From: Pseudosulfitobacter sp. DSM 107133 | GTDB lineage: Bacteria > Pseudomonadota > Alphaproteobacteria > Rhodobacterales > Rhodobacteraceae | DNA: 64,000 nucleotides | NCBI RefSeq assembly: GCF_022788695.1 | Contig: NZ_CP085155.1 | Coordinates: 62,001 to 126,000, forward strand | Direction of reading: 5' to 3' | Part shown: one piece after another, positions 1 through 64,000 of the stretch | How the letters are laid out: every line of letters begins with the position of its first letter | Numbering within the stretch: the first letter of the stretch is position 1 | Made by a program: the position numbers and the translations under genes | The notes under the pieces: model-generated | Seen by the model: only the letters and a program-made list of their open reading frames with translations | What the model was told of the DNA's origin: nothing | Database searches by the model: none

Positions 1-3000
1 CAGACCCAGATCGCGCTGGATCTGCGCGACCGCATTCTGGCGTCGGATGATGCACCCGGAGCGCTTGTGGCCATCGTGGCCGATCCGAACCTGTGGGTTG
101 ATTTCTCGCTTGCGGGGCTGGAACAGGCGGGCATCTTGCGCGCCGAAGGCGACATTCCCCCGATCCGCGAGCGGCAGGAAATCCTGTCACTGATGGCGAC
201 ACTGGCCTCGGGGGTTCTGTTTGGTCCGGCGGGTCAGGATATTCGTTCGGACGGTGACATTCTGGGCTTCTTCGAACAGTTGCGCACGCTGTACGGCCAC
301 GACGAAACTCTGATGGCCGATATCGAATTCATGGATCCGCGCGAAAGCGATTGCTACACGGGCGAAATTCCGGTGCCTGCCCTGCCCGAATTTGATGACT
401 ATAATATGGGCCTGAGCAACGAGACCCATTTCGAAGCGGTGCGTATCTATTCGCCGTGGGTGCCATTCGAGGATCGCGGCGCGGCCCTGCCCGAAGATTT
501 CCTGATCAACGGTCCGGCGCCGGTGGATGGCTCGGGCTTTGAAGCGCTGAATTTTTCCGGCTACTTTGCCGATCCAGGGAATTCGGGGCGGCTTGCCTCG
601 ATGAACGGGCCGCAAACCTTCGAGACAGAGGGCTGGCTGCCCAGCACCGAAGCGCTGCCCTATACCATCAAGTTTGAAAACGACGGTGAATCCAGCGCAT
701 GGGCAAACCAGATCGAGATTGTCACCCAGCTTGACGACGATCTGGACCCGCGCAGCTTCCGGCTGGGTGACATTCGTATTGGCGATATTACCATCGACGT
801 GCCGGACGGGCGCTGGTTCTATACTGACGAGATTGATTTTACCGATACGCTGGGCTTTGTGGTGCGGGTCAGCGCCGGGGTTGACCTGTTTCAGGACCCC
901 GCATCGGCGCGTTGGGTGTTGCAGGCGATCGATCCGTTGACCGGTGAAAAGATTCAAAGCACCACTGCCGGGCTGTTGCCGCCCAACACCGATCTGGGCA
1001 AGGGCGCTGGCTTTGTCAGCTATACGGTGAAACCCGCCGAAGATGTCGAGACCGGCACCCGCATTTCGTCCTCTGCGCGGGTCGTGTTTGACACCGCCGC
1101 CCCCGAAGACACGCAAGAGCTTATTCAGGTGGTCGATGGTGCGGCCCCCACAACCCGCATGACGGCCGATCAGATCGAAGGCACTGACAGCTATGACGTA
1201 GTCTGGACCGCACAGGACGATGCGGGCGGGTCGGGGGTGAAACACGTCACGATCTATGTTGCGACCGACGGCGGCGACTTCAAGATCTGGCAGCGCAGGC
1301 TTGAGCAGGCCACGGGCCAGCTGGTCTTTGAAGGCGAGGCCGGCAAGACCTATGAATTCCTTGCGCTGGCCACCGATATCGCGGGCAACCGCGAACAGCC
1401 ACAGGACGGGTCGGCGGTTACGTCGGATGGCCAGCCGGTCAATCTGGGTGCCACGGCTGCGGTCGAGGGCACCACCGCGCCGAATTTCGGCATAGCGCCC
1501 GAACCGGTGATCCAGCCTGTCACCAATGATCTGTTCCGCATGGCGCTGGACAATGTCCCCTCGGCGGCCCCGCTCAGCAACCTGCCCGAGTTCTCTCAAG
1601 TGCTGAGCCCCTTCATCGGCACGTCGTTTGCGACAGGGTTCCAGACCTCGCAGGCCGGTATCGGCCCGATGGCCATTCTGGAACGTTCGAACGGCGATAT
1701 TCTGGTGTCGGGTGGGGTCAATCGCGGCTCGATCTTTGTGTTTGGGGCCGAGGGCGGCACCGCGAACACCGAAACGCTGCTGGTGACGCTGGACGAGCCG
1801 GTGTTCAATCTGGCCGAAGACGCGGCTGGCAATATCTGGGCCACCACGGGTGGCGGGGCGCTGTTGCAGATCGACGGCAGCAGCGGTGCGGTTCTGGGGC
1901 GTTACGGCGACGGTCTGACATTGGGGCTGGCGATCGAAGAGGCGACCGGGCTGATCTATGTCGGTACAAATTCCGGCATCGTGACCTTTGATGCCGTCGC
2001 CAAGACCTTTACCCAATGGAGCCGCGACGAAGGTTTGCGGGTTGGCGCGCTGGCCTTTGACGATCAGGGCACGCTTTGGGCGGTGACATGGCCGGACCGC
2101 GCGCAGGTCGTCAGCTTTACCGAGCGCAAACGTGCCGAAACACGGTTGGAGTTCAGCAGCCAGATCGATTCTATCGCCTTTGGTCAAAAAGGAACCGCTC
2201 TGGCGGATATGCTGTTCGTGTCCGCCAACACGGGTGCTGTGTCCGGCACCGGTGAGGCTGCCGAGGGTTCGGCACTGACGATGGTGGATCTGGAAACCCT
2301 GCAACGTGTGGACGTGGCGACAGGCGGCACGCGCGGCGATGTGTTGATTGCCACGTCGGACGGGCGTGTGCTGATCAGCCAGTCAAACCAGGTGGACGTG
2401 GTTGCGCCGTCCTATGCGCCCAGCGTCATTGCCACAAATCCACCTGACGATTCAGTGGTGCCGCTGCCGCAATCGGTGCTGGCGGTACGGTTCGATCAGG
2501 ACATGTTTGTGGGCGACCCAAATCTGGACACCTCGGTTCTGAATCTGGACAACTACACGCTGACCGGTGCTCTGAACGGGCCGGTTTCGCCCACGGCGGT
2601 GATCTATGACACGAACAGCCGCACCGCGCTGGTCAAGGTCGAAAATCTGGCGGCGGACACCTATACGCTGACGGTCAAGGGCAGCGTGGCGTCGTTGCAA
2701 GGGCTGCGCATGGGGTCGGATTACCAGACGCGGTTCCAGGGCATTCAGGACCTGTCTGCCTTTATCCAGATCGAGTTCGGGGCGACACGCTATAACCGGG
2801 CGCTGGGAACCGTGTCTTATGATGTGTTCCTGACCAACACCGGCGCAAATGATGTGATCCTGCCGGTGTTGCTGACGCTGGACCCTGAATCAGGCTATCC
2901 CGGTATCCCCGGCGATGCGCTGGGGCAGACGGATCAGGGATTGTGGCTGATTGACCTGTCCGCGACGCTGCCGCCCGATGGCCGTCTGGCCGCCGGTGCG

Positions 3001-6000
3001 TCGACGCGCGGCGAAACCGTGGCCATTGTCACGCCCAACCGGCAGCGGGTGCAGTTTTCGGTTGGCATCGCGGCCTCGACGGGGCCAAACCGCGCGCCGG
3101 TCATCACATCCGAGGTGCCGGAAACTGCCAAGGTTGGAGAGCCCTTCGTTCACCAGATTGTGGCGCAGGATCCCGATGGCGAGGCGATTGTATTCCACCT
3201 GCTGGACGGTCCCGAGGGCATGACGCTGGATGCGGCCACAGGAAACATCAGCTGGACACCGCTGGAAAACACCAGCGCCGACCAAGCCGTCACGGTGCAA
3301 GTCTTTGACGCGCGCGGCGCGGTGACGACCCAGCGGTTCGTGCTGGCGGTCGAGGGCGGCAATCAGGCCCCCGAATTCCTGTCGATCCCGCAGGAACTGA
3401 CAGCCAGCGAAGGCGACCTTGTCGAATTCGAACTGGTCGCGGCGGACCCTGATTTTGGGGATGTTGTCACATGGATCGACGATCTGCCCGAAGGGGCGGT
3501 CTATGATGCCGACCGCCGCGTGTTCTCTTGGCAGGTGGGCTATGATCAGGCCGGCACCTATGCGCTGACCGCGCGCGCCTCTGACGGATTGCGCGAAATT
3601 TCGTCGACGGTGAACATCCGTATCGCCCAGCAGGACCGGCCTGTTTCGTTGCAAGTGCCCGGCAACATGATCGCGGCCGAAGGCGACCGCATCCGGTTCA
3701 ACCTGCGTGCCGATGCCGAACCGGGCCTGCCGCTGTCCTTCGGGGTCGTCAATGACACGCTGCCGTTCGGGGCAAAGCTGAATGCGGCCACCGGCGAATT
3801 CGAATGGACTCCGGGCTTTACCCAAGCCGATACCTATACGGTGCTTTTCGCGGTCTCTGATGGCAAGGGTGTTGCTGTACGCGAAATGACCATCGAGGTG
3901 ACCAATGCCAACGGCGCGCCGGTCTTTGACAATTTCGACGGGCTTCAGGTGTACGAAGGGCAGCAATTTGCGCTGCGGGCCTTTGCCTTTGATCCCGACA
4001 ATCCGTTCTACGAACCCGGTTACCGCAATCTGGAAGACGAATTCACCGAAATCGGATCCGCGCCGAAAACCGTGCAGGTCGAGGTTGTCGGTGAGGTGCC
4101 GGACGGCGCTTCGTTTGATGCCGAAACATGGGAGCTGCTGTGGACTCCCGGTGCGGATCAGGCCGGAGACTACCAGATTGAATTCCGCGCAACGGATGAC
4201 GGGGACGGCACGGGAACGCCTGCGGTCACAACGCAAACCGTGTCCATTACGGTGCGCGAACTGAATCAGGCACCGGTGGTGTCAGAACCTGCCAACGTAA
4301 CCATCAACCGCGCCGAGGTGCGGGACATTCCGGTCTCGGCAACGGATGCCGACGGCGATCCGATCACCTTGCTTTTGCAAAGCGAATTGCCCGGTTTCCC
4401 GCTGCCGGATTTCATCAGTTTTGTTGACAATGGCGACGGCACCGGCGTGATCCGGCTGGCGCCGGGCGTCGGTGATCGTGGCGAACATGTGATCCGGCTG
4501 GTGGCACATGATGATGGTGGCGGTCAGGGCATCCAGCGCGGCGATCTTTATACCTTTGTCGTCGATGTGGTCAGCGACAATGAGCCCCCCGAATTTGCCT
4601 ATCAGGGCAATGTGGTGGCGGTTGCAGGCCAGCAGTTGCAGCTGGAGCTGAACGCCACCGATCTGGATCAGGACGCACTGCAATTTGCGCTGTCGGGCCT
4701 GCCTGCGGGTGCGGTGCTGACGGCTGATCCGCTGATATACGGGCGTGCGCTGCTGACCTGGACACCAACTGCGGCGCAGATCAGGACCCATCAGGCACAG
4801 GTCAGTGCAACAGATACAGGAGCCGACGGGCTGACCGATCCGGCCACGTCGACCTTGCAGTTCGGGATTGTGGTGCGGGCTGCGAATGTGGCCCCCGTGC
4901 TTGATCCTTTTGGTGTTATCAAGGGGCTTGAAACGCAACCCCTGTCGGTGACCTTCAAGGCACAGGATGGTGACGGCGACGCGCTGACCTATTCTGCAAC
5001 CGATCTGCCTGCGGGGGCCGCATTTGATCGCGCAACCGGCCAGCTGGACTGGACGCCGACGCCCAATCAGGCGGGCAGCTATCAGGTCAATGTGACGGTG
5101 TCGGACGGCAGTGCGCAAAGCACCGAAACCGTGACAATCGAGATCGGCGAACAGAACCGCGCGCCGGTCTTTGTGCCGATGATTGCGCAACTGGGCCGCG
5201 ACCGCGCCGAGATCAGGTTCAGCGTTGTCGCGGATGATCCGGATGGCGATGCGGTCGAACTGTCTGTCATCTCGGGTCTGCCCGAGGGGGCGGCGTTTTC
5301 TGTCGAGCGTGGCGAATTTGTCTGGATTCCGCAATATGACCAGACGGGCACCTATACGCTGACCCTTGCGGCGACCGACCCGTCGGGGCTGACGACGCAG
5401 ATGGCGGTTGATGTGATTGTTGCGGATGTAAACCGCGCGCCGGTGCTGCAAGCCTCTGACCGCGCTTTCCTGATTGGCGAGGAAAAATCCTTTGCGCTTG
5501 AGGCCAGCGACCCCGACGGCACGGCGCTGACATTCCGCGCGCTTGACCTGCCGGACGGGGCCGTTCTGGATGCCGAGACCGGAATAGTCACATGGACACC
5601 CGGACCGGCGCAGTCCGGTGATTACTATGTGACCTTCCTTGCCAGCGATGGCGACATCGAAGCGCGCCAGACCATCGTCATGCGTGCGTCGTTGCAGCCG
5701 ATCGCGCCGACGGTGCGGATCGAACTGACGCCAAGCTTTGCCGCGATACCGGGGCAGTCCGTGCTGGTGCAAGTGGTGGCCGACAGCCTGTCGGACATCA
5801 CCGGTGTGCGTCTGTTTGCGGACGGTGTCGCGGTTGCGATGGATGCTCAGGGCCGTGCGGTTATCACCCCCGAGGCTGCGGGCAAGATCCAGTTGCGGGC
5901 CGAAGCCACCGATGCGGATGGCGTGACGGGTGACGCGGAACTGCCGCTCAAGGTGCGCGACCCGTCGGATCGCATGGCGCCTGTGATCCTGTTCGAGGAC

Positions 6001-9000
6001 CTGCTGAGCCTTGCGCCGCTGGAAGGGGTCGTTGAGGTCGGCGGGCTGGTGACGGATGCCAATCTTGATTACTGGCGGCTGGAGCTGCGCAGTGCCGATG
6101 GCGCCACGCTGTTGCAGACCATCGGGTCGGGCGAGGAACAGGTTGGCGGCCTGCTGGGCGCCCTTGATACGCGCGCATTGCTGAATGGATTTTACAGCCT
6201 GAGGCTGGTCGCGGCTGATATTTCGGGCCGGATTGTGCGCGAGGATGTGCGCATCGAAGTGCGCGGCGACACCAAGACCAACCGCCATGTCACCAGCCGC
6301 ACCGACATGGTGTTCCAGCTGGACGGTGCCGCGCTGGAGATCACCCGCCGCTATGACAGCCTGTCCGGACCGGATCGCGATTTCGGCCTGTGGTCTGCCG
6401 GTTTCGATCTGGATCTGGACCTGAACGTGACCGCATCCGGGCGCGAGGCCTACGGGATTTACACGCCGCTGCGGTCGGGTGACCGGATGTATCTGACCAC
6501 GCCGGATGGCGAAAGGGTCGGGTTCACCTTCAAACCCGTGGCCGAACTGGTCGGCCCTGCAACATTCTATCGCCCTGAATGGGTCGCGGACAGCGGACAG
6601 GACTGGCAGATCCGGTCGGTTGACATGCTGCTGCGCAAATCCGGCGGGCGTTTCTATGCCTCGGCGGATTCATTGCCCTATAACCCGACCGATCCCAACA
6701 TCGGCGGCGGCCAGCCGTTCGAACTGAAATCGCCTGACGGGCGGACCTATTATGTCTCAAGCGGCGGGCGGGTTCAGGAAATCCGGCTGGGTGACAAGCG
6801 CCTGTTTGTGGGTCAAAGCGGGATCACCGCTGCAAGCGGCGAGGTGCTGTCGTTCCTGCGCAACGCCGAGGGGCTGATTTCGCGCGCGACCACGCCGGAC
6901 GGGCGGGCCCTGGTCTATACCTACGGCGAGAATGGCGATCTGCTGAGCGTGCGGGCCTTGGACGACGGGTCTGGCGCACGCTACGGCTATGCGGACGGGC
7001 GGCTTGTCACTGAAACAGAGATCGGCGCGCAGGGCACGGCGATCCGCTATGGTGCCGATGGCACCGTGACCCAGGCGCCGATTGCCGAAGATCTGGGCGG
7101 TTTGGGGCAAGTGACCGGACGGGTGATTGCCGCGCCGGGCGGCGCTGCGCAAACCTCGTATTCCCTGACGGTGCGCGACAGCGAGATTGCAAGCGCGGCG
7201 GGTGGCTATCTGATCGTGTCGCTGCGTACCAGCACCCAGGACACGACGCCGTCGCTGGCCGGTGCCAGCCTGCTGGGGCTGGAACGGGCCAACGGACAGA
7301 CCACGGCGCTGTATCGCATCGACACGGCCGGTTTGTACCGGCTGGACGTCAGCGGGGAGGCTGCCTTTGATCTGACCGTATCGGTTGCGGGCGACCTGAA
7401 TGCAGATGGCGCGGTGAACGGCACCGACAGTGACCTGCTGCGCGCGGCAGGCGCGGGCAGCGACATTGACGGAAACGGCACCACCGATGTTCTGGACCGG
7501 CAGGTGCTGAACGTCAACTTTGGTGTGCGGCGCAATGCGGCACCGGATGTGGCGGCGGTGTTGCCGGTGCCCTTTACCCACGTCGATCTGCCGGTCCTTG
7601 TGGCGCTGGACGACATTGCCACCGATCCCGACGGCGATCCGGTGTTCTTCCGTGTGTCCAGCAGCGAACATGTGACCGCGCGGTTCACGCCCGATGGCGA
7701 ATTCCTGCGGATCACGCCGAACCTTGGTTACAGCGGCGCTGCCAGCATCACGGTGGTGGCCGATGACGGCTTTGCCGCGACCAGCGAAATCACCCTTGAT
7801 ATCAATATCTCGGATGCAGCGCTGACCGAGCTGCAATTCCTCAAGCGGCGGTTCATCTTTGACAAGCCGGGCGAGGTGACAGATCTGGTTGTTGTCGGGC
7901 AGTTCGCGGATCAGTCCGATGTGATCCTGCCCTTCGACTATGTCACCGTGACCGCAGAGAACCCCGATATCATCAAGGTCAGCGGGTCGGGGTTGATCAG
8001 CGGGCTGGCCTATGGCGATACCTATATCAGCGCGGAACGGGGCAATGTTGCGGCGGCTACGGCGGCTTCGGTCGGCATTGCCGAGGATGGCAAGGGGGCG
8101 ATTGCCCAGTTGTTCGGTATCGACGCCTATCCCGATACGGTGACCATCCTGCCCGATGGCGGTTCGCGCCAGGTTGTGACATCGCTGGGCACCTTGGGTA
8201 CGCAGTTTATCGGCGGAGCCGAGGGCGTGGTTTATGTTTCGGGCAACCGTGACATTGTCACCGTGACCGAAGCGGGCCTGATCGAAGCGGTTGGCGCGGG
8301 CGATACCACGGTAACGGTCATTTACCGCGGGGCCGAAGAGGTGCTGAGCGTGACGGTTGCGCCGCCGGTTCTGGGCAACACCGCGCAGATCGGGGCCGAA
8401 GGCGGGGCATTGCGCACAGATGACGGCATCGAAGTTGCCTTTGGCAAGGGCCAGCTCAGCGGGTCTGCGACCGTGACAGTGACAACGCTGGGCGAAGCCG
8501 ATCTGGAAATCGCCGTGCCCCCGGATTTCGATTTTATCGGGGGGGCCACGCTGGACATCGCCGAAGGCACCTTGGACGGCACCATCCAGTTTGCGACGCC
8601 GGTGAACGGGGCAGCTGCGCCGGGCGATCAGGTCATTTTCTTTGTGCAGGATGATTTCACCGAGCGTACCAACGGCGAATACGGCAAGATCTGGCGCATG
8701 GTCGACAGTGGCACCGTTGACGAAAATGGCATTGCGCGCACCGCGTCGCCACCGTTCCCCGGCCTGTCCGAGCGTGGCAACATCATTGTCGCCAAAGCGA
8801 ACCAGCCGATGCTGGACGCGTCGCTGTATCTGCCCGCATTGGCGCGCGGTGCGGTGGCGGTCATTCCTGGCATGCTGATCGGCCTGGCCGTGGGTGGCCT
8901 TGGCGGCGCATTGGTGGGGCTGGGGCTGGTCGCCGGTGCCAGCTATGTCGGGTTCCAGATGACCCCGGCCAAGCAACGCATCGACGCCTATGCCGATTAT

Positions 9001-12000
9001 CTGGATGGCAAGGACTGGGCCAAGACACAGATCGAGGTTGAAGCGCCCGAGAACACCACAGGACGGTTGAACCTGACGGTCAAGGTGCCCGATACTGCGT
9101 TTTCGAACGCCCCCGGGGCCGCGCCTGCAATCAGCGAGGCAGCCGTGGCACGCAAGGCCGATGGCAGCGCCGAACTGCGGATCACGGGGTCGAAGTTCTT
9201 TTACGGCGCCAACAATCCGAACAGTGGAGAATTCGGCAGCAGGCTGCGCGATGGCAGGGTCAAATTCGATCTGGGTGGCCACGCGGTCTATGTCGCGGGT
9301 ACGCAATTCAGGGAAGTCGCAGAGAACCTGACCGACGAGGGCGGCACATTCGTGCTGGATATCCCCGACACCATTCTGGCGACCAAGGCTCGCATCACTT
9401 TCGAGCGCGCCGAACCCGGTGGTGCAGCGGATGCGGCTGGCAAGGGCGGCTGGAGCAGCACGAACAAGCCGACGTTCTCGCAAGAGATCAAGGTATCGAA
9501 CACGCGCGGATACGGGGTGATCGGCGGCACCAAACAAAATTCTGCCACCGGCATCCCAAGCCACACCATGCTTCAGGTGTTTGATATCCTGCCCGCCAAC
9601 GTCCCCGTGCAGGACGATCCCAACCCCAATGATGGCGTCTTGCCCGAAAAGACCGAGCTGGTGTCGGATGTCTATCTGTACAACGGTCTTGCTGCGATCG
9701 CCGGCTGGCCCAATGACGCTGTCGTCGCGGGGGATCTGTCGGCGGCTTATGTCGCGACCTATGATGGCATTGCTGTCGTGGATATGCTGACGCTGAAACA
9801 ATTCGACGTTGACCCCGAGACCGAGGGGGTCAACATCATCACGGTTCCGGGCAAGCGCGTTGACAAGCTGGCCCTGAGCGGGGACGGCAATTTCCTGTTT
9901 GCAGCGGGGCAGGGCAAGGTCTTTTCGATCGACCTGCGTCCGGGGTCTTCGGATTATCTGCAATACCGCCAGATCACGATTCCGATGCCGGATGACGTGC
10001 GTCAGGCCACCGGCGGGCTGATCAATGACATCGAACTGTCGGCAGAAGGCAAGAAGCTGTATGTTGCAGTGCCCTATGGCAACATCTTTGGCGACGGTGG
10101 CTGGGGCCGCAGCAATGGCACCAAGGGCGTGATCCATGTGATCGACGTGGAACGGCCCAAGGCCGATGCCACCGGTCCCACGACCTATCTGACGATCATC
10201 GAGACGCTTGAGGGTTATGTCGATCCTTATGACATCGCGGCCAGTTCGGATGAAAACAAGCTGGCCTTTGTCGCCCGTGGCGAACGGTCGGACGGGTTCT
10301 ACACGATCGAAGTCACCAACGCCGATCCGGCCAGCTATAGCGCCAATGTGCGCAAGCTGCCCTCGACGCTTGAAACAGGCGACACGTTCCGACGGTCGCT
10401 TGAGCTGAACAAGGGCAGCATCGGCGTGCGTTATAACGGCTACGTCATTCCCTATACGTCGATCCTGATTGACGACTATCTGCCGCTGACAAGCCAGCGC
10501 TATGATCTGGACATTCGCAACCCTGTGGCCGTCGAGATTGCGCCGGACCTGTCCTATGCCTTTGTCGCGGATTACGACCTGTCGCGCTATCTGACCTTTG
10601 GCGACTCGGTGCTGGCCTACGAGATCGAGCGGCGGCACGAACTGGGCAACAATATCGGGCTGATCCGCAATCCGTTTAACATGGAAAAGAGCGATTGGGA
10701 CAAGCTGAGCAAGACCTATAACTATGGCTCGGCGGCCCATGTGGGCACCACAATCCCGATCCCTGACCAATATTTGCAGGAAATCGTGTTGCGTCCCGAC
10801 GGCACCCAGCTGATTGCCAACTTCCGCAAGTCGGGGGCGCTGGTCACGTATCAGGTCGATAAACTGATCGAAGCCTCGGACAAGGGGTGGGACGGCAACA
10901 AGATCACCCGCAACCGGACCTTGCCGGTCGATCTGGAGCGCGGGCTCTACGGGATTGGCGACGCAGTTGTGCGCGAAGAGATTTTCGGCGATCCGCTGGA
11001 TGTCGTGTTTTGGGGGCGTGGTCTGGATTTGCAGGTCGAGGTCGGGCTGAAACTGGTCAATCCCAAAGGCGAGATTGTCGCCAACGGCGAGGGTGCTCTG
11101 CCGCTGAAGTTCGAGGTTCACCTTGATCCGCGCAAGATCGGCAAGACCCAATTCCTGATGAACCTGTTTGTCAGCACCCAAGCGCCGGGCGAAGGGTTGT
11201 TCCCGCAGGATCCGTATCGCGAGCGCGGTTTCTGGGGCCACTCCAAGCCGGACGCGCGTGAGGATTACCACGAATTCAGGCTGATCAATTCGCCCGGGAA
11301 CAACGCGAATTTCGCCTTCCTGTCGGGCAAGTATTACACGCTGAAGGCCGACGGAACGATTGACCATACCAAGACCCGCGATCTGAAGCAGGCGGACGTC
11401 GCTGACGGCGAAAAGCCCGAAAATGCCATTGTGATCGAGGTCGATCCCGGGTTCCGGCGTCTGCTGACCGGCAGTCAGGATTACTACTGGGGCGTCGAAG
11501 TGCCCAGTGCAGGCGGCACGCTGCGCGACTCGGTCAAGTTCCGTACGGCCAAGGTGACGCCCGAGGATACGCCCTATTCCACGGTCAACGTCCTGACGCA
11601 CGGTTTTCAGGTCGAAGGCATCCTGCCCGACTACGCCAACACCCCCCTGAATGAAGACACGCTGAAAGCCTGGCTGGAAAACGCCGAGGTGATTTCGCAA
11701 GCGTCGGGTGGTGGTGTGATCCTTGTTTATAACCGTCAGACCGGCAAATTCCACGAATACCGGACCGAAGAGGTCGATGGCAGAAAGATCAACAAGGACA
11801 CGGCCTATGATATCGGGTCTGTCCCCAAGGGGCAGGCGATTACGCTGGTCATGGATTGGTACCGCGAGAGCAACCTGTCAGACAGCGGATTTTCGGAAGC
11901 GGCGGCAGATGCGTTCTTTGCGTCGCTGGTGCAGTTGAATCAGGACAGCGGTAACAAGCTGTTCAAAAGCCCGGTTCACTTTATCGGGCACAGCCGGGGC

Positions 12001-15000
12001 ACCTCGGTCAATTCCGAGGTCATCCAGCGTTTGGGGGTCCATTTCCCCGAAAACGGCGCCGCGAACGACATTAATATTCACATGACCACGCTGGACCCGC
12101 ACGAGTTCAAGCAAGACAGCCTGAAAGTCGAGTTCGAGAAGATCATCAAGAACTACCTGACAGCGGCCAAGCTGGTCGGCGTGGCGACATCTTTTGTCAA
12201 CCCGCCGCTTGGCGCGTCTATCCAGCGGGTCGTGAACGCGGCGGAAACCGTGTTTGAAATCGTGCTGGATATTGCGGGTATCATGGGGCTGCAACTGCGC
12301 GAGATCCAGTTCAACGACTTCAAGGACCCCAATGTTCAGGTCTGGAGCAACGTCAACTTTGCGGACAACTATTACCAGTCAACGGCGACGGAAAGCTTTG
12401 GGCCTGTCGCGTCGAAGCTGCCCACGTTCATCCCCACAACAACGCCCAACGGCACCTCGATCCCGACCACCAAAGACGGCCCAACTTTTGTGCCCAGCAA
12501 GCACGGCAACGGCAAGCCCGACATCGAGATCAGCTTTACCAACAAGTCCAGCGCGGGCACGGTTCAATATCCCAAGGTGCCGGGCTTTATCGAGGACAGC
12601 ATTACCGCAGGCCCCCATTCGCGGATCACCAACTGGTATCTGGGCACTGCCGATGTGAACGCGCGCTATGTCGTTGGCCAGACCGTGCCGCGCACCGTCG
12701 GGGATCAGGGGCTGGTGATCGGATCAACAGAAGATCCGGGCTTTATCGAAACACTGGGCAATATCTTTGGCGAGGAATTCACCACACAACCGTGGTACGG
12801 GGTTGATCCGGTAGCGTTCAGCGATGGCAAATGGGCCAGCTTGAAACCGCATTTCACAAAGTATTTCCAGAATGCCGACGTTAATCCGGGTACGACGGGC
12901 AGAAACTCGACGCGGACAGAAGCAACAGGTTCGGGGTTCTATTTCTCGGTTGTTGCAGGTGATCCTGATGTGCTGCCCAAGGAAAGCGAACGCACGCGTA
13001 CCAAGCTGGATTTTGACAACACCGAAGTCGATCGTCCCAAAGTGCCGGTTTACCCCTACGAGGCGGTGCCAAGTGTCTTTAACGGTGATTTCAGCCATGG
13101 CACGCGCCACGCCTTGTCCGAGTACATCAAGTGGCTGCTGGATTCCGTCTACAAGGAAGTCACCGGCGGCAACAAGAACGCTGATGCGCTGAAAAAGTCC
13201 ATTCTGGACAAGACCGCCAGTTTCGGGGACAGCGCCAAGAAACTGGGCGCGCTTATTCCTCCGCTGCCGCCGGAACTTGGCCGGTTCCCATTGCAATATG
13301 ATTTGCCGGGCTGGTCGATGCATGGGGGTATCGAAGGCACGGCTGCGGATACGGCAGCCGGTCGGGCGGTCGACGAGGGCGTGTCGTTCACCTTTGATCT
13401 GTTCACCGAAAGCACGCCCGGCGGCATCGGATTTGACGGCCCCGTGGACATCACCGGCAAGTTCCTGGTGAACCAGAACCTGGCAAGCGAACTTGTTGAT
13501 GTGGTCGGGCGGGTTCTGAAGCCGTTGCTGGACAAGTGGCTGGAGGGTCAGCTTGAGCGCTTTAACGGCGGCAAATACGGGTCAAGTGCGACGCCCACGG
13601 ATATCAAGAAGAAGGCCGAACAGGATTACGCCGATCAACTGGGCGGGGTGCTGGCCGGCGATCCGAACAATCCGCGTATCGTCGACAAGGATGGCAAGCT
13701 GTTGCTTGGCTCGGACGATCTGGCGGCGAATGTTGGCGGCATCGTGAACTTTATCATCTCTGACGGCACCGCCGTGCGGGCGATGGCAACGGTTGTTGAT
13801 GTGGCGCTGCAATCCATCGCGGCAAATCCGGCGGTCAAGGAATTTGTCAAGGATTACAAAGGCCCCGGACTGACGCTGGTGGCGATTCTGGATCTGCCGC
13901 TGGACGAAACCAACGAAGACACGATCAAGGCGTCCCAAGATGCACGCAAAGCCGCGATTGGCGCCTTTGGGGATTACCTGAAGAAGAACCTGACGGTGTT
14001 CTTTACCCATATCTTCGGAATTGATACCAAGCCCGACTTCGGTTTGTTGATGGGCGGCACGCAAGCCCTGAAAGAGCTGTTCAAAACCTTTGTGCCAGAA
14101 GGGTCGTTCAACTTCTTCGGAACCGAGATCAATCCGGTCGAGACTTTTGAAAAATATCTGGACAAAGTGGGTCAGCTGGACAAGATCACCCACAACCGGA
14201 TGTATATTCCGTCTGATCGCAACTATCTGAAATTTGACGTCTTTTTCCCACTTAACGTGAACGACGACATGCAGATGACGGCGGTGTTCACCGACATGGA
14301 CGGCAAAACCCATACGGCGGTGGCGGAAAAACAGCTCGACAACGGCGCTATCGAACTGGGCGATGCCTATACCTTTGACCGTCATTTCTTTACCCGAGAG
14401 ATCGCGACATTCCGCATACCGGACGAGGTGAAGGGCAAGGTTGCCAGCCTGACGATCACCAACAACGGTCTGGAAAAGAAACCGGCCGATAATTTCGGAG
14501 ACCTGGCCGTTGATCTGCTGGAAGGGTTTACATTTGTCGGCAACGCGCTGAGTGCGATCATCATCATTGACGATGTGCGCCTGACAACGACCGCGTCGAA
14601 CCAGACCGCCGCCAGCATCGGACCGGGCGCCGAGGCGCTGCCGCTGGTGCAGGCGCAGGCGCTAGCCGAGGTTGCAAAGGGCATCTGGGTGGAAAGCGCG
14701 CTGGTGCCCGGTGCCGAAGACTTGCTGAGGGATGTCATCATTCAGGTGGGCGATCTTGAAGGGGCCGCGCTGGCGCTGGCCGATGGTAAAGTGATCACGA
14801 TCGACATGGACGCCGCCGGCAACGGCTGGTTTGTCGATCAGACCCCGCTGGATCAGGTCGAATTTGCCGCCACCGCAGACAGTCATGTCTATATTGCCGG
14901 TGCGGGCAGCGACGCATCTGGCCGTGTTGATCTTTTGACCGTGCTGATGCACGAAATGGGCAACGCCATGGGGCTGGCGGATCATGTCGATCCGACGGGC

Positions 15001-18000
15001 AACGGCTATTTGATGAGCCCTGTTCTGGTCACGGGCATGCGCCGTCTGCCGTCCGGCCCGGATGTGCAGGACTGGACCGGCGACCCTGTCGCAGACACGA
15101 CAACGCAGGGCAATGCGGGTCTTGGGGCGCAGCCATCCGCGCAGGCCCGGCCCCCAGCGGCGACAGCCGCCGCGGTTGCAGCACGCGCCGCGCCGCCGAC
15201 CAATGCGCTGACCAACGGTGCGTTCACGGGTGGCACAACCGGCTGGACAACCTTTGGCACCGTGCAGGTGACCGATGACAAGGCGACATTGCGTGAAAGC
15301 GGCGGTACGATGGCAGGCCTGTCGCAAAGCTTTGTGCTGCCCGCAGAGGCCACTGCGTTGCAATTCACGCTAAGCGATCTGAACCTGCGGGCAACTGCGG
15401 GCACTGCGCCTGATGCCTTTGAAGTTGCGCTGTTTGACGCGGTCACCGGTCTGGCGGTTCTGCCCCAGATCGACGGGCTGTCGGGCACAGATGCGATCCT
15501 GAACATTCAGGCAGATGGTCGCCACTATGCGTCGTCGCCTGTGGGCATCACCGTGGTGGACGGCGATGTGATCGTCACCGTTGACCTGACGGGACTGGCG
15601 GTGCGTCCTGAAAGCGTGACGTTGACATTCGATCTGATTGGTTTGGGCGACATCGACAGCGCTGTCAGCGTCGACACCGTCCGCCTGTTGGGTCTCGCCG
15701 CCAACACCGCGCCCGTTGCGGTGGGCGAAAGCCTGACCATTGACGAAGACACACCGGGCGATATCAACCTGCTGGCAAATGACAGCGATGCGGAAAACGA
15801 TCCGCTTGTCGTGCGGATCGTTGGCGGGCTTGGCGCAGGGGCGCGGCTGGAGCCGGTGGGCAACGGGGTGTTCCGCTATACGCCCGCGCCGAATGCCAAC
15901 GGAACGGAAACGATCACATACCGGTTGTTTGATGGCGTGGCGCTGTCGGATCCGGTCGAACTGACGGTGACGATCAATCCGGTCAATGACGCGCCGGTGT
16001 TTGAAGACGTTCCCAACCGGTTCGTCAGCCAGAACGAAGAGGTCGTGATCCAGATTGTCGCCACCGACCCTGATGGCAACGATGCAGAAATTTCGATCTC
16101 GCTCGTGGGTGGCCCCGCAGGCGCTGTCTATGACGCCGTAACCGGTCAGCTCCGCTGGACCCCGACAGGTCCGCAGCGGGCCGAATTCGTCTTGCGCGCC
16201 GAAGACGGCGAAAATGCCGCGTCGACCCTGAGCTTTGTTCTGACGGCGCGGGCGGCACCTGTGCTGGCGGTTGCGAATATTGCGGTGACCGAAGGCACGC
16301 CGCTGTCGCAATTCGTGACGGCCACCGACGATGACACCCCGACGCCAAGCCTGCGCTTTGTCAAAATGTCCGGCCCCGACTGGATTGCGGTTGACCCGAT
16401 AACCGGCGCGGTGACCGGTGATACGACAGGGCAGGCGGGTGACTATGTTGTCACGGTTCGGGTCAGCGATCCTGACGGGCTGACCGATACGGCCAGCTTT
16501 GACGTGGCGGTGAACGCAGTGCCGCAGATCACGGTGGCAAGTGTGGTGCTGGTCGACGGCGACGCGCTGGCGCTGACCCCGCTGGTCGAGGATGCCGACA
16601 GCACGCCCGAGCAGCTGAGCTTTGCCAAGCTGTCAGGCCCTGACTGGATCAGCGTTGATCCGGTGACAGGGCTGGTTTCGGGGGCCAGCGACGGCCAATA
16701 CGGGTTGGCGTTGGTCGAGGTTGAGGTGACCGATCAGGACGGGTTGACGGATACGGCCAGCTTTACCGTGATGGTGCGCGCCCGCCCTGTCATCACCGCA
16801 GATGATATTTCGCTGATCGAAGGGGCCGCCCTGAGCCATTCCGTCAGCGCCACCGATTTCGACAGCCCCGACGACGCCATCCGCTTTGCCAAATTGTCAG
16901 GGCCCGACTGGATCACGGTGGATGCGGTGACGGGTGCGGTGACGGGCGACAGTGCGGGCCATGCCGGTGTGTATACTGTCACGGTGTCGGCGACCGACCC
17001 GGACGGGCTGAGCCGCGAGGCCTCCTTTGGCGTTGTTGTGAACGGGCCACCCGATATTTCGGCCAGTGACATCGCATTGCTGACGGGTGACCCTTTGGCG
17101 ATTGATTTGCCGGTTTCAGACCCCGACACTCCGGTGGGAGAATTGCGGTTTGCCAAGATCGCCGGACCCGACTGGATCAGTGTTGATGCCGTGACAGGTC
17201 AGGTAACAGGCGACAGCACGGGCCGGTTTGGCAGCTTTGACATCACGGTTCAGGTCACCGACCCCGAAGACCTGAGCGATCGTGCCAGCTTTACCTTGAC
17301 GCTGCGCGCGCCGCCGACCGCCGCAGTGACCGATGCGGTGTTGCGCGAGGGTGCGCCGCTGGACCTTCAGATTGTTGCCACTGACCCTGATGGCGCGGAC
17401 ACGGCGCTTGTCTATGCCAAGATTGCCGGACCCGACTGGATCAGCGTCGATGCGAAAACGGGGCGGGTGACTGGTGACAGTTCGGGCAATGCGGGCAGTG
17501 CGGCGGTTACGGTTTCGGTGACCGATGCCGACGGGCTGAGCACGCAAGCCAGCTTTATGGTCGACGTCAACGCGCCCCCTGTCATTGATGCGCTGCAAAC
17601 GGTGATTGTCGCAGGCCAGCCCTTGTCGCTGCCTGTGACGGCGCGCGACCCCGACGGCGATCCCGACGCGCTTGGGTTTACAAAACTGTCGGGGCCGGAC
17701 TGGATCACGGTGGATGCAGAAACGGGCCTGCTCAGCGGCGATACAAGCGGGCAGCCGGGGCCATTCACTGTTGTTGTTCAGGTGCGCGATGAAACCGGGC
17801 TGACCAGCCAGACCGACATTTCCGTCCGCGTTATTGCGCGCCCTGTGCTGACGGGTTCCAGCACCGTCTTGCTGGCGGGCGAAACGGTGCAGATCGCGCC
17901 GCAGGTGTCCGATGCCGACAGCGCCATCGCCGCATTGCGCTTTGCCAAACTGTCGGGGCCTGACTGGATCACCGTTGATCCGGCGACTGGTGTGATCGGC

Positions 18001-19944
18001 GGCGACAGCACCAACAATGTCGGGCGCTTCAACCTGACCCTTGGCGTGACCGATCCCGATGGATTGACCGCCAGCGCGGTCTTTGTGCTGACCGTGCGCG
18101 ACCGCCCCGTGATCAGCGCGGCAGACCAGACCCTGATCGAAGGACAGCCGCTGGACACGGTACTGACCGTGCGCGACCGTGACAGCACGCCCGCGCAGCT
18201 GAGTTTTGTCAAACTGTCGGGCGCCGACTGGATCAGCGTTGATCCGGCGACGGGTCGTGTCACGGGCGACAGCAACGGGCAGTCCGGCAACGCCGAGGCG
18301 CGGTTCCGCGTCACCGACCAGACCGGACTCGGGGCCGAGGTCACCCTGCGCGTCGATGTGAACGCGCGTCCGGTCATTGAAGACAGTCGTGTAACGCTGG
18401 TGCGGGGTGATCTGCTGGAGTTCGCGCCGGTTGTGCGCGATGCCGATACCGCTGCGGGCGATCTGCGCTTTGCCAAACTGTCGGGGCCAGACTGGATTGC
18501 GGTAGACCCCGCCACCGGCACGCTGAGCGGGACCAGCGCGGGGCAGGCGGGAGAGTTTGCGCTGCGCCTTTCGGTCACTGATGCCGACAATCTTGTGGCT
18601 GAAGCTGTCATTACCGTTGATGTAAACGCGCCGCCCAAGCTGCAAGCGCAAGCTGTCACTCTGACTGCGGGCCAAACGCTGTCGCTGTCGCTGTTTGCGC
18701 AAGACGATGACACCGATCCGTCCTTGCTGCGCTATCAGCTGCTTGGCGCGCCGTCGTGGCTGTCGCTGGATGCGGCCAGCAATACCCTGATCGGTGACAC
18801 CTCGCAGCAGTTCGGAAAAACATTTGCCCAGGTACAGGTGACTGACGCCGACGGCCTGAGCGATATGGCGGTGATGGAAATCGACGTTGTCGCTCCGTTC
18901 ACGCCGCTGGACTTTTTCGACGATGGATCAGACACCTTTGTCAGCCCGCGCGAAAACCGGACACCGCCCGCGACACCGGCCTTGCAGGGCACCTCGGTGG
19001 ACATGCGGTTTACCCGCATCGACATTGCGTCAAGTGGTTTGCCAGCCGGTGCGCGTGTGCCGCTGCCTGTTTTGTTTGAAAGCATGGGCGGCGTGAAAGA
19101 GATTGTGATGGAGGTCACCCATGCCGCCAACGCGCTGTATCTGTTCGCGCCGGTTCTGGGTGACGGTCTGCCCGAAGGGATCACGCTGAACAGTGAAATG
19201 GTCCGGCGTGGCGGCGCGCCGTTGATGCGGATCACGATCACAGCCGACCCTGCCTTGCCCGAAGGGACGCTTGAGCTGTTCTCGTTGCGCTATCTGATGG
19301 GCGGCGATCCGGCTGCGGCGGGTCTGTCGCTGCGCACGGTGTCGATCAACGGCGAACCTGTCACCCAGGGTGATCCGGTCGAACTTGACCCCGAAGGCAG
19401 CAGCCTGAGCGTTGATGTGTCGGGGTCTTATGATCTGGGCATGGACATGGGCGCGCAGGGTGTCATCGATATTGCTGTCGGAGACTTTGGTGCAACCGTG
19501 CCGGCGACGATGCTGATCGATCCCGCAATGCTGGAAGATGGCCGTGTCGCAGTGCAGCTTGCCGGTCTGACGGGCGCGCGCGAGGTGCGTATCGCGCTCA
19601 GCTTTGATGCAGAGCGCCTGTCGGCAGATGCGGTCGATCCCGGCGTTGAAATGGTACAGATCGCACCGGGCGAGGTTGAACTGGTGATGACCGACATCGT
19701 TTTGCTGGCGGCGGAACTGGCGCTGGTGGCCGGGGTTTCGTTCAACCGCAAGGACACGCGGCGCACCAACGGAACCGTGCGTGTCAGCGGGCTGCAAGTG
19801 GACGGGTTCGATCTGCCTCTGGACGAGACCGCAGAGGCATGGACAGGCGAAACGGCAGATTATGTCACCACAGCGATGGCCGCGCCCAAAGCAGCAGCCT
19901 TGCCAGGGATGCACATTCCGCTGCACTCTCCAAGCAAGCTTTAA
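1..19944 (+). CDS. Giant multidomain Ig/cadherin-repeat exoprotein, 5' end outside window
   Basis: The frame is open from base 1, so the start lies upstream; at least 6,647 residues are encoded. Residues are counted from the first codon in the window. Visible modules are a beta-propeller-like part (about 547-800), nine cadherin/He_PIG-like units with the W-T-P signature (1029-1897), an RHS-like stretch (2090-2360), a dockerin-like calcium-loop pair (2463-2510), Big_2-like domains (2605-2790) and a glycine-rich hydrophobic patch (2942-2987). They continue with a second propeller (3217-3627), an alpha/beta-hydrolase-like domain with GHSRG (Ser 3998), a degenerate metzincin-like site (4984-4995), and ten 88-residue Ig-like units (5419-6298). 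The tail (6299-6647) is beta-sandwich-like. I see no RTX nonapeptides, LPXTG motif or type IX signal. A cell-surface or secreted adhesin/enzyme is the likely role. The gene leads a tight operon with four processing or export-like genes. Confidence 0.9.
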   Translation, partial: QTQIALDLRDRILASDDAPGALVAIVADPNLWVDFSLAGLEQAGILRAEGDIPPIRERQEILSLMATLASGVLFGPAGQDIRSDGDILGFFEQLRTLYGHDETLMADIEFMDPRESDCYTGEIPVPALPEFDDYNMGLSNETHFEAVRIYSPWVPFEDRGAALPEDFLINGPAPVDGSGFEALNFSGYFADPGNSGRLASMNGPQTFETEGWLPSTEALPYTIKFENDGESSAWANQIEIVTQLDDDLDPRSFRLGDIRIGDITIDVPDGRWFYTDEIDFTDTLGFVVRVSAGVDLFQDPASARWVLQAIDPLTGEKIQSTTAGLLPPNTDLGKGAGFVSYTVKPAEDVETGTRISSSARVVFDTAAPEDTQELIQVVDGAAPTTRMTADQIEGTDSYDVVWTAQDDAGGSGVKHVTIYVATDGGDFKIWQRRLEQATGQLVFEGEAGKTYEFLALATDIAGNREQPQDGSAVTSDGQPVNLGATAAVEGTTAPNFGIAPEPVIQPVTNDLFRMALDNVPSAAPLSNLPEFSQVLSPFIGTSFATGFQTSQAGIGPMAILERSNGDILVSGGVNRGSIFVFGAEGGTANTETLLVTLDEPVFNLAEDAAGNIWATTGGGALLQIDGSSGAVLGRYGDGLTLGLAIEEATGLIYVGTNSGIVTFDAVAKTFTQWSRDEGLRVGALAFDDQGTLWAVTWPDRAQVVSFTERKRAETRLEFSSQIDSIAFGQKGTALADMLFVSANTGAVSGTGEAAEGSALTMVDLETLQRVDVATGGTRGDVLIATSDGRVLISQSNQVDVVAPSYAPSVIATNPPDDSVVPLPQSVLAVRFDQDMFVGDPNLDTSVLNLDNYTLTGALNGPVSPTAVIYDTNSRTALVKVENLAADTYTLTVKGSVASLQGLRMGSDYQTRFQGIQDLSAFIQIEFGATRYNRALGTVSYDVFLTNTGANDVILPVLLTLDPESGYPGIPGDALGQTDQGLWLIDLSATLPPDGRLAAGASTRGETVAIVTPNRQRVQFSVGIAASTGPNRAPVITSEVPETAKVGEPFVHQIVAQDPDGEAIVFHLLDGPEGMTLDAATGNISWTPLENTSADQAVTVQVFDARGAVTTQRFVLAVEGGNQAPEFLSIPQELTASEGDLVEFELVAADPDFGDVVTWIDDLPEGAVYDADRRVFSWQVGYDQAGTYALTARASDGLREISSTVNIRIAQQDRPVSLQVPGNMIAAEGDRIRFNLRADAEPGLPLSFGVVNDTLPFGAKLNAATGEFEWTPGFTQADTYTVLFAVSDGKGVAVREMTIEVTNANGAPVFDNFDGLQVYEGQQFALRAFAFDPDNPFYEPGYRNLEDEFTEIGSAPKTVQVEVVGEVPDGASFDAETWELLWTPGADQAGDYQIEFRATDDGDGTGTPAVTTQTVSITVRELNQAPVVSEPANVTINRAEVRDIPVSATDADGDPITLLLQSELPGFPLPDFISFVDNGDGTGVIRLAPGVGDRGEHVIRLVAHDDGGGQGIQRGDLYTFVVDVVSDNEPPEFAYQGNVVAVAGQQLQLELNATDLDQDALQFALSGLPAGAVLTADPLIYGRALLTWTPTAAQIRTHQAQVSATDTGADGLTDPATSTLQFGIVVRAANVAPVLDPFGVIKGLETQPLSVTFKAQDGDGDALTYSATDLPAGAAFDRATGQLDWTPTPNQAGSYQVNVTVSDGSAQSTETVTIEIGEQNRAPVFVPMIAQLGRDRAEIRFSVVADDPDGDAVELSVISGLPEGAAFSVERGEFVWIPQYDQTGTYTLTLAATDPSGLTTQMAVDVIVADVNRAPVLQASDRAFLIGEEKSFALEASDPDGTALTFRALDLPDGAVLDAETGIVTWTPGPAQSGDYYVTFLASDGDIEARQTIVMRASLQPIAPTVRIELTPSFAAIPGQSVLVQVVADSLSDITGVRLFADGVAVAMDAQGRAVITPEAAGKIQLRAEATDADGVTGDAELPLKVRDPSDRMAPVILFEDLLSLAPLEGVVEVGGLVTDANLDYWRLELRSADGATLLQTIGSGEEQVGGLLGALDTRALLNGFYSLRLVAADISGRIVREDVRIEVRGDTKTNRHVTSRTDMVFQLDGAALEITRRYDSLSGPDRDFGLWSAGFDLDLDLNVTASGREAYGIYTPLRSGDRMYLTTPDGERVGFTFKPVAELVGPATFYRPEWVADSGQDWQIRSVDMLLRKSGGRFYASADSLPYNPTDPNIGGGQPFELKSPDGRTYYVSSGGRVQEIRLGDKRLFVGQSGITAASGEVLSFLRNAEGLISRATTPDGRALVYTYGENGDLLSVRALDDGSGARYGYADGRLVTETEIGAQGTAIRYGADGTVTQAPIAEDLGGLGQVTGRVIAAPGGAAQTSYSLTVRDSEIASAAGGYLIVSLRTSTQDTTPSLAGASLLGLERANGQTTALYRIDTAGLYRLDVSGEAAFDLTVSVAGDLNADGAVNGTDSDLLRAAGAGSDIDGNGTTDVLDRQVLNVNFGVRRNAAPDVAAVLPVPFTHVDLPVLVALDDIATDPDGDPVFFRVSSSEHVTARFTPDGEFLRITPNLGYSGAASITVVADDGFAATSEITLDINISDAALTELQFLKRRFIFDKPGEVTDLVVVGQFADQSDVILPFDYVTVTAENPDIIKVSGSGLISGLAYGDTYISAERGNVAAATAASVGIAEDGKGAIAQLFGIDAYPDTVTILPDGGSRQVVTSLGTLGTQFIGGAEGVVYVSGNRDIVTVTEAGLIEAVGAGDTTVTVIYRGAEEVLSVTVAPPVLGNTAQIGAEGGALRTDDGIEVAFGKGQLSGSATVTVTTLGEADLEIAVPPDFDFIGGATLDIAEGTLDGTIQFATPVNGAAAPGDQVIFFVQDDFTERTNGEYGKIWRMVDSGTVDENGIARTASPPFPGLSERGNIIVAKANQPMLDASLYLPALARGAVAVIPGMLIGLAVGGLGGALVGLGLVAGASYVGFQMTPAKQRIDAYADYLDGKDWAKTQIEVEAPENTTGRLNLTVKVPDTAFSNAPGAAPAISEAAVARKADGSAELRITGSKFFYGANNPNSGEFGSRLRDGRVKFDLGGHAVYVAGTQFREVAENLTDEGGTFVLDIPDTILATKARITFERAEPGGAADAAGKGGWSSTNKPTFSQEIKVSNTRGYGVIGGTKQNSATGIPSHTMLQVFDILPANVPVQDDPNPNDGVLPEKTELVSDVYLYNGLAAIAGWPNDAVVAGDLSAAYVATYDGIAVVDMLTLKQFDVDPETEGVNIITVPGKRVDKLALSGDGNFLFAAGQGKVFSIDLRPGSSDYLQYRQITIPMPDDVRQATGGLINDIELSAEGKKLYVAVPYGNIFGDGGWGRSNGTKGVIHVIDVERPKADATGPTTYLTIIETLEGYVDPYDIAASSDENKLAFVARGERSDGFYTIEVTNADPASYSANVRKLPSTLETGDTFRRSLELNKGSIGVRYNGYVIPYTSILIDDYLPLTSQRYDLDIRNPVAVEIAPDLSYAFVADYDLSRYLTFGDSVLAYEIERRHELGNNIGLIRNPFNMEKSDWDKLSKTYNYGSAAHVGTTIPIPDQYLQEIVLRPDGTQLIANFRKSGALVTYQVDKLIEASDKGWDGNKITRNRTLPVDLERGLYGIGDAVVREEIFGDPLDVVFWGRGLDLQVEVGLKLVNPKGEIVANGEGALPLKFEVHLDPRKIGKTQFLMNLFVSTQAPGEGLFPQDPYRERGFWGHSKPDAREDYHEFRLINSPGNNANFAFLSGKYYTLKADGTIDHTKTRDLKQADVADGEKPENAIVIEVDPGFRRLLTGSQDYYWGVEVPSAGGTLRDSVKFRTAKVTPEDTPYSTVNVLTHGFQVEGILPDYANTPLNEDTLKAWLENAEVISQASGGGVILVYNRQTGKFHEYRTEEVDGRKINKDTAYDIGSVPKGQAITLVMDWYRESNLSDSGFSEAAADAFFASLVQLNQDSGNKLFKSPVHFIGHSRGTSVNSEVIQRLGVHFPENGAANDINIHMTTLDPHEFKQDSLKVEFEKIIKNYLTAAKLVGVATSFVNPPLGASIQRVVNAAETVFEIVLDIAGIMGLQLREIQFNDFKDPNVQVWSNVNFADNYYQSTATESFGPVASKLPTFIPTTTPNGTSIPTTKDGPTFVPSKHGNGKPDIEISFTNKSSAGTVQYPKVPGFIEDSITAGPHSRITNWYLGTADVNARYVVGQTVPRTVGDQGLVIGSTEDPGFIETLGNIFGEEFTTQPWYGVDPVAFSDGKWASLKPHFTKYFQNADVNPGTTGRNSTRTEATGSGFYFSVVAGDPDVLPKESERTRTKLDFDNTEVDRPKVPVYPYEAVPSVFNGDFSHGTRHALSEYIKWLLDSVYKEVTGGNKNADALKKSILDKTASFGDSAKKLGALIPPLPPELGRFPLQYDLPGWSMHGGIEGTAADTAAGRAVDEGVSFTFDLFTESTPGGIGFDGPVDITGKFLVNQNLASELVDVVGRVLKPLLDKWLEGQLERFNGGKYGSSATPTDIKKKAEQDYADQLGGVLAGDPNNPRIVDKDGKLLLGSDDLAANVGGIVNFIISDGTAVRAMATVVDVALQSIAANPAVKEFVKDYKGPGLTLVAILDLPLDETNEDTIKASQDARKAAIGAFGDYLKKNLTVFFTHIFGIDTKPDFGLLMGGTQALKELFKTFVPEGSFNFFGTEINPVETFEKYLDKVGQLDKITHNRMYIPSDRNYLKFDVFFPLNVNDDMQMTAVFTDMDGKTHTAVAEKQLDNGAIELGDAYTFDRHFFTREIATFRIPDEVKGKVASLTITNNGLEKKPADNFGDLAVDLLEGFTFVGNALSAIIIIDDVRLTTTASNQTAASIGPGAEALPLVQAQALAEVAKGIWVESALVPGAEDLLRDVIIQVGDLEGAALALADGKVITIDMDAAGNGWFVDQTPLDQVEFAATADSHVYIAGAGSDASGRVDLLTVLMHEMGNAMGLADHVDPTGNGYLMSPVLVTGMRRLPSGPDVQDWTGDPVADTTTQGNAGLGAQPSAQARPPAATAAAVAARAAPPTNALTNGAFTGGTTGWTTFGTVQVTDDKATLRESGGTMAGLSQSFVLPAEATALQFTLSDLNLRATAGTAPDAFEVALFDAVTGLAVLPQIDGLSGTDAILNIQADGRHYASSPVGITVVDGDVIVTVDLTGLAVRPESVTLTFDLIGLGDIDSAVSVDTVRLLGLAANTAPVAVGESLTIDEDTPGDINLLANDSDAENDPLVVRIVGGLGAGARLEPVGNGVFRYTPAPNANGTETITYRLFDGVALSDPVELTVTINPVNDAPVFEDVPNRFVSQNEEVVIQIVATDPDGNDAEISISLVGGPAGAVYDAVTGQLRWTPTGPQRAEFVLRAEDGENAASTLSFVLTARAAPVLAVANIAVTEGTPLSQFVTATDDDTPTPSLRFVKMSGPDWIAVDPITGAVTGDTTGQAGDYVVTVRVSDPDGLTDTASFDVAVNAVPQITVASVVLVDGDALALTPLVEDADSTPEQLSFAKLSGPDWISVDPVTGLVSGASDGQYGLALVEVEVTDQDGLTDTASFTVMVRARPVITADDISLIEGAALSHSVSATDFDSPDDAIRFAKLSGPDWITVDAVTGAVTGDSAGHAGVYTVTVSATDPDGLSREASFGVVVNGPPDISASDIALLTGDPLAIDLPVSDPDTPVGELRFAKIAGPDWISVDAVTGQVTGDSTGRFGSFDITVQVTDPEDLSDRASFTLTLRAPPTAAVTDAVLREGAPLDLQIVATDPDGADTALVYAKIAGPDWISVDAKTGRVTGDSSGNAGSAAVTVSVTDADGLSTQASFMVDVNAPPVIDALQTVIVAGQPLSLPVTARDPDGDPDALGFTKLSGPDWITVDAETGLLSGDTSGQPGPFTVVVQVRDETGLTSQTDISVRVIARPVLTGSSTVLLAGETVQIAPQVSDADSAIAALRFAKLSGPDWITVDPATGVIGGDSTNNVGRFNLTLGVTDPDGLTASAVFVLTVRDRPVISAADQTLIEGQPLDTVLTVRDRDSTPAQLSFVKLSGADWISVDPATGRVTGDSNGQSGNAEARFRVTDQTGLGAEVTLRVDVNARPVIEDSRVTLVRGDLLEFAPVVRDADTAAGDLRFAKLSGPDWIAVDPATGTLSGTSAGQAGEFALRLSVTDADNLVAEAVITVDVNAPPKLQAQAVTLTAGQTLSLSLFAQDDDTDPSLLRYQLLGAPSWLSLDAASNTLIGDTSQQFGKTFAQVQVTDADGLSDMAVMEIDVVAPFTPLDFFDDGSDTFVSPRENRTPPATPALQGTSVDMRFTRIDIASSGLPAGARVPLPVLFESMGGVKEIVMEVTHAANALYLFAPVLGDGLPEGITLNSEMVRRGGAPLMRITITADPALPEGTLELFSLRYLMGGDPAAAGLSLRTVSINGEPVTQGDPVELDPEGSSLSVDVSGSYDLGMDMGAQGVIDIAVGDFGATVPATMLIDPAMLEDGRVAVQLAGLTGAREVRIALSFDAERLSADAVDPGVEMVQIAPGEVELVMTDIVLLAAELALVAGVSFNRKDTRRTNGTVRVSGLQVDGFDLPLDETAEAWTGETADYVTTAMAAPKAAALPGMHIPLHSPSKL
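16255..18894 (+). repeat. Ten protein-level tandem repeats of exactly 264 nt (88 aa)
   Basis: These repeats lie inside the giant gene. The conserved Trp codon of the motif GPDWI falls at 16381, 16645, 16909, 17173, 17437, 17701, 17965, 18229, 18493 and 18757, which is exactly 264 nt apart every time. The unit pattern is D-x-D, then L-x-F-x-K-x-S-G-P-D-W-I, V-D, T-G, G-D-S, G, ending in V-T-D-x-D-G-L. The last unit is the most diverged (APSWL). The DNA units differ clearly from each other, so this is an old array kept in strict length register and not a recent amplification. The fold is probably He_PIG/cadherin-like. Confidence 0.9.
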
Positions 19945-19968
19945 GCAAGACAGAAAGGCAGTCCAGAC

Positions 19969-20310
19969 ATGGCGAAATCCTCAAAGGATGACACATCCGA
20001 CGCGACCGCAGAACCGCGCGTGCAAGACACAGGCCCGGCCACGCGGCGTGTGCCGCCCAATCAGGTGTCATTTGATACATCGGATCTGAAAAGCACCTAT
20101 TGCAACGTCTGCAACGGGTCGAGCACGCAGGAAGAAGTGGTCATCAACTTTGGCGTCAACGACAGTTGGGACATGGGACAGGACAAGCTGAAGGTGCATC
20201 TTCACCACCGCATCGTCATGTCGCCCCATGCGGCAAAACGGTTGCGCGATATGATGAACCGCCTGATCGACGAACATGAAACGCGCTATGGCGCGTTGGG
20301 CGGCGGTTGA
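19969..20310 (+). CDS. DUF3467 family protein
   Basis: This 113-residue protein has no signal peptide or membrane segment, so it is probably cytosolic. The core matches the DUF3467 pattern: Y-x-N-V-x-N, S-S-T-x-E-E-V-V-x-N-F-G, then H-R-I-V-M-S-P-x-A-A-K-R-L and a C-terminal helix ending near E-x-R-Y-G. The first 30 residues are polar and look disordered. There is a Cys pair (C-N-V-C) in the first conserved segment. It begins 24 nt after the giant gene and is followed 39 nt later by the GAF-HlyD gene, so it is almost certainly co-transcribed. DUF3467 has no established biochemical role that I know of. From context it could be a chaperone or adaptor for the giant protein or the SecA-like ATPase, but that is inference. 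Confidence 0.85.
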   Translation: MAKSSKDDTSDATAEPRVQDTGPATRRVPPNQVSFDTSDLKSTYCNVCNGSSTQEEVVINFGVNDSWDMGQDKLKVHLHHRIVMSPHAAKRLRDMMNRLIDEHETRYGALGGG

Positions 20311-20349
20311 TCGTGATCCGGTGACGGGCACAGGAATGAGGGGCCGAAC

Positions 20350-22215
20350 ATGAGCGTCTCCAGCGGTACACTGACCAACGAGGGGGCGATCCCTCTGGAT
20401 CAAAGCCTGTGGTCCAGTTTTGCGAACGCCCGGACCGATGGCGCGCAGGTGACCGGCTGGCTGGCGGTTCTGGTCAATCGTATCCCTGCCGCTGTGCTTG
20501 GTGTGGTTTTCGAGGCCGACCATGGCGCGGGCGCGATGGTGCCGGTGGCGGTTGTTCCCGACCCGCGCCGCGATCTGGGGGCGATCCGCGCAATCACCGA
20601 GCAGGTACTGGGATCGGCGCGCCCCGCCACATTGCCCAGCGAAGACGGGTTGCACATCAACATCGGCTACCCTTTGCGGGGTGCGTCAGGGCAGGTTGAA
20701 ACTGTCATCGCGCTTGAGCTTGCCACATCGGACAGTGCGGTGGCGCAGTCTGCCTTGCGCGATATTCACTGGGCCTCGGGCTGGATCAAGGCGCGCATCT
20801 GGGAAACGCAGGCCCATGACGACGCCGCCCGCCTGCGCAGATCCGGTGTGGCGCTGGACATTCTGTCGCTGGCATCGGAACACGCCAAGCCCGAAGCCGC
20901 CGCCATGGCCATCGTGAACGAGGCGCAAAGCCTGCTGGCGTGTGACCAGATTTCAATCGGTCTGATCCGCGGCGCACGCACCGCCCCGCGTATCAAGTTG
21001 CTGGCGATGTCCTATTCGGCGTGGTTTCGCAAACGCTCGGCCCTGGTCGAGGCGCTGGAAACCGCGATGGAGGAAGTGTACGACCAGAACGCAACTGTCG
21101 CATGGCCGCCGGTCGCGGGAACGGCGCGCGCGATTTCGGTGGCCCATGCCGATCATGTGCGTTCCAGCCGCACGGCCCATATGTTGTCGGTGCCGCTGAG
21201 CGACGAAAGCGGGCCTATCGGGGTGATGACCTGCGAACGCAGGGAGGACCGTGCCTTTGACAGCGAAACCCATCTGACAGCCGAAGCCATTGCAGCGCTG
21301 ATCGGCCCTGTTCTGGAGCTCAAGCGGCGCAACCGGCGCTGGTTTGGCGGGCGGCTGGTGGACGGGACGGTGCACGTTCTGGGGGTTCTGCTGGGTCCGC
21401 GACGGCTCAGCTGGAAATTGCTTGCGCTGGTTCTGATCGGCCTTGGGGTGGCTGCGGCCACCGTGACAGGCCCGTTTCGCATTCAGGCCGATGCGGTGTT
21501 GCAGGGCGCGCAAAAGCGCGTGGCCTCGGCCCCCTTTGCGGGCTACATCGCGGAAGCACCCTATCGCGCCGGTGACACTGTGCGGGCGGGAGATCTTCTG
21601 GTGCGGCTGGACGACACCGACATGGTGCTGGAAGAACTGCGCTGGCGGTCCGAGATCGACAGGCTGATTTCGCAGGTGCGCACGGCGCAGGCCGACTATG
21701 ACCGGTCGCAGGTCGCGCTGCTGGAAGCGCAGATCGAACAGGCCCGCGCCCAGCTGACCCTTGCCCAGGCCGAGCTGTCGCGCACGCGGGTTCTGGCGCC
21801 GATGGACGGGCTGATCGTATCGGGTGACCTCAGTCAGAAACTGGGCGCGCCGGTGCAACTGGGCGAGGTGCTGTTTGAAATTGCCCCTGTCGACCAGTTT
21901 CGCATCGACATCTATGTGGACGAACGCGATCTGCGGCATGTGTCCGAGGGGCAGACGGCGCGGTTGATCCTGACCGGCCGCCCCGAAGGTGCGCTGGCGA
22001 TCCGCACCCAGCGGATCACCCCGGTGGCCGAGGCCCGCTCGGGTGCCAATACGTTCAGGGTCGAGGCCGAACTGGTCGATACACCGCCCCCCGGCCTGCG
22101 TCCGGGCATGCAGGGGCTGGCCAAGATCGACGCAGGCGAGGCGCTGGTCGCCTGGGCCGCGACACGGCGGCTGGTGGACTGGTTGCGCGAAACGGCCTGG
22201 ACCTGGCAGCCCTGA
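20350..22215 (+). CDS. GAF-domain and HlyD-type membrane-fusion hybrid protein
   Basis: The protein has 621 residues. The N-terminal half (about 1-330) is soluble; residues 165-330 look like a GAF domain. One hydrophobic segment follows at about 358-377. After it comes a periplasmic-adaptor architecture: a lipoyl-like half-motif (GDTVRAGDLLVRLDDTD, near 408), a coiled-coil hairpin (about 425-475), the second half-motif (A-P-M-D-G-L-I-V-S-G) and a beta-barrel region (about 500-600). The expected topology is cytosolic GAF, one TM helix, periplasmic adaptor. HlyD proteins normally bridge an inner-membrane pump and an outer-membrane channel, but no ABC or RND pump lies nearby. The ATG has a purine-rich site upstream. 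The stop is separated from the next ATG by one base, indicating translational coupling. Confidence 0.85.
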   Translation: MSVSSGTLTNEGAIPLDQSLWSSFANARTDGAQVTGWLAVLVNRIPAAVLGVVFEADHGAGAMVPVAVVPDPRRDLGAIRAITEQVLGSARPATLPSEDGLHINIGYPLRGASGQVETVIALELATSDSAVAQSALRDIHWASGWIKARIWETQAHDDAARLRRSGVALDILSLASEHAKPEAAAMAIVNEAQSLLACDQISIGLIRGARTAPRIKLLAMSYSAWFRKRSALVEALETAMEEVYDQNATVAWPPVAGTARAISVAHADHVRSSRTAHMLSVPLSDESGPIGVMTCERREDRAFDSETHLTAEAIAALIGPVLELKRRNRRWFGGRLVDGTVHVLGVLLGPRRLSWKLLALVLIGLGVAAATVTGPFRIQADAVLQGAQKRVASAPFAGYIAEAPYRAGDTVRAGDLLVRLDDTDMVLEELRWRSEIDRLISQVRTAQADYDRSQVALLEAQIEQARAQLTLAQAELSRTRVLAPMDGLIVSGDLSQKLGAPVQLGEVLFEIAPVDQFRIDIYVDERDLRHVSEGQTARLILTGRPEGALAIRTQRITPVAEARSGANTFRVEAELVDTPPPGLRPGMQGLAKIDAGEALVAWAATRRLVDWLRETAWTWQP

Positions 22216-22216
22216 G

Positions 22217-24367
22217 ATGGCTGACACCTATCTTTCAACCCTGTGGTATCGCGTCGCTGACTTGCGGCCGCGCCTGCGCAGCCACGTCAAGGTGCACCGC
22301 CACCGCTATCGCGGGCAGGCGTGGTATGTGCTGCACGATCATGCGTCGGGGCGGGTGCACCGGTTTACGCCGGGGGCCTATCTTGTCATTGGCCAGATGG
22401 ACGGCGGGCGTTCGGTTGACGATGTCTGGCAATCGCTGGCGGACAGCTATGACGAAGACGCGCCGGGTCAGGATGAAATCATCCAGCTTCTGTCACGTCT
22501 GCACCAGAATGACCTGATCCAGTACAAAGGGTCGCCCGACGTGGCCGACCTGCTGGAACGCTATGACAAGCAATCGCGCCAGTTGTGGAAACAGAACCTG
22601 ACCAACCCGGTGTCGTTCCGCGTGCCGTTGTGGGACCCCGACAGGTTTTTGACCGCCACAATGGCAGCTGTGCGTCCGCTGACGGGCTGGTTCGGGTTGG
22701 TCCTGTGGCTGATCGTCGTGACCGCAGGGCTGGTGACGGCGGCGCTGCACTTTGACGAGCTGACCAGCAACCTGTCAGACCGGCTGTTGGCCACATCGAA
22801 CATTGCCATCACATTGGTGACCTACCCGCTGCTCAAGGCGCTGCACGAACTGACCCACGGCTATCTGGTCAAGGCGCGCGGGGGTGAGGTGCGCGAGATG
22901 GGGGTGATGTTTCTTGTGTTCTTTCCCGTTCCCTATGTGGACGCCTCAGCAGCTGGCGCGTTTCGCAACAAATGGCACCGTGCAGCGGTGTCGGCAGGTG
23001 GGATTTTTGTCGAAACCTTTGTGGCGGCCATCGCGGTGATTGTCTGGGCGCAGGCCGAACCGGGCCTGCTGAGCGCGGTGGCCTATAACCTTGTGTTGAT
23101 CGGCGGGCTGTCAACGATTGTGGTCAACGGCAACCCGCTGCTGAAATTCGATGGCTATTATGTGCTCTCGGATCTGATCGAAAGCCCGAATTTCAGCACC
23201 CGCGCCACCCGCTATTGGGGCTATCTGATCCAGCGCTACCTGTTCGCTGCGCGCCAGCTGAAAGAAGAGATAGCCACCTCGGGCGAACGGGTCTGGTTCG
23301 TGATCTATGCGCCGCTGGCCTTTGTTTATCGCATGATGGTGATGCTGGGGATTGCACTGTTGGTGGCGCAAAAGGCGTTCATCATCGGGGTCTTGATTGC
23401 GATTTGGTCGGTGTTCAACGCGGTGGTCAAACCGGCGGTGAAACATATCCGCCATGTCATGACCTCGCCGCAGCTGCGCAAGGTGCGCAGGCGGGCAACA
23501 ACGCTGACCTTCGGAACCATAGCGGTGTGCGTGGGTGTGTTGATGCTGGTGCCCCTGCCCCTGCGGACCGATACAGAAGGGGTGATCTGGTTGCCCGACA
23601 ACGCCTATGTCCGTGCGCGCACCGACGGTGTGGCGCAGGGTCTGACGCTGGCAACAGGCACGCAACTCGAACAGGACGCGATCGTGGCCCGGATGCGCGC
23701 GCCGCGCGTCAGCGCCCGTATCGACGTGCTGTCTTGGCGTGTCGAGGAATTCCGCCGCCGCCTGAGCGCGACCGAGGTGCAAGAGCGCAGTCAGACAGAA
23801 GTGGTGCGGTTGCAACTGGCCGAAGCGCAGGCCGAACTGGTTCGCGAAATGGACCGTGCAGCCCGGCTTGATGTGCGTACATCGGTTGGGGGCAGGTTTG
23901 CGCCGGTCCTGCCCGCCAGCGAGATGGACAGCCGACATGTCGCAGAGGGTGATCTGATCGCCTATGTCCTGCCACCCGCCGCCACAATTGCGCGCGCGGT
24001 CGTCACGCAGGATGACATCGCATTGGTGCGCGACAGGTTGCGCGGTGTCGAGCTGAAGCTGGCAGGGCATCTGTCGGACCGCTTCAGCGCAAGGGTGTTG
24101 CGCGATGTTCCAAGTGCAACCACGACCCTGCCCAGTGCCGCGCTTGGCCCTGCCGGGGGCGGGCGGTTTCTGACCGATCCCGGTGATCCCGACGGGCTGG
24201 CAGTGATAAACGAAGTGTTCCTGCTGGATCTGGCCCTGCCGCCGGAACTGGCGCAGGCCCCCTTTGGCGCGCGGGTGTTTGTGCGTTTCGACCATGGCTA
24301 TGAACCCGCGGGTTTGCAGATATGGCGACGTATGCGGCAACTGTTCCTCAGAACGCTCAATGCCTGA
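22217..24367 (+). CDS. PqqD-like / M50 site-2 protease-like / HlyD-like membrane protein
   Basis: I take the ATG one base after the preceding stop; longer in-frame starts lie inside that gene. The product has 716 residues. Residues about 25-100 resemble PqqD/RRE winged-helix domains. Membrane helices follow. The M50 zinc motif HELTH is at 210-214 and the second M50 motif N-P-L-L-K-F-D-G-Y-Y at 306-315, so both metal-ligand regions are present. A last helix lies near 428-448. Residues 450-716 have periplasmic-adaptor character: a helical hairpin and beta-rich parts with a G-G-R-F-x-P-V motif. M50 enzymes cut substrates in or near the membrane. RRE domains bind leader peptides in peptide-modification systems, so recognition of a substrate leader is plausible but inferred. 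The stop overlaps the next gene by 8 nt. Confidence 0.85.
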   Translation: MADTYLSTLWYRVADLRPRLRSHVKVHRHRYRGQAWYVLHDHASGRVHRFTPGAYLVIGQMDGGRSVDDVWQSLADSYDEDAPGQDEIIQLLSRLHQNDLIQYKGSPDVADLLERYDKQSRQLWKQNLTNPVSFRVPLWDPDRFLTATMAAVRPLTGWFGLVLWLIVVTAGLVTAALHFDELTSNLSDRLLATSNIAITLVTYPLLKALHELTHGYLVKARGGEVREMGVMFLVFFPVPYVDASAAGAFRNKWHRAAVSAGGIFVETFVAAIAVIVWAQAEPGLLSAVAYNLVLIGGLSTIVVNGNPLLKFDGYYVLSDLIESPNFSTRATRYWGYLIQRYLFAARQLKEEIATSGERVWFVIYAPLAFVYRMMVMLGIALLVAQKAFIIGVLIAIWSVFNAVVKPAVKHIRHVMTSPQLRKVRRRATTLTFGTIAVCVGVLMLVPLPLRTDTEGVIWLPDNAYVRARTDGVAQGLTLATGTQLEQDAIVARMRAPRVSARIDVLSWRVEEFRRRLSATEVQERSQTEVVRLQLAEAQAELVREMDRAARLDVRTSVGGRFAPVLPASEMDSRHVAEGDLIAYVLPPAATIARAVVTQDDIALVRDRLRGVELKLAGHLSDRFSARVLRDVPSATTTLPSAALGPAGGGRFLTDPGDPDGLAVINEVFLLDLALPPELAQAPFGARVFVRFDHGYEPAGLQIWRRMRQLFLRTLNA

Positions 24368-26342
24368 GGTTCAGGGAATATTGGGATTTGCCCGCCCGCG
24401 TTTGGGGGCCAGCCCCTATGCAGAACTGGCAGATCCGAGGGGCAACAAGGTTGATCTGTGGCTGGAGCGCAGATTGGGCGCGCTTCAGGCACGGCTGCCG
24501 TTTGGCCGCTGGCGGTTGTGGCGCAGGGCAGGGCGGGTTCTGGCCCGCGAAGCCGCTTTGATGGATCTGGACGATGACGCGTTGCGTGCGCGCACGGATG
24601 TGTTGCGGGCGCGGCTTTTGCGCACGCCCTCTGACAGCGCAGCCATCGAGGACGCTTTTGCACTGGTCCGCGAGGCGGGCGCGCGCTGTCTGGGCAAACG
24701 TCTGTACCGCGTTCAGATCATGGCGGCGCTGGCGCTGTTCGAAGGACGTCTGGTTGAAATGGCAACGGGCGAGGGCAAGACGCTGAGCGCGACGCCTGCG
24801 GCGGTGGTTGCGGCGCTGATGGGTATGCCGGTTCATGTGGTTACGGTGAACGATTACCTTGCGGCCCGCGATGCCAGCGAAACCGAACCTGTGTACCAGT
24901 TTTTCGGTCTGACCGTCGGCGTGATCGACAGCGAACAGGACCCCGCCGAACGTCGCAAGGTTTATGCCTGTGACGTCACCTATGTCAGCAACAACAACAT
25001 GACTTTCGACTATTTGCGCGACCGGATCGGATTGCGCGGGCGGCGGGGGCGGGCACGTCGGCGCACCGGTGTGCTGACCGGGGGCGCCGGGCCGGGCGAT
25101 CTGCTGCTGCGGGGGCTGGGCTTTGCGATTGTGGACGAGGCCGACAGCGTTTTTGTCGACGAGGCGCGCACGCCGCTGATCCTGTCGGCCACGGCCGATG
25201 ATGCCGAAGCGGCGCAGCTTTATGCCTCGGCGCTAGATGTGGCACGCCGTATGCGTGAACCGGTTCATTTCCGGATTGACCGGATGAACCGCCACATTGT
25301 TCTGGAAGAGGAAGGCAAGGCATTTGCCGCCGAGTGGTGCGCGCCGCTGGGACGGATCTGGCGCGTGCGCCGCGCCCGCGAGGAGCTGATCCAGCAAGCG
25401 CTTTCGGCGCTGTATCTGTTTGAAAAGGGCCGCGACTATCTGATCCTCGAAGACGCGGTGCAGATCGTCGACGAATATACTGGCCGCGTGATGCCCGACC
25501 GCAGTTGGCAGGGCGGGCTGCACCAGATGATCGAGGCCAAGGAAGGTGTGGAAGTGACCGGGCGCAAGGAAACGCTGGCCCGCATCACCTATCAACGGTT
25601 TTTTCGCCGCTATCTGAGACTGTCCGGCATGACAGGGACAGGTATGGAACTGGCCGGAGAGTTTCGTGACACTTTCAACCTGCGCACCGTGCGCGTGCCG
25701 CGCAACCGCCGTTTGCGCCGCCGTCATCTGGGCACGCGGATGTGTCGGACAGATGAGCGCAAATGGGATCGGGTCGCAGATCGTGTTGCCGCGCTGCACG
25801 CGCGGGGGCTGCCGGTCCTGGTGGGGACGCGGTCGGTCGAGGCGTCGGATCGGGCCGCCGCAGTGCTGATCGCACGCGGCCTTGATCCTGCCGTGCTGAA
25901 TGCGCGACAGGACGCAGAAGAGGCTGACATAATCTCGCGCGCGGGACTGCGCGGGGCGATTACGGTTGCGACCAATATCGCCGGGCGGGGCACGGACATA
26001 GCGTTGGGCGAGGGGGTCGAGGATTTGGGCGGGCTGCATGTGATCCTGACGGAATTTCACGAAAGCTCCCGGATCGACAGGCAACTTTACGGGCGCACCG
26101 GCCGACAGGGCGCACGGGGGGTCACGCAGGCGATTGTCAGTCTGGAGGACGAGCTGTTCTCGCGGTTTGCGCCGCTTTTGCTGCGGGTCGTGCGGGTGCT
26201 GCCGGTCTGGCCGCTGACCGCTGTTCTGCGCATCGTCGCCCAACGTCGCGCCGAGGCCGAACATGCCACAACGCGGCGTGAACAGACCGAGATGGACCGC
26301 AAGCTGGAACGCTCTCTGGCCTTTACCGGACCGGTTGAATAG
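24360..26342 (+). CDS. SecA-like DEAD-box ATPase, truncated form
   Basis: The ATG at 24360 overlaps the previous stop. The product has 660 residues, against roughly 830-900 for housekeeping SecA. The motor motifs are intact: Walker A A-T-G-E-G-K-T (Lys 140), V-T-V-N-D-Y-L-A-x-R-D, DEAD box at 259-262 followed by S-V-x-V-D-E-A-R-T-P-L, the PPXD-region motif D-E-x-T-G-R-V-M, L-S-G-M-T-G-T, T-N-I-A-G-R-G-T-D-I (538-547) and G-R-T-G-R-Q-G. Only about 75 residues follow the last motif. The helical wing, the two-helix finger and the C-terminal zinc tail of normal SecA are therefore missing. It is unlikely to be the housekeeping SecA. As the last gene of this operon it is the only visible energy source for export of the giant protein. 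Confidence 0.88.
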   Translation: MPEVQGILGFARPRLGASPYAELADPRGNKVDLWLERRLGALQARLPFGRWRLWRRAGRVLAREAALMDLDDDALRARTDVLRARLLRTPSDSAAIEDAFALVREAGARCLGKRLYRVQIMAALALFEGRLVEMATGEGKTLSATPAAVVAALMGMPVHVVTVNDYLAARDASETEPVYQFFGLTVGVIDSEQDPAERRKVYACDVTYVSNNNMTFDYLRDRIGLRGRRGRARRRTGVLTGGAGPGDLLLRGLGFAIVDEADSVFVDEARTPLILSATADDAEAAQLYASALDVARRMREPVHFRIDRMNRHIVLEEEGKAFAAEWCAPLGRIWRVRRAREELIQQALSALYLFEKGRDYLILEDAVQIVDEYTGRVMPDRSWQGGLHQMIEAKEGVEVTGRKETLARITYQRFFRRYLRLSGMTGTGMELAGEFRDTFNLRTVRVPRNRRLRRRHLGTRMCRTDERKWDRVADRVAALHARGLPVLVGTRSVEASDRAAAVLIARGLDPAVLNARQDAEEADIISRAGLRGAITVATNIAGRGTDIALGEGVEDLGGLHVILTEFHESSRIDRQLYGRTGRQGARGVTQAIVSLEDELFSRFAPLLLRVVRVLPVWPLTAVLRIVAQRRAEAEHATTRREQTEMDRKLERSLAFTGPVE

Positions 26343-26360
26343 CGGATTTGGCGAAGTCCG
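26343..26360 (+). terminator. Possible terminator after the SecA-like gene
   Basis: A 7-bp inverted repeat (26343-26349 and 26354-26360, one G-U pair, 4-nt loop) directly follows the stop codon. It is followed by a loosely T-rich stretch that lacks a clean T-run. It would separate the exoprotein operon from the sugar operon. Confidence 0.35.
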
Positions 26361-26492
26361 AGTTTGATGTATTTTCGTTTAATTTCAATATGATTTGAGG
26401 GGAGTTCCATTTTCTGAGGTGTTTTCCGCAAAGAATTGATTGACGTACCTCAAATATTGCTTGATTTTGATGTGACCGGGGGGGAATCGGAA
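26361..26492 (+). promoter_or_regulatory. AT-rich leader and promoter region of the sugar operon
   Basis: This stretch is markedly more AT-rich than its surroundings and lies just before the LacI-type gene. A TTGACG box near 26440 could be a -35 element, but I cannot fix a convincing -10 box. The paired fragments TTTGAGG and CCTCAAA may form an operator. A GGGGGAATCGGA stretch serves as ribosome binding site for the ATG at 26493. Confidence 0.4.
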
Positions 26493-27500
26493 ATGAGCGG
26501 ACCAACAGTACGCGACGTGGCAGAGGTGGCGCAGGTCAGCCTTGCAACTGTGGATCGCGTTCTTAACAACCGTGGCGGCGTGTCGGCCAAGGTGGTCGAA
26601 CGGGTCAAGGCGGCGGTCGCGCAAACCGGTTATGTTCGCAATCTGGCCGCTGCCAATCTGTCGCGCCGCCGCATTTACCGTTTCTGTTTTGTTGTACCCA
26701 CTGGCGATACCGGTTTTGTCGCCCTGCTGCATGCCGCGCTTGCGCAGGAACAGCAGCGGCTGCGCGAAGAACAGGTTGTTGTGCAGATCGTGCCGACGAA
26801 ACCTTTTGACGTCGAAGATCAAGTGGCCGCACTGCGCAATCTGGACTGCGATGCTGTCGCGGTGATGGCCAGCGAAGCGCCAGAGATCAACGAGGAAATC
26901 GCAACCCTTCACAGGGCCGGCGTCAGGGTTGTCAGCCTTGTGGCCGATTTGCCCAGTTCGGGGCGGGATGCCTATGTCGGGCCGGACAACGTCATGGCCG
27001 GGCGTACCGCAGCCGAGTTCATGGGGCGGTTCATCAAGGACGAAGGCAATGTTCTGATGATCGCGGGGTCGCTGGCGGCGCGGGACCACAGTGAACGTTT
27101 GCTGGGCTTTCAAATGGTCATGCAGGAACGGTTCGCCGGTTGCACCTTGCTGCCCGCCGCCCAGGGGGCAGATAACGCCGATCGCGTGGAGCAGATTGTG
27201 TTGGATGCCGCCTGCGACGGGCCGCTTGCCGGCATTTATGCCATCGGGGCGGGCAATCGCGGTCTGGTGCGCGCAATCAGCACGCTGGACCCGAAGCCAA
27301 CCACCATCGTGCACGAACTGACGCAGATATCGCGCGATGCGCTGCGCAACGGCACCTTTGATCTGGTGATAGATCAGGACATCAGGGCCGGTGTCATCGC
27401 TGCGGTCGGGATCATGCGCAACCTGACAGACAACGCCACACCACCTGCCGAAGCCGGCAGGATCAAATTGAACATCTACAGCCGAGAGAACATACAGTGA
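26493..27500 (+). CDS. LacI-family transcriptional regulator
   Basis: The chosen ATG is preceded by a purine-rich site and puts the helix-turn-helix right at the N-terminus, as is normal for LacI proteins ([20 protein letters not shown], residues 6-25). The product has 335 residues. The rest is a periplasmic-binding-protein-like sensor domain, with a G-P-D-N-x-x-A-G-R-T-A-A motif and the [15 protein letters not shown] segment typical of sugar-responsive members. It is the first gene of the operon, and its TGA overlaps the GTG start of xylA, so it probably controls its own operon in response to the imported sugar or a derivative. Confidence 0.9.
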
Positions 27501-28807
27501 GCCAATACTTCGCAGATATCGCCCCCGTCACATTCGAGGGTGTCGACAGCGCCAACCCGCTGGCATTCCGGCACTATAACGCGCAGGAAAAGCTGGGCGA
27601 CAAGACGATGGCCGAGCATTTGCGCTTTGCCGTTTGTTATTGGCACAATTTTGTCTGGGAGGGGAATGACCCCTTTGGCGGCCAGACGTTCCAACGCCCG
27701 TGGTTCCCTGCCGACACGATGGATCTGGCCCGCGCCAAGGCCGATGCCGCCTTTGACATGTTCCGCATTCTGGATGTGCCGTTCTTCTGCTTTCACGACC
27801 ACGACGTGCGCCCCGAAGGCGACAGTCTGGCCGAAAGCCACAAGCGGCTGAACGAGATGGCCGATTATTTCGAGAAAAAGATGGCCGACGGCGGGCCGCG
27901 CCTGTTGTGGGGGACGGCGAACATGTTCTCGAACCGGCGCTACATGGCCGGTGCCAGCACCAACCCGGACCCGGATGTCTTTGCCTACTGTGCCTCGACG
28001 GTAAAGGCCTGCATGGATGTGACCCACCGTTTGAACGGCGAGAACTATGTGCTGTGGGGCGGCCGCGAAGGCTATGAAACGCTGCTGAACACCGATCTGG
28101 GCCGCGAGCTGGAACAGATGGGCCGGTTCCTGTCGATGGTGGTCGAATACAAGCACAAGATCGGCTTCAAGGGCGCGATCCTGATCGAGCCGAAGCCGCA
28201 GGAGCCGACCAAGCACCAGTATGATTACGATGTGGCAACGGTCTACGGGTTCCTGAAACGGTTCGGCCTTGAGGACGAGGTCAAGGTGAACGTGGAGCAG
28301 GGCCATGCCATTTTGGCCGGCCATTCGTTCGAGCATGAGCTGGCGATGGCGCGGACACTGGGCATTTTCGGTTCGATCGACATGAACCGCAACGATTACC
28401 AGTCCGGCTGGGACACCGACCAGTTCCCCAATTCCCCGTCCGAGGCAGCGCTGGCCTATTACGAGGTGTTGATGGCAGGCGGGTTCACCACCGGCGGCAC
28501 CAATTTCGACGCCAAGCTGCGGCGGCAGTCGCTGGATGCCGAAGACCTGATCGCGGCCCATGTGGGGGCGATGGACATTTGCGCGCGGGGGCTGAAATCG
28601 GCGTACCGGATGATCGAGGATGACGCGCTGGAGGGGCCGCGCCGCGCCCGTTACGCCGGTTGGGACAGCGCCGGCGCGCAAGGCATGCTGGAGGCAGGCG
28701 CGACGCTGGACGGGATCGCCGCCCGTGCCGAGGCGGCGGACGTGAACCCGCAGCCGCGTTCCGGCGCGCAGGAGAAACTTGAGAATATCGTCAACCGCTA
28801 CGTCTGA
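27497..28807 (+). CDS. xylA: Xylose isomerase
   Basis: This 436-residue protein is full length for class II xylose isomerase, which interconverts D-xylose and D-xylulose using two divalent metals. The catalytic set is present: C-F-H-D-H-D (His 100, Asp 103), [16 protein letters not shown] (Glu 231, Lys 233), [15 protein letters not shown]-x-N-R-x-D, G-W-D-T-D-Q-F-P and the late G-G-T-N-F-D-A-K. The GTG start overlaps the lacI stop by four bases. No xylB kinase is next to it; isomerase, oxidoreductase and importer genes follow instead. The true substrate could therefore be another aldose. Confidence 0.93.
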
Positions 28808-28824
28808 CGAAAGGGAGGAACGAG

Positions 28825-29877
28825 ATGAAAACGATCAAGGGACCGGCGCTGTTTCTGGCGCAGTTCGCAGGCGACGACGCGCCGTTCAATTCGTGGGATG
28901 CGATCACCAAGTGGGCCGCCGACTGCGGCTACAAGGGCGTTCAGGTGCCCAGCTGGGACGCGCGGATGATTGATCTGGATCAGGCCGCCGCGTCCAAAGG
29001 CTATTGCGAGGATTGGGCCGGACAGGCCCGCGCCAACGGCGTCGAAGTGACCGAGCTTTCGACCCACCTGCAAGGGCAGCTGGTTGCGGTGCATCCGGCC
29101 TATGACGACGTGTTTGACGGCTTTGCCGCTGAAAGCGTGCGGGGCAACCCCAAGGCGCGTCAGGCATGGGCCGTCGATCAGGTCAAGAAGGCACTGACCG
29201 CTTCGAAACACCTGGGCATCACGGCACATGCGACATTCTCGGGCGCGCTGGCGTGGCCTTACGTCTATCCGTGGCCGCAGCGGCCTGCGGGTCTGGTCGA
29301 GCAGGCATTTGACGAGCTGGCAAAGCGGTGGTTGCCGATTTTGGACCACGCCGAGGACTGCGGCGTCGATGTCTGTTACGAAATCCATCCGGGCGAGGAC
29401 CTGCACGACGGGATCACCTACGAGATGTTCCTTGAGCGCACCGGCAATCACGCGCGGGCCAACATGCTGTATGATCCGTCGCATTACGTGCTGCAATGTC
29501 TGGATTATCTCGACAATATCGACATTTACCGCGACCGCATCCGCATGTTCCACGTCAAGGATGCCGAGTTCAATCCGACGGGTCGGCAGGGCGTTTATGG
29601 CGGCTATCAGTCCTGGGTCAACCGCGCGGGGCGGTTCCGCAGTCTGGGCGACGGTCAGGTCGATTTCGGCGCGGTGTTCTCCAAGATGGCGGCGAATGAT
29701 TTCGACGGTTGGGCCGTGGTGGAATGGGAATGTGCGCTAAAACATCCCGAGGACGGTGCGCGCGAGGGGGCGCAGTTCGTCAAGGATCACATCATTCGCG
29801 TGACCGAACGCGCCTTTGACGATTTTGCGGACGGCGGGGCGGACACCGCGCTGAACGCCAAGATGATGGGGATTTGA
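28825..29877 (+). CDS. Sugar phosphate isomerase/epimerase (TIM barrel)
   Basis: The product has 350 residues. The sequence fits the xylose-isomerase-like TIM-barrel (AP-endonuclease 2) superfamily. It has a C-Y-E-I-H-P-G-E-D segment with the metal-binding Glu, L-Y-D-P-S-H-Y-V-L-Q with Asp and His, M-F-H-V-K-D-A-E-F and V-E-W-E-C-A near the end. There is no signal peptide, so it should act in the cytosol. The ATG follows a good GGGAGG site. Members pair with Gfo/Idh/MocA dehydrogenases in many sugar and keto-sugar pathways, which matches the next gene. The exact substrate cannot be read from the sequence. Confidence 0.88.
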   Translation: MKTIKGPALFLAQFAGDDAPFNSWDAITKWAADCGYKGVQVPSWDARMIDLDQAAASKGYCEDWAGQARANGVEVTELSTHLQGQLVAVHPAYDDVFDGFAAESVRGNPKARQAWAVDQVKKALTASKHLGITAHATFSGALAWPYVYPWPQRPAGLVEQAFDELAKRWLPILDHAEDCGVDVCYEIHPGEDLHDGITYEMFLERTGNHARANMLYDPSHYVLQCLDYLDNIDIYRDRIRMFHVKDAEFNPTGRQGVYGGYQSWVNRAGRFRSLGDGQVDFGAVFSKMAANDFDGWAVVEWECALKHPEDGAREGAQFVKDHIIRVTERAFDDFADGGADTALNAKMMGI

Positions 29878-29879
29878 GG

Positions 29880-31013
29880 ATGAAACCTATCAGACTGGGC
29901 ATGATCGGCGGCGGGAATGACGCGTTCATCGGCGGGGTGCACCGCATCGCGTCGCGCATTGACGGACGGTTTCAGCTGGTTGCCGGGGCGCTGTCGTCGA
30001 CGGCGGAGAAATCCAGGGCCTCGGGTGCGGCGCTAGGGCTGGCAGAGGATCGTTGCTATGGCGATTTCACCGAGATGGCGAAGCGCGAGGCCCGGTTGAA
30101 GGACGGGGTTGAGGCGGTGGCGATTGTCACGCCGAACCACGTGCATTACCCGGCGGCGCGCGAATTCCTGAAACGTGGCATCCATGTGATCTGTGACAAG
30201 CCGCTGACCTCGACCCTGGCGGATGCGAAAAAGCTGGTGGCTGCGGCGGAGAAGTCGGACGCGTTGTTTGTGCTGACGCATAATTACACCGGCTATCCGA
30301 TGGTCCGCCAAGCCCGTGAGATGGTGCGGCAGGGCGACATTGGGAATCTACGCGTTGTGCAGGTTGAGTACCCGCAGGACTGGCTGACCGATGCGGTCGA
30401 AGCCGATGGCAGCAAGCAGGCGGAATGGCGCACCGATCCGGAACGTTCCGGCGCGGGGGGCTGTGTGGGCGATATCGGCACGCACGCCTATAATCTGGCG
30501 CGCTTTGTCACGGGATTGCAGCTGGAAAGTCTGGCGGCTGATCTGAGCACCTTTGTCGAGGGGCGGCGGCTGGATGACAACGTGCATGTGATGCTGCGCT
30601 TTGACGGCGGGGCCAAGGGCATGTTGTGGTCGTCGCAGGTGGCGCCGGGCAATGAAAACGGTCTGCGGTTGCGGGTGTACGGCGACAAGGGCGGGCTGGA
30701 ATGGGCGCAGGAAGATCCGAATTACCTGTGGTTCACGCCCTTCGGCGCGCCAAAGCGTTTGCTGACCCGCAACGGGGCTGGTGCGACTGCGGGCAATCAA
30801 GGGGCCTCGCGCATTCCGCCGGGACACCCCGAGGGCTATCTTGAAGGGTTCGCGAATATCTACAACGAGGCGGCGGACCTGATCGTCGCGGCGCGGGATG
30901 GCAAGACGCCGGATCACCTGTTGCCGACGGTGCAGGACGGGCTGGAAGGGGTCGCCTTTATCGACGCCTGTGTGCGCTCGTCGAAGCGTGATGCGGCGTG
31001 GGTCAAGCTATGA
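29880..31013 (+). CDS. Gfo/Idh/MocA family oxidoreductase
   Basis: The ATG at 29880, just after the preceding TGA, is preferred over an in-frame TTG inside that stop region; this gives 377 residues. The N-terminal Rossmann nucleotide-binding motif is G-M-I-G-G-G-N-D-A-F-I-G. The family E-K-P motif appears as C-D-K-P-L-T. The G-C-V-G-D-I-G-T-H-A-Y-N-L segment carries the usual catalytic Asp and His. Members oxidise or reduce sugars and inositols with NAD(P). Its place between the TIM-barrel gene and the importer suggests oxidation of the imported sugar or its isomer. It overlaps the ABC ATPase gene by ATGA. Confidence 0.9.
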   Translation: MKPIRLGMIGGGNDAFIGGVHRIASRIDGRFQLVAGALSSTAEKSRASGAALGLAEDRCYGDFTEMAKREARLKDGVEAVAIVTPNHVHYPAAREFLKRGIHVICDKPLTSTLADAKKLVAAAEKSDALFVLTHNYTGYPMVRQAREMVRQGDIGNLRVVQVEYPQDWLTDAVEADGSKQAEWRTDPERSGAGGCVGDIGTHAYNLARFVTGLQLESLAADLSTFVEGRRLDDNVHVMLRFDGGAKGMLWSSQVAPGNENGLRLRVYGDKGGLEWAQEDPNYLWFTPFGAPKRLLTRNGAGATAGNQGASRIPPGHPEGYLEGFANIYNEAADLIVAARDGKTPDHLLPTVQDGLEGVAFIDACVRSSKRDAAWVKL

Positions 31014-32518
31014 GCGAAACCCGTGCCCTCACGCTGGCTGATGTCTGCCGGAGTTTCGGGCCGGTGCAGGTGTTGCACGACATCAACCTGACCCTGCGAC
31101 CCGGCGAGGTGCACGCCCTGATCGGAGAGAACGGGGCGGGCAAATCGACGGCGATGAAGATCATGTCGGGCTATCTGGAGCCGACGAAGGGGCAGGTGAA
31201 GCTGGACGATGCGCCGGTGCGCTTTGCCTCTTCGCAACAGGCCGAGGCGCAGGGGGTTGTGCTGATCCATCAGGAGTTCAACCTGGCGGATCAGCTGAGC
31301 GTGGAGCAGAACATCTTTCTGGGGCACGAGAAACGGCGTGGTCTGTTCCTGGACAAGGGGTGGATGCAGGCCGAGACGCGCAGGCTGCTGGACCGGCTGA
31401 ACTGCAAGGTGTCGCCCACTGCGCGGGTCCGCGACATTTCCAATGCGGACAAACAGATGGTCGAGATCGCCAAGGCGCTGTCGCGGCGCGCGCAGGTGTT
31501 GATCATGGATGAGCCCACCGCCGTACTGACCGAGCGCGAGGCGGAGGTGCTGTTCGAGCAGGTGGAGCGGCTGAAGGCCGAGGGGGTGGCGATCCTGTTC
31601 ACATCGCACAAGCTGGATGAGGTGAAGCGGATCTCGGACCGGATCACGGTATTGCGCGACGGGCATGTGGTGGCGCAGGGCATGACGACCGAATTCAACG
31701 AGGACCAGATGGCCGAAGCGATGGTGGGGCGCGATGTGTCGTCACTCTATCCGGTGCGCACGGCCGCCGTCAGCGATGAGCCGGCGCTGGAGGTCAAAGG
31801 GCTGAACGTGCCGGGCTATGCCCGTGACATCAGCTTTACCCTGCGCAAGGGCGAGATACTGGGGATTTCCGGGCTGATCGGCTCGGGCCGTACCGAGGCG
31901 ATGGAGGGGCTGACGGGGCTGCGCAGCGCGCAGGGCGATGTGCGCATCAATGGCAAGCCCGTCACCCTGCGGTCGCCGCAACAGGCGCAGGCGGCGGGGC
32001 TGTGCTACCTGACCGAGGATCGCAAGGGCCGGGGGCTGCTGCTGCAAAAGGGGATGCGCGAAAACCTGACCCTGCAGGCGCTGCCGGAGTTCACCAACTG
32101 GCTGATAGATCACAAGGCGGAAGACGCGGCGCTGACACGGGCGATTGCCGATTTCGACATCCGCTGCCCGACCCGCGAGGTGCTGGTGGGCAACCTGTCG
32201 GGGGGCAACCAGCAAAAGCTGCTGATCGCCAAGATCATGCTGACCGAACCGGATATCGTCATCATCGACGAGCCGACGCGGGGCATCGACATCGGCACCA
32301 AGCAACAGATTTACGAATTCATCCATGCGCTGTCGGCGGCGGGCAAATCCATCATCGTGGTCAGTTCCGAGATGCAGGAGGTCATTGGCCTTGCGGATCG
32401 GGTGCTGGTCATGCGGCTGGGGACCATCGCGGGCGAAGTCAGCGGAGATGACATGACAGAAGACAAGATCGTGCGGCTCGCCATGGGTCTGGGCGCGAAC
32501 AGGCAAGAGGTACTTTGA
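31010..32518 (+). CDS. Sugar ABC transporter ATP-binding protein (RbsA/XylG type)
   Basis: This 502-residue protein has two fused nucleotide-binding domains, typical of CUT2 sugar importers. The first domain has Walker A G-E-N-G-A-G-K-S-T and Walker B L-I-M-D-E-P-T. Its signature is degenerate (S-N-A-D-K-Q-M-V-E-I-A). The second has a degenerate Walker A (G-L-I-G-S-G-R-T-E) but a proper signature L-S-G-G-N-Q-Q-K and Walker B I-I-D-E-P-T-R-G-I-D-I-G. This asymmetry is normal for RbsA/XylG/MglA. It energises uptake through the permease and binding protein encoded next. Start and stop codons overlap the neighbours. Confidence 0.95.
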   Translation: MSETRALTLADVCRSFGPVQVLHDINLTLRPGEVHALIGENGAGKSTAMKIMSGYLEPTKGQVKLDDAPVRFASSQQAEAQGVVLIHQEFNLADQLSVEQNIFLGHEKRRGLFLDKGWMQAETRRLLDRLNCKVSPTARVRDISNADKQMVEIAKALSRRAQVLIMDEPTAVLTEREAEVLFEQVERLKAEGVAILFTSHKLDEVKRISDRITVLRDGHVVAQGMTTEFNEDQMAEAMVGRDVSSLYPVRTAAVSDEPALEVKGLNVPGYARDISFTLRKGEILGISGLIGSGRTEAMEGLTGLRSAQGDVRINGKPVTLRSPQQAQAAGLCYLTEDRKGRGLLLQKGMRENLTLQALPEFTNWLIDHKAEDAALTRAIADFDIRCPTREVLVGNLSGGNQQKLLIAKIMLTEPDIVIIDEPTRGIDIGTKQQIYEFIHALSAAGKSIIVVSSEMQEVIGLADRVLVMRLGTIAGEVSGDDMTEDKIVRLAMGLGANRQEVL

Positions 32519-33516
32519 TGACTGCCACCGAAACACAATCAAGCAGGGCGTCAACAGGCGTGAACCTGAAGGTGCTGGGGCCTATTCTGGCGCTGGTCGT
32601 TCTGGTTGTCGTTGGTGCCGCGCTGAACGGGAATTTCCTGAGCGCGGCCAATATCACCAACGTTCTGTCGCGGTCCGCCTTTATCGGGATTATCGCGGTT
32701 GGCATGACATTTGTCATCACGGCCGGCGGGCTGGACCTGTCGGTTGGGTCGATGGCGGCCTTTATCGCGGGGCTGATGATTTTGGTGATGAACGCGATGC
32801 TGCCTGCGATGGGGCCGGGCTGGCCGCTGGTTTTCGTGGGCATGCTCACGGCGATGGTGGCAGGGACGCTGGCCGGGTTCGTGAACGGGTTCCTGATCAC
32901 CACCATGCGGATCGAGGCGTTTATCGTGACGCTGGGGACGATGGGCATTTACCGCAGTCTGGTCACGTGGTTGGCCGATGGCGGCACGCTCTCGCTGGAT
33001 TTCGGGATGCGCTCGGTGATCCGGCCGATCTATTTTGACGGTATTCTTGGGATCAGCTGGCCGATTATCGTCTTTGCGCTGGTGGCGATCATCGGCGAGC
33101 TGGTGATGCGGCGCGCCGCGTTCGGTCGCCATGCGGCGGCGGTCGGGTCCAACGATCAGGTGGCGCGCTATTCATCGGTCAACGTCAACCGCGTGCGGAT
33201 GCTGACCTATGTCTTTCTCGGCATCCTCGTCGGGGTGGCGACGATCATGTATGTCCCGCGCCTTGGCTCGGCGTCGCCCAGCACCGGCGTGCTGTGGGAA
33301 CTGGAAGCCATCGCGGCGGTGATCATTGGGGGCACCATGCTCAAGGGCGGTTTCGGCCGCGTCTGGGGCACGGTGATCGGCGTGCTGATCCTGTCGCTGA
33401 TCGACAATATTCTGAATTTGACGGATGGCGTGTCGCCCTATCTGAACGGGGCCATACAGGGTGTCATCATCATTCTGGCCGTCATCCTGCAACGCGACAA
33501 GAAGGCGGAGAGCTGA
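32518..33516 (+). CDS. Sugar ABC transporter permease (RbsC/XylH type)
   Basis: This 332-residue polytopic membrane protein has the family segments G-M-T-F-V-I-T-A-G-G-L-D-L-S-V-G-S near residues 62-78 and G-G-T-M-L-K-G-G-x-G-R-V-W-G-T in the C-terminal half. The ATG overlaps the ATPase stop by one base (TGATG). It forms the transmembrane channel of the CUT2 importer, probably as a homodimer. The short N-terminal tail is polar and cytosolic. Confidence 0.94.
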   Translation: MTATETQSSRASTGVNLKVLGPILALVVLVVVGAALNGNFLSAANITNVLSRSAFIGIIAVGMTFVITAGGLDLSVGSMAAFIAGLMILVMNAMLPAMGPGWPLVFVGMLTAMVAGTLAGFVNGFLITTMRIEAFIVTLGTMGIYRSLVTWLADGGTLSLDFGMRSVIRPIYFDGILGISWPIIVFALVAIIGELVMRRAAFGRHAAAVGSNDQVARYSSVNVNRVRMLTYVFLGILVGVATIMYVPRLGSASPSTGVLWELEAIAAVIIGGTMLKGGFGRVWGTVIGVLILSLIDNILNLTDGVSPYLNGAIQGVIIILAVILQRDKKAES

Positions 33517-33559
33517 GAACAGCCCTTCGGGAGACCATGGTAAACAGAGGAGATAAGCC

Positions 33560-34504
33560 ATGAAATTTGCGAAAATTACGGCGGCCGCACTGGCGGCGAC
33601 ACTGGCGATGCCGGTGCTGGCACAGGAAACCAAGGTCATCGGGGTGTCGATCCCGGCGGCAACGCACGGCTGGGCGGGCGGCATGAACTTTCACGCGCAA
33701 CAGGCGGTGGACCGGCTGGAGAAGGTCTATCCGGAACTGGATTTCGTGCTGGCAACCGCATCTGACCCGGCCAAACAGGTCAACGACATCGAAGACATGC
33801 TGGCCACGCGCAACATCAGCGCGCTGGTGGTTCTGCCCTTTGAATCCGAGCCGCTGACCAGCCCGGTCAAGGCGGTTGCAGACAGCGGCGCGTGGGTGAC
33901 GGTGGTTGACCGTGGTCTTGCCATTCCCGGTATCGAGGATCTGTATGTGGCCGGTGACAACCCCGGCTTTGGCAAGGTATCGGGCGAATACATGGCCTCG
34001 GCCATGCCCGATGGCGGCGATATCGTGGTGTTCCGCGGCATCCCGACCACCATCGACAACGAGCGCGTCGAAGGCTTTCAGAGCGCGATTGACGGGTCGG
34101 GTATCAACATTCTGGCAATGGAACACGGCAACTGGAACCGTGACGACAGTTTCACCGTGATGCAGGATTTTCTGTCGAAATACGACAAGATCGACGCGGT
34201 CTGGGCATCGGATGACGACATGGCCATCGGTGTGCTGGCGGCCATCGAACAATCGGGGCGCGACGATATCAAGTTTGTGCTGGGCGGTGCAGGCATGAAG
34301 GAAATGGTGGCCAAGGTGCGCGACGGCGATCCGATGATTCCGGCGGACGTGACCTATCCGCCGTCGATGATTGCCACGGCGATTGAAATGACAGCGGTGG
34401 GCATGACGTCAACCGCGCCTGTTTCGGGCACCTTCACCATCGGGTCGGTCCTGATCACGCAAGAGAACGCCGCTGACTTTTACTACGAAGACAGCCCGTT
34501 CTGA
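33560..34504 (+). CDS. Sugar ABC transporter substrate-binding protein
   Basis: The product has 314 residues. A clear Sec signal peptide (positive start, hydrophobic core, cleavage after A-M-P-V-L-A) leads into a periplasmic-binding-protein type 1 fold of the ribose/xylose family: I-G-V-S-I-P, L-V-V-L-P-F-E-S-E, D-N-x-G-F-G and W-A-S-D-D-D-M-A-I-G. A strong GAGGAG ribosome binding site precedes it. It captures the sugar in the periplasm for the ATPase/permease pair upstream. It is the last gene of the operon, and a hairpin follows. Confidence 0.94.
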   Translation: MKFAKITAAALAATLAMPVLAQETKVIGVSIPAATHGWAGGMNFHAQQAVDRLEKVYPELDFVLATASDPAKQVNDIEDMLATRNISALVVLPFESEPLTSPVKAVADSGAWVTVVDRGLAIPGIEDLYVAGDNPGFGKVSGEYMASAMPDGGDIVVFRGIPTTIDNERVEGFQSAIDGSGINILAMEHGNWNRDDSFTVMQDFLSKYDKIDAVWASDDDMAIGVLAAIEQSGRDDIKFVLGGAGMKEMVAKVRDGDPMIPADVTYPPSMIATAIEMTAVGMTSTAPVSGTFTIGSVLITQENAADFYYEDSPF

Positions 34505-34516
34505 TCTGCGCAAACC

Positions 34517-34544
34517 GGTCGAGGGGCTTTTGTGCCCTTCGACC
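34517..34544. terminator. Hairpin between convergent operons, possible bidirectional terminator
   Basis: A 10-bp inverted repeat (34517-34526 with 34535-34544, one G-U pair, 8-nt loop) lies 12 nt after the binding-protein stop. It is in the 142-nt space between the sugar operon and the converging P450 gene. There is no T-run, so intrinsic termination would be weak. Confidence 0.45.
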
Positions 34545-34646
34545 ACCTTCCGGCACGCAGCGCGCCGGGTGGGTTGAACCGCGTCGGCCAACGCCTTTTG
34601 GCCACCTTGCTGTTCGCAAGATCGCTGTTGAAAAGCTGCGCTGGAA

Positions 34647-36947
34647 TTACAGCGCGATCTTGATCGGCGTGCCATCCGCCGAGCGCGAGCAGCAACTCAT
34701 CATCCGGCGGCTCTCTTGTCGCTCTGCGCGTGTCAGCACCATGTCGCGATGGTCGATCTTTCCCTCTACGACGTCGACCTCGCAAGAGCCGCAAAGCCCT
34801 TCGCGGCAGTCACAGGGTACGTCAACACCCGCTGCCTGAATGACATCCAGCAGGGTTCTATCGCGCGGCACCGTCAGTGTGAGACCCGAGTCGACAAGCT
34901 GAACATCGAAGGGAATTTCGTCTTCGGGGGCCAGTCCGGCGGCTGTGCTGCTGAAATGTTCAGACCGGAATGTGCCTTGGGGTAAATCCGCCGCAAGAGC
35001 CTCAAGCGCGGTCAGCAGACCAGCGGGACCACAGGCATAGATTTGCCCACCGTCAGGCAGGTCTTGTATCAGCGCAGGAAGGTTCGCTCTTGTACCTTCA
35101 TCGGTCACATGCACCGTCAGGGCAGGGCCGTGATCGCGTGCCAGACGATCCAGAAACGCCATTCTTGCACGCGACCGCCCGGCATAGTGCAGCGTGTAAC
35201 TGGCCCCGAGGGTCTTCAGACGCTCTGCCATGGCGATGACTGGTGTGATCCCTATCCCGCCTGCGATCAGCATGTAATGCGATGCCCCCGTGTCCAGCCG
35301 AAAGAGGTTCGCAGGGCCGCGCAGGCCAATTTCCATTCCCGTGCGCAGCGTGTCGTGAATGTGGCACGACCCGCCCTTGCCAGCCGCTTCGCGTAGAATT
35401 GCAACCCGATAGGTGCCGTCGTCAGGCGCACCGCAAAGCGAATATTTGCGGTCGAAACCGCCCACGCACAGCTCGACATGAGACCCCGGCGTCCATTCGG
35501 GCAGCGCGCGCCCGTCTGCCGATCCCAGTGCCAGACCCAGCACCCCGTCGGCCTCGTGCCGGATGTCGGTAACGCGGACCCGGCGTGCAATATCGCGGCG
35601 CTCAGGGGCACCCACGGCAAATTCGCAGCGCGGCTGCAAGCACAGGGCATCGGCCCGTTCAGGGTTTGATGCGGGGTTCCATTCAACCCACAGGGCATCT
35701 GGCCCACGGAACGACATGTTTGGCATATAGCTGAAATCCTGCTTTGCCAGTCGCAGATGCGGCAAGCGCCGCGAGACCTCTTCGAGGAAAATCCGCATCT
35801 CCATACGGCCGATGTTCTTGCCCATACATTGATGCGCGCCATAGCCGAAAGTCAGGTGATCGACAGCATTGTCGCGGTAGATATCGAATGTTTCGCCATT
35901 CTCGAAATGTCGCGGGTCGCGGTTGCCGCTGGCCTGCACGATCAACAGCTTGGCCCCTTCGGGCAGATCCACGCCACCCACCGAGGCGGGGGCTGTTGTT
36001 TGCCGTCGCCACGCCACGATAGACCCCGCATAGCGCAGGCACTCTTCGACGGCGTTGGGGATAAGTGCGGGATTGGCGCAGACATCCTCCCAGGCAGAGC
36101 GGTGTGTCAGAAGCGTTTTGAACATGTTGGCCGAGGCCAGCGACGTTGTTTCGTGAGCGGCCACGATAATCGCCATCATCATCGAATGAACATAGCTGTC
36201 TGTCACCACGTCGGGGCGTTTGGCGTTCATACGAATGGTGTGATGCATCCAGCCGGTGCCGTCGGTTTGCGCCCGCATTTTCTTGATCACGGCACCGGCG
36301 TATTGCCAGAACCGCCCGACTTCGTCCGCGACCTGCGACTGCTGTTCTTTCGAGGGCCGCCCCCATGTGTTCACTGAATGGGCCAGCGAGAATGTGCGCA
36401 GCGTGTCGATCTCGTCCTCGGGCACACCCAGGAAGTGCAGCGCGACCAGCAGCGGCACCTCGTACAACAGCGCCTCGACCAGATTCGCGCGCCCGTCGTC
36501 GATAATGGCATCAATTCTTTCGCGCGTCAGGCTGCGTATCATGGCGTGATGATGTTCGAGGTTCTCCGGCAGGAAGTGGTCCAGCAGCAACCGGCGACGT
36601 TCCAGATGGGCAGGCTCGTCCTCGTTCACCAGCGTGCGGTCCATGCCATAGTCGTAGCTGCGCAAGATCCGCAGGGCCTCATCGGTGGGGGGAGAGATTT
36701 TTTCAAGCACATTGCGCGGCGAAAACAGCACAGGGTCGCGAAACACCGCCTTGATATCGTGGTAGCGGGTGACGACCCAATAGCCCAGCCTGGGTGCATA
36801 AAAGACCGGATTTTGTGCCCGCGCCCAGGCCAGCGCCTGTGCCGGATCGGTCTGATAGGGGGTGTCAAAAGGATCGAATTCACGCGCCATTGCGGCCGGA
36901 TCGCCCATTGGGCAGCCGCGTTGGTCTGTCTGGTTGCGCCCGATCAT
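34647..36947 (-). CDS. Self-sufficient cytochrome P450 (CYP116B type): P450-reductase-ferredoxin fusion
   Basis: The product has 766 residues in three linked parts. The P450 part has the I-helix motif A-A-H-E-T-T-S, an E-x-x-R pair, and heme loop F-G-Y-G-A-H-Q-C-M-G-K-N (Cys 374). A phthalate-dioxygenase-reductase-like part follows, with R-K-Y-S-L for flavin, G-G-I-G-I-T-P-V and Y-A-C-G-P for NAD(P)H. The C-terminus is a plant-type 2Fe-2S ferredoxin with C-x4-C-x2-C and a late Cys. This is the P450RhF/CYP116B layout, in which electrons pass from NAD(P)H via FMN and the FeS centre to heme in one chain. A GGGAGGG site precedes the ATG. It follows the hpa genes on the same strand after a 170-nt gap, so an aromatic substrate, perhaps a phenylacetate or phenol, is plausible but unproven. 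Confidence 0.93.
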   Translation of the reverse strand: MIGRNQTDQRGCPMGDPAAMAREFDPFDTPYQTDPAQALAWARAQNPVFYAPRLGYWVVTRYHDIKAVFRDPVLFSPRNVLEKISPPTDEALRILRSYDYGMDRTLVNEDEPAHLERRRLLLDHFLPENLEHHHAMIRSLTRERIDAIIDDGRANLVEALLYEVPLLVALHFLGVPEDEIDTLRTFSLAHSVNTWGRPSKEQQSQVADEVGRFWQYAGAVIKKMRAQTDGTGWMHHTIRMNAKRPDVVTDSYVHSMMMAIIVAAHETTSLASANMFKTLLTHRSAWEDVCANPALIPNAVEECLRYAGSIVAWRRQTTAPASVGGVDLPEGAKLLIVQASGNRDPRHFENGETFDIYRDNAVDHLTFGYGAHQCMGKNIGRMEMRIFLEEVSRRLPHLRLAKQDFSYMPNMSFRGPDALWVEWNPASNPERADALCLQPRCEFAVGAPERRDIARRVRVTDIRHEADGVLGLALGSADGRALPEWTPGSHVELCVGGFDRKYSLCGAPDDGTYRVAILREAAGKGGSCHIHDTLRTGMEIGLRGPANLFRLDTGASHYMLIAGGIGITPVIAMAERLKTLGASYTLHYAGRSRARMAFLDRLARDHGPALTVHVTDEGTRANLPALIQDLPDGGQIYACGPAGLLTALEALAADLPQGTFRSEHFSSTAAGLAPEDEIPFDVQLVDSGLTLTVPRDRTLLDVIQAAGVDVPCDCREGLCGSCEVDVVEGKIDHRDMVLTRAERQESRRMMSCCSRSADGTPIKIAL

Positions 36948-37117
36948 AAGTCACCCTCCCTTTTGGCGCCCGGCCATGGAGATGGCCAATTTATGAGCGG
37001 CGCCGAGCGTGGTTTGGCGTTGGTTCTGAGCACACCATGGTCTATGCGGCACGGGACTGGCTACTGTTTTTTCGTGTGAAACAGCCGCGGAATATCCAGG
37101 ATGAATGGGTCCAGAGC
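36948..37117 (-). promoter_or_regulatory. Gap between hpaH and the P450 gene with inverted repeat
   Basis: This is the only sizeable gap inside the aromatic cluster. It holds a 6-bp stem with 4-nt loop at 36972-36987, close upstream of the P450 ribosome binding site. The P450 may have its own promoter here or be read through from hpaH; I see no convincing -35/-10 pair. Confidence 0.3.
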
Positions 37118-37918
37118 CTAGGCGAAAGAGAGTTCGACATCACCGAAATCACCGAAATCGGCGGTGATCGCGCTGCCCGACGGGCATTCGACGGGGCGGA
37201 TGAAACTGCCCGACAGGATCACCTGACCGGGTTCGATGCTTTGCCCGTATTGCGCCATGCGGCGGGCCAGCCAGACGACGCTTTCCACCGGATCGTTCAG
37301 CACGCCGGCCCCCAGGCCGGTTTCTTCGACCGCGCCGTCGCGCGTGGTGATCGCACCCACCCAGCGCAGGTCAAAGGCATCAACCGCGTGGCGTTGCGGG
37401 CCCAGCACGATACCGGCATTGGCGGCATTGTCGCTGATGGTGTCAAAAACGCTGCGGGTCTTGCCGGTTTCGCCGTCGACACGCACAATCCGTGTGTCCA
37501 GAATTTCGATAGACGGGGCGACATAATCGGTGGCCGCGATCACATCGGCGCGGGTCACATCGGCACCGCCAATGGCGGATTTCATGACAAAGGCGATCTC
37601 GGCCTCGATCCGCGGTTGGATAAACCGGCCCGCGGGCACGGTGGTGCCGTGGTCGAATGCCATATCGTCGAACAGAATACCGCTGTCGGGAATGTCGATC
37701 CCCAGCGCATATTGCATCGCCTTCGAGGTCAGGCCGATTTTCCAGCCGATCACCTTGCGACCCCGCGCCAGCTTGGCCGCGCAAATCGCGTTCTGAACCG
37801 CATAGGCATCATCCATCCCGATGTCGGGATGGCGCAGGCTGAGCAGGCCGATCTGGTCGCGGCTGTCTTCTGCTGCCAGCAGGTCGGCGGCGGCGCGGGC
37901 GTGGTCCTGAGGGGTCAT
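37118..37918 (-). CDS. hpaH: 2-oxo-hept-3-ene-1,7-dioate hydratase
   Basis: This 266-residue protein has the usual length and the hydratase-family segments: G-W-K-I-G-L-T-S-K-A-M-Q near residue 60, P-R-I-E-A-E-I-A-F with metal-ligand glutamates, and S-G-S-F-I-R-P-V near the C-terminus. HpaH adds water to 2-oxo-hept-3-ene-1,7-dioate late in the homoprotocatechuate meta-cleavage pathway. The MhpD-type hydratases are close relatives, but the neighbouring hpaD, hpaE and hpaF genes point to HpaH. Its start overlaps the stop of the FAH-family gene by four bases, so the two are coupled. Confidence 0.9.
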   Translation of the reverse strand: MTPQDHARAAADLLAAEDSRDQIGLLSLRHPDIGMDDAYAVQNAICAAKLARGRKVIGWKIGLTSKAMQYALGIDIPDSGILFDDMAFDHGTTVPAGRFIQPRIEAEIAFVMKSAIGGADVTRADVIAATDYVAPSIEILDTRIVRVDGETGKTRSVFDTISDNAANAGIVLGPQRHAVDAFDLRWVGAITTRDGAVEETGLGAGVLNDPVESVVWLARRMAQYGQSIEPGQVILSGSFIRPVECPSGSAITADFGDFGDVELSFA

Positions 37919-38769
37919 ACCGCTTCGTCCTCGACGGTGTTGCGCAGGGTGCCGATGCCGTTCACTTCAACCTCGACCACGTCGCCGGGTTTCAGGTATT
38001 GCGGCGGGTCCAGCCGCGCGCCCGATCCTGTCGGCGTGCCGGTCACGATAATGTCGCCCGGTTCCAGCGTCATGAAGGTCGAGATATATTCGATCTCGCG
38101 GCGGATCGGATGCATCATGCGGCTGAGCACATCATCCTGACGGACCTCGCCATTCACCCGCGTGATGATGCGCGCGTCGTCCAGCTGTGCAGCATCGGTG
38201 AAGGGCACCAGCCACGGGCCGATCGAACCCGAGTTGTCCCAGTTCTTGCCCTGCGTAACGTTGAATTTGGCGTGGCGCACCCAATCGCGGATCGTACCCT
38301 CGTTGCACAGGGTCAGCGCTGCGATGTGGTCATAGGCGTTTTCCTGCGAAATCCGGCGCCCGCCCTTGCCGATCACGATGGCCACCTCGCCCTCGTAATC
38401 CAGCGTGTGGTTTTCCGGCGGGCGGATCAGCGAGCGGTCATGGCCGGTAAAGCCGCTGGCAAAGCGCGGAAACAGCGACATGTATTTCGGCTGTTCGCTG
38501 CCGTCCTTGTATTCGGCGTTGCGGTCGGGAAAGTTCACGCCGACGCAGAGGATACGGCGGACATTGGGCATGACCATTTCGTATTGCACGTCGCGATGGG
38601 TTACCCCCTTGCCCTCGGCCACTTTGGCCAGCACGTCCAGACCGTCGGCCTGCACCGCGTCAAACAGCGTTGGCCAATCGGGGAATGAATCGTTCAGGGC
38701 GATCATGCCCGTGTCGGTGACGGCACCGTAAAAGGTTTCGCCGCCGGATGTGTAGGTTGCAAAGCGCAT
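37915..38769 (-). CDS. Fumarylacetoacetate hydrolase family protein, probable OPET decarboxylase/isomerase (HpaG-like)
   Basis: The product has 284 residues, a single FAH domain. The family core is visible: L-C-V-G-V-N-F, L-D-Y-E-G-E-V-A-I-V-I-G-K-G with metal-binding glutamates, and the late G-D-I-I-V-T-G-T-P-T-G-S-G. In this operon the missing step between HpaE/HpaF and HpaH is decarboxylation of 5-oxo-pent-3-ene-1,2,5-tricarboxylate, which HpaG carries out. E. coli HpaG is a two-domain protein of about 430 residues; a single-domain form like this one may work as a dimer. The precise reaction is inferred from operon position. The gene sits 2 nt after the semialdehyde dehydrogenase gene. Confidence 0.82.
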   Translation of the reverse strand: MRFATYTSGGETFYGAVTDTGMIALNDSFPDWPTLFDAVQADGLDVLAKVAEGKGVTHRDVQYEMVMPNVRRILCVGVNFPDRNAEYKDGSEQPKYMSLFPRFASGFTGHDRSLIRPPENHTLDYEGEVAIVIGKGGRRISQENAYDHIAALTLCNEGTIRDWVRHAKFNVTQGKNWDNSGSIGPWLVPFTDAAQLDDARIITRVNGEVRQDDVLSRMMHPIRREIEYISTFMTLEPGDIIVTGTPTGSGARLDPPQYLKPGDVVEVEVNGIGTLRNTVEDEAV

Positions 38770-38771
38770 GT

Positions 38772-40244
38772 TTATGCCTCCGGTGCGGCGTCGATGCCGC
38801 CCATGCAGATGTATTTGAGTTCCAGAAAGTCATCGAGCCCGTGCCGCGCGCCTTCGCGCCCCAGCCCCGACATCTTGACGCCGCCAAAGGGTGCTTCGGC
38901 GGTCGAGATCAGGCCGGTGTTCACACCGACCATGCCGTAATCCAGCGCCTCGGACACGCGCCAGACGCGGGCGTGGTCACGGCTGTAGAAATACGAGGCA
39001 AGGCCGAATTCGGTGTCATTGGCGGCGGCCACAACTTCGGCTTCGGTCTCAAAGCGGAACAGGGGGGCGACGGGGCCGAATGTTTCCTCGGTGGCCACGG
39101 CCATGTCGGCGGTGACGCCGGTCAGGATGGTCGGTTCATAGAACGTACCACCCAGCCTGTGCGGCTTGCCGCCCAAGGTCACGGTCGCGCCCTTGGCGGT
39201 GGCATCGGCCACATGTTCGGCCACTTTGGCAACCGCCGCATCGTCGATCAGAGGGCCAAAAACAATGCCTTCGTCAAACCCGTTGCCGGTGGGCAGGCTG
39301 GCCACCTGCGCGGCCAGTTTTTCGGCAAAGGCGTCATAGACACCGGCCTGCACATAAATGCGATTGGCGCACACACAGGTCTGGCCGTTGTTGCGAAACT
39401 TGGCAATCACCGCGCCGTCAACGGCGGCGTCCAGATCGGCATCGTCAAAGACGATGAACGGCGCGTTGCCGCCCAGTTCCAGCCCCAGTTTCTTGATCGT
39501 CGGGGCCGATTGCGCATAAAGCTGCGCGCCGACTTCGGTGGATCCGGTAAAGGTCAGCTTGCGCACGACGGGGCTGCCGGTCATGGTCTTGCCAATCTCG
39601 CGGGCCGATCCGGTGACAACCGAAAACAGCCCTGCGGGCAATCCGGCCTGTTCCCCCAGAACCGCCAGCGCAATGGCCGAAAACGGGGTCTGACCCGCAG
39701 GTTTCAGCACCATAGCACAACCGGCAGCAAAGGCCGGACCGGCCTTGCGGGTGATCATCGCGTTGGGGAAGTTCCACGGTGTGATGGCCGCGACCACCCC
39801 GATGGGCTGCTTGATCGACAGGATGCGCTTGTCTGCCGCATGGCCCGGTGTGATGTCGCCATATGCGCGGCGGGCCTCTTCGGCAAACCATTCGATGAAC
39901 GACGCACCATAGGCAATCTCGCCCGCGGCCTCGGCCACCGGCTTGCCCTGTTCGGCGGTCAGGATGCGGGCCAGATCGTCCTGGTTCTGCATCACCAGGT
40001 CGAACCAGCGGCGCAGCACATAGGACCGGTCTTTGGCGGTGCGCGCGGCCCAGCCCTTTTGCGCAACCTCTGCCGCTGCGATGGCGTCCAGTGTTTCGGT
40101 TGTGCCCAGCCTTGGCACATGGCCCAGCACCGCACCTGTTGCGGGGTTCGTGACCGCAACGCCGGCGCCGTCGGCATTGATCCAGCGGCCCCCGACAAGG
40201 GCCGCTTCCCGCATCAGCGCGGGGTTTTTCAGCTCAAGGCTCAT
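38772..40244 (-). CDS. gabD: NAD(P)-dependent succinate-semialdehyde dehydrogenase
   Basis: The product has 490 residues, normal for the ALDH superfamily. It has P-W-N-F-P before the cofactor fold, F-T-G-S-T-E-V-G, the catalytic-Glu segment L-E-L-G-G-N-A-P-F and the catalytic-Cys segment G-Q-T-C-V-C-A-N-R, which is the GabD form. It oxidises succinic semialdehyde to succinate. That fits the pathway, because cleavage of 2,4-dihydroxyhept-2-ene-1,7-dioate yields pyruvate and succinic semialdehyde. It overlaps the hpaD stop by four bases. Confidence 0.9.
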
Positions 40245-41224
40245 GGCGCGATGATCGGACTTGCCGCGATTTCAGAGTCCTTGGTCTCGACGCCGACAAA
40301 TGTCGTCCCGTGTTTGAACCAGCTTTCCGGCGCAGGCGCACCCCAAAGCGTCTGGCGCTGCGGGTCTTGCAGATCCCATTTGATCGCCTCCAGATCGGGG
40401 TCCACCGTCTGGTAATCCGAGCAATAGATTTCAATCCGGTGGCCGTCGGGGTCAAGGATATACAGGAAAAAGGCATTGGAAATGCCGTGACGGCCCGGAC
40501 CGCGTTCGATGTTGCCGACATAGCCCGAGGTGGCCATCAGATCGAGCAGGTCAATGATGTTCAGCGGCGTTGGCACCCAGAACGCGACGTGGTGCATGCG
40601 CGGGCCGGTGCCGTTGGTGAACGCCATATCATGCACGCCGCCCTTGCGGTGCATCCATGCGGCCCACAGCTTTTTGCTGTCTTCATCCTCGGTGTATTCG
40701 GTGACGCGGAAGCCAAAGTCGGAATAGAACGCGACCGATGCATCAACATCATGGCTGAAGCAATTGAAATGGTCGATGCGCAGCGGTTTCACACCCCGGT
40801 ACAGCGCGTATTTCTGGTGGATCGGCTCCAGCCGGTCCATTTTGTGATAGAATTCCAACGGAATGCCCATGTTGTCCGAGGTCAGCAGGGTCCTGCCCTG
40901 ATAGGGGCGCTCGACCCAGGATGTCGGGCGGCCCTTGCCTTTGAAATAGGCTTCTGCCTTGTCCAGATCAGCCTCATCAAAGGTTTTGAACCCCATCACT
41001 TCGACGGTGCCGGGTTGGCCGGATTTTTGCAGGATGATGCAGTGATGCCCGCGCTCTTCCATTGCACGCAAATAGACGTGGCTGTCGCTTTCGTCGGTGA
41101 CCTGCAAGCCCACGATCTCGGTGTAGAACGAGCGTGATGCAGCCAGATCAGACACGTTCAGGCAAACATGGCTCAGCCGGATGGTGTTGAAGTCGGGGTA
41201 AAGATTTGGCGCGGGGATAGGCAT
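40241..41224 (-). CDS. hpaD: 3,4-dihydroxyphenylacetate 2,3-dioxygenase (extradiol, VOC fold)
   Basis: This 327-residue protein is built from two vicinal-oxygen-chelate modules. The iron ligands expected for homoprotocatechuate 2,3-dioxygenase appear as His 152 (D-H-F-N-C-F), His 211 (M-H-H-V-A-F) and Glu 265 (R-I-E-I-Y-C-S-D), with spacing close to the characterised enzyme. The C-terminal W-G-A-P-A-P-E-S-W segment also fits this group. It opens the ring of 3,4-dihydroxyphenylacetate to 5-carboxymethyl-2-hydroxymuconate semialdehyde, the substrate of HpaE encoded immediately upstream. The one-base overlap with hpaE indicates coupled translation. Confidence 0.93.
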   Translation of the reverse strand: MPIPAPNLYPDFNTIRLSHVCLNVSDLAASRSFYTEIVGLQVTDESDSHVYLRAMEERGHHCIILQKSGQPGTVEVMGFKTFDEADLDKAEAYFKGKGRPTSWVERPYQGRTLLTSDNMGIPLEFYHKMDRLEPIHQKYALYRGVKPLRIDHFNCFSHDVDASVAFYSDFGFRVTEYTEDEDSKKLWAAWMHRKGGVHDMAFTNGTGPRMHHVAFWVPTPLNIIDLLDLMATSGYVGNIERGPGRHGISNAFFLYILDPDGHRIEIYCSDYQTVDPDLEAIKWDLQDPQRQTLWGAPAPESWFKHGTTFVGVETKDSEIAASPIIAP

Positions 41225-42735
41225 TAGAGGGCTCCCAGTTTGGTAATTTTATGCTGGCCGGTGGCGAAAGCGATGTTTTTCTGTTCCATGTAGAACTCGA
41301 ACGACCAGTCACCGCCGTCACGGCCGATACCGCTGGCCTTGACCCCGCCAAAGGGCGCGGGCAGGTGGCGGACGTTTTCGGAATTCACCCAGATCATTCC
41401 GGCTTCCAGCTTGTCGGTGAAGCGCAGGGCGCGGGTCAGATCATTGGTCCAGACATAACCGGTCAGCCCGTAGGGGATGTCATTGGCAATTTGCAACGCT
41501 TCCTCTTCGGTGCTGAAGGGGATCGACGTCAGCACGGGGCCAAAGATTTCTTCCTGCGCGATGCGCATCTGGTTGGTGGCACCGGTGAACAGGGTGGGGC
41601 GCACGAAATAGCCCTCGTCGCCCACTTTCACGCCACCGGCGGCGACGGTCGCGCCGTCCTCAACAGCGATGTCGAAATAGCTGGTGACCTTGTTGTAATG
41701 TTCCTCGGTGACCAGCGGCCCAACCTCGGTTGTCGGGTCCAGCGGGTGACCGACCTTGATGTTGTTGACCCGTTCGACCAGCTTGGCCTCGAACTCCGCG
41801 CGGATGGTGTCCTGCACCAGCAGGCGGCTGGAGGAGGTGCAGCGCTCGCCGTTGATCGAATAGATCATGAAGATCACAGCATCCAGCGCGCGCTCCAGAT
41901 CGGCGTCGTCGAAGACGATGACAGGGTTCTTGCCGCCCAGCTCAAGATGGTTGCGTTTCAGCGTATCGGCACCCTGTTTGGTGATCAGGGAACCGGTGCG
42001 GCTTTCTCCGACAAAGGCAATCGCCTTGATCCTGGGGTGTTCGCAAAGCGCCTTGCCCGCGCCCTCGCCAAAGCCGTTGACGGTGTTCAGAACGCCCGGG
42101 GGCAGGCCCGCTTCCTCGGCGATCTCGACCAGCAGGCGCGCGGTCAGCGGCGAGGCTTCGGCGGGTTTGTGCACCACGGTGCAACCTGCGGCCAGCGCGG
42201 GTGCAATCTTCCATGTCGACAGCATGAACGGCGTGTTCCACGGGGTGATGACGCCCACGGGGCCGATTGGCATACGGGTGGTGACGTTCATCAGCGTCGG
42301 CGATTTCAGGTGCTGGCCATCGCGGGCCTGCACAACCTGATCGGCAAAATAGCGAAAGTTCTCGGCGCCGCGCAGGGCGGCCTTGGACATGAACTTGTAC
42401 GCCTGTCCGGTGTCCCAGCATTCGCACAGCGCAATTTCCTCGGCACGGGCTTCGATGCCCTCGGCCACGCGGATCAGGATTTTCCGACGCTCAAGCGCGG
42501 GCATGTCACGCCATGCGGCAAACGCATCATGCGCCGCATTGGCTGCTGCGTCGATGTCCTCGGATGCGCCATGCGCCACGTCGCAAATCACGCTTTTGTC
42601 GACGGGTGAGGTTGATTGAAAGACGCCCTTGCTGCCCGCAACGTCCTGTCCGGCAATGCGGTTCAGGATGCCGGTGTCGCGATAGCGGGCCAGGAAGCCG
42701 TCAAGCATTTTCAGATTGTTGTCTAGAACGGTCAT
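41224..42735 (-). CDS. hpaE: 5-carboxymethyl-2-hydroxymuconate semialdehyde dehydrogenase
   Basis: This ALDH-superfamily protein of 503 residues has T-P-W-N-T-P-F, the F-V-G-E-S-R-T-G-S cofactor segment, the catalytic-Glu region L-E-L-G-G-K-N-P-V and the catalytic-Cys region N-G-E-R-C-T-S-S-S-R. The last is a strong mark of the HpaE subgroup, as is the F-Y-M-E-Q-K-N tail. It oxidises the ring-cleavage semialdehyde to 5-carboxymethyl-2-hydroxymuconate. It lies 43 nt downstream of hpaF and overlaps hpaD by one base. Confidence 0.93.
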   Translation of the reverse strand: MTVLDNNLKMLDGFLARYRDTGILNRIAGQDVAGSKGVFQSTSPVDKSVICDVAHGASEDIDAAANAAHDAFAAWRDMPALERRKILIRVAEGIEARAEEIALCECWDTGQAYKFMSKAALRGAENFRYFADQVVQARDGQHLKSPTLMNVTTRMPIGPVGVITPWNTPFMLSTWKIAPALAAGCTVVHKPAEASPLTARLLVEIAEEAGLPPGVLNTVNGFGEGAGKALCEHPRIKAIAFVGESRTGSLITKQGADTLKRNHLELGGKNPVIVFDDADLERALDAVIFMIYSINGERCTSSSRLLVQDTIRAEFEAKLVERVNNIKVGHPLDPTTEVGPLVTEEHYNKVTSYFDIAVEDGATVAAGGVKVGDEGYFVRPTLFTGATNQMRIAQEEIFGPVLTSIPFSTEEEALQIANDIPYGLTGYVWTNDLTRALRFTDKLEAGMIWVNSENVRHLPAPFGGVKASGIGRDGGDWSFEFYMEQKNIAFATGQHKITKLGAL

Positions 42736-42778
42736 AGGGGTCCTCGTTTAACTGGGCGTTGGGACGTCAAAGACATCC

Positions 42779-43168
42779 TCAAGAAATGCCCGTAAGGCGG
42801 GCGTGAATGGGCGTGTCTTTCCAGCTGAGATCCGGGTTGATGACCCTGATTTCGAGGGAAAGCGCGAAATGGGGCGTCGCCAGCGGGTCTTTCAGGCCCT
42901 CTTGCGCGGCAGTGAACAATGCGTCTCCTGCCGCTTTCAGCTGGTCTGTGCTGCGCCCCGCCCCGACACTAAGTGTCATGGCCAGAAAATCATTATCCGC
43001 ATGTCCGTCAGCAACGATGACATGGTCCGCCCTGTGGGCGCGAATGCGGATTCCGGCGGTCGGGAAGACATCCGAGCTTACCATGATCTTGTGCAGCGCA
43101 GCGCACAGCGCAGGGATGTCAGCACGCTCTTCAAGAGATGGCGAATAATCAATGGACAGATGTGGCAT
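42779..43168 (-). CDS. hpaF: 5-carboxymethyl-2-hydroxymuconate delta-isomerase
   Basis: This small protein of 129 residues belongs to the CHMI branch of the tautomerase superfamily. Pro 2 follows the start Met (M-P-H-L-S-I-D-Y-S), and this N-terminal proline is the general base in the family. Other matches to HpaF are F-P-x-A-G-I-R-x-R-x-H, V-A-D-G and the M-T-L-S-V-G-A-G-R-S segment. It isomerises 5-carboxymethyl-2-hydroxymuconate ahead of decarboxylation. It is the first gene of the operon, with a GGGAGGA ribosome binding site and an operator-bearing promoter just upstream. Confidence 0.92.
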   Translation of the reverse strand: MPHLSIDYSPSLEERADIPALCAALHKIMVSSDVFPTAGIRIRAHRADHVIVADGHADNDFLAMTLSVGAGRSTDQLKAAGDALFTAAQEGLKDPLATPHFALSLEIRVINPDLSWKDTPIHARLTGIS

Positions 43169-43182
43169 GATTCCTCCCGAAA

Positions 43183-43238
43183 CAAATATAACATGTTAAA
43201 TAAATCGACTCTTGTCAATAGATAACGCGTTAATCATT
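43183..43238 (-). promoter_or_regulatory. hpaF operon promoter with two HpaR-type palindromes
   Basis: Reading the minus strand, a TTGACA box (43218-43213) is followed after 14 nt by the palindrome TAACATGTTA (43198-43189), which would cover the spacer and -10 region. A second palindrome TAACGCGTTA (43232-43223) sits just upstream of the -35 box. The region beside hpaR has the same box-to-palindrome layout, so these are probably operators of a MarR-type repressor. Confidence 0.72.
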
Positions 43239-43243
43239 ATCGA

Positions 43244-43621
43244 AAAATTGGCAAAGGCACCGACTTTGCGCTTGACTGCGCCCGTGCGCTACCGCTGGGG
43301 GTGCCGAAATATGTGGTGTCGACCATTGCCTTTTCCGGTCTGATCGGGCCTGACCCTCTGTCTGCCGACATTCAGATGATCCTGTGGGCGGGTGGCCTGT
43401 ACGGTCTGAACGACATTTGCATGGCGACACTTGGCCAGGCGGCCGGCGCTGTGTATGGCGCGGCGCAAGCGGCGGTGCACCCGAAACACCGCAAGGTAAT
43501 GACCGATCCGGTCACACTGCATGACCTTGACTGCCATATCAACGATGTTGAGTTTGCCCAAAAGGTTCTGGAAATCGTCGACCGCCGGGTCGCGGATGGA
43601 ACGATCAAGATGGAGGTGTAA
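43244..43621 (+). pseudogene. Remnant of a UPF0261 / Tm-1-like ATP-binding domain gene
   Basis: The readable frame gives about 125 residues. The first part carries G-K-G-T-D-F-A, L-P-L-G-V-P-K-Y-V-V-S-T-I-A-F-S-G-L and I-L-W-A-G-G-L-Y-G-L-N, which I recognise from the middle of UPF0261 proteins (normally about 400 residues). It then jumps directly to a C-terminal segment with D-C-H-I-N-D-x-x-F-A and a final amphipathic helix. The N-terminal third and a large internal part are missing, so an in-frame deletion has joined two separate pieces. It starts within about 12 nt of the distal hpaF operator, without its own clear start or ribosome binding site. It is unlikely to be functional. Confidence 0.7.
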
Positions 43622-43760
43622 AAGAGGTTTGTCGCGGGCCTGCCGGATTGGGCACGCGTGCTTTAGGGTCCTGACCCTACGACGTCGACCACCAGATTTT
43701 GCCCATTTCCAGTGCTTTTTTAGGCCAGCGGAAACTTTGCGACACGAGCAGGCTGGCGGT

Positions 43761-44198
43761 TCAGCGCACAACGTAAACCGAGCAGGTCGCGTGGCGTACG
43801 ATCCGCGCCGCGTTCGGGCCCAGCAGATAGTCTGTCAGATCCGCCTGACGCGCACCGCCGACCACGATAAGCGACGGATCGTCTGCCTTGGCCAGTTTCA
43901 GCACCTCTTCATAGACACGCCCCGTCAGGATCACATGGCGGACCTTGGCGTTCTGGTCCGCGTCCAGCGCCTCGGTGACCATTTTGTTAAGGGCGGCCTT
44001 GGCCTCGGACAGGGCCCTGGCATGGTGGTCCTTGTCGAAATAGCCGCCGACCGAGCTCATGCCAAAGTCGGGCACCACCGCCACGATGTCCAGCTGCGCC
44101 CCGCGCAATCTGGCCAGTTCGGCAGCGGTCTGGATGGTTTTGGTGTCTTCCTTGGGGTTGGACACGTCGACGGCACATAGAATGGGTTGAACGGTCAT
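43761..44198 (-). CDS. Universal stress protein (UspA family), TRAP-operon associated
   Basis: This 145-residue protein has the UspA fold pattern: an N-terminal strand I-L-C-A-V-D-V, then helices, and a C-terminal L-I-V-V-G-G-A-R followed by L-L-G-P-N-A-A-R-I-V-R-H-A-T-C-S-V-Y-V-V. The usual G-x2-G-x9-G-(S/T) ATP-binding motif is only partly kept, so ATP binding is uncertain. It overlaps the stop of the TRAP permease gene by four bases and should be co-translated. In the Halomonas ectoine TRAP system the UspA-like TeaD modulates transport; a similar role is plausible here. Confidence 0.9.
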   Translation of the reverse strand: MTVQPILCAVDVSNPKEDTKTIQTAAELARLRGAQLDIVAVVPDFGMSSVGGYFDKDHHARALSEAKAALNKMVTEALDADQNAKVRHVILTGRVYEEVLKLAKADDPSLIVVGGARQADLTDYLLGPNAARIVRHATCSVYVVR

Positions 44199-46804
44199 GC
44201 GGGCACTCCTTCCCGCGATATGCGGGCACGTTGAAGAAAGGCGATCAGTCCCAAGAGCAGCAGGGCGGGAAGGAACACGATTTCCTGCGGCATCTGCTTG
44301 GCCGGTGCCTTGACCGTGGTGATCTGCACCGGATCGTCACCATAGAAATCAAAGCTCGACATCGTGTCCGAGAAGGGTGTGCCGAACATCGGCTCGTCCA
44401 TTTTCATCACGCCGTCTTCTTCCAGCAGCAACAGCCCTGCGGCCTCCAGACGCTGCTCGGCGGTGCCTTCGCCTTCGACGGTCAGCACCAATGTGGTTTC
44501 CTTGGTTTCGCCGGTGTCAAAGTCTGGCCCGGATACGATCAGCCGCAATTCGTCACCGTCACTGGCCGCACCCAGTGCGTCGCTGATGCCCGCAGGGGCG
44601 ATCAGTTTGAACGGCGGTTGCAGGTGGTTGATCACATAGTCGGGCCGGAACATCACAAAGGCCACCAGCACCAATGCGATGCTTTCGTAAATGCGGCTGC
44701 GGGTCAGGAAATAGCCCATGGTGCCTGCGGTAAACACAAGAATGGCAATGGTCGCGGATATGAACACCACGATCCCCTGTAACCACGTTACGTCGATCAA
44801 CAGCAGGTCGGTGTTAAAGATGAACACGAACGGCAAGGCGACGGTGCGCAGGCTGTAGAAAAACGCGACAAAGCCGGTGCGGATGGCGTCACCGCCCGAT
44901 ACCGCCGCAGCGGCAAAGCTGGCCAGACCCACGGGCGGGGTCACGTCGGCCATGATGCCGAAATAGAAAACGAACAGGTGCACGGCAATCAGCGGAACGA
45001 TCAACCCGGATTGCGCGCCCAGCTCCACAACCACGCCGGCCATCAGCGATGACACCACGATATAGTTGGCCGTGGTTGGCAGGCCCATGCCCAAAATCAG
45101 GGACAGCAGACCGACAAGAACAAGCATCAGGATCAGATTGCCACCGGACAGGAACTCGACCAGATCGGCCATCACCTGACCCACGCCGGTCAGGGTGACC
45201 GTGCCGACGATGACACCCGCCGTGGCCGTGGCCAGACCGATGCCGATCATGTTGCGCGCACCGTCAATCAATCCCTGAACAAGGTCACCGACACCAGCCT
45301 TGATATGGTTGGCCGTGTCGCTTTGGCCCCGGAACATCGCCTTGAGCGGGCGCTGGGTCAGCAGGATCACGAACAGCAGCGCGGTCGCCCAAAAGGCCGA
45401 CAGGCCGGGAGATTTCTGTTCGATCATCAGGAAATAGACCAGCACGATGATCGGCAGCAGGAAATACAGGCCCGACTTGTAGATCTCGCCCACCACGGGC
45501 AGTTCCACCACCTCGGCGTTGGGATCATCCGGTTCCAGATCGGGCACTGTCGACGCCAGATACAGCAGACCTGCATAGGCGGCAAAGATCAGCACCGACA
45601 TCACCGTGCCCGACATACCCGGCACGGCCGCAACGATCCAGCTGACAGGATACTGTACGCCATAGCACAAGGCAGCAAAGCCCACGAAAAACGCTGCCAT
45701 GCCGCCGATGGTCTTGCCCATCGACACCACGCGGTTGCCCAGCGTCGGCATGTTGTTCTTCACCGCTTCCAGATGCACGATATAGACCAGCGCGATATAG
45801 CTGATGGTCGCGGGCAGGAATGCGTGGGTGATGACCTCGACATAGGAAATGCCGACATATTCCACCATCAAAAACGCCGCAGCCCCCATGACCGGTGGCA
45901 TGATCTGCCCGTTGACGGATGACGCGACCTCGACCGCGCCGGCCTTTTCCGACGAAAAGCCGACGCGCTTCATCAGCGGGATGGTGAAGGTGCCGGTGGT
46001 CACAACATTGGCGATGGAAGAACCGGAAATCAGGCCCGTGGCCGCCGATCCGACAACCGCAGCCTTGGCCGGCCCCCCCTTGAGGTGACCCAATGCGCCA
46101 AAGGCCATCTTGATGAAATAGTTGCCCGCGCCGGCTTTATCCAGCAGGGCCCCGAACAACACGAACAGGAACACGAACTTGGTCGACACCCCCAGCGCGA
46201 TGCCAAAGACACCTTCCGAGGTGATCCACATATGGCTCATCGCCTTTTTCAGCGAGGCGCCTTTCCAGCGGATCACGTCAGGCACCCATTCGGATGACCC
46301 GAAGAACACATAACCCAGGAAAATAACCGCAATGATCGCCATCGCAGGCCCCAGCGCGCGGCGCGCGCCTTCGAACAGGATCAACAGGCCGACCAAAGCC
46401 ACCCATTTGTCCACGTCATCGGCAAGGCCACCGGCGTCGACGATCTTTTGATAGAAAAAGAACCCGTACATGGCGATGAATGCACCCAGAAGACCCATGA
46501 ACCAGTCTTGCAAAGGGATATGGTCGCGCGGGCTGGATTTCAGCGCCGGATAGGCCATGAACGCCAGAAACACCGCAAAGGCCAGATGGACCTGACGCGA
46601 ATTGTTCACGATGTCTCCGGGCAGGATATAGTTGGACAGCGGTGAAGCCAGGACCACCTGGAACAGAGACCAGACGACAGCGACAACCGCCAGCAAAGTG
46701 CCAACAGCGCCCACAGGATTGCGCGCGCCCGCATCCGACGAGGACACAAGGTCTTGCAGTTCCTCTTCGCTCAAGGCGCGGTTTTCTACACGTTTGTCAG
46801 CCAT
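44195..46804 (-). CDS. TAXI-type TRAP transporter fused permease (4TM/12TM) with DUF3394-like tail
   Basis: The product has 869 residues. The small (DctQ-like) and large (DctM-like) subunits are fused in one chain, as is usual for TAXI systems. The large subunit has G-S-A-A-T-G-L-I-S-G-S-S-I-A-N-V, S-S-V-N-G-Q-I-M-P-P-V-M-G-A-A-A-F, G-M-G-L-P-T-T-A-N-Y-I and D-V-T-P-P-V-G-L-A. About 160 extra C-terminal residues form a periplasmic-looking domain plus a last helix, resembling DUF3394. It works with the binding protein encoded upstream to import an unidentified organic acid using an ion gradient. Expression is probably lowered relative to the binding protein by the terminator at 46853-46884. 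Confidence 0.93.
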   Translation of the reverse strand: MADKRVENRALSEEELQDLVSSSDAGARNPVGAVGTLLAVVAVVWSLFQVVLASPLSNYILPGDIVNNSRQVHLAFAVFLAFMAYPALKSSPRDHIPLQDWFMGLLGAFIAMYGFFFYQKIVDAGGLADDVDKWVALVGLLILFEGARRALGPAMAIIAVIFLGYVFFGSSEWVPDVIRWKGASLKKAMSHMWITSEGVFGIALGVSTKFVFLFVLFGALLDKAGAGNYFIKMAFGALGHLKGGPAKAAVVGSAATGLISGSSIANVVTTGTFTIPLMKRVGFSSEKAGAVEVASSVNGQIMPPVMGAAAFLMVEYVGISYVEVITHAFLPATISYIALVYIVHLEAVKNNMPTLGNRVVSMGKTIGGMAAFFVGFAALCYGVQYPVSWIVAAVPGMSGTVMSVLIFAAYAGLLYLASTVPDLEPDDPNAEVVELPVVGEIYKSGLYFLLPIIVLVYFLMIEQKSPGLSAFWATALLFVILLTQRPLKAMFRGQSDTANHIKAGVGDLVQGLIDGARNMIGIGLATATAGVIVGTVTLTGVGQVMADLVEFLSGGNLILMLVLVGLLSLILGMGLPTTANYIVVSSLMAGVVVELGAQSGLIVPLIAVHLFVFYFGIMADVTPPVGLASFAAAAVSGGDAIRTGFVAFFYSLRTVALPFVFIFNTDLLLIDVTWLQGIVVFISATIAILVFTAGTMGYFLTRSRIYESIALVLVAFVMFRPDYVINHLQPPFKLIAPAGISDALGAASDGDELRLIVSGPDFDTGETKETTLVLTVEGEGTAEQRLEAAGLLLLEEDGVMKMDEPMFGTPFSDTMSSFDFYGDDPVQITTVKAPAKQMPQEIVFLPALLLLGLIAFLQRARISREGVPA

Positions 46805-46852
46805 ATCGGTTCTGTCCCTGTCTGAATTGCCCAGATCAATTGTTGGTCTTGT

Positions 46853-46884
46853 AAAAAGGGGAGCGGCGTTTCCGCCGGCTCCCC
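46853..46884 (-). terminator. Intrinsic terminator/attenuator between TAXI binding protein and permease
   Basis: On the minus strand a GC-rich stem (46884-46858, about 11 bp with one bulged C and a short GAAA-type loop) is followed directly by five Ts (46857-46853). It lies in the 93-nt gap after the binding-protein stop. Partial termination here would give more binding protein than permease. Confidence 0.8.
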
Positions 46885-46897
46885 GTGTCGTGCTGGC

Positions 46898-47866
46898 TTA
46901 TTCGATCCAGCCTTTTTCTTTATAGTACTTTGCCGCACCGGGATGCAGCGGGGCCGACAGACCGGCAGTCGCCATTTCTTCGGGCTTGAGGTTGGCAAAG
47001 GCTGGGTGCAGTTTCTTGAAGTCTTCGAAATTGTCAAAGACCGAAGAAACAACCGCATAGACGGCTTCTTCGCTGACATCTGACGACGTTACGAAAGTCG
47101 CACCAACACCGAATGTGGCCACGTCTTCGTCATTGCCACGATACATGCCACCGGGGATGGTGGCCGTGCGGTAGAACGAGTTGTCGGCAACCAGTTGGTC
47201 GACCACATCGCCGCTGACCTCAACCAGAACGGAATCGCAGGCGGTGGTTGCTTCCTGAATCGAACCCGAGGGGTGCCCGACGGTATAGACCATCGCGTCG
47301 ATCTGGTTGTCGCACAGGGCGGCAGACTGTTCGGCGGCCTTCAGCTCGGTGGCCAGGGCAAAGTCGTCTGTGGTCCAGCCCTTGGCTTCCAGCAGCACTT
47401 CCATCGTGCCGCGCTGGCCGGACCCCGGGTTGCCGATATTCACGCGCTTGCCCTTGAGGTCGTCAAAGGTTTTGACCCCGGAATCGGCGCGCGCCACCAC
47501 GGTGAACGGCTCGGGGTGAACCGAAAACACGGCGCGCAGTTTCTCGAACGGGCCGGCCTCTTCGAATTTCGACGTGCCGTTATAGGCGTGGTACTGCCAG
47601 TCGGACTGGGCCACACCAAACTCCAATTCGCCCTCGCGGATGGTGTTGATGTTGTAGACCGATCCGCCGGTCGATTCGACGGAACAGCGAATGCCGTGTT
47701 CTTTGCGGCCCTTGTTCACCAGACGGCAAATTGCGCCGCCGGTGGGATAATAGACGCCCGTGACGCCGCCTGTGCCGATTGTAATGAACTCTTCGGCGAA
47801 AGCCGCAGGTGCCATCAACGCGGCAGCGGCGAACCCCATAATGGACAGTTTGAATTGCTTCGACAT
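46898..47866 (-). CDS. TAXI family TRAP transporter solute-binding protein
   Basis: The product has 322 residues. A signal peptide ends near A-A-F-A-E-E and leads into the TAXI-family fold: [26 protein letters not shown], the Q-S-D-W-Q-Y-H-A-Y segment, and [15 protein letters not shown]. The protein should bind its ligand in the periplasm and hand it to the fused permease encoded downstream. TAXI ligands are poorly characterised, often glutamate or dicarboxylate-like; the sequence does not settle this. An AAGGAG site precedes the ATG. Confidence 0.93.
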
Positions 47867-48074
47867 CGTGAACTCCTTGCTATTTTTGACGGTGTTCTGT
47901 TCGGGTCAGCAGCTGGTGCTGCTCTACGCGACGGTGCGCCCGCGCGGGCGGCACCCAAAGTCGAAAGCCTGTCTGATTCGTATCAAATCCCACGAAGGAC
48001 ACTGCAAACGACTCCCTCCCAATAGTTAAACACTTCGTGAGCCTTCCACCTGAAACCCGTCTAGTCAACACTGG

Positions 48075-49445
48075 ATGGCTATGGTTCAGTACGACCTGCG
48101 GCCCGTTGCGAAAGGAATTTCTGTCGTGTCCCATGTGTTCCCCCGACATACCAAGGCGCTTCCGCCAACCGTTTCTCACGGACAGGGCGTGTACCTGTAT
48201 GACACTGATGGCAAAGCCTATTTTGATGGGTCGGGCGGGGCTGCCGTGTCTTGTCTGGGGCATGGCGATCCCGAGGTGACAGCGGCCATCAAGGCGCAGT
48301 TGGATTCGGTCGCATTTGCCCACACCAGCTTTTTCACCTCCTCCCCTGCCGAGGCGCTGGCGGACAAGCTGGTCGCCCACGCGCCCGAGGGGATCGACCG
48401 TGTGTATTTCGTTTCGGGCGGGTCCGAAGCGGTCGAGGCCGCGCTGAAACTGGCGCGGCAGTATTTCGTCGAGATCGGCCAACCCCAGCGCCGCCATGTG
48501 ATTGCGCGGCGGCAAAGCTATCATGGGAACACTCTGTTCGCGCTGGCCACGGGCGGCAATGCATGGCGGCGCGCACCCTTTGCGCCGCTGATGGTCGAAA
48601 CCTCGCATATCGCGCCGTGCTATGCCTATCGCGGGCAAAAGGATGGCGAGAGCGCCGAGGACTATGGCCTGCGGTCCGCCAACGAGCTTGAGGCCGAGAT
48701 TTTGCGGCTGGGGGCGGACACGGTCTTTGCCTTTGTGGCCGAACCCGTGGTGGGGGCAACGGCAGGCGCGGTGCCGCCGGTGCCGGGGTATTTCAAACGT
48801 ATCCGCGAGATTTGCGATCAATACGGCGTGCTGCTGATCCTGGACGAAGTCATGTGTGGCATGGGCCGCACCGGCACGTTGTTCGCCTGTGAACAAGAGG
48901 ACGTGCGCCCGGATATCATCACAATCGCCAAGGGGCTGGGCGCGGGTTATCAACCCATTGGGGCGATGTTGTGTTCGGGCACCATTTACAAAGCCATCGA
49001 AGACGGCAGCGGATTTTTCCAGCACGGACACACCTATGTCGGCCATCCCGTCGCCTGTGCGGCTGCGCTGGCGGTTCTGAGCAAACTGACCGATGGCGGT
49101 CTGACCGCACGCGCAGCCGAAATGGGCACGCGGTTGCAGACGGCTCTGGAACAGGCCTTTGGCCAGCATCCCAACGTGGGTGATATACGCGGAAGGGGCT
49201 TGTTTCGCGGCATCGAGTTCGTGATCGACCGTGATACCAAAGACCCGTTCCCGCCCGAACGCGCCCTGCACAAGGCGCTGAAAAAGGCGACGTTCGAGGC
49301 GGGGCTGATCTGTTATCCGATGGGGGGCACCATCGACGGGCAGCACGGCGATCACATATTGCTGGCCCCTCCGTTCATCCTGGACGACAGCCATATCGAC
49401 GAGATCGTGCGCAAGCTTGGGACAGCCATCGACGCGGTTCTGTAA
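48075..49445 (+). CDS. Class III PLP-dependent aminotransferase
   Basis: This 456-residue enzyme of the omega/ornithine-type aminotransferase family has S-G-G-S-E-A-V-E-A-A-L-K-L-A for phosphate binding, the Y-H-G-N-T-L region, L-I-L-D-E-V-M-C-G-M-G-R-T-G with the PLP-pairing Asp, and the Schiff-base lysine in I-T-I-A-K-G-L-G-A-G-Y-Q-P-I. All key positions look intact. An alternative ATG lies two codons inside. It is divergent from the TAXI transporter genes across a 208-nt gap, so the transported compound may be related to its amine or keto-acid substrate, but this is inference. Confidence 0.9.
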   Translation: MAMVQYDLRPVAKGISVVSHVFPRHTKALPPTVSHGQGVYLYDTDGKAYFDGSGGAAVSCLGHGDPEVTAAIKAQLDSVAFAHTSFFTSSPAEALADKLVAHAPEGIDRVYFVSGGSEAVEAALKLARQYFVEIGQPQRRHVIARRQSYHGNTLFALATGGNAWRRAPFAPLMVETSHIAPCYAYRGQKDGESAEDYGLRSANELEAEILRLGADTVFAFVAEPVVGATAGAVPPVPGYFKRIREICDQYGVLLILDEVMCGMGRTGTLFACEQEDVRPDIITIAKGLGAGYQPIGAMLCSGTIYKAIEDGSGFFQHGHTYVGHPVACAAALAVLSKLTDGGLTARAAEMGTRLQTALEQAFGQHPNVGDIRGRGLFRGIEFVIDRDTKDPFPPERALHKALKKATFEAGLICYPMGGTIDGQHGDHILLAPPFILDDSHIDEIVRKLGTAIDAVL

Positions 49446-49854
49446 ACGCTTCTGACCGGTTGTGACTGAAGGCGCCGGTCGAACATTTCGCGCGCGCGGC
49501 GTCAAAGGACCTGGGTGCGCGGTATCCCGGTGACAGCAATCGGAGGAGGTCGGTGACGGGGCGGTGTTTGGCGTCTGACCCGCAGGTCCTGTCGGTGGCG
49601 CGTCATGTCCGGCGGCAGGGCTTTATCGACCGGCTGCCGCAGGACCTCCGTCTTTTCATGTTCTTGCCGTTCGCGCATTCCGATGCAGGTTTCTCGGACG
49701 CCCCGCGCGACGTTTGGGTGACGCGGATCGTTGCCTGACGCAGAAGAAGCGCTCAAGCGGGAAATCGCGGGATTGGCCTTGGCGTGTGGCCGCGTTTCCA
49801 TTTCCAGGTCAGTTGATGACGTGAAGGTCAAAGTCATCTGACGTTCGACCGCGG
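49446..49854. other. 409-nt gap without an intact gene
   Basis: This stretch separates the aminotransferase from the converging hpaR gene. I find no intact gene in it. Its middle part carries a DUF924-like gene remnant at about 49529-49738. A 6-bp inverted repeat (GACCGG and CCGGTC) just after the aminotransferase stop might act as a weak terminator. The remaining sequence shows nothing I recognise. Confidence 0.6.
49529..49738 (+). pseudogene. Remnant of a DUF924 family gene
   Basis: The plus-strand frame ending at 49738 contains R-C-L-A-S-D-P-Q-V-L-S-V-A-R, then G-F-I-D-R-L-P-Q-D-L-R-L-F-M-F-L-P-F-A-H-S. This matches the DUF924 pattern, where a short R-x-F-A-x-D-P-x-A block is followed by L-P-x-E-x-R-L-F-x-Y-L-P-F-x-H-S. 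DUF924 proteins are usually about 180 residues. Here only the central 45 or so residues are recognisable, followed by unrelated sequence to the stop. No plausible start or ribosome binding site is present, so this is a fragment and not a gene. Confidence 0.5.
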
Positions 49855-50310
49855 CTATTCGTCGGCGGCCATTTCTGCGATCAGCCCCTCAAGCTCGTCG
49901 ATCAGCGTATCAATACGCTCTCGTCCGACCTTGGCTTCGATGTTGGCGTAGATCTGCGCGCTTTGCGGTGCGACGAGGTTCATAAACGCAATGCCTTCGG
50001 TCGTAAGGCAAAGGATCGAGCGGCGACCGTCAAAGGGATCGCGGCTGACCTTTATCAGTCCGCGCGTTTCCAGTGCCTTGCTGATGCGCGACAGGGAGGG
50101 CGCAAGGATGCAGGCGCGCGCTGCCAGTTCACCGGCATCAATACTCTCGATGTCAAAGAGGATGCGCAGGACGCGCCACTGCTGTTCCGTGACATCATTG
50201 GCCAGCAGCATGGGCCGGAAATGCTGCATCAAAAGTTCACGGGTACGCAATAATGCGATCGGAAGCGATCGAGTCGTCCACTTGGGATCAGACCAACGTT
50301 TTCTGCGCAT
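49855..50310 (-). CDS. hpaR: HpaR-type MarR family regulator of homoprotocatechuate degradation
   Basis: With the start at 50310 the protein has 151 residues, the usual HpaR size; in-frame starts at 50343 and 50370 would add 11 or 20 residues. The HpaR hallmarks are strong: R-S-L-P-I-A-L-L-R-T-R-E, M-Q-H-F-R-P-M-L, L/V-T-E-Q-Q-W-R-V-L-R-I-L, A-C-I-L-A-P-S-L-S-R-I with the recognition helix, and D-x-R-R-S-I-L-C in the wing. HpaR represses hpa meta-cleavage genes until the aromatic inducer binds. It is separated from the hpa operon by 6.7 kb, yet both places share the same operator-like palindrome. Confidence 0.88.
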   Translation of the reverse strand: MRRKRWSDPKWTTRSLPIALLRTRELLMQHFRPMLLANDVTEQQWRVLRILFDIESIDAGELAARACILAPSLSRISKALETRGLIKVSRDPFDGRRSILCLTTEGIAFMNLVAPQSAQIYANIEAKVGRERIDTLIDELEGLIAEMAADE

Positions 50311-50372
50311 TTCCTGCCCGGCCAAAAGAAATTTTCCTGTCATCGATGTTGCCCCGACAATGTGCTTCACGA

Positions 50373-50411
50373 GTTAACAATTGACAAGAGTCATTAAATT
50401 TAACAAGTTAA
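50373..50411 (+). promoter_or_regulatory. Promoter/operator region between hpaR and the TctC remnant
   Basis: TTGACA (50381-50386) is followed after exactly 14 nt by TAACAAGTTA (50401-50410), within the near-perfect TTAAC-AA-GTTAA. A GTTAAC palindrome (50373-50378) lies just before the -35 box. The first 12 bases, TTGACAAGAGTC, are identical to the hpaF promoter, and the spacing to the palindrome is the same. It points toward the TctC-like gene and lies upstream of hpaR on the other strand, so it may also mediate autoregulation. Confidence 0.7.
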
Positions 50412-50466
50412 TTGTGCGACCAAAGATTCGCTTAAATGAACAAAACAACGATAACGGAAGGTTACT

Positions 50467-51246
50467 TTGGCTATGTTCTTGCGCATCGCCTGTGCCCTTG
50501 CGCTTGCCGCCGCTCCGGCTGTCGCACTTGCCGAATACCCCGAAAAACCCGTTAACTTCATCATTCCGTTCCCTCCGGGCGATCTGGAAGATGTTCTGAC
50601 ACGGATGATTGCCGAGGATTTTCAGGAAGAGTACGGGGTTGCCGCAGCGGTCATCAACCGCCCCTCTGACAGTGGACCGTTTCCCGGTGCCGTCCAGATG
50701 ACCACGGCTGCGGCTGATGGCTATATGATCGGTTCATTCGTTGTCGACATTCCCGTGGTGGGTCCGCAGCTTGGTATTCCCGCGCTTGACCCCAGCCCGT
50801 TCGAGCCGCTGGGCATTTTCCTGACCTATCCCTTTGTGATCGCCACATCAGCCGATGCTCTGGACTGTAACGCGCTGGCTTCGGGCGATTTTGATGTGAT
50901 CAACACCACGATCCAGCAAATCCTTGCTTGTCTGGACAGCGTCAAGATCCTCGCAAGCGTGACAGAGGCGCCGATTGCCATCGCGCCCGATGCGCCAACG
51001 CTGGGTTCCATCGCACCAGAGCTCGACATTTCGCTGTGGAACGGTCTGTTTGTCCTGAAAGACACCCCCGCCGATGTGCGTGAAAAGATCATTGCGGTTG
51101 CGCGCAAGACATGGAATCTCAAGGGCCGTTGCGACGGTTTCCGCTATCTCAGTTTCATCAGTTCTTCCCTGAAGGCTTCGGTTGGTGTGCGCCATCCCAG
51201 GCTCTTTGTATCAGGGGTAGAGTTCTACGATGGCAGGGCAATTTGA
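50467..51246 (+). pseudogene. Damaged TctC-type tripartite tricarboxylate transporter binding protein
   Basis: The readable product has 259 residues, against about 320 for the family. A good signal peptide, Y-P-E-K-P-V-N-F-I-I-P-F-P-P-G-D and N-R-P show the TctC/Bug fold. After I-A-T-S-A-D-A-L the frame jumps to D-C-N-A-L-A-S-G-D-F-D-V, which belongs well downstream in TctC proteins, so about 50 residues appear deleted in frame. After K-I-I-A-V-A-R-K-T the remaining residues no longer look like TctC, which suggests a frameshift. The TTG at 50467 has a GGAAGG site 5 nt upstream; an ATG lies at 50473. No TctA or TctB genes follow. A shortened working protein cannot be excluded. Confidence 0.68.
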
Positions 51247-51263
51247 ATACCGCAGGAGACAAG

Positions 51264-52553
51264 ATGACACGTACCGTTCCCGAACTGATGGAAGCCCGCA
51301 AACGCCTTTTGGGCCCCGGCGTTTCGACCTTTTACGACGATCCCGTCCATATCGTGAAGGGCGAAGGTGTCTGGCTGTGGGATGCTGACGGGCGCAAATA
51401 TCTGGATTGCTATAACAACGTACCGCATGTCGGGCACTGCAATCCGCGTGTGGTCGAGGCGATCTGTCAACAGGCGGGGACGTTGAACACCCACACACGT
51501 TACCTGCACGACGGCATTCTGGACTATGTCGAAAAGCTGACGGGAACGATGGGGGCCGGGCTGGACACGGCCATTCTGACCTGCACAGGGTCAGAGGCCA
51601 ACGACATCGCGCTGCGCATGGCCGAGGCCATGACCGGCAAGCGGGGCATTATCTCCACCGATGCCACCTATCACGGCAACACCTCGCTGGTCAGCCAGCT
51701 GAGCAAAAGCAACCCGCCCACGGTCGGATTTGGGCTGGAGCAGTATTTCCGTTTCGTCGAAGCGCCCGACAGCTATCGTGCGCCCGACCCGGATGGCACG
51801 CTGTTTGCCGATGCGGTGGCCGAACAGATCGCGGAACACGAAAAATCCGGTGTCGGCTTTGCCGCGCTGCTGATCTGCCCGTATTTCCTGAACGAAGGGT
51901 TTCCCGACAACGCGGATGGCTGGCTGAAGCCGGTCGCAGAAGTCGTGCGCAAGGCCGGCGGGCTGCTGATTTGTGACGAGGTGCAGTCGGGCTTTGGCCG
52001 CACCGGCACCCACATGTGGGCGCATCAAAAGATGGGCGTTGTTCCCGACGTGATGACGTTGGGCAAGCCGATGGCCAACGGGCACCCGGTGGGCGGCGTT
52101 GTGACCCGCACCGAGATTCTGGCGGCGTTCCGGGGTGGATACCGGTATTTCAACACCTTTGGCGGCAACCCTGTGTCCTGCGCGGCCGCGATGGCCGTTT
52201 TGCAAGAGATCGAAGACAAGCAACTGGTCGCCAATGCCAGAACCGTCGGGAACCATGCCCGCAAACGTCTGTCTGCGTTGAAAGAGAAATACGAGGTCAT
52301 CGGAGACGTGCGCGGTTCGGGCCTGATCTTCGGGGCCGAAATGGTTCTTGATCGCGACAGCAAGGAACCCGCGACCGAATTTACCGATCGCGTCATCAAC
52401 GCGATGCGCCATCGCGGGATCATCCATTCCAAGCTTGGCCGTCACAAGAACACGCTGAAAATCCGCCCCCCCATGCCGTTTTCAATCGAGAATGCAGACC
52501 TGTTGTTTGACACGCTCGACGAGGTTCTGGCCCAAACGCCGGTGACAGTATGA
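51264..52553 (+). CDS. Class III aminotransferase-like PLP enzyme, possible phospho-lyase
   Basis: The ATG at 51264 has an AGGAG site 5 nt upstream and gives 429 residues. PLP motifs are intact: C-T-G-S-E-A-N-D-I-A-L-R, T-Y-H-G-N-T-S, L-I-C-D-E-V-Q-S-G-F-G-R-T-G and the lysine in M-T-L-G-K-P-M-A-N-G-H-P-V-G. The G-K-P-M-x-N-G-H-P form is typical of the subgroup containing ethanolamine-phosphate and 5-phosphohydroxylysine phospho-lyases. The next gene, overlapping by four bases, encodes an APH-type kinase, matching the kinase/phospho-lyase pairing of hydroxylysine breakdown. Function on a phosphorylated amino alcohol is therefore likely but unproven; a plain transaminase remains possible. Confidence 0.88.
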   Translation: MTRTVPELMEARKRLLGPGVSTFYDDPVHIVKGEGVWLWDADGRKYLDCYNNVPHVGHCNPRVVEAICQQAGTLNTHTRYLHDGILDYVEKLTGTMGAGLDTAILTCTGSEANDIALRMAEAMTGKRGIISTDATYHGNTSLVSQLSKSNPPTVGFGLEQYFRFVEAPDSYRAPDPDGTLFADAVAEQIAEHEKSGVGFAALLICPYFLNEGFPDNADGWLKPVAEVVRKAGGLLICDEVQSGFGRTGTHMWAHQKMGVVPDVMTLGKPMANGHPVGGVVTRTEILAAFRGGYRYFNTFGGNPVSCAAAMAVLQEIEDKQLVANARTVGNHARKRLSALKEKYEVIGDVRGSGLIFGAEMVLDRDSKEPATEFTDRVINAMRHRGIIHSKLGRHKNTLKIRPPMPFSIENADLLFDTLDEVLAQTPVTV

Positions 52554-53482
52554 ATGCCACCGTCGAGAAAGCTCTTGGGTTTTGGGGGTTGGACGGCGCG
52601 GATTGGCAGCTGATTGCGGCGCGTGAAAATCAGGTATTTCGCGTCGAAGGCAGGACCGGGCCGGTTGCCCTGCGCCTGCACAGGGTCAACTATCGCTCTG
52701 ATGACGAACTGCGCTCGGAATTGCAGTGGATGGCGGCGGTTGCGGCAGGGGGGCTGCATGTGCCCGAACCTGTCCGCGCGACCGATGGCAGCTTTTTGCA
52801 TGTGATCGACGGCGTTCAGGTTGATGTGCTGGGCTGGCTGACCGGCCGCCCTGTCGGAACGACAGCAACGCCGCTGGATGTGGCCGACCGCACCGGCCTG
52901 TTTCACGCTATCGGGCGCGAAATGGCGCGGCTGCATCAGGTCAGCGACGCCTGGACACTGCCGCCCGACTTTACCCGCTGCCGGTGGGACCGTGACGGGC
53001 TTGTGGGTGACGCTCCGGTCTGGGGACGGTTCTGGGACAACCCCGCGTTGTCACAGGATGACCGCGCGCTGTTCACCCGTTTGCGCGCGCAGGCCGATGA
53101 CGTTCTGGCCAACCAATCGGCCGGTCTGGACCACGGGCTGATCCATGCGGATCTGGTGCGCGAAAACCTGATGATCGACGGCGCGCGGATTCAGCTGATA
53201 GATTTCGACGATGGCGGATACGGCTATCGCCAGTTCGACATTGCCACCACGTTGCTGAAGAACATGCAGGAACCCGACTATGTCGACCTGCGTACCGCGC
53301 TGATTGACGGCTATCTGTCGGTCCGGCCAATCGACCTGACCACGCTGGATCTGTTCCTGGTGTTGCGCGCCGCCACCTATGTCGGCTGGATCATCACACG
53401 CATGGATGAAGACGGGGCGGCAGACCGCTGCGCGCGCTATGCCGCCCTGACGCGGCAATTGGCACAAGATTATCTCGCGTAG
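52550..53482 (+). CDS. APH-type phosphotransferase (hydroxylysine kinase-like)
   Basis: This 310-residue cytosolic kinase has the aminoglycoside-phosphotransferase fold. The catalytic loop is H-A-D-L-V-R-E-N-L-M, where D is the general base and N a metal ligand. The metal-binding motif is I-D-F-D-D-G-G-Y-G-Y-R. The nucleotide-binding N-lobe has E-N-Q-V-F-R-V and V-A-L-R-L-H-R. Homologues phosphorylate small amino alcohols, choline or homoserine. The ATGA overlap with the PLP enzyme gene suggests that this kinase makes the phosphorylated substrate which the PLP enzyme then splits or transaminates. It is unlikely to be an antibiotic-resistance gene. Confidence 0.88.
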   Translation: MNATVEKALGFWGLDGADWQLIAARENQVFRVEGRTGPVALRLHRVNYRSDDELRSELQWMAAVAAGGLHVPEPVRATDGSFLHVIDGVQVDVLGWLTGRPVGTTATPLDVADRTGLFHAIGREMARLHQVSDAWTLPPDFTRCRWDRDGLVGDAPVWGRFWDNPALSQDDRALFTRLRAQADDVLANQSAGLDHGLIHADLVRENLMIDGARIQLIDFDDGGYGYRQFDIATTLLKNMQEPDYVDLRTALIDGYLSVRPIDLTTLDLFLVLRAATYVGWIITRMDEDGAADRCARYAALTRQLAQDYLA

Positions 53483-53536
53483 GCGATCCTGTCGGGCCTG
53501 CGTGATGCACGTTTTTGACCTTCGAAAGGATAGACA

Positions 53537-53760
53537 ATGAACGCGCCCAAAGATTCCAATTTCATCAAAGCCAACAACGCTATGGCTGGCATCCCATGTC
53601 CCACCCCGGCGACATGAAAAAGAACCCGCCGCGCATGGGTCAACGGGATGAACAAATCCGCCGCCTGTACGAACCGATGCTGCCGGGCTGGCACCATCTG
53701 CCTGCGCCCTACACCTATCGGAACGAATTCGGCACCGACGATCCCGCCAGCCCGATTTGA
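53537..53760 (+). pseudogene. Remnant of a class III aminotransferase gene
   Basis: An ATG at 53537, with a GAAAGG site upstream, opens a start typical of this family (M-N-A-P-K-D-S-N-F-I-K-A-N-N) but soon runs into a stop. Shifting by one base near 53578 continues with Y-G-W-H-P-M-S-H-P-G-D-M-K-K-N-P-P, a classic N-terminal aminotransferase segment. This is then joined to R-L-Y-E-P-M-L-P-G-W-H-H-L-P-A-P-Y-T-Y-R-N, which lies around residue 170 in intact enzymes, and ends at a stop. The gene thus has one frameshift, a large deletion and no catalytic part. It lies directly upstream of the TpsB region. Confidence 0.65.
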
Positions 53761-53912
53761 AAATCTGCCACAGTTATTGCGATAGAGCGGCCAGTTTTCA
53801 GAAAACCCTTGCAGTGGGGACGGGGCAGGGGGTTAGACTGGTGACATGTGTTTTTATGGCATGTTCGTTTGTTTTGTACTCTTTTTTCGAAGTCTTTTCT
53901 GGAGTGCGCCTA
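53761..53912 (+). promoter_or_regulatory. T-rich leader before the two-partner secretion operon
   Basis: This 152-nt stretch lies between the aminotransferase remnant and the chosen tpsB start. It contains a TTGCAG box near 53808 and a strongly T-rich tract at about 53860-53900. It is the only place for a promoter of the tpsB-tpsA-caspase operon, but no clear -10 hexamer stands out. Confidence 0.35.
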
Positions 53913-55649
53913 ATGGTGATTAAGATCATGCGCTTGAAGTCCGCCGCCTTGCTGATGTGGGGCGTCCTTGTTCTGGTGAGCGCAGGGGCCGTCCCCGGTG
54001 CCGCACAGGACAGCGGCACAGCAAGCAGTGTTACACCGGAAAGTTTTCAGCCGCCGCTGCAAAAGCTGGGCGGAGCGTTGGTGTTTTCCGGCGCGACGGG
54101 CACGCGGGCTCCGGCGGGCGCCGAGCAGATCGGCATTACCCTGTCGGGTGTAAACCTGTCGGGCGGATTGCCGCAAATGGCCGCCGCCAACGCGGCGTTC
54201 GAGGCCCGGCTGACGCGCGGGCGCGTGGCGGTGTCGGAGCTGTTCAACGCCGTGGGCACACTGGAAGAAGCCTATGCCAATGCGGGCTATGTGCTGGCGC
54301 GCGTGGTGCTGCCGCAGCAAAGCCTGCGCGATGGTGGTGTGCTGAAAGTCACAGTCGTTAATGGCTTTGTCGAACAGGTTGAACAAGGCAATGCCAAACC
54401 GCAGGTACAGGCCCGGCTGGACGCGCTGACGGCGCCTTTGGTGGGGCGGCCGGGGCTGACGCTGGCTGAAATTGAACGGCAGCTGTTGCTGGCGGGCGAC
54501 ACGGCGGGCGTGGCTTTGGGATCTTCGCTGGGTGCGGGACAGCAAGCGGGCGGTACGGTGCTGAGACTTGATCCCGAATACAAGCAGGTCACCGGCTTTG
54601 TCGGATTTGACAACGCAAACGCCGACGAACTGGGACCAGAGACATTTAACGCAGGGGTCGAGCTGAACAGCCCGTTCAGCTATGGCGAAACCTTCTATTT
54701 GCGGGGTTCGGGGGCCGCGCAGGACTTGCTGAGCAGCAATCCGCGTTACCGCGTCATTGCGGGTGGTGTGGTTGTGCCCATCGGAATTTCCGGGCTGGCG
54801 TTCAATGCCGAATTCACCACAAGCGATACCACCCCCGATAACGCTGCGGCCCCGACACGGTCGAATTTTGACCGCCAGTCACTGCGTCTGATCTATCCTT
54901 TCATTCGCTCACGCCAGCTGAACGTTTCGACGCAGTTCTCGATTGATCGCCAGCAGGACGAACAGGCGTTGTTTACCGCCGCAGGGCTGACGCCAATCTA
55001 CGAAGACAGCACGACCGTGCTGCGTTTTGGCGGCAACGTGAACTATCTGCATGATGACGGGGCTGTTACAGATGTGGGTGCGGTTTTGTCGCGCGGAGTC
55101 GATGCCTGGGGCGCGCGCAGCTTTGCGGACGCGGGCGCCGGAACGCCGTTGTCACGGCAGGGGGCCGATGCCGAGTTCACCAAACTCAGCCTGTCGGCGT
55201 TCCACCAACGCAATCTGTCCCAGCGTGTCTCGCTGTCCGTAACGGCGCGCGCGCAATTTTCCTTTGGTGATCCGCTTGTCACGTCCGAGCGTTTCGGACT
55301 GGCAGGAGCGCGCGAACTCTCCGGCTTTGACAGTGGCACCCTGCGTGGCGACAGCGGCTGGATGATCCGCGCCGAGGTGGCGCACCGCTCTGATGTGCAG
55401 GTCGCGAACACCCCTCTTATTCTTAGCCCGTATGCCTTTGTCGCGGCGGGCAGTGTTTCTATTGAACAACCAACTGCCGTGGAGGTCCGCAAAGAGAATG
55501 CGCAGTCCTACGGCATCGGTCTGGATATTTTTCCACAGACCACATCTCAATTTAGATCAAGTAGTTTGAGGATCGAATTGGCCAAGGGAGAACGGGACAA
55601 TGGTTCGGATAACACGCGTTTCAGCATTTCGGGTAATTTCCGCTTCTGA
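53913..55649 (+). CDS. TpsB outer-membrane transporter (ShlB/FhaC/HecB family)
   Basis: The frame is open from 53757, but the ATG at 53913, with GGAG 8 nt upstream, puts a proper signal peptide at the N-terminus (A-L-L-M-W-G-V-L-V-L-V-S-A-G-A, cut near A-A-Q-D). This gives 578 residues. A POTRA domain follows, with L-E-E-A-Y-A-N-A-G-Y-V-L-A-R-V and G-G-V-L-K-V-T-V-V-N-G. The rest is a 16-strand-type beta-barrel region with R-F-G-L-A-G-A-R-E-L-S-G-F and the terminal aromatic S-G-N-F-R-F expected for BAM insertion. It should export the TpsA protein encoded next, whose start lies inside its 3' end (50-nt overlap). Confidence 0.92.
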   Translation: MVIKIMRLKSAALLMWGVLVLVSAGAVPGAAQDSGTASSVTPESFQPPLQKLGGALVFSGATGTRAPAGAEQIGITLSGVNLSGGLPQMAAANAAFEARLTRGRVAVSELFNAVGTLEEAYANAGYVLARVVLPQQSLRDGGVLKVTVVNGFVEQVEQGNAKPQVQARLDALTAPLVGRPGLTLAEIERQLLLAGDTAGVALGSSLGAGQQAGGTVLRLDPEYKQVTGFVGFDNANADELGPETFNAGVELNSPFSYGETFYLRGSGAAQDLLSSNPRYRVIAGGVVVPIGISGLAFNAEFTTSDTTPDNAAAPTRSNFDRQSLRLIYPFIRSRQLNVSTQFSIDRQQDEQALFTAAGLTPIYEDSTTVLRFGGNVNYLHDDGAVTDVGAVLSRGVDAWGARSFADAGAGTPLSRQGADAEFTKLSLSAFHQRNLSQRVSLSVTARAQFSFGDPLVTSERFGLAGARELSGFDSGTLRGDSGWMIRAEVAHRSDVQVANTPLILSPYAFVAAGSVSIEQPTAVEVRKENAQSYGIGLDIFPQTTSQFRSSSLRIELAKGERDNGSDNTRFSISGNFRF

Positions 55650-58600
55650 TTTCTGGGGCCGCACGCGCCTTGCTCCCATGACTGCTGTGGTCCTGGGGTT
55701 GATTGCGCCACATGCGGTTTTTGCTGATGGCGCGCTGCCGCAGGGTGGCAGTGTTGTTCAGGGCCAGGTGGCCATCGGCACGCCAGCGCCGGGTGCGATG
55801 GTGCTGGATCAATCCACCGACCGTGCGATTGTGAACTGGAACGGGTTTTCGATCGGTCAGGGCAATTCGGTCGACATCCGGCAGCCCTCGACATCCAGTG
55901 CGATCCTCAACCGTGTGACCGGCGACACCACCAGTGAAATTCACGGACGTTTAAGCGCCACGGGTCAGGTCTTTGTGGTCAATCCCAACGGGCTCATCAT
56001 CGGCAAACAGGGCGAGGTCAGCGCGGGCGGTGGCTTTGTCGGGTCGACGTTGGACACCAAAGACAGCGACTTTATGGCGGGCCGTCTGCGGTTCGATGGT
56101 TTGGGCACCTCGGCCGAGGTCAGCAATGCGGGCCGCGTTGTCATCGGGCGTGGCGGGTTTGCCGCCCTGCTGGGCGGGCGCGTGTCAAACTCGGGGCTTG
56201 TGATGGTGCCGATGGGGCGTATCGGGTTCGGGGGCGGCGAGCGGGCCACCCTTGATCTGTCGGGCGATCGTTTCTTGCAGGTCGAAGTGCCCTCCGAAGG
56301 CGACACCGACGAGATGCGCGCGCTGATCGAAAACTCGGGCACGGTTTCGGCAGAAGGCGGGCTTATCGAAATGCGCGCGGCCACGGCGCGCGATGCGGCG
56401 CGCAATGCCATCAACCTGTCGGGCGTGGCCGAGGCGCGCTCGGTCTCGGTGCACAATGGCACGATTGTTCTGGGTGGCGGTGACGGCGGACGTGTCAGGG
56501 TGACGGGCCGGGTCAGCACCCAACGCGCCGCCCCGTCGCGCCCCGATATCATCGTGGAAACGTCCAAGCGGCCGCTGGCGCGGCGCGGCGGCGGCGATGT
56601 GACCATTATTGGCCACCAGATCGAACTGGCCGGTGCACGGATCGAGGCCAGCGGCGAAAACGGCGGTGGCACGATCCGCATCGGGGGCGATTACATGGGG
56701 CAGGGGACCTTGCCCCATGCGCTGTATCTGGGTGTTGATGCGGATACGGTGATTACCGCGGATGCAGGCCAGTCCGGCGACGGGGGACAGGTCATCCTGT
56801 GGTCTGACGATGTGACCGCCTTTGACGGCTTTATTTCCGCGCGCGGCGGTGCCGAGGGCGGCGACGGCGGGTCTGTGGAAGTGTCGGGAAAGCGCACGCT
56901 GGCCTTCACTGGCCGTGTCAATACACTGGCCCCTGAGGGGCGCGCAGGCACGCTGCTGCTTGATCCACGCAACGTTGTCATCTCGGGCGATCCCAGCTCG
57001 GAACCACCCTTTTGTTGCGGTGTCTACACGCCGACGGCGGACGATTCCGTTTTGAACGTCGCAGAGCTTGTCGGCAATCTGGAAACGACCAACGTTGTCG
57101 TCAATACCGGCGCGGACGGGGTTCAGAACGGCGACATCACCGTGGCCGCCGACATCAATTGGACTGCGGCGACACAGCTGGCATTCGAGGCCGTTGGAAA
57201 CGTCGTGCTGAATGCTGCGGTGAACAATGCGGCAGGTGATTTTGAGATCAGCGCGGGCGGCACGATCACCACGGATGCGGCGGGCACGGTCAACGTCAAC
57301 CAATTCAGCTTGGTCCAAGGGGACTGGTCCCAGATTGCGGCAACACTGCCTGCCTTTTCTGCGCAAGATTTCCAGCTGACACAATCGGTGGATACCAGTT
57401 TCCTGCGTGCGCTAAGCGGGGATGGCACCGTTGCATTGCCCTATGCGCTGGCTGACATCTACGGTGTGCAGGGCATCGGTTCGCAGACGCTTCTGGATCA
57501 GAACTTTACGCTTGCCGGTCCCATTGACGCCACCCAGACAGCCGGATGGAACGGCGGCGAAGGGTTCGTCGGGATCGAGGGGCTGGGATTTACCGGTTTC
57601 AGCGGCAGCCTTGACGGTCAGGGCAACAGCATTGACGGGCTGACGCAGGATGTAACGACGGCGGGGATGTTCGCGCTGACGCGCGGCGCACAGATCAGCA
57701 ATCTGACGCTGAACAATGTGTCGATTGCGGGGAACGCCGACACAGGCGGGTTGGTGGCATTGGCCATTGATACGCAGATTGACAACGTTCAGGTCAGCGG
57801 CGCCATTACGGCGCAGGGTGCGACTGTGGCTGGTGGCATTGTGGGCGAATTGCGCAATGCCGCCTCAACGCTGAGCAACAGCAGCTTCACCGGAACCCTT
57901 GACTTAAGTGGTGCAGGCGAAAGCAGCCTGAGTGCCGGCGGGCTGGTCGGCAACAACAACCTGGGCACCGTCAGCGACAGCACGGTCAATGCCCAGATCA
58001 CCGAGACCGGAGCGGTCTTTGGCAGCCGCGATATTGGCGGCGCCGTGGGTACGAACCGCGGTGTCATGACAACGGTCGGCACGCAAGGCGCGCTACAGTC
58101 GACCGCCGAGGGCGCGACACTTGTTGCGGGCGGTCTCGCCGGCAGAAACCTGTCGCTGGAGGGCATCACCGACAGCACGAGTGCGATGAATGTCACAATC
58201 CGCAATACAAGCCTTGATACGGCCATCGCAGGTGGACTGGTCGGCTCAAACATCGGCACCGTGACGGGGACGCAGTCAAACGGAACGGTGTCTGTATCCA
58301 ACGCGGGCGGGTTTATGACTGTCGGCGGGTTGATCGGGGCCAATACAAGCACGCTTGTCAGACCGGTCGACAACAACGTGGCGACCGGGAATGTGACGGT
58401 CAATTCCATCTCGGACTCCGAAAGTTTCCGCCTGGCCACTGTCGGAGGCATGTTCGGCAGGAATAACGGTCCCGCCAATGCGAACATCGCGACGGGGGAT
58501 GTCACGGTCAGCTCGCGGGGCGTGCCCACGCGGGTTGGCGGATTCGTCGGCCTGAACTCGGGCGAGACCGAGGGCAGTGGCGAAGGCCAGATTGCACGCT

Positions 58601-61600
58601 CGTATGCAACGGGCGCTGTATCTGTCGAGGCGACACAGGACAGCGAAGTGGGCGGTTTTGCGGGCCTGAATGATGGAACGATCGTAGATGCCTTTGCATC
58701 CGGTTCCGTGGGCTTCACGGCGCCGGTTTTTGCCAGGGGAGACGCATCGACGCCACAGCAGGCGGACATTGGCGGGTTCGCGGGTGCGTCCACAAATGAC
58801 ATGAACCGCACAGCAGCGCGGGGCGATGTGCTTGTATCTTCGGATGATGTTCAAATTCGCATGGGGGGTCATACTGGCTATAACTCATTCGGTCAGATCT
58901 TGAACAGCTATGCGGGCGGCAGCGTGGTCAGCACGTCAGGCGTCGGGCAACAGGTTGGCGGGTTGGTGGGCGTGACCACTTCGGGTGCGATCACGAACAC
59001 CTATGCCACAGGATTAGTTTCCGCCAATGGCGCGGGAGCCGCGCAAACGGGTGGGCTGATCGGTGTGAATACGCCTCCCGCGACGTTCGGTCAGACGGTG
59101 GTCACCGCGTCTTACTGGGATACAGAGCGCAGCGGACAGGCGGATGGCGGTCTGGCAGAGCTGGGTTTCGGCCTGACCACGGCGCAATTCAGGGACACGG
59201 ATGGATTCTTTGCCCTGGCCGGTGCGGCGGGCTGGGATTTTGCAGATGTCTGGGCGCCGGGCGGCACTGGCACTGATCCTGCCATCTACACCATCGACCG
59301 GGTGATCTTTGCAATGCCCGATCCGCTGGATCTGACATATGGCGAAACGACGGGCGCGACGGCGACAGGATCAATTGCAGGGGGACCGGAGGTCTATGTC
59401 TTTGCCGATACAGGGGAAACGCTGGATACGGCGCCTGTATTTGACACGCTGACCTTTGCGGATGAAACCGTCGGGACGCAGGCGTTCAGCGTTGATACCA
59501 GCCCGCTGACCAGCTCGACCGCGCGCACTTGGTCTGTGGTTGCTCTGAGCGGCAGCGTCGATATTACACCTGCGCCCTTGGAACTGACCGCAAACGACGC
59601 GACCAAGACCTATGGCACGGCACTGACCTTTGATGGGACCGAGTTTGCAGTGACGGGGGGGACGCTTTTCTTCGCCGACAGTGTTGACACCATAGGGCTT
59701 TCATCAGCGGGAAGCGTGGCAGACGCCCAGGTTGGCGATGGTCCTTATACTATTGAAAACACGGGCGGTATTGCCGGGAGCGGTCTTGAAAACTACGCCA
59801 TCAGCTTTGTCGAGGGCACGCTGGACGTCACCCGCGCACCGCTGGAGCTGACGGTGAATGACGCCACCAAGACCTACGGCACGGCGCTGTCCTTTGACGG
59901 CACCGAGTTTACGGTGACCGGCGGGGCGTTGTTCTTTGCCGACAGTGTCGACAGCATCGGGATCGCCTCGGCGGGCGCTGCGGCAGATGCGCAAGTGGCG
60001 GACGGGCCGTTTGCGATCACCGGCAGTGCGCCGGTGACGGGGACGCGGACCGACAACTACGACATCGCCATTCTGGACGGCACGCTGGACGTGACCCGCG
60101 CGCCGCTTGAGCTGACGGTGAATGACGCCACCAAGACCTACGGCACGGCGCTGGCCTTTGACGGGACCGAGTTTACGGTGACCGGCGGGGCGTTGTTCTT
60201 TGCCGACAGCGTTGACAGCATCGGGATTGCCTCGGCGGGCGCTGCGGCGGATGCGCAGGTGGCGGACGGGCCGTTTGCGATCACCGGCAGCGCGCCGGTG
60301 ACGGGGACGCGGACCGACAACTACGACATCGCCATTCTGGACGGCACGCTGGACGTAACGCGGGCACCGCTTGAGCTGACGGTGAATGACGCCACCAAGA
60401 CCTACGGCACGGCGCTGGCCTTTGACGGCACCGAGTTCACGGTGACCGGCGGGGCGTTGTTCTTTGCCGACAGCGTGGACAGCATCGGGATTGCCTCGGC
60501 GGGTGCTGCGGCGGATGCGCAAGTGGCGGACGGGCCGTTTGCGATCACCGGCAGTGCGCCGGTGACGGGGACGCGGACCGACAACTACGACATCGCCATT
60601 CTGGACGGCACGCTGGACGTGACCCGCGCACCGCTTGAGCTGACGGTGAATGACGCCACCAAGACCTACGGCACCGCGCTGGCCTTTGACGGCACCGAGT
60701 TCACGGTGACCGGCGGGGCGTTGTTCTTTGCCGACAGCGTTGACAGCATCGGGATTGCCTCGGCGGGCGCTGCGGCAGATGCGCAAGTGGCGGACGGCCC
60801 GTTTGCAATCACCGGCAGCGCGCCGGTGAGCGGGACACGCACGGACAACTATGACATCGCCATTCTGGACGGCACGCTGGACGTGACGCGGGCACCGCTG
60901 GAGCTGACGGTGAATGACGCCACCAAGACCTACGGCACGGCGCTGTCCTTTGACGGCACCGAGTTCACAGTGACCGGCGGGGCGTTGTTCTTTGCCGACA
61001 GCGTGGACAGCATCGGGATCGCCTCGGCGGGTGCGGCGGCAGATGCGCAGGTGGCGGACGGGCCGTTTGCAATCACCGGCAGCGCGCCGGTGAGCGGGAC
61101 ACGCACGGACAATTATGACATCGCCATTCTGGACGGCACGCTGGACGTGACCCGCGCGCCGCTTGAGCTGACGGCGGATGATGCCACCAAGACAGAAGGG
61201 TCGGTCCTGACATTTGCAGGTACTGAATTCTCAGCCGATGGGCTGCTGTTCGGTGACACGGTAACGCGTGTGGACCTGAGCAGTGACGGTGCCGCCGCGC
61301 AAGCGTCTGCGGCTGACAGTCCATATGCCATTGTGGCGGGTTCGCCTGAGGGGTCGGGACTCGAAAACTACGATATCCGTTTTACGGATGGCACGCTGAC
61401 CGTTGAACGGACGGCGCCAATCACCAGTGAACCGACCATAAGCTCGGCAACAGCGTCCTTTGGGTTGCCCAATCCGACGGATACGATTGTGCTGACCGTG
61501 CCGGGTGGCGGGCCTGTTGCGTCCGCGCCTGCATCGGCGGGCAACGGATCGGCGCTGCGCGCTGCGCGCGAGACCTTGCAGGTTGTCCAGGGCCTGTCGA

Positions 61601-62034
61601 CATCTTTTGAAGTTGCGGCAGCCGGGTGCAACGAGAGTTCTGACGACGTGACACGCTACATGGCGTGCCTGTCGGATGCGCTGAATGATTTTGCCAATGA
61701 GCTGGACGCGATTTCGACCGATCTGCCACCTGCCATGCAGGATGTGGCGCGTATCATTCGCGATGCACAGCGCAGTGTTGCGCAGGCGCGCATCCGTGCA
61801 GAACGACGTCTGGCAGGGGCCACATCCCAGGCGCAGCGCGAGCAGATTGCGCGGGATGCCTTTGGCGAGGCGCGTGCAGCGCTTGACACGGCAGCCGGTG
61901 AAATCCGCAAGTCCATCTCGCTTGTCCGCGCGGAAGATCCCGAGCTGGCCGCAGTGCAGCGCGCAACGATTGTCACTGTCGCGGCCGCCATCGACAACGC
62001 CGGGATCGAGCTTAGCCGCGCCACGGGTCTGTGA
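55600..62034 (+). CDS. TpsA exoprotein: filamentous-haemagglutinin-type with GLUG-like and MBG repeats
   Basis: The product has 2,144 residues. An extended signal region with a hydrophobic core (T-A-V-V-L-G-L-I-A-P-H-A-V-F-A) precedes the TPS secretion domain, marked by V-N-W-N-G-F-S-I-G-Q and V-V-N-P-N-G-L-I-I-G. A central beta-helical part contains GLUG-like motifs of the form G-G-L-V-G-x-N and G-G-F-V-G-x-N (about 57,700-59,100). Seven MBG-type units follow (59572-61410). The last 200 or so residues are alpha-helical and charged, unusual for a TpsA, with a possible coiled coil. The protein should be a secreted or surface adhesin passed through TpsB. Its stop overlaps the caspase-like gene start. 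Confidence 0.92.
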   Translation: MVRITRVSAFRVISASDFWGRTRLAPMTAVVLGLIAPHAVFADGALPQGGSVVQGQVAIGTPAPGAMVLDQSTDRAIVNWNGFSIGQGNSVDIRQPSTSSAILNRVTGDTTSEIHGRLSATGQVFVVNPNGLIIGKQGEVSAGGGFVGSTLDTKDSDFMAGRLRFDGLGTSAEVSNAGRVVIGRGGFAALLGGRVSNSGLVMVPMGRIGFGGGERATLDLSGDRFLQVEVPSEGDTDEMRALIENSGTVSAEGGLIEMRAATARDAARNAINLSGVAEARSVSVHNGTIVLGGGDGGRVRVTGRVSTQRAAPSRPDIIVETSKRPLARRGGGDVTIIGHQIELAGARIEASGENGGGTIRIGGDYMGQGTLPHALYLGVDADTVITADAGQSGDGGQVILWSDDVTAFDGFISARGGAEGGDGGSVEVSGKRTLAFTGRVNTLAPEGRAGTLLLDPRNVVISGDPSSEPPFCCGVYTPTADDSVLNVAELVGNLETTNVVVNTGADGVQNGDITVAADINWTAATQLAFEAVGNVVLNAAVNNAAGDFEISAGGTITTDAAGTVNVNQFSLVQGDWSQIAATLPAFSAQDFQLTQSVDTSFLRALSGDGTVALPYALADIYGVQGIGSQTLLDQNFTLAGPIDATQTAGWNGGEGFVGIEGLGFTGFSGSLDGQGNSIDGLTQDVTTAGMFALTRGAQISNLTLNNVSIAGNADTGGLVALAIDTQIDNVQVSGAITAQGATVAGGIVGELRNAASTLSNSSFTGTLDLSGAGESSLSAGGLVGNNNLGTVSDSTVNAQITETGAVFGSRDIGGAVGTNRGVMTTVGTQGALQSTAEGATLVAGGLAGRNLSLEGITDSTSAMNVTIRNTSLDTAIAGGLVGSNIGTVTGTQSNGTVSVSNAGGFMTVGGLIGANTSTLVRPVDNNVATGNVTVNSISDSESFRLATVGGMFGRNNGPANANIATGDVTVSSRGVPTRVGGFVGLNSGETEGSGEGQIARSYATGAVSVEATQDSEVGGFAGLNDGTIVDAFASGSVGFTAPVFARGDASTPQQADIGGFAGASTNDMNRTAARGDVLVSSDDVQIRMGGHTGYNSFGQILNSYAGGSVVSTSGVGQQVGGLVGVTTSGAITNTYATGLVSANGAGAAQTGGLIGVNTPPATFGQTVVTASYWDTERSGQADGGLAELGFGLTTAQFRDTDGFFALAGAAGWDFADVWAPGGTGTDPAIYTIDRVIFAMPDPLDLTYGETTGATATGSIAGGPEVYVFADTGETLDTAPVFDTLTFADETVGTQAFSVDTSPLTSSTARTWSVVALSGSVDITPAPLELTANDATKTYGTALTFDGTEFAVTGGTLFFADSVDTIGLSSAGSVADAQVGDGPYTIENTGGIAGSGLENYAISFVEGTLDVTRAPLELTVNDATKTYGTALSFDGTEFTVTGGALFFADSVDSIGIASAGAAADAQVADGPFAITGSAPVTGTRTDNYDIAILDGTLDVTRAPLELTVNDATKTYGTALAFDGTEFTVTGGALFFADSVDSIGIASAGAAADAQVADGPFAITGSAPVTGTRTDNYDIAILDGTLDVTRAPLELTVNDATKTYGTALAFDGTEFTVTGGALFFADSVDSIGIASAGAAADAQVADGPFAITGSAPVTGTRTDNYDIAILDGTLDVTRAPLELTVNDATKTYGTALAFDGTEFTVTGGALFFADSVDSIGIASAGAAADAQVADGPFAITGSAPVSGTRTDNYDIAILDGTLDVTRAPLELTVNDATKTYGTALSFDGTEFTVTGGALFFADSVDSIGIASAGAAADAQVADGPFAITGSAPVSGTRTDNYDIAILDGTLDVTRAPLELTADDATKTEGSVLTFAGTEFSADGLLFGDTVTRVDLSSDGAAAQASAADSPYAIVAGSPEGSGLENYDIRFTDGTLTVERTAPITSEPTISSATASFGLPNPTDTIVLTVPGGGPVASAPASAGNGSALRAARETLQVVQGLSTSFEVAAAGCNESSDDVTRYMACLSDALNDFANELDAISTDLPPAMQDVARIIRDAQRSVAQARIRAERRLAGATSQAQREQIARDAFGEARAALDTAAGEIRKSISLVRAEDPELAAVQRATIVTVAAAIDNAGIELSRATGL
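59572..61410 (+). repeat. Seven MBG-type tandem units, five nearly identical, 264-nt period
   Basis: Units start at 59572, 59836, 60100, 60364, 60628, 60892 and 61156, each beginning A-P-L-E-L-T. Units 2-6 are almost identical at DNA level. Their protein differences are few, mainly S or A after T-A-L and T or S in A-P-V-x-G-T-R-T. Units 1 and 7 are diverged, and unit 7 is 85 rather than 88 residues. This pattern indicates recent internal duplication, and the copy number is likely to vary between strains. Confidence 0.95.
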
Positions 62035-63932
62035 TGCTTCGGCTTGCGCTGCTTCTCGCGTTTTGGCTAACGGGCGCTGCGTGGGCCGAGACGCGTCTGG
62101 CGTTGGTGATTGGCAATTCGACCTACACGCGGATCAGCGCGCTGGATAACCCGCGCAACGATGCGCTGGATATCTCGGTGGCGTTGGAGGGATTGGGCTT
62201 TGACGTGATGCTGGAGATTGATGTCACGCGGGAACGGTTCGGGACATTGATCGAGACTTTTGGCACAAAGGCCGAAAGCGCGGATGTGGTCCTGCTGTAT
62301 TATGCAGGTCACGGGTTTCAGGTGGACGGGCGCAACTATCTTGTGCCGACGGATGCCGCGATCGGGTCGGCGGCGGATGTGGCCTCGCAGACCATGCTTC
62401 TGGACCGGCTTTTGCAGGTCATGGAGCGTTCGGACGGGGTAAAGCTGGTGTTTCTGGATGCCTGTCGCGACAATCCTTTTGGCACCGTCGTGGATGACCC
62501 GCGTTTGGGCACCGGGCTGGCCCGTGTGGGGACGGCGGCGAATTTTCTGTTCTCCTACGCCACGCAGCCGGACAATGTGGCCTATGACGGCACCGGACGT
62601 AACAGCTTTTTCACCGAAGCGGTGCTGCACCACATCTACACCCCCGGACAAGAGGTGGCGCAGATGATGATTGGCGTGCGGCGCGATGTGCTGGCGGCGA
62701 CGGGGGGCAAGCAGATCCCGTGGGAAAACTCGTCGCTGACGCGCACGTTCCAGTTCAACACCAACCCCGAGACGATCTCGGAAGAGAGCATGCTTTACCA
62801 GATCGCGGTGGACGAGCGTGACGGTGAACTTCTGGCGCTGTATCTTGATCGATATCCTGAGGGGGCCCATGCCCAGGAAGCACTGGCCTTTCTGGATACG
62901 GGCACGCGGACGCGGGCGCTGGGGGCGGTGGACGAGGATGCCAGGGCGCAGCGCTGGTGGGAGCTTGCGCGACGCAGCCGGATGCGCCCGCTGCTTGAGC
63001 TTTATATCGAGCGCTACCCGGATGCGGACAACCGCGCAGAAGCGCAGCGGCTGCTCAGCAACCTGCCGCGTCCCGAGGATGCGGCACCGGGCAAGATTTG
63101 CGAGCGTCTGGCAACCCATCCCCGCGATGCCACGGCAGAAAATCGCGGTGTGCCCTTTTCGCGGCTGCAACAGAACGCATTTGCGGCCATTCAGGCGTGC
63201 AGTGCAGCCGCTTCGCGCCAGCCGGAGCTGCCCCATTACACGGCCCTTCTGGCGCGCGCGACTGCGGCATCGGGAGATCTGGAACGGGCGGTGGTCTTTT
63301 ACGTCAATGCGGCAGAGCGGGGTGATCTGCGTGCTATGGTCAGCCTTGCCCAATTGACCGAACGCGGCGCCGCTGTACCGCAGGACCCGGCGCGCGCGCT
63401 TGCGCTTTATGAACGTGCAGCACAGGGGGGAAGCCACGATGCGATGATCAATCTGGCGATCACCTTGCTGGAGACCGGCGCGGATCAGCCCCGCGCGCTG
63501 GCCTTGTTACAGCGCGCCTCGAACGAAGGGTCGGCCAAGGCAACCTTCAACCTTGGGGTTCTGGCGCAGGATGGCGTTGGCGCGGGCCCGGAAGAAGCAT
63601 TGGCCTATTTCCGCAAGGCGGCGCAGGACGGGGAGCCCGAGGGCTTTCGTGCGGCGGCAATCCTGCTGGACGAGGGACGCGGCGTGCCGCGTGATCCGCA
63701 GTCGGCCGCGATCATGTTGCTGCGCGGTGCAGCCGAAGACCGCGGAGAGGTTGTGCAACAGCTGAGCACAGACACAGACCAGTGGACGCCGCAGACCATC
63801 CGCGCGGTTCAGGGATTGCTTAAGGAGGCCGGATATTACACCGCGGCCATCGACGGCTTGCCCGGATCGAATTTCACCGCGGCGCTGGAGAAATGGCGCA
63901 ACGGCGGGTTCAAGCCTGCGGTTCTGCAATAG
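62034..63932 (+). CDS. Secreted caspase-like peptidase (C14) with Sel1-type repeats
   Basis: The ATG at 62034 overlaps the tpsA stop by one base; a GTG lies one codon earlier. The product has 632 residues. A signal peptide (L-L-L-A-F-W-L-T-G-A-A-W-A) leads into a caspase-like p20 domain: A-L-V-I-G-N-S-x-Y, the catalytic His in L-L-Y-Y-A-G-H-G-F-Q and the catalytic Cys in F-L-D-A-C-R-D-N-P-F. The middle is helical with TPR-like character. The C-terminal part (about 420-600) contains Sel1-like units such as A-M-V-S-L-A-Q-L and A-T-F-N-L-G-V-L-A-Q-D-G-V-G. The end resembles a small peptidoglycan-binding helix bundle. Coupling to tpsA suggests it processes or controls the exoprotein, but no target is known. 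Confidence 0.9.
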   Translation: MLRLALLLAFWLTGAAWAETRLALVIGNSTYTRISALDNPRNDALDISVALEGLGFDVMLEIDVTRERFGTLIETFGTKAESADVVLLYYAGHGFQVDGRNYLVPTDAAIGSAADVASQTMLLDRLLQVMERSDGVKLVFLDACRDNPFGTVVDDPRLGTGLARVGTAANFLFSYATQPDNVAYDGTGRNSFFTEAVLHHIYTPGQEVAQMMIGVRRDVLAATGGKQIPWENSSLTRTFQFNTNPETISEESMLYQIAVDERDGELLALYLDRYPEGAHAQEALAFLDTGTRTRALGAVDEDARAQRWWELARRSRMRPLLELYIERYPDADNRAEAQRLLSNLPRPEDAAPGKICERLATHPRDATAENRGVPFSRLQQNAFAAIQACSAAASRQPELPHYTALLARATAASGDLERAVVFYVNAAERGDLRAMVSLAQLTERGAAVPQDPARALALYERAAQGGSHDAMINLAITLLETGADQPRALALLQRASNEGSAKATFNLGVLAQDGVGAGPEEALAYFRKAAQDGEPEGFRAAAILLDEGRGVPRDPQSAAIMLLRGAAEDRGEVVQQLSTDTDQWTPQTIRAVQGLLKEAGYYTAAIDGLPGSNFTAALEKWRNGGFKPAVLQ

Positions 63933-63942
63933 GCGCGCGGCC

Positions 63943-64000
63943 TTATTCCCGCGCGTCAATGATCCGTGCCGCAACGCCGATGATTTCCCCCTCGCGTCCC
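63943..64000 (-). CDS. 3' end of an unidentified minus-strand gene
   Basis: On the minus strand an open frame enters from the right edge and stops at 63943-63945. It encodes 18 final residues (G-R-E-G-E-I-I-G-V-A-A-R-I-I-D-A-R-E). The spacing of 10 nt from the converging caspase-like gene fits a real gene end. Too little is visible to name a family. Confidence 0.4.
   Translation of the reverse strand, partial: GREGEIIGVAARIIDARE

Follow-up and report, generated by a model that had tools for sequence, protein, structure and literature searches.

A SecA-like ATPase, an M50 protease and HlyD-type adaptors paired with LEPR-XLL giant proteins: a candidate export and maturation machine

Four tightly packed genes follow the gene of a giant exoprotein at this locus, which raises the question of whether their products act on the giant and carry it out of the cell. 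The window, i.e., the whole stretch of DNA that was analysed, comprises 64,000 nucleotides from Pseudosulfitobacter sp. DSM 107133; positions are those of the window unless prefixed with C2, which gives the position in the assembly. With a probability of roughly 0.7, the four genes and a third HlyD gene form a machine dedicated to the export and maturation of LEPR-XLL giant surface or secreted proteins. This reading draws on gene content, operon order, co-occurrence, copy-number matching, domain predictions and invariant catalytic motifs, all of which were observed.

The gene run and the giant protein

The window opens inside the giant gene, and the C-terminal 6,647 residues of the LEPR-XLL exoprotein are encoded at 1..19944 on the plus strand by a reading frame that is open at the 5' edge. 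Four genes follow on the same strand: an accessory DUF3467 protein of 113 aa (19969..20310; PF11950, 63.7 bits); a GAF-HlyD adaptor made of a GAF domain, one membrane segment (assigned by eye) and an HlyD/RND-type adaptor (20350..22215); a PqqD/RRE-M50-HlyD fusion whose single chain is predicted to hold a receptor for the leader, a protease of the site-2 type and a periplasmic adaptor (22217..24367); and a short SecA-like ATPase of 660 aa (24360..26342). The reading frames and the tight spacing given in the preliminary description were confirmed, with gaps of 24, 39 and 1 nt (i.e., at most 39 nt) followed by an 8-nt overlap. The fusion protein starts at the ATG at 22217, and a longer frame from 21989 is unnecessary. 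Pfam likewise recovered the domains that had been assigned to the partners, namely DUF3467, GAF with HlyD_3/HlyD_D23, PqqD, Peptidase_M50 (below cut-off) and SecA_DEAD. The AF2 model of the DUF3467 protein (pLDDT 74) gave no significant match in a fold search, and no Rfam family or tRNA was found in the window.

The giant gene begins some 18.3 kb before the window opens. In the assembly, its full frame extends from C2:43602, following a stop, to 81944, and the product has 12,737 aa if the TTG at C2:43731, which fits the leader best, is the start. Laminin-G, CARDB, putative-Ig and cadherin-like domains were found; RTX nonapeptides and LPxTG, which had been reported absent, were also absent (0) from the full-length protein. 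The N-terminus upstream of the window, proposed earlier as the place to look for a shared leader, does carry one: it scores 29.8 bits with the NCBIfam LEPR-XLL model NF012209 (cut-off 17), with E=3.1e-8 in a scan of the whole genome. LEPR-XLL has so far been known as a domain name, which two papers of the literature searched each use a single time.

The LEPR-XLL leader consists of a basic stretch followed by [ED]-x-L-E-P-R-x-L-L-S-[AG]-[DE]. For leader statistics, a pattern fixing E, R and a small residue was matched at 61 of 82 loci, and the remaining 21 were read separately; the 82 are the best leader per genome, and at least three of them represent the same leader twice (L055/L229, L058/L232, L119/L243). 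None of the 61 leaders had a 12-aa mean above 2.0, the mark of a Sec-type hydrophobic core in the Kyte-Doolittle scan, which was the only scan applied. In the sample of 248 genomes of the same family, one per genus, the longest frame headed by such a leader has 17,824 codons. A conserved C-terminal sorting signal was considered and rejected, as 33 machine-adjacent giant C-termini and the two of this genome, compared by eye, share no universal ending; endings are common within subgroups. We know of no export route that has been assigned to LEPR-XLL giants.

Upstream of the giant gene and divergent from it lies a third HlyD adaptor gene (C2:42677-43528), whose product shares 38% identity over 239 aa with the HlyD belonging to the second copy in this genome. 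This corrects the tally of two adaptor arms in the preliminary description. Beyond it come genes of a TRAP/TAXI transporter, a pair of two-component genes and an ABC of the importer type. A type I ABC exporter directly upstream of the giant, which had been named as evidence against a new system, was absent from the 9 upstream products scanned and from another 10 scanned; the ABC ATPases nearby accompany BPD_transp_2 importer permeases. A TolC-type pore was likewise absent from the products scanned beside the window cluster, and loci of a sister type described below do have TolC.

The fusion protein and the short SecA

In the fusion protein, Pfam placed PqqD over its cut-off (26.5 bits) and Peptidase_M50 under its own (16.6 bits). 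Residues 16-103 (22262..22525) are predicted to adopt a PqqD-like winged-helix fold of the RRE type, i.e., a leader-binding fold, although the fold match is tied by chains that are no leader binders. The HExxH metalloprotease motif (H210, E211, H214; 22844..22858) is unchanged throughout an alignment of 22 sequences that includes this one, as are N304, N306, P307 and D312 downstream, and thus both hallmarks of an M50 site-2 protease, HExxH and the downstream Asp, are present. Residues 445-706 (23549..24334) form the HlyD/MacA-like periplasmic adaptor part. The best NCBIfam match is the daptide leader protease NF041824 (145.5 bits), whose cut-off of 300 was not reached. As in RiPP leader handling by RRE domains and the daptide protease, a PqqD/RRE-type fold precedes an M50 part with HExxH; here, in contrast, the leader belongs to a protein thousands of residues long, and protease and adaptor are parts of one chain.

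The short SecA-like protein contains NBD1, the preprotein cross-linking domain and NBD2 (Pfam SecA_DEAD, SecA_PP_bind and P-loop_SecA, without SecA_SW). Its alignment spans residues 34-551 of the SecA chain 7xha_A, and its C-terminus falls where the canonical helical scaffold begins; the ATPase motifs are kept and the C-terminal part that engages SecYEG is absent. A helical-scaffold pattern was found in none of 70 relatives. Accessory SecA2 systems dedicate an additional member of the SecA family to particular large surface proteins, and the window system likewise has a second SecA-family ATPase; however, this one lacks scaffold and wing and scores below the cut-offs of the four SecA2 models that it matched (TIGR03714, 471/930; TIGR04397, 497/1085; TIGR04221, 405/725; NF012136, 384/1100 bits).

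The foremost alternative, which we regard as unlikely, confines these proteins to maturation: the giant would leave by canonical Sec or by type I secretion, and RRE-M50-HlyD, GAF-HlyD and SecA would cleave, anchor or regulate at the membrane. Such a role would suit the daptide protease match and the GAF domain, which suggests sensing, but three adaptors plus an ATPase of the translocase type exceed what a protease would require. Sec would find no hydrophobic core of its type in the leader, and type I secretion, whose adaptors (TIGR01843) are available in 230 of the 248 family genomes, would have to handle a giant without RTX repeats and giants without a common C-terminal ending. Type I secretion was also rejected as the explanation because its adaptor match does not discriminate and so gives no account of LEPR leaders in 23 of these genomes.

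Co-occurrence of the machine with LEPR-XLL leaders

At named loci the genes behave as one unit: GAF-HlyD adjoins the M50 gene in 66/66 loci with at least 2.5 kb of upstream flank, and SecA does so in 70 of the 72 with enough flank. The set of four genes named in the preliminary description thus holds for M50, GAF-HlyD and SecA, but not for DUF3467, found in only 28 of 62 named loci, nor for SecA in the sister type.

The expectation that a giant protein would accompany these genes was borne out for the M50 gene and LEPR-XLL giants. In the family sample (M50 at 285 bits or more, LEPR at E<=2.2e-5), each occurred in 23 genomes, with both, one, the other and neither in 21, 2, 2 and 223 (Fisher p=4e-26); at E<=1e-3 for LEPR, 22 of 24 genomes had an M50 match. 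Furthermore, copy numbers were equal in 21/21 family genomes, six of them 2:2, with at most four M50 candidates scored per genome. A phylum sample of 329 genomes contained an M50-HlyD relative in 39 of 40 LEPR genomes (E<=1e-3; p=1.3e-24), and every one of the 36 genomes whose M50 reached 277 bits also had LEPR at E<=0.1. Among 148 genomes sampled from the phylum to which a Desulfobulbaceae genome belongs, LEPR (E<=0.1) was found in 7 of 8 genomes with M50 above 320 bits vs 12 of 140 others (p=1.4e-6). LEPR was present in 44 of the 49 named genomes with the machine; marine Rhodobacteraceae with both include Salipiger abyssi and Jannaschia seohaensis. The open-frame count of 51/61 includes leaderless frames that may be no substrates (L186, L188, L201, L207, L211).

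It is improbable that giants and machine are merely co-inherited on one genomic island with no joint function. The two are mostly adjacent: 24 of 29 family LEPR matches lie on the same contig as an M50 gene, and of these pairs 23 are on the same strand and 20 within about 3 kb. The locus is also patchy, being present in 4 of 41 genomes, this one included. Linkage of this kind, however, would not be expected to yield matching copy numbers, nor a pairing that extends over Alpha-, Beta- and Gammaproteobacteria and records titled Desulfobulbaceae, Myxococcota and Nitrospirales, with the giant preceding or following the machine depending on the locus, nor leader subtypes that mostly go together with machine subtypes.

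A sister type, found in Azospirillum and on E. coli plasmids, has TolC, LEPRxxFDGA-like leaders and no adjoining SecA. Because SecA was not found in any of 14 sister-type stretches (13 loci; L256 and L264 left out), PqqD-M50-HlyD and not SecA is the common denominator. Asp directly follows LEPRxLL in 5 of the 82 leader loci, and four of these five are in genomes whose M50 matches all belong to the low-scoring sister class.

A single machine acting in trans on many distant giants was also considered and rejected: leaders and M50 genes share contigs in 7 of 11 multi-leader named genomes and do so only partly in 4, with the contigs and coordinates of one genome (G602) identical to those of another (G058). 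In G592 and G612, leaders outnumber M50 genes.

Relation to known systems and proposed function

Type I secretion by HlyB-HlyD-TolC shares HlyD-type adaptors and, beside the sister type, TolC; to our knowledge, RTX type I systems have no counterpart of the RRE-M50 part. A variant type I system with SecA in place of the ABC transporter and with recognition otherwise as in HlyBD-TolC would agree with these likenesses and with the scan of products flanking the window cluster, in which no ABC exporter appeared, but is very improbable given a conserved signal that is N-terminal instead of C-terminal, a giant without RTX and the RRE-M50 part. Such a variant is close to the proposal in the sections of PMC4452313 considered here, and it overlaps with the best explanation.

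The system had been called undescribed, which does not hold for the locus minus its substrate, published by Kamneva, Poudel and Ward in 2015 (PMC4452313). The portions of that paper considered here report, in Planctomycetota, a locus of unknown role with a secondary SecA_DEAD protein, GAF-HlyD, M50-HlyD and HlyD, without an ABC transporter and with M50 put forward as the pore. Its gene content recurs in the window system: SecA_DEAD without SecA_SW, M50-HlyD, GAF-HlyD and a further HlyD. PMC4452313 names no substrate in those portions, and its main text does not mention a giant, a leader, PqqD, an adhesin or DUF3467. Beyond what they contain, the LEPR link, the RRE-type domain, the SecA-less sister type and the E. 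coli members are added here, and the new element appears to be the substrate rule, i.e., the pairing of the machine with LEPR-XLL giants. The pairing suggests a purpose for the orphan secretion locus of 2015; a widespread secretion-like locus without a substrate in that account and the LEPR-XLL giants, once joined, both become testable.

In a dedicated export and maturation machine, leader binding, cleavage, secretion and ATP-driven translocation would be divided among the parts. The cytosolic PqqD/RRE-type domain of the fusion protein would bind the leader, the short SecA-like ATPase would feed the unfolded chain to the inner membrane, and the intramembrane M50 site would cleave at the LLSAD box or close to it. 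Guided by the three HlyD-type adaptors, the chain would then cross the periplasm to a TolC-type pore, with the M50 membrane helices (or SecYEG) as the putative channel and TolC as the putative exit. If so, RRE-type leader recognition would no longer be confined to small peptide products but would reach surface proteins of megadalton size, and a SecA motor would work without its SecYEG-engaging part.

Whether the machine also defines a secretion-system class that has no name yet is, in our estimate, an evenly balanced matter. Giants of roughly 4,000-18,000 residues would dock on RRE-M50-HlyD through a non-Sec leader, LEPR-XLL or LEPRxxFDGA, and exit by a tripartite conduit; the truncated SecA would be added for the longest substrates, and the sister branch may need no dedicated ATPase. 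The median substrate length was 10,375 aa in the SecA branch (n=24) vs 4,054 aa in the sister branch (n=7).

The five-gene run and its surroundings

As the preliminary description stated, five genes lie in one tight run: the giant frame comes first (window 1-19944) and is followed by the genes here called the machine, namely DUF3467 (window 19969-20310), GAF-HlyD (20350-22215), PqqD-M50-HlyD (the M50 gene; 22217-24367) and the short SecA (24360-26342). Along the run, neighbouring genes are separated by 24, 39 and 1 nt, and the last two overlap by 8 nt. On contig C2 of the 5.2-Mb source assembly (G000), where the window spans 62001-126000, the giant frame extends from C2:43602, and the protein is 12,737 aa long if a TTG at C2:43731 is taken as its start; the exact start is uncertain because no ATG lies between the upstream stop and the leader. 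Laminin-G, CARDB, putative-Ig, Big_9 and cadherin-like domains were matched by Pfam in the giant, and neither RTX nonapeptides nor LPxTG were found in it.

A third HlyD-type adaptor is encoded divergently ~200 bp upstream of the giant (C2:42677-43528). Beyond it lie TRAP/TAXI transporter genes, a two-component pair and an importer-type ABC (9 products scanned), and downstream of the machine (10 products scanned) lies a LacI/ABC-importer/Gfo-Idh cluster. No T1SS exporter was seen among these 9 upstream and 10 downstream products, so the type I ABC transporter directly upstream that would have refuted the initial proposal is absent from the region scanned. The downstream cluster (window 26436-33516: LacI regulator, ABC importer, Gfo/Idh and xylose-isomerase-like genes) is an ordinary catabolic one, outside the system. 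The window also encodes a two-partner secretion pair (53757-62034), consisting of a ShlB/FhaC-type transporter and a 2,144-aa TPS exoprotein, and, directly behind the exoprotein gene, a protein with a caspase domain (Peptidase_C14) and Sel1 repeats (62031-63932).

The same genome carries the system a second time, as a divergent copy (C2 ~317-363 kb) with GAF-HlyD, M50, a SapC-type gene, SecA, HlyD and a giant frame of 12,957 aa that carries its own leader. The extra HlyD of this copy shares 38% identity with the third adaptor over 239 aa, and its SapC-type gene, at C2:319530-320366, is homologous to the SapC gene of the fetched locus L170 (PF07277, scanned in L170; L170:12294-13067). A SapC gene was observed within or adjoining several machine loci. 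A canonical SecA is encoded on contig C1.

The LEPR-XLL leader and its association with the machine

The preliminary description had proposed looking for a shared leader at the N-terminus of the giant, and one is present: NF012209 (NCBIfam LEPR-XLL) scores 29.8 bits there, above its cut-off of 17. Across 61 leaders, at most 59 of them distinct, a basic stretch (with a median of 7 Arg/Lys vs 2 Asp/Glu per 30 residues) is followed by [ED]-x-L-E-P-R-x-L-L-S-[AG]-[DE], some positions of which were fixed by the extraction pattern itself; the remaining 21 of 82 loci were examined separately. A Kyte-Doolittle scan revealed a Sec-like hydrophobic core in none of the 61. Asp follows LEPRxLL in five of the 82 leader loci, four in genomes whose M50 hits all belong to the low-scoring class and one in Methylorubrum podarium.

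Of 559 confirmed loci, the best 80 were tallied, each gene being counted only where the flank was sufficient: GAF-HlyD adjoins M50 in 66/66, SecA is present in 70/72, an extra HlyD in 43/62 and DUF3467 in 28/62; record titles name Alpha-, Beta-, Gamma- and Deltaproteobacteria, Desulfobulbaceae, Myxococcota and Nitrospira. In the family sample, which took a single genome from each genus (248 in all), 24 of 29 strong LEPR hits have an M50 gene on the same contig, 23 of these pairs being on the same strand and 20 within ~3 kb. At thresholds placed afterwards in gaps of the score lists (M50 >=285 bits, LEPR E<=2.2e-5), M50 was found in 23 family genomes, LEPR in 23, both in 21 and neither in 223 (Fisher 4e-26), and copy numbers were equal in all 21 co-positive genomes, six being 2:2. 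As a control, T1SS HlyD was found in 230 of the 248. Four family genomes are discordant: in G267 and G201 the machine lies on contigs of 12,992 and 4,713 bp, in G112 the leader lies on a 9,117-bp contig with a SapC-like gene adjoining, and in G152 the giant frame is broken and the M50 hit absent.

In the phylum sample (329 genomes), 89 had any M50 hit, 90 any LEPR hit (E<=0.1) and 72 both (p=1.3e-38); at E<=1e-3, 39 of 40 LEPR-bearing genomes had an M50 hit. A third sample comprised 148 genomes from the phylum of G607, a genome whose record is titled Desulfobulbaceae; LEPR was hit in 7/8 genomes with M50 >320 bits vs 12/140 others (p=1.4e-6), and in 3/8 vs 2/140 at E<=1e-3 (p=0.001). LEPR-only genomes at E<=0.1 (18/240 phylum, 10/211 family, 12/140 third) do not exceed the numbers predicted by that threshold itself (24, 21 and 14). 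The leader was found in 44 of 49 named genomes with the machine. Some observations run the other way: it was undetected in the other five, one of which has an obvious variant, and a few genomes carry leaders without the machine (G051, G152, G473, G715 and G768). Leaders also outnumber M50 genes in G592 (five LEPR hits) and G612 (seven), each with only two M50 genes, which are possibly one-machine, many-substrate genomes, and a Vibrio giant is described as having LEPR-XLL and RTX together (PMC10868602).

Prior work and proposed function

Altogether, the assignment of substrate and leader to the machine is well supported by comparative data and is directly testable. None of the papers found links the locus to LEPR-XLL, judged by title and abstract, but this absence is no proof of novelty because preprints and most subscription journals lay outside the search. 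The locus itself had wrongly been called undescribed: it was already in print in 2015, its broader biological role being called completely unknown by Kamneva, Poudel and Ward (PMC4452313). Because of that report, the system is grouped here with known tripartite, T1SS-related export; it may be a secretion class of its own. What is established for machine and giant is gene association and domain anatomy only. On the simplest reading, the leader would be received by the RRE-type domain and cleaved at the M50 site, and the chain would be driven by the SecA-like ATPase and guided by the adaptors to an outer pore.

A related type of locus

More distant M50-HlyD proteins, here called the sister type, adjoin giants of smaller size, and genes for TolC, a small adaptor and a second HlyD often lie alongside. 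No SecA match was found in 14 fetched sister-type stretches (13 loci), and DUF3467 was present in five. DUF4347 occurs in both sister-type giants scanned and in an Azospirillum annotation; L195, a SecA-type locus, likewise has one giant with this domain. Nine of ten sister-type giants examined carry a leader (none in L258), including LEPRMMFDGA, LEPRIVFDAA and PLEPRIMLDGN, and LESRQLFDGA in E. coli. Median substrate length in the family sample was 10,375 aa for the SecA type (n=24) vs 4,054 aa for the sister type (n=7; p=2.5e-4), and the greater length of SecA-type substrates is a lead only because some frames are broken or cut. The sister-type M50 gene was matched in 24 of 5,426 E. coli genomes, in 22 over >=80% of its length, and 21 of its 25 places are on plasmids; the remaining locus genes were read in one genome. 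The E. coli plasmid NZ_CP081687.1 (fetched stretches L246 and L248) carries a sister system, with no SecA in the stretch read and a 4,459-aa DUF4347/Ig-like giant.
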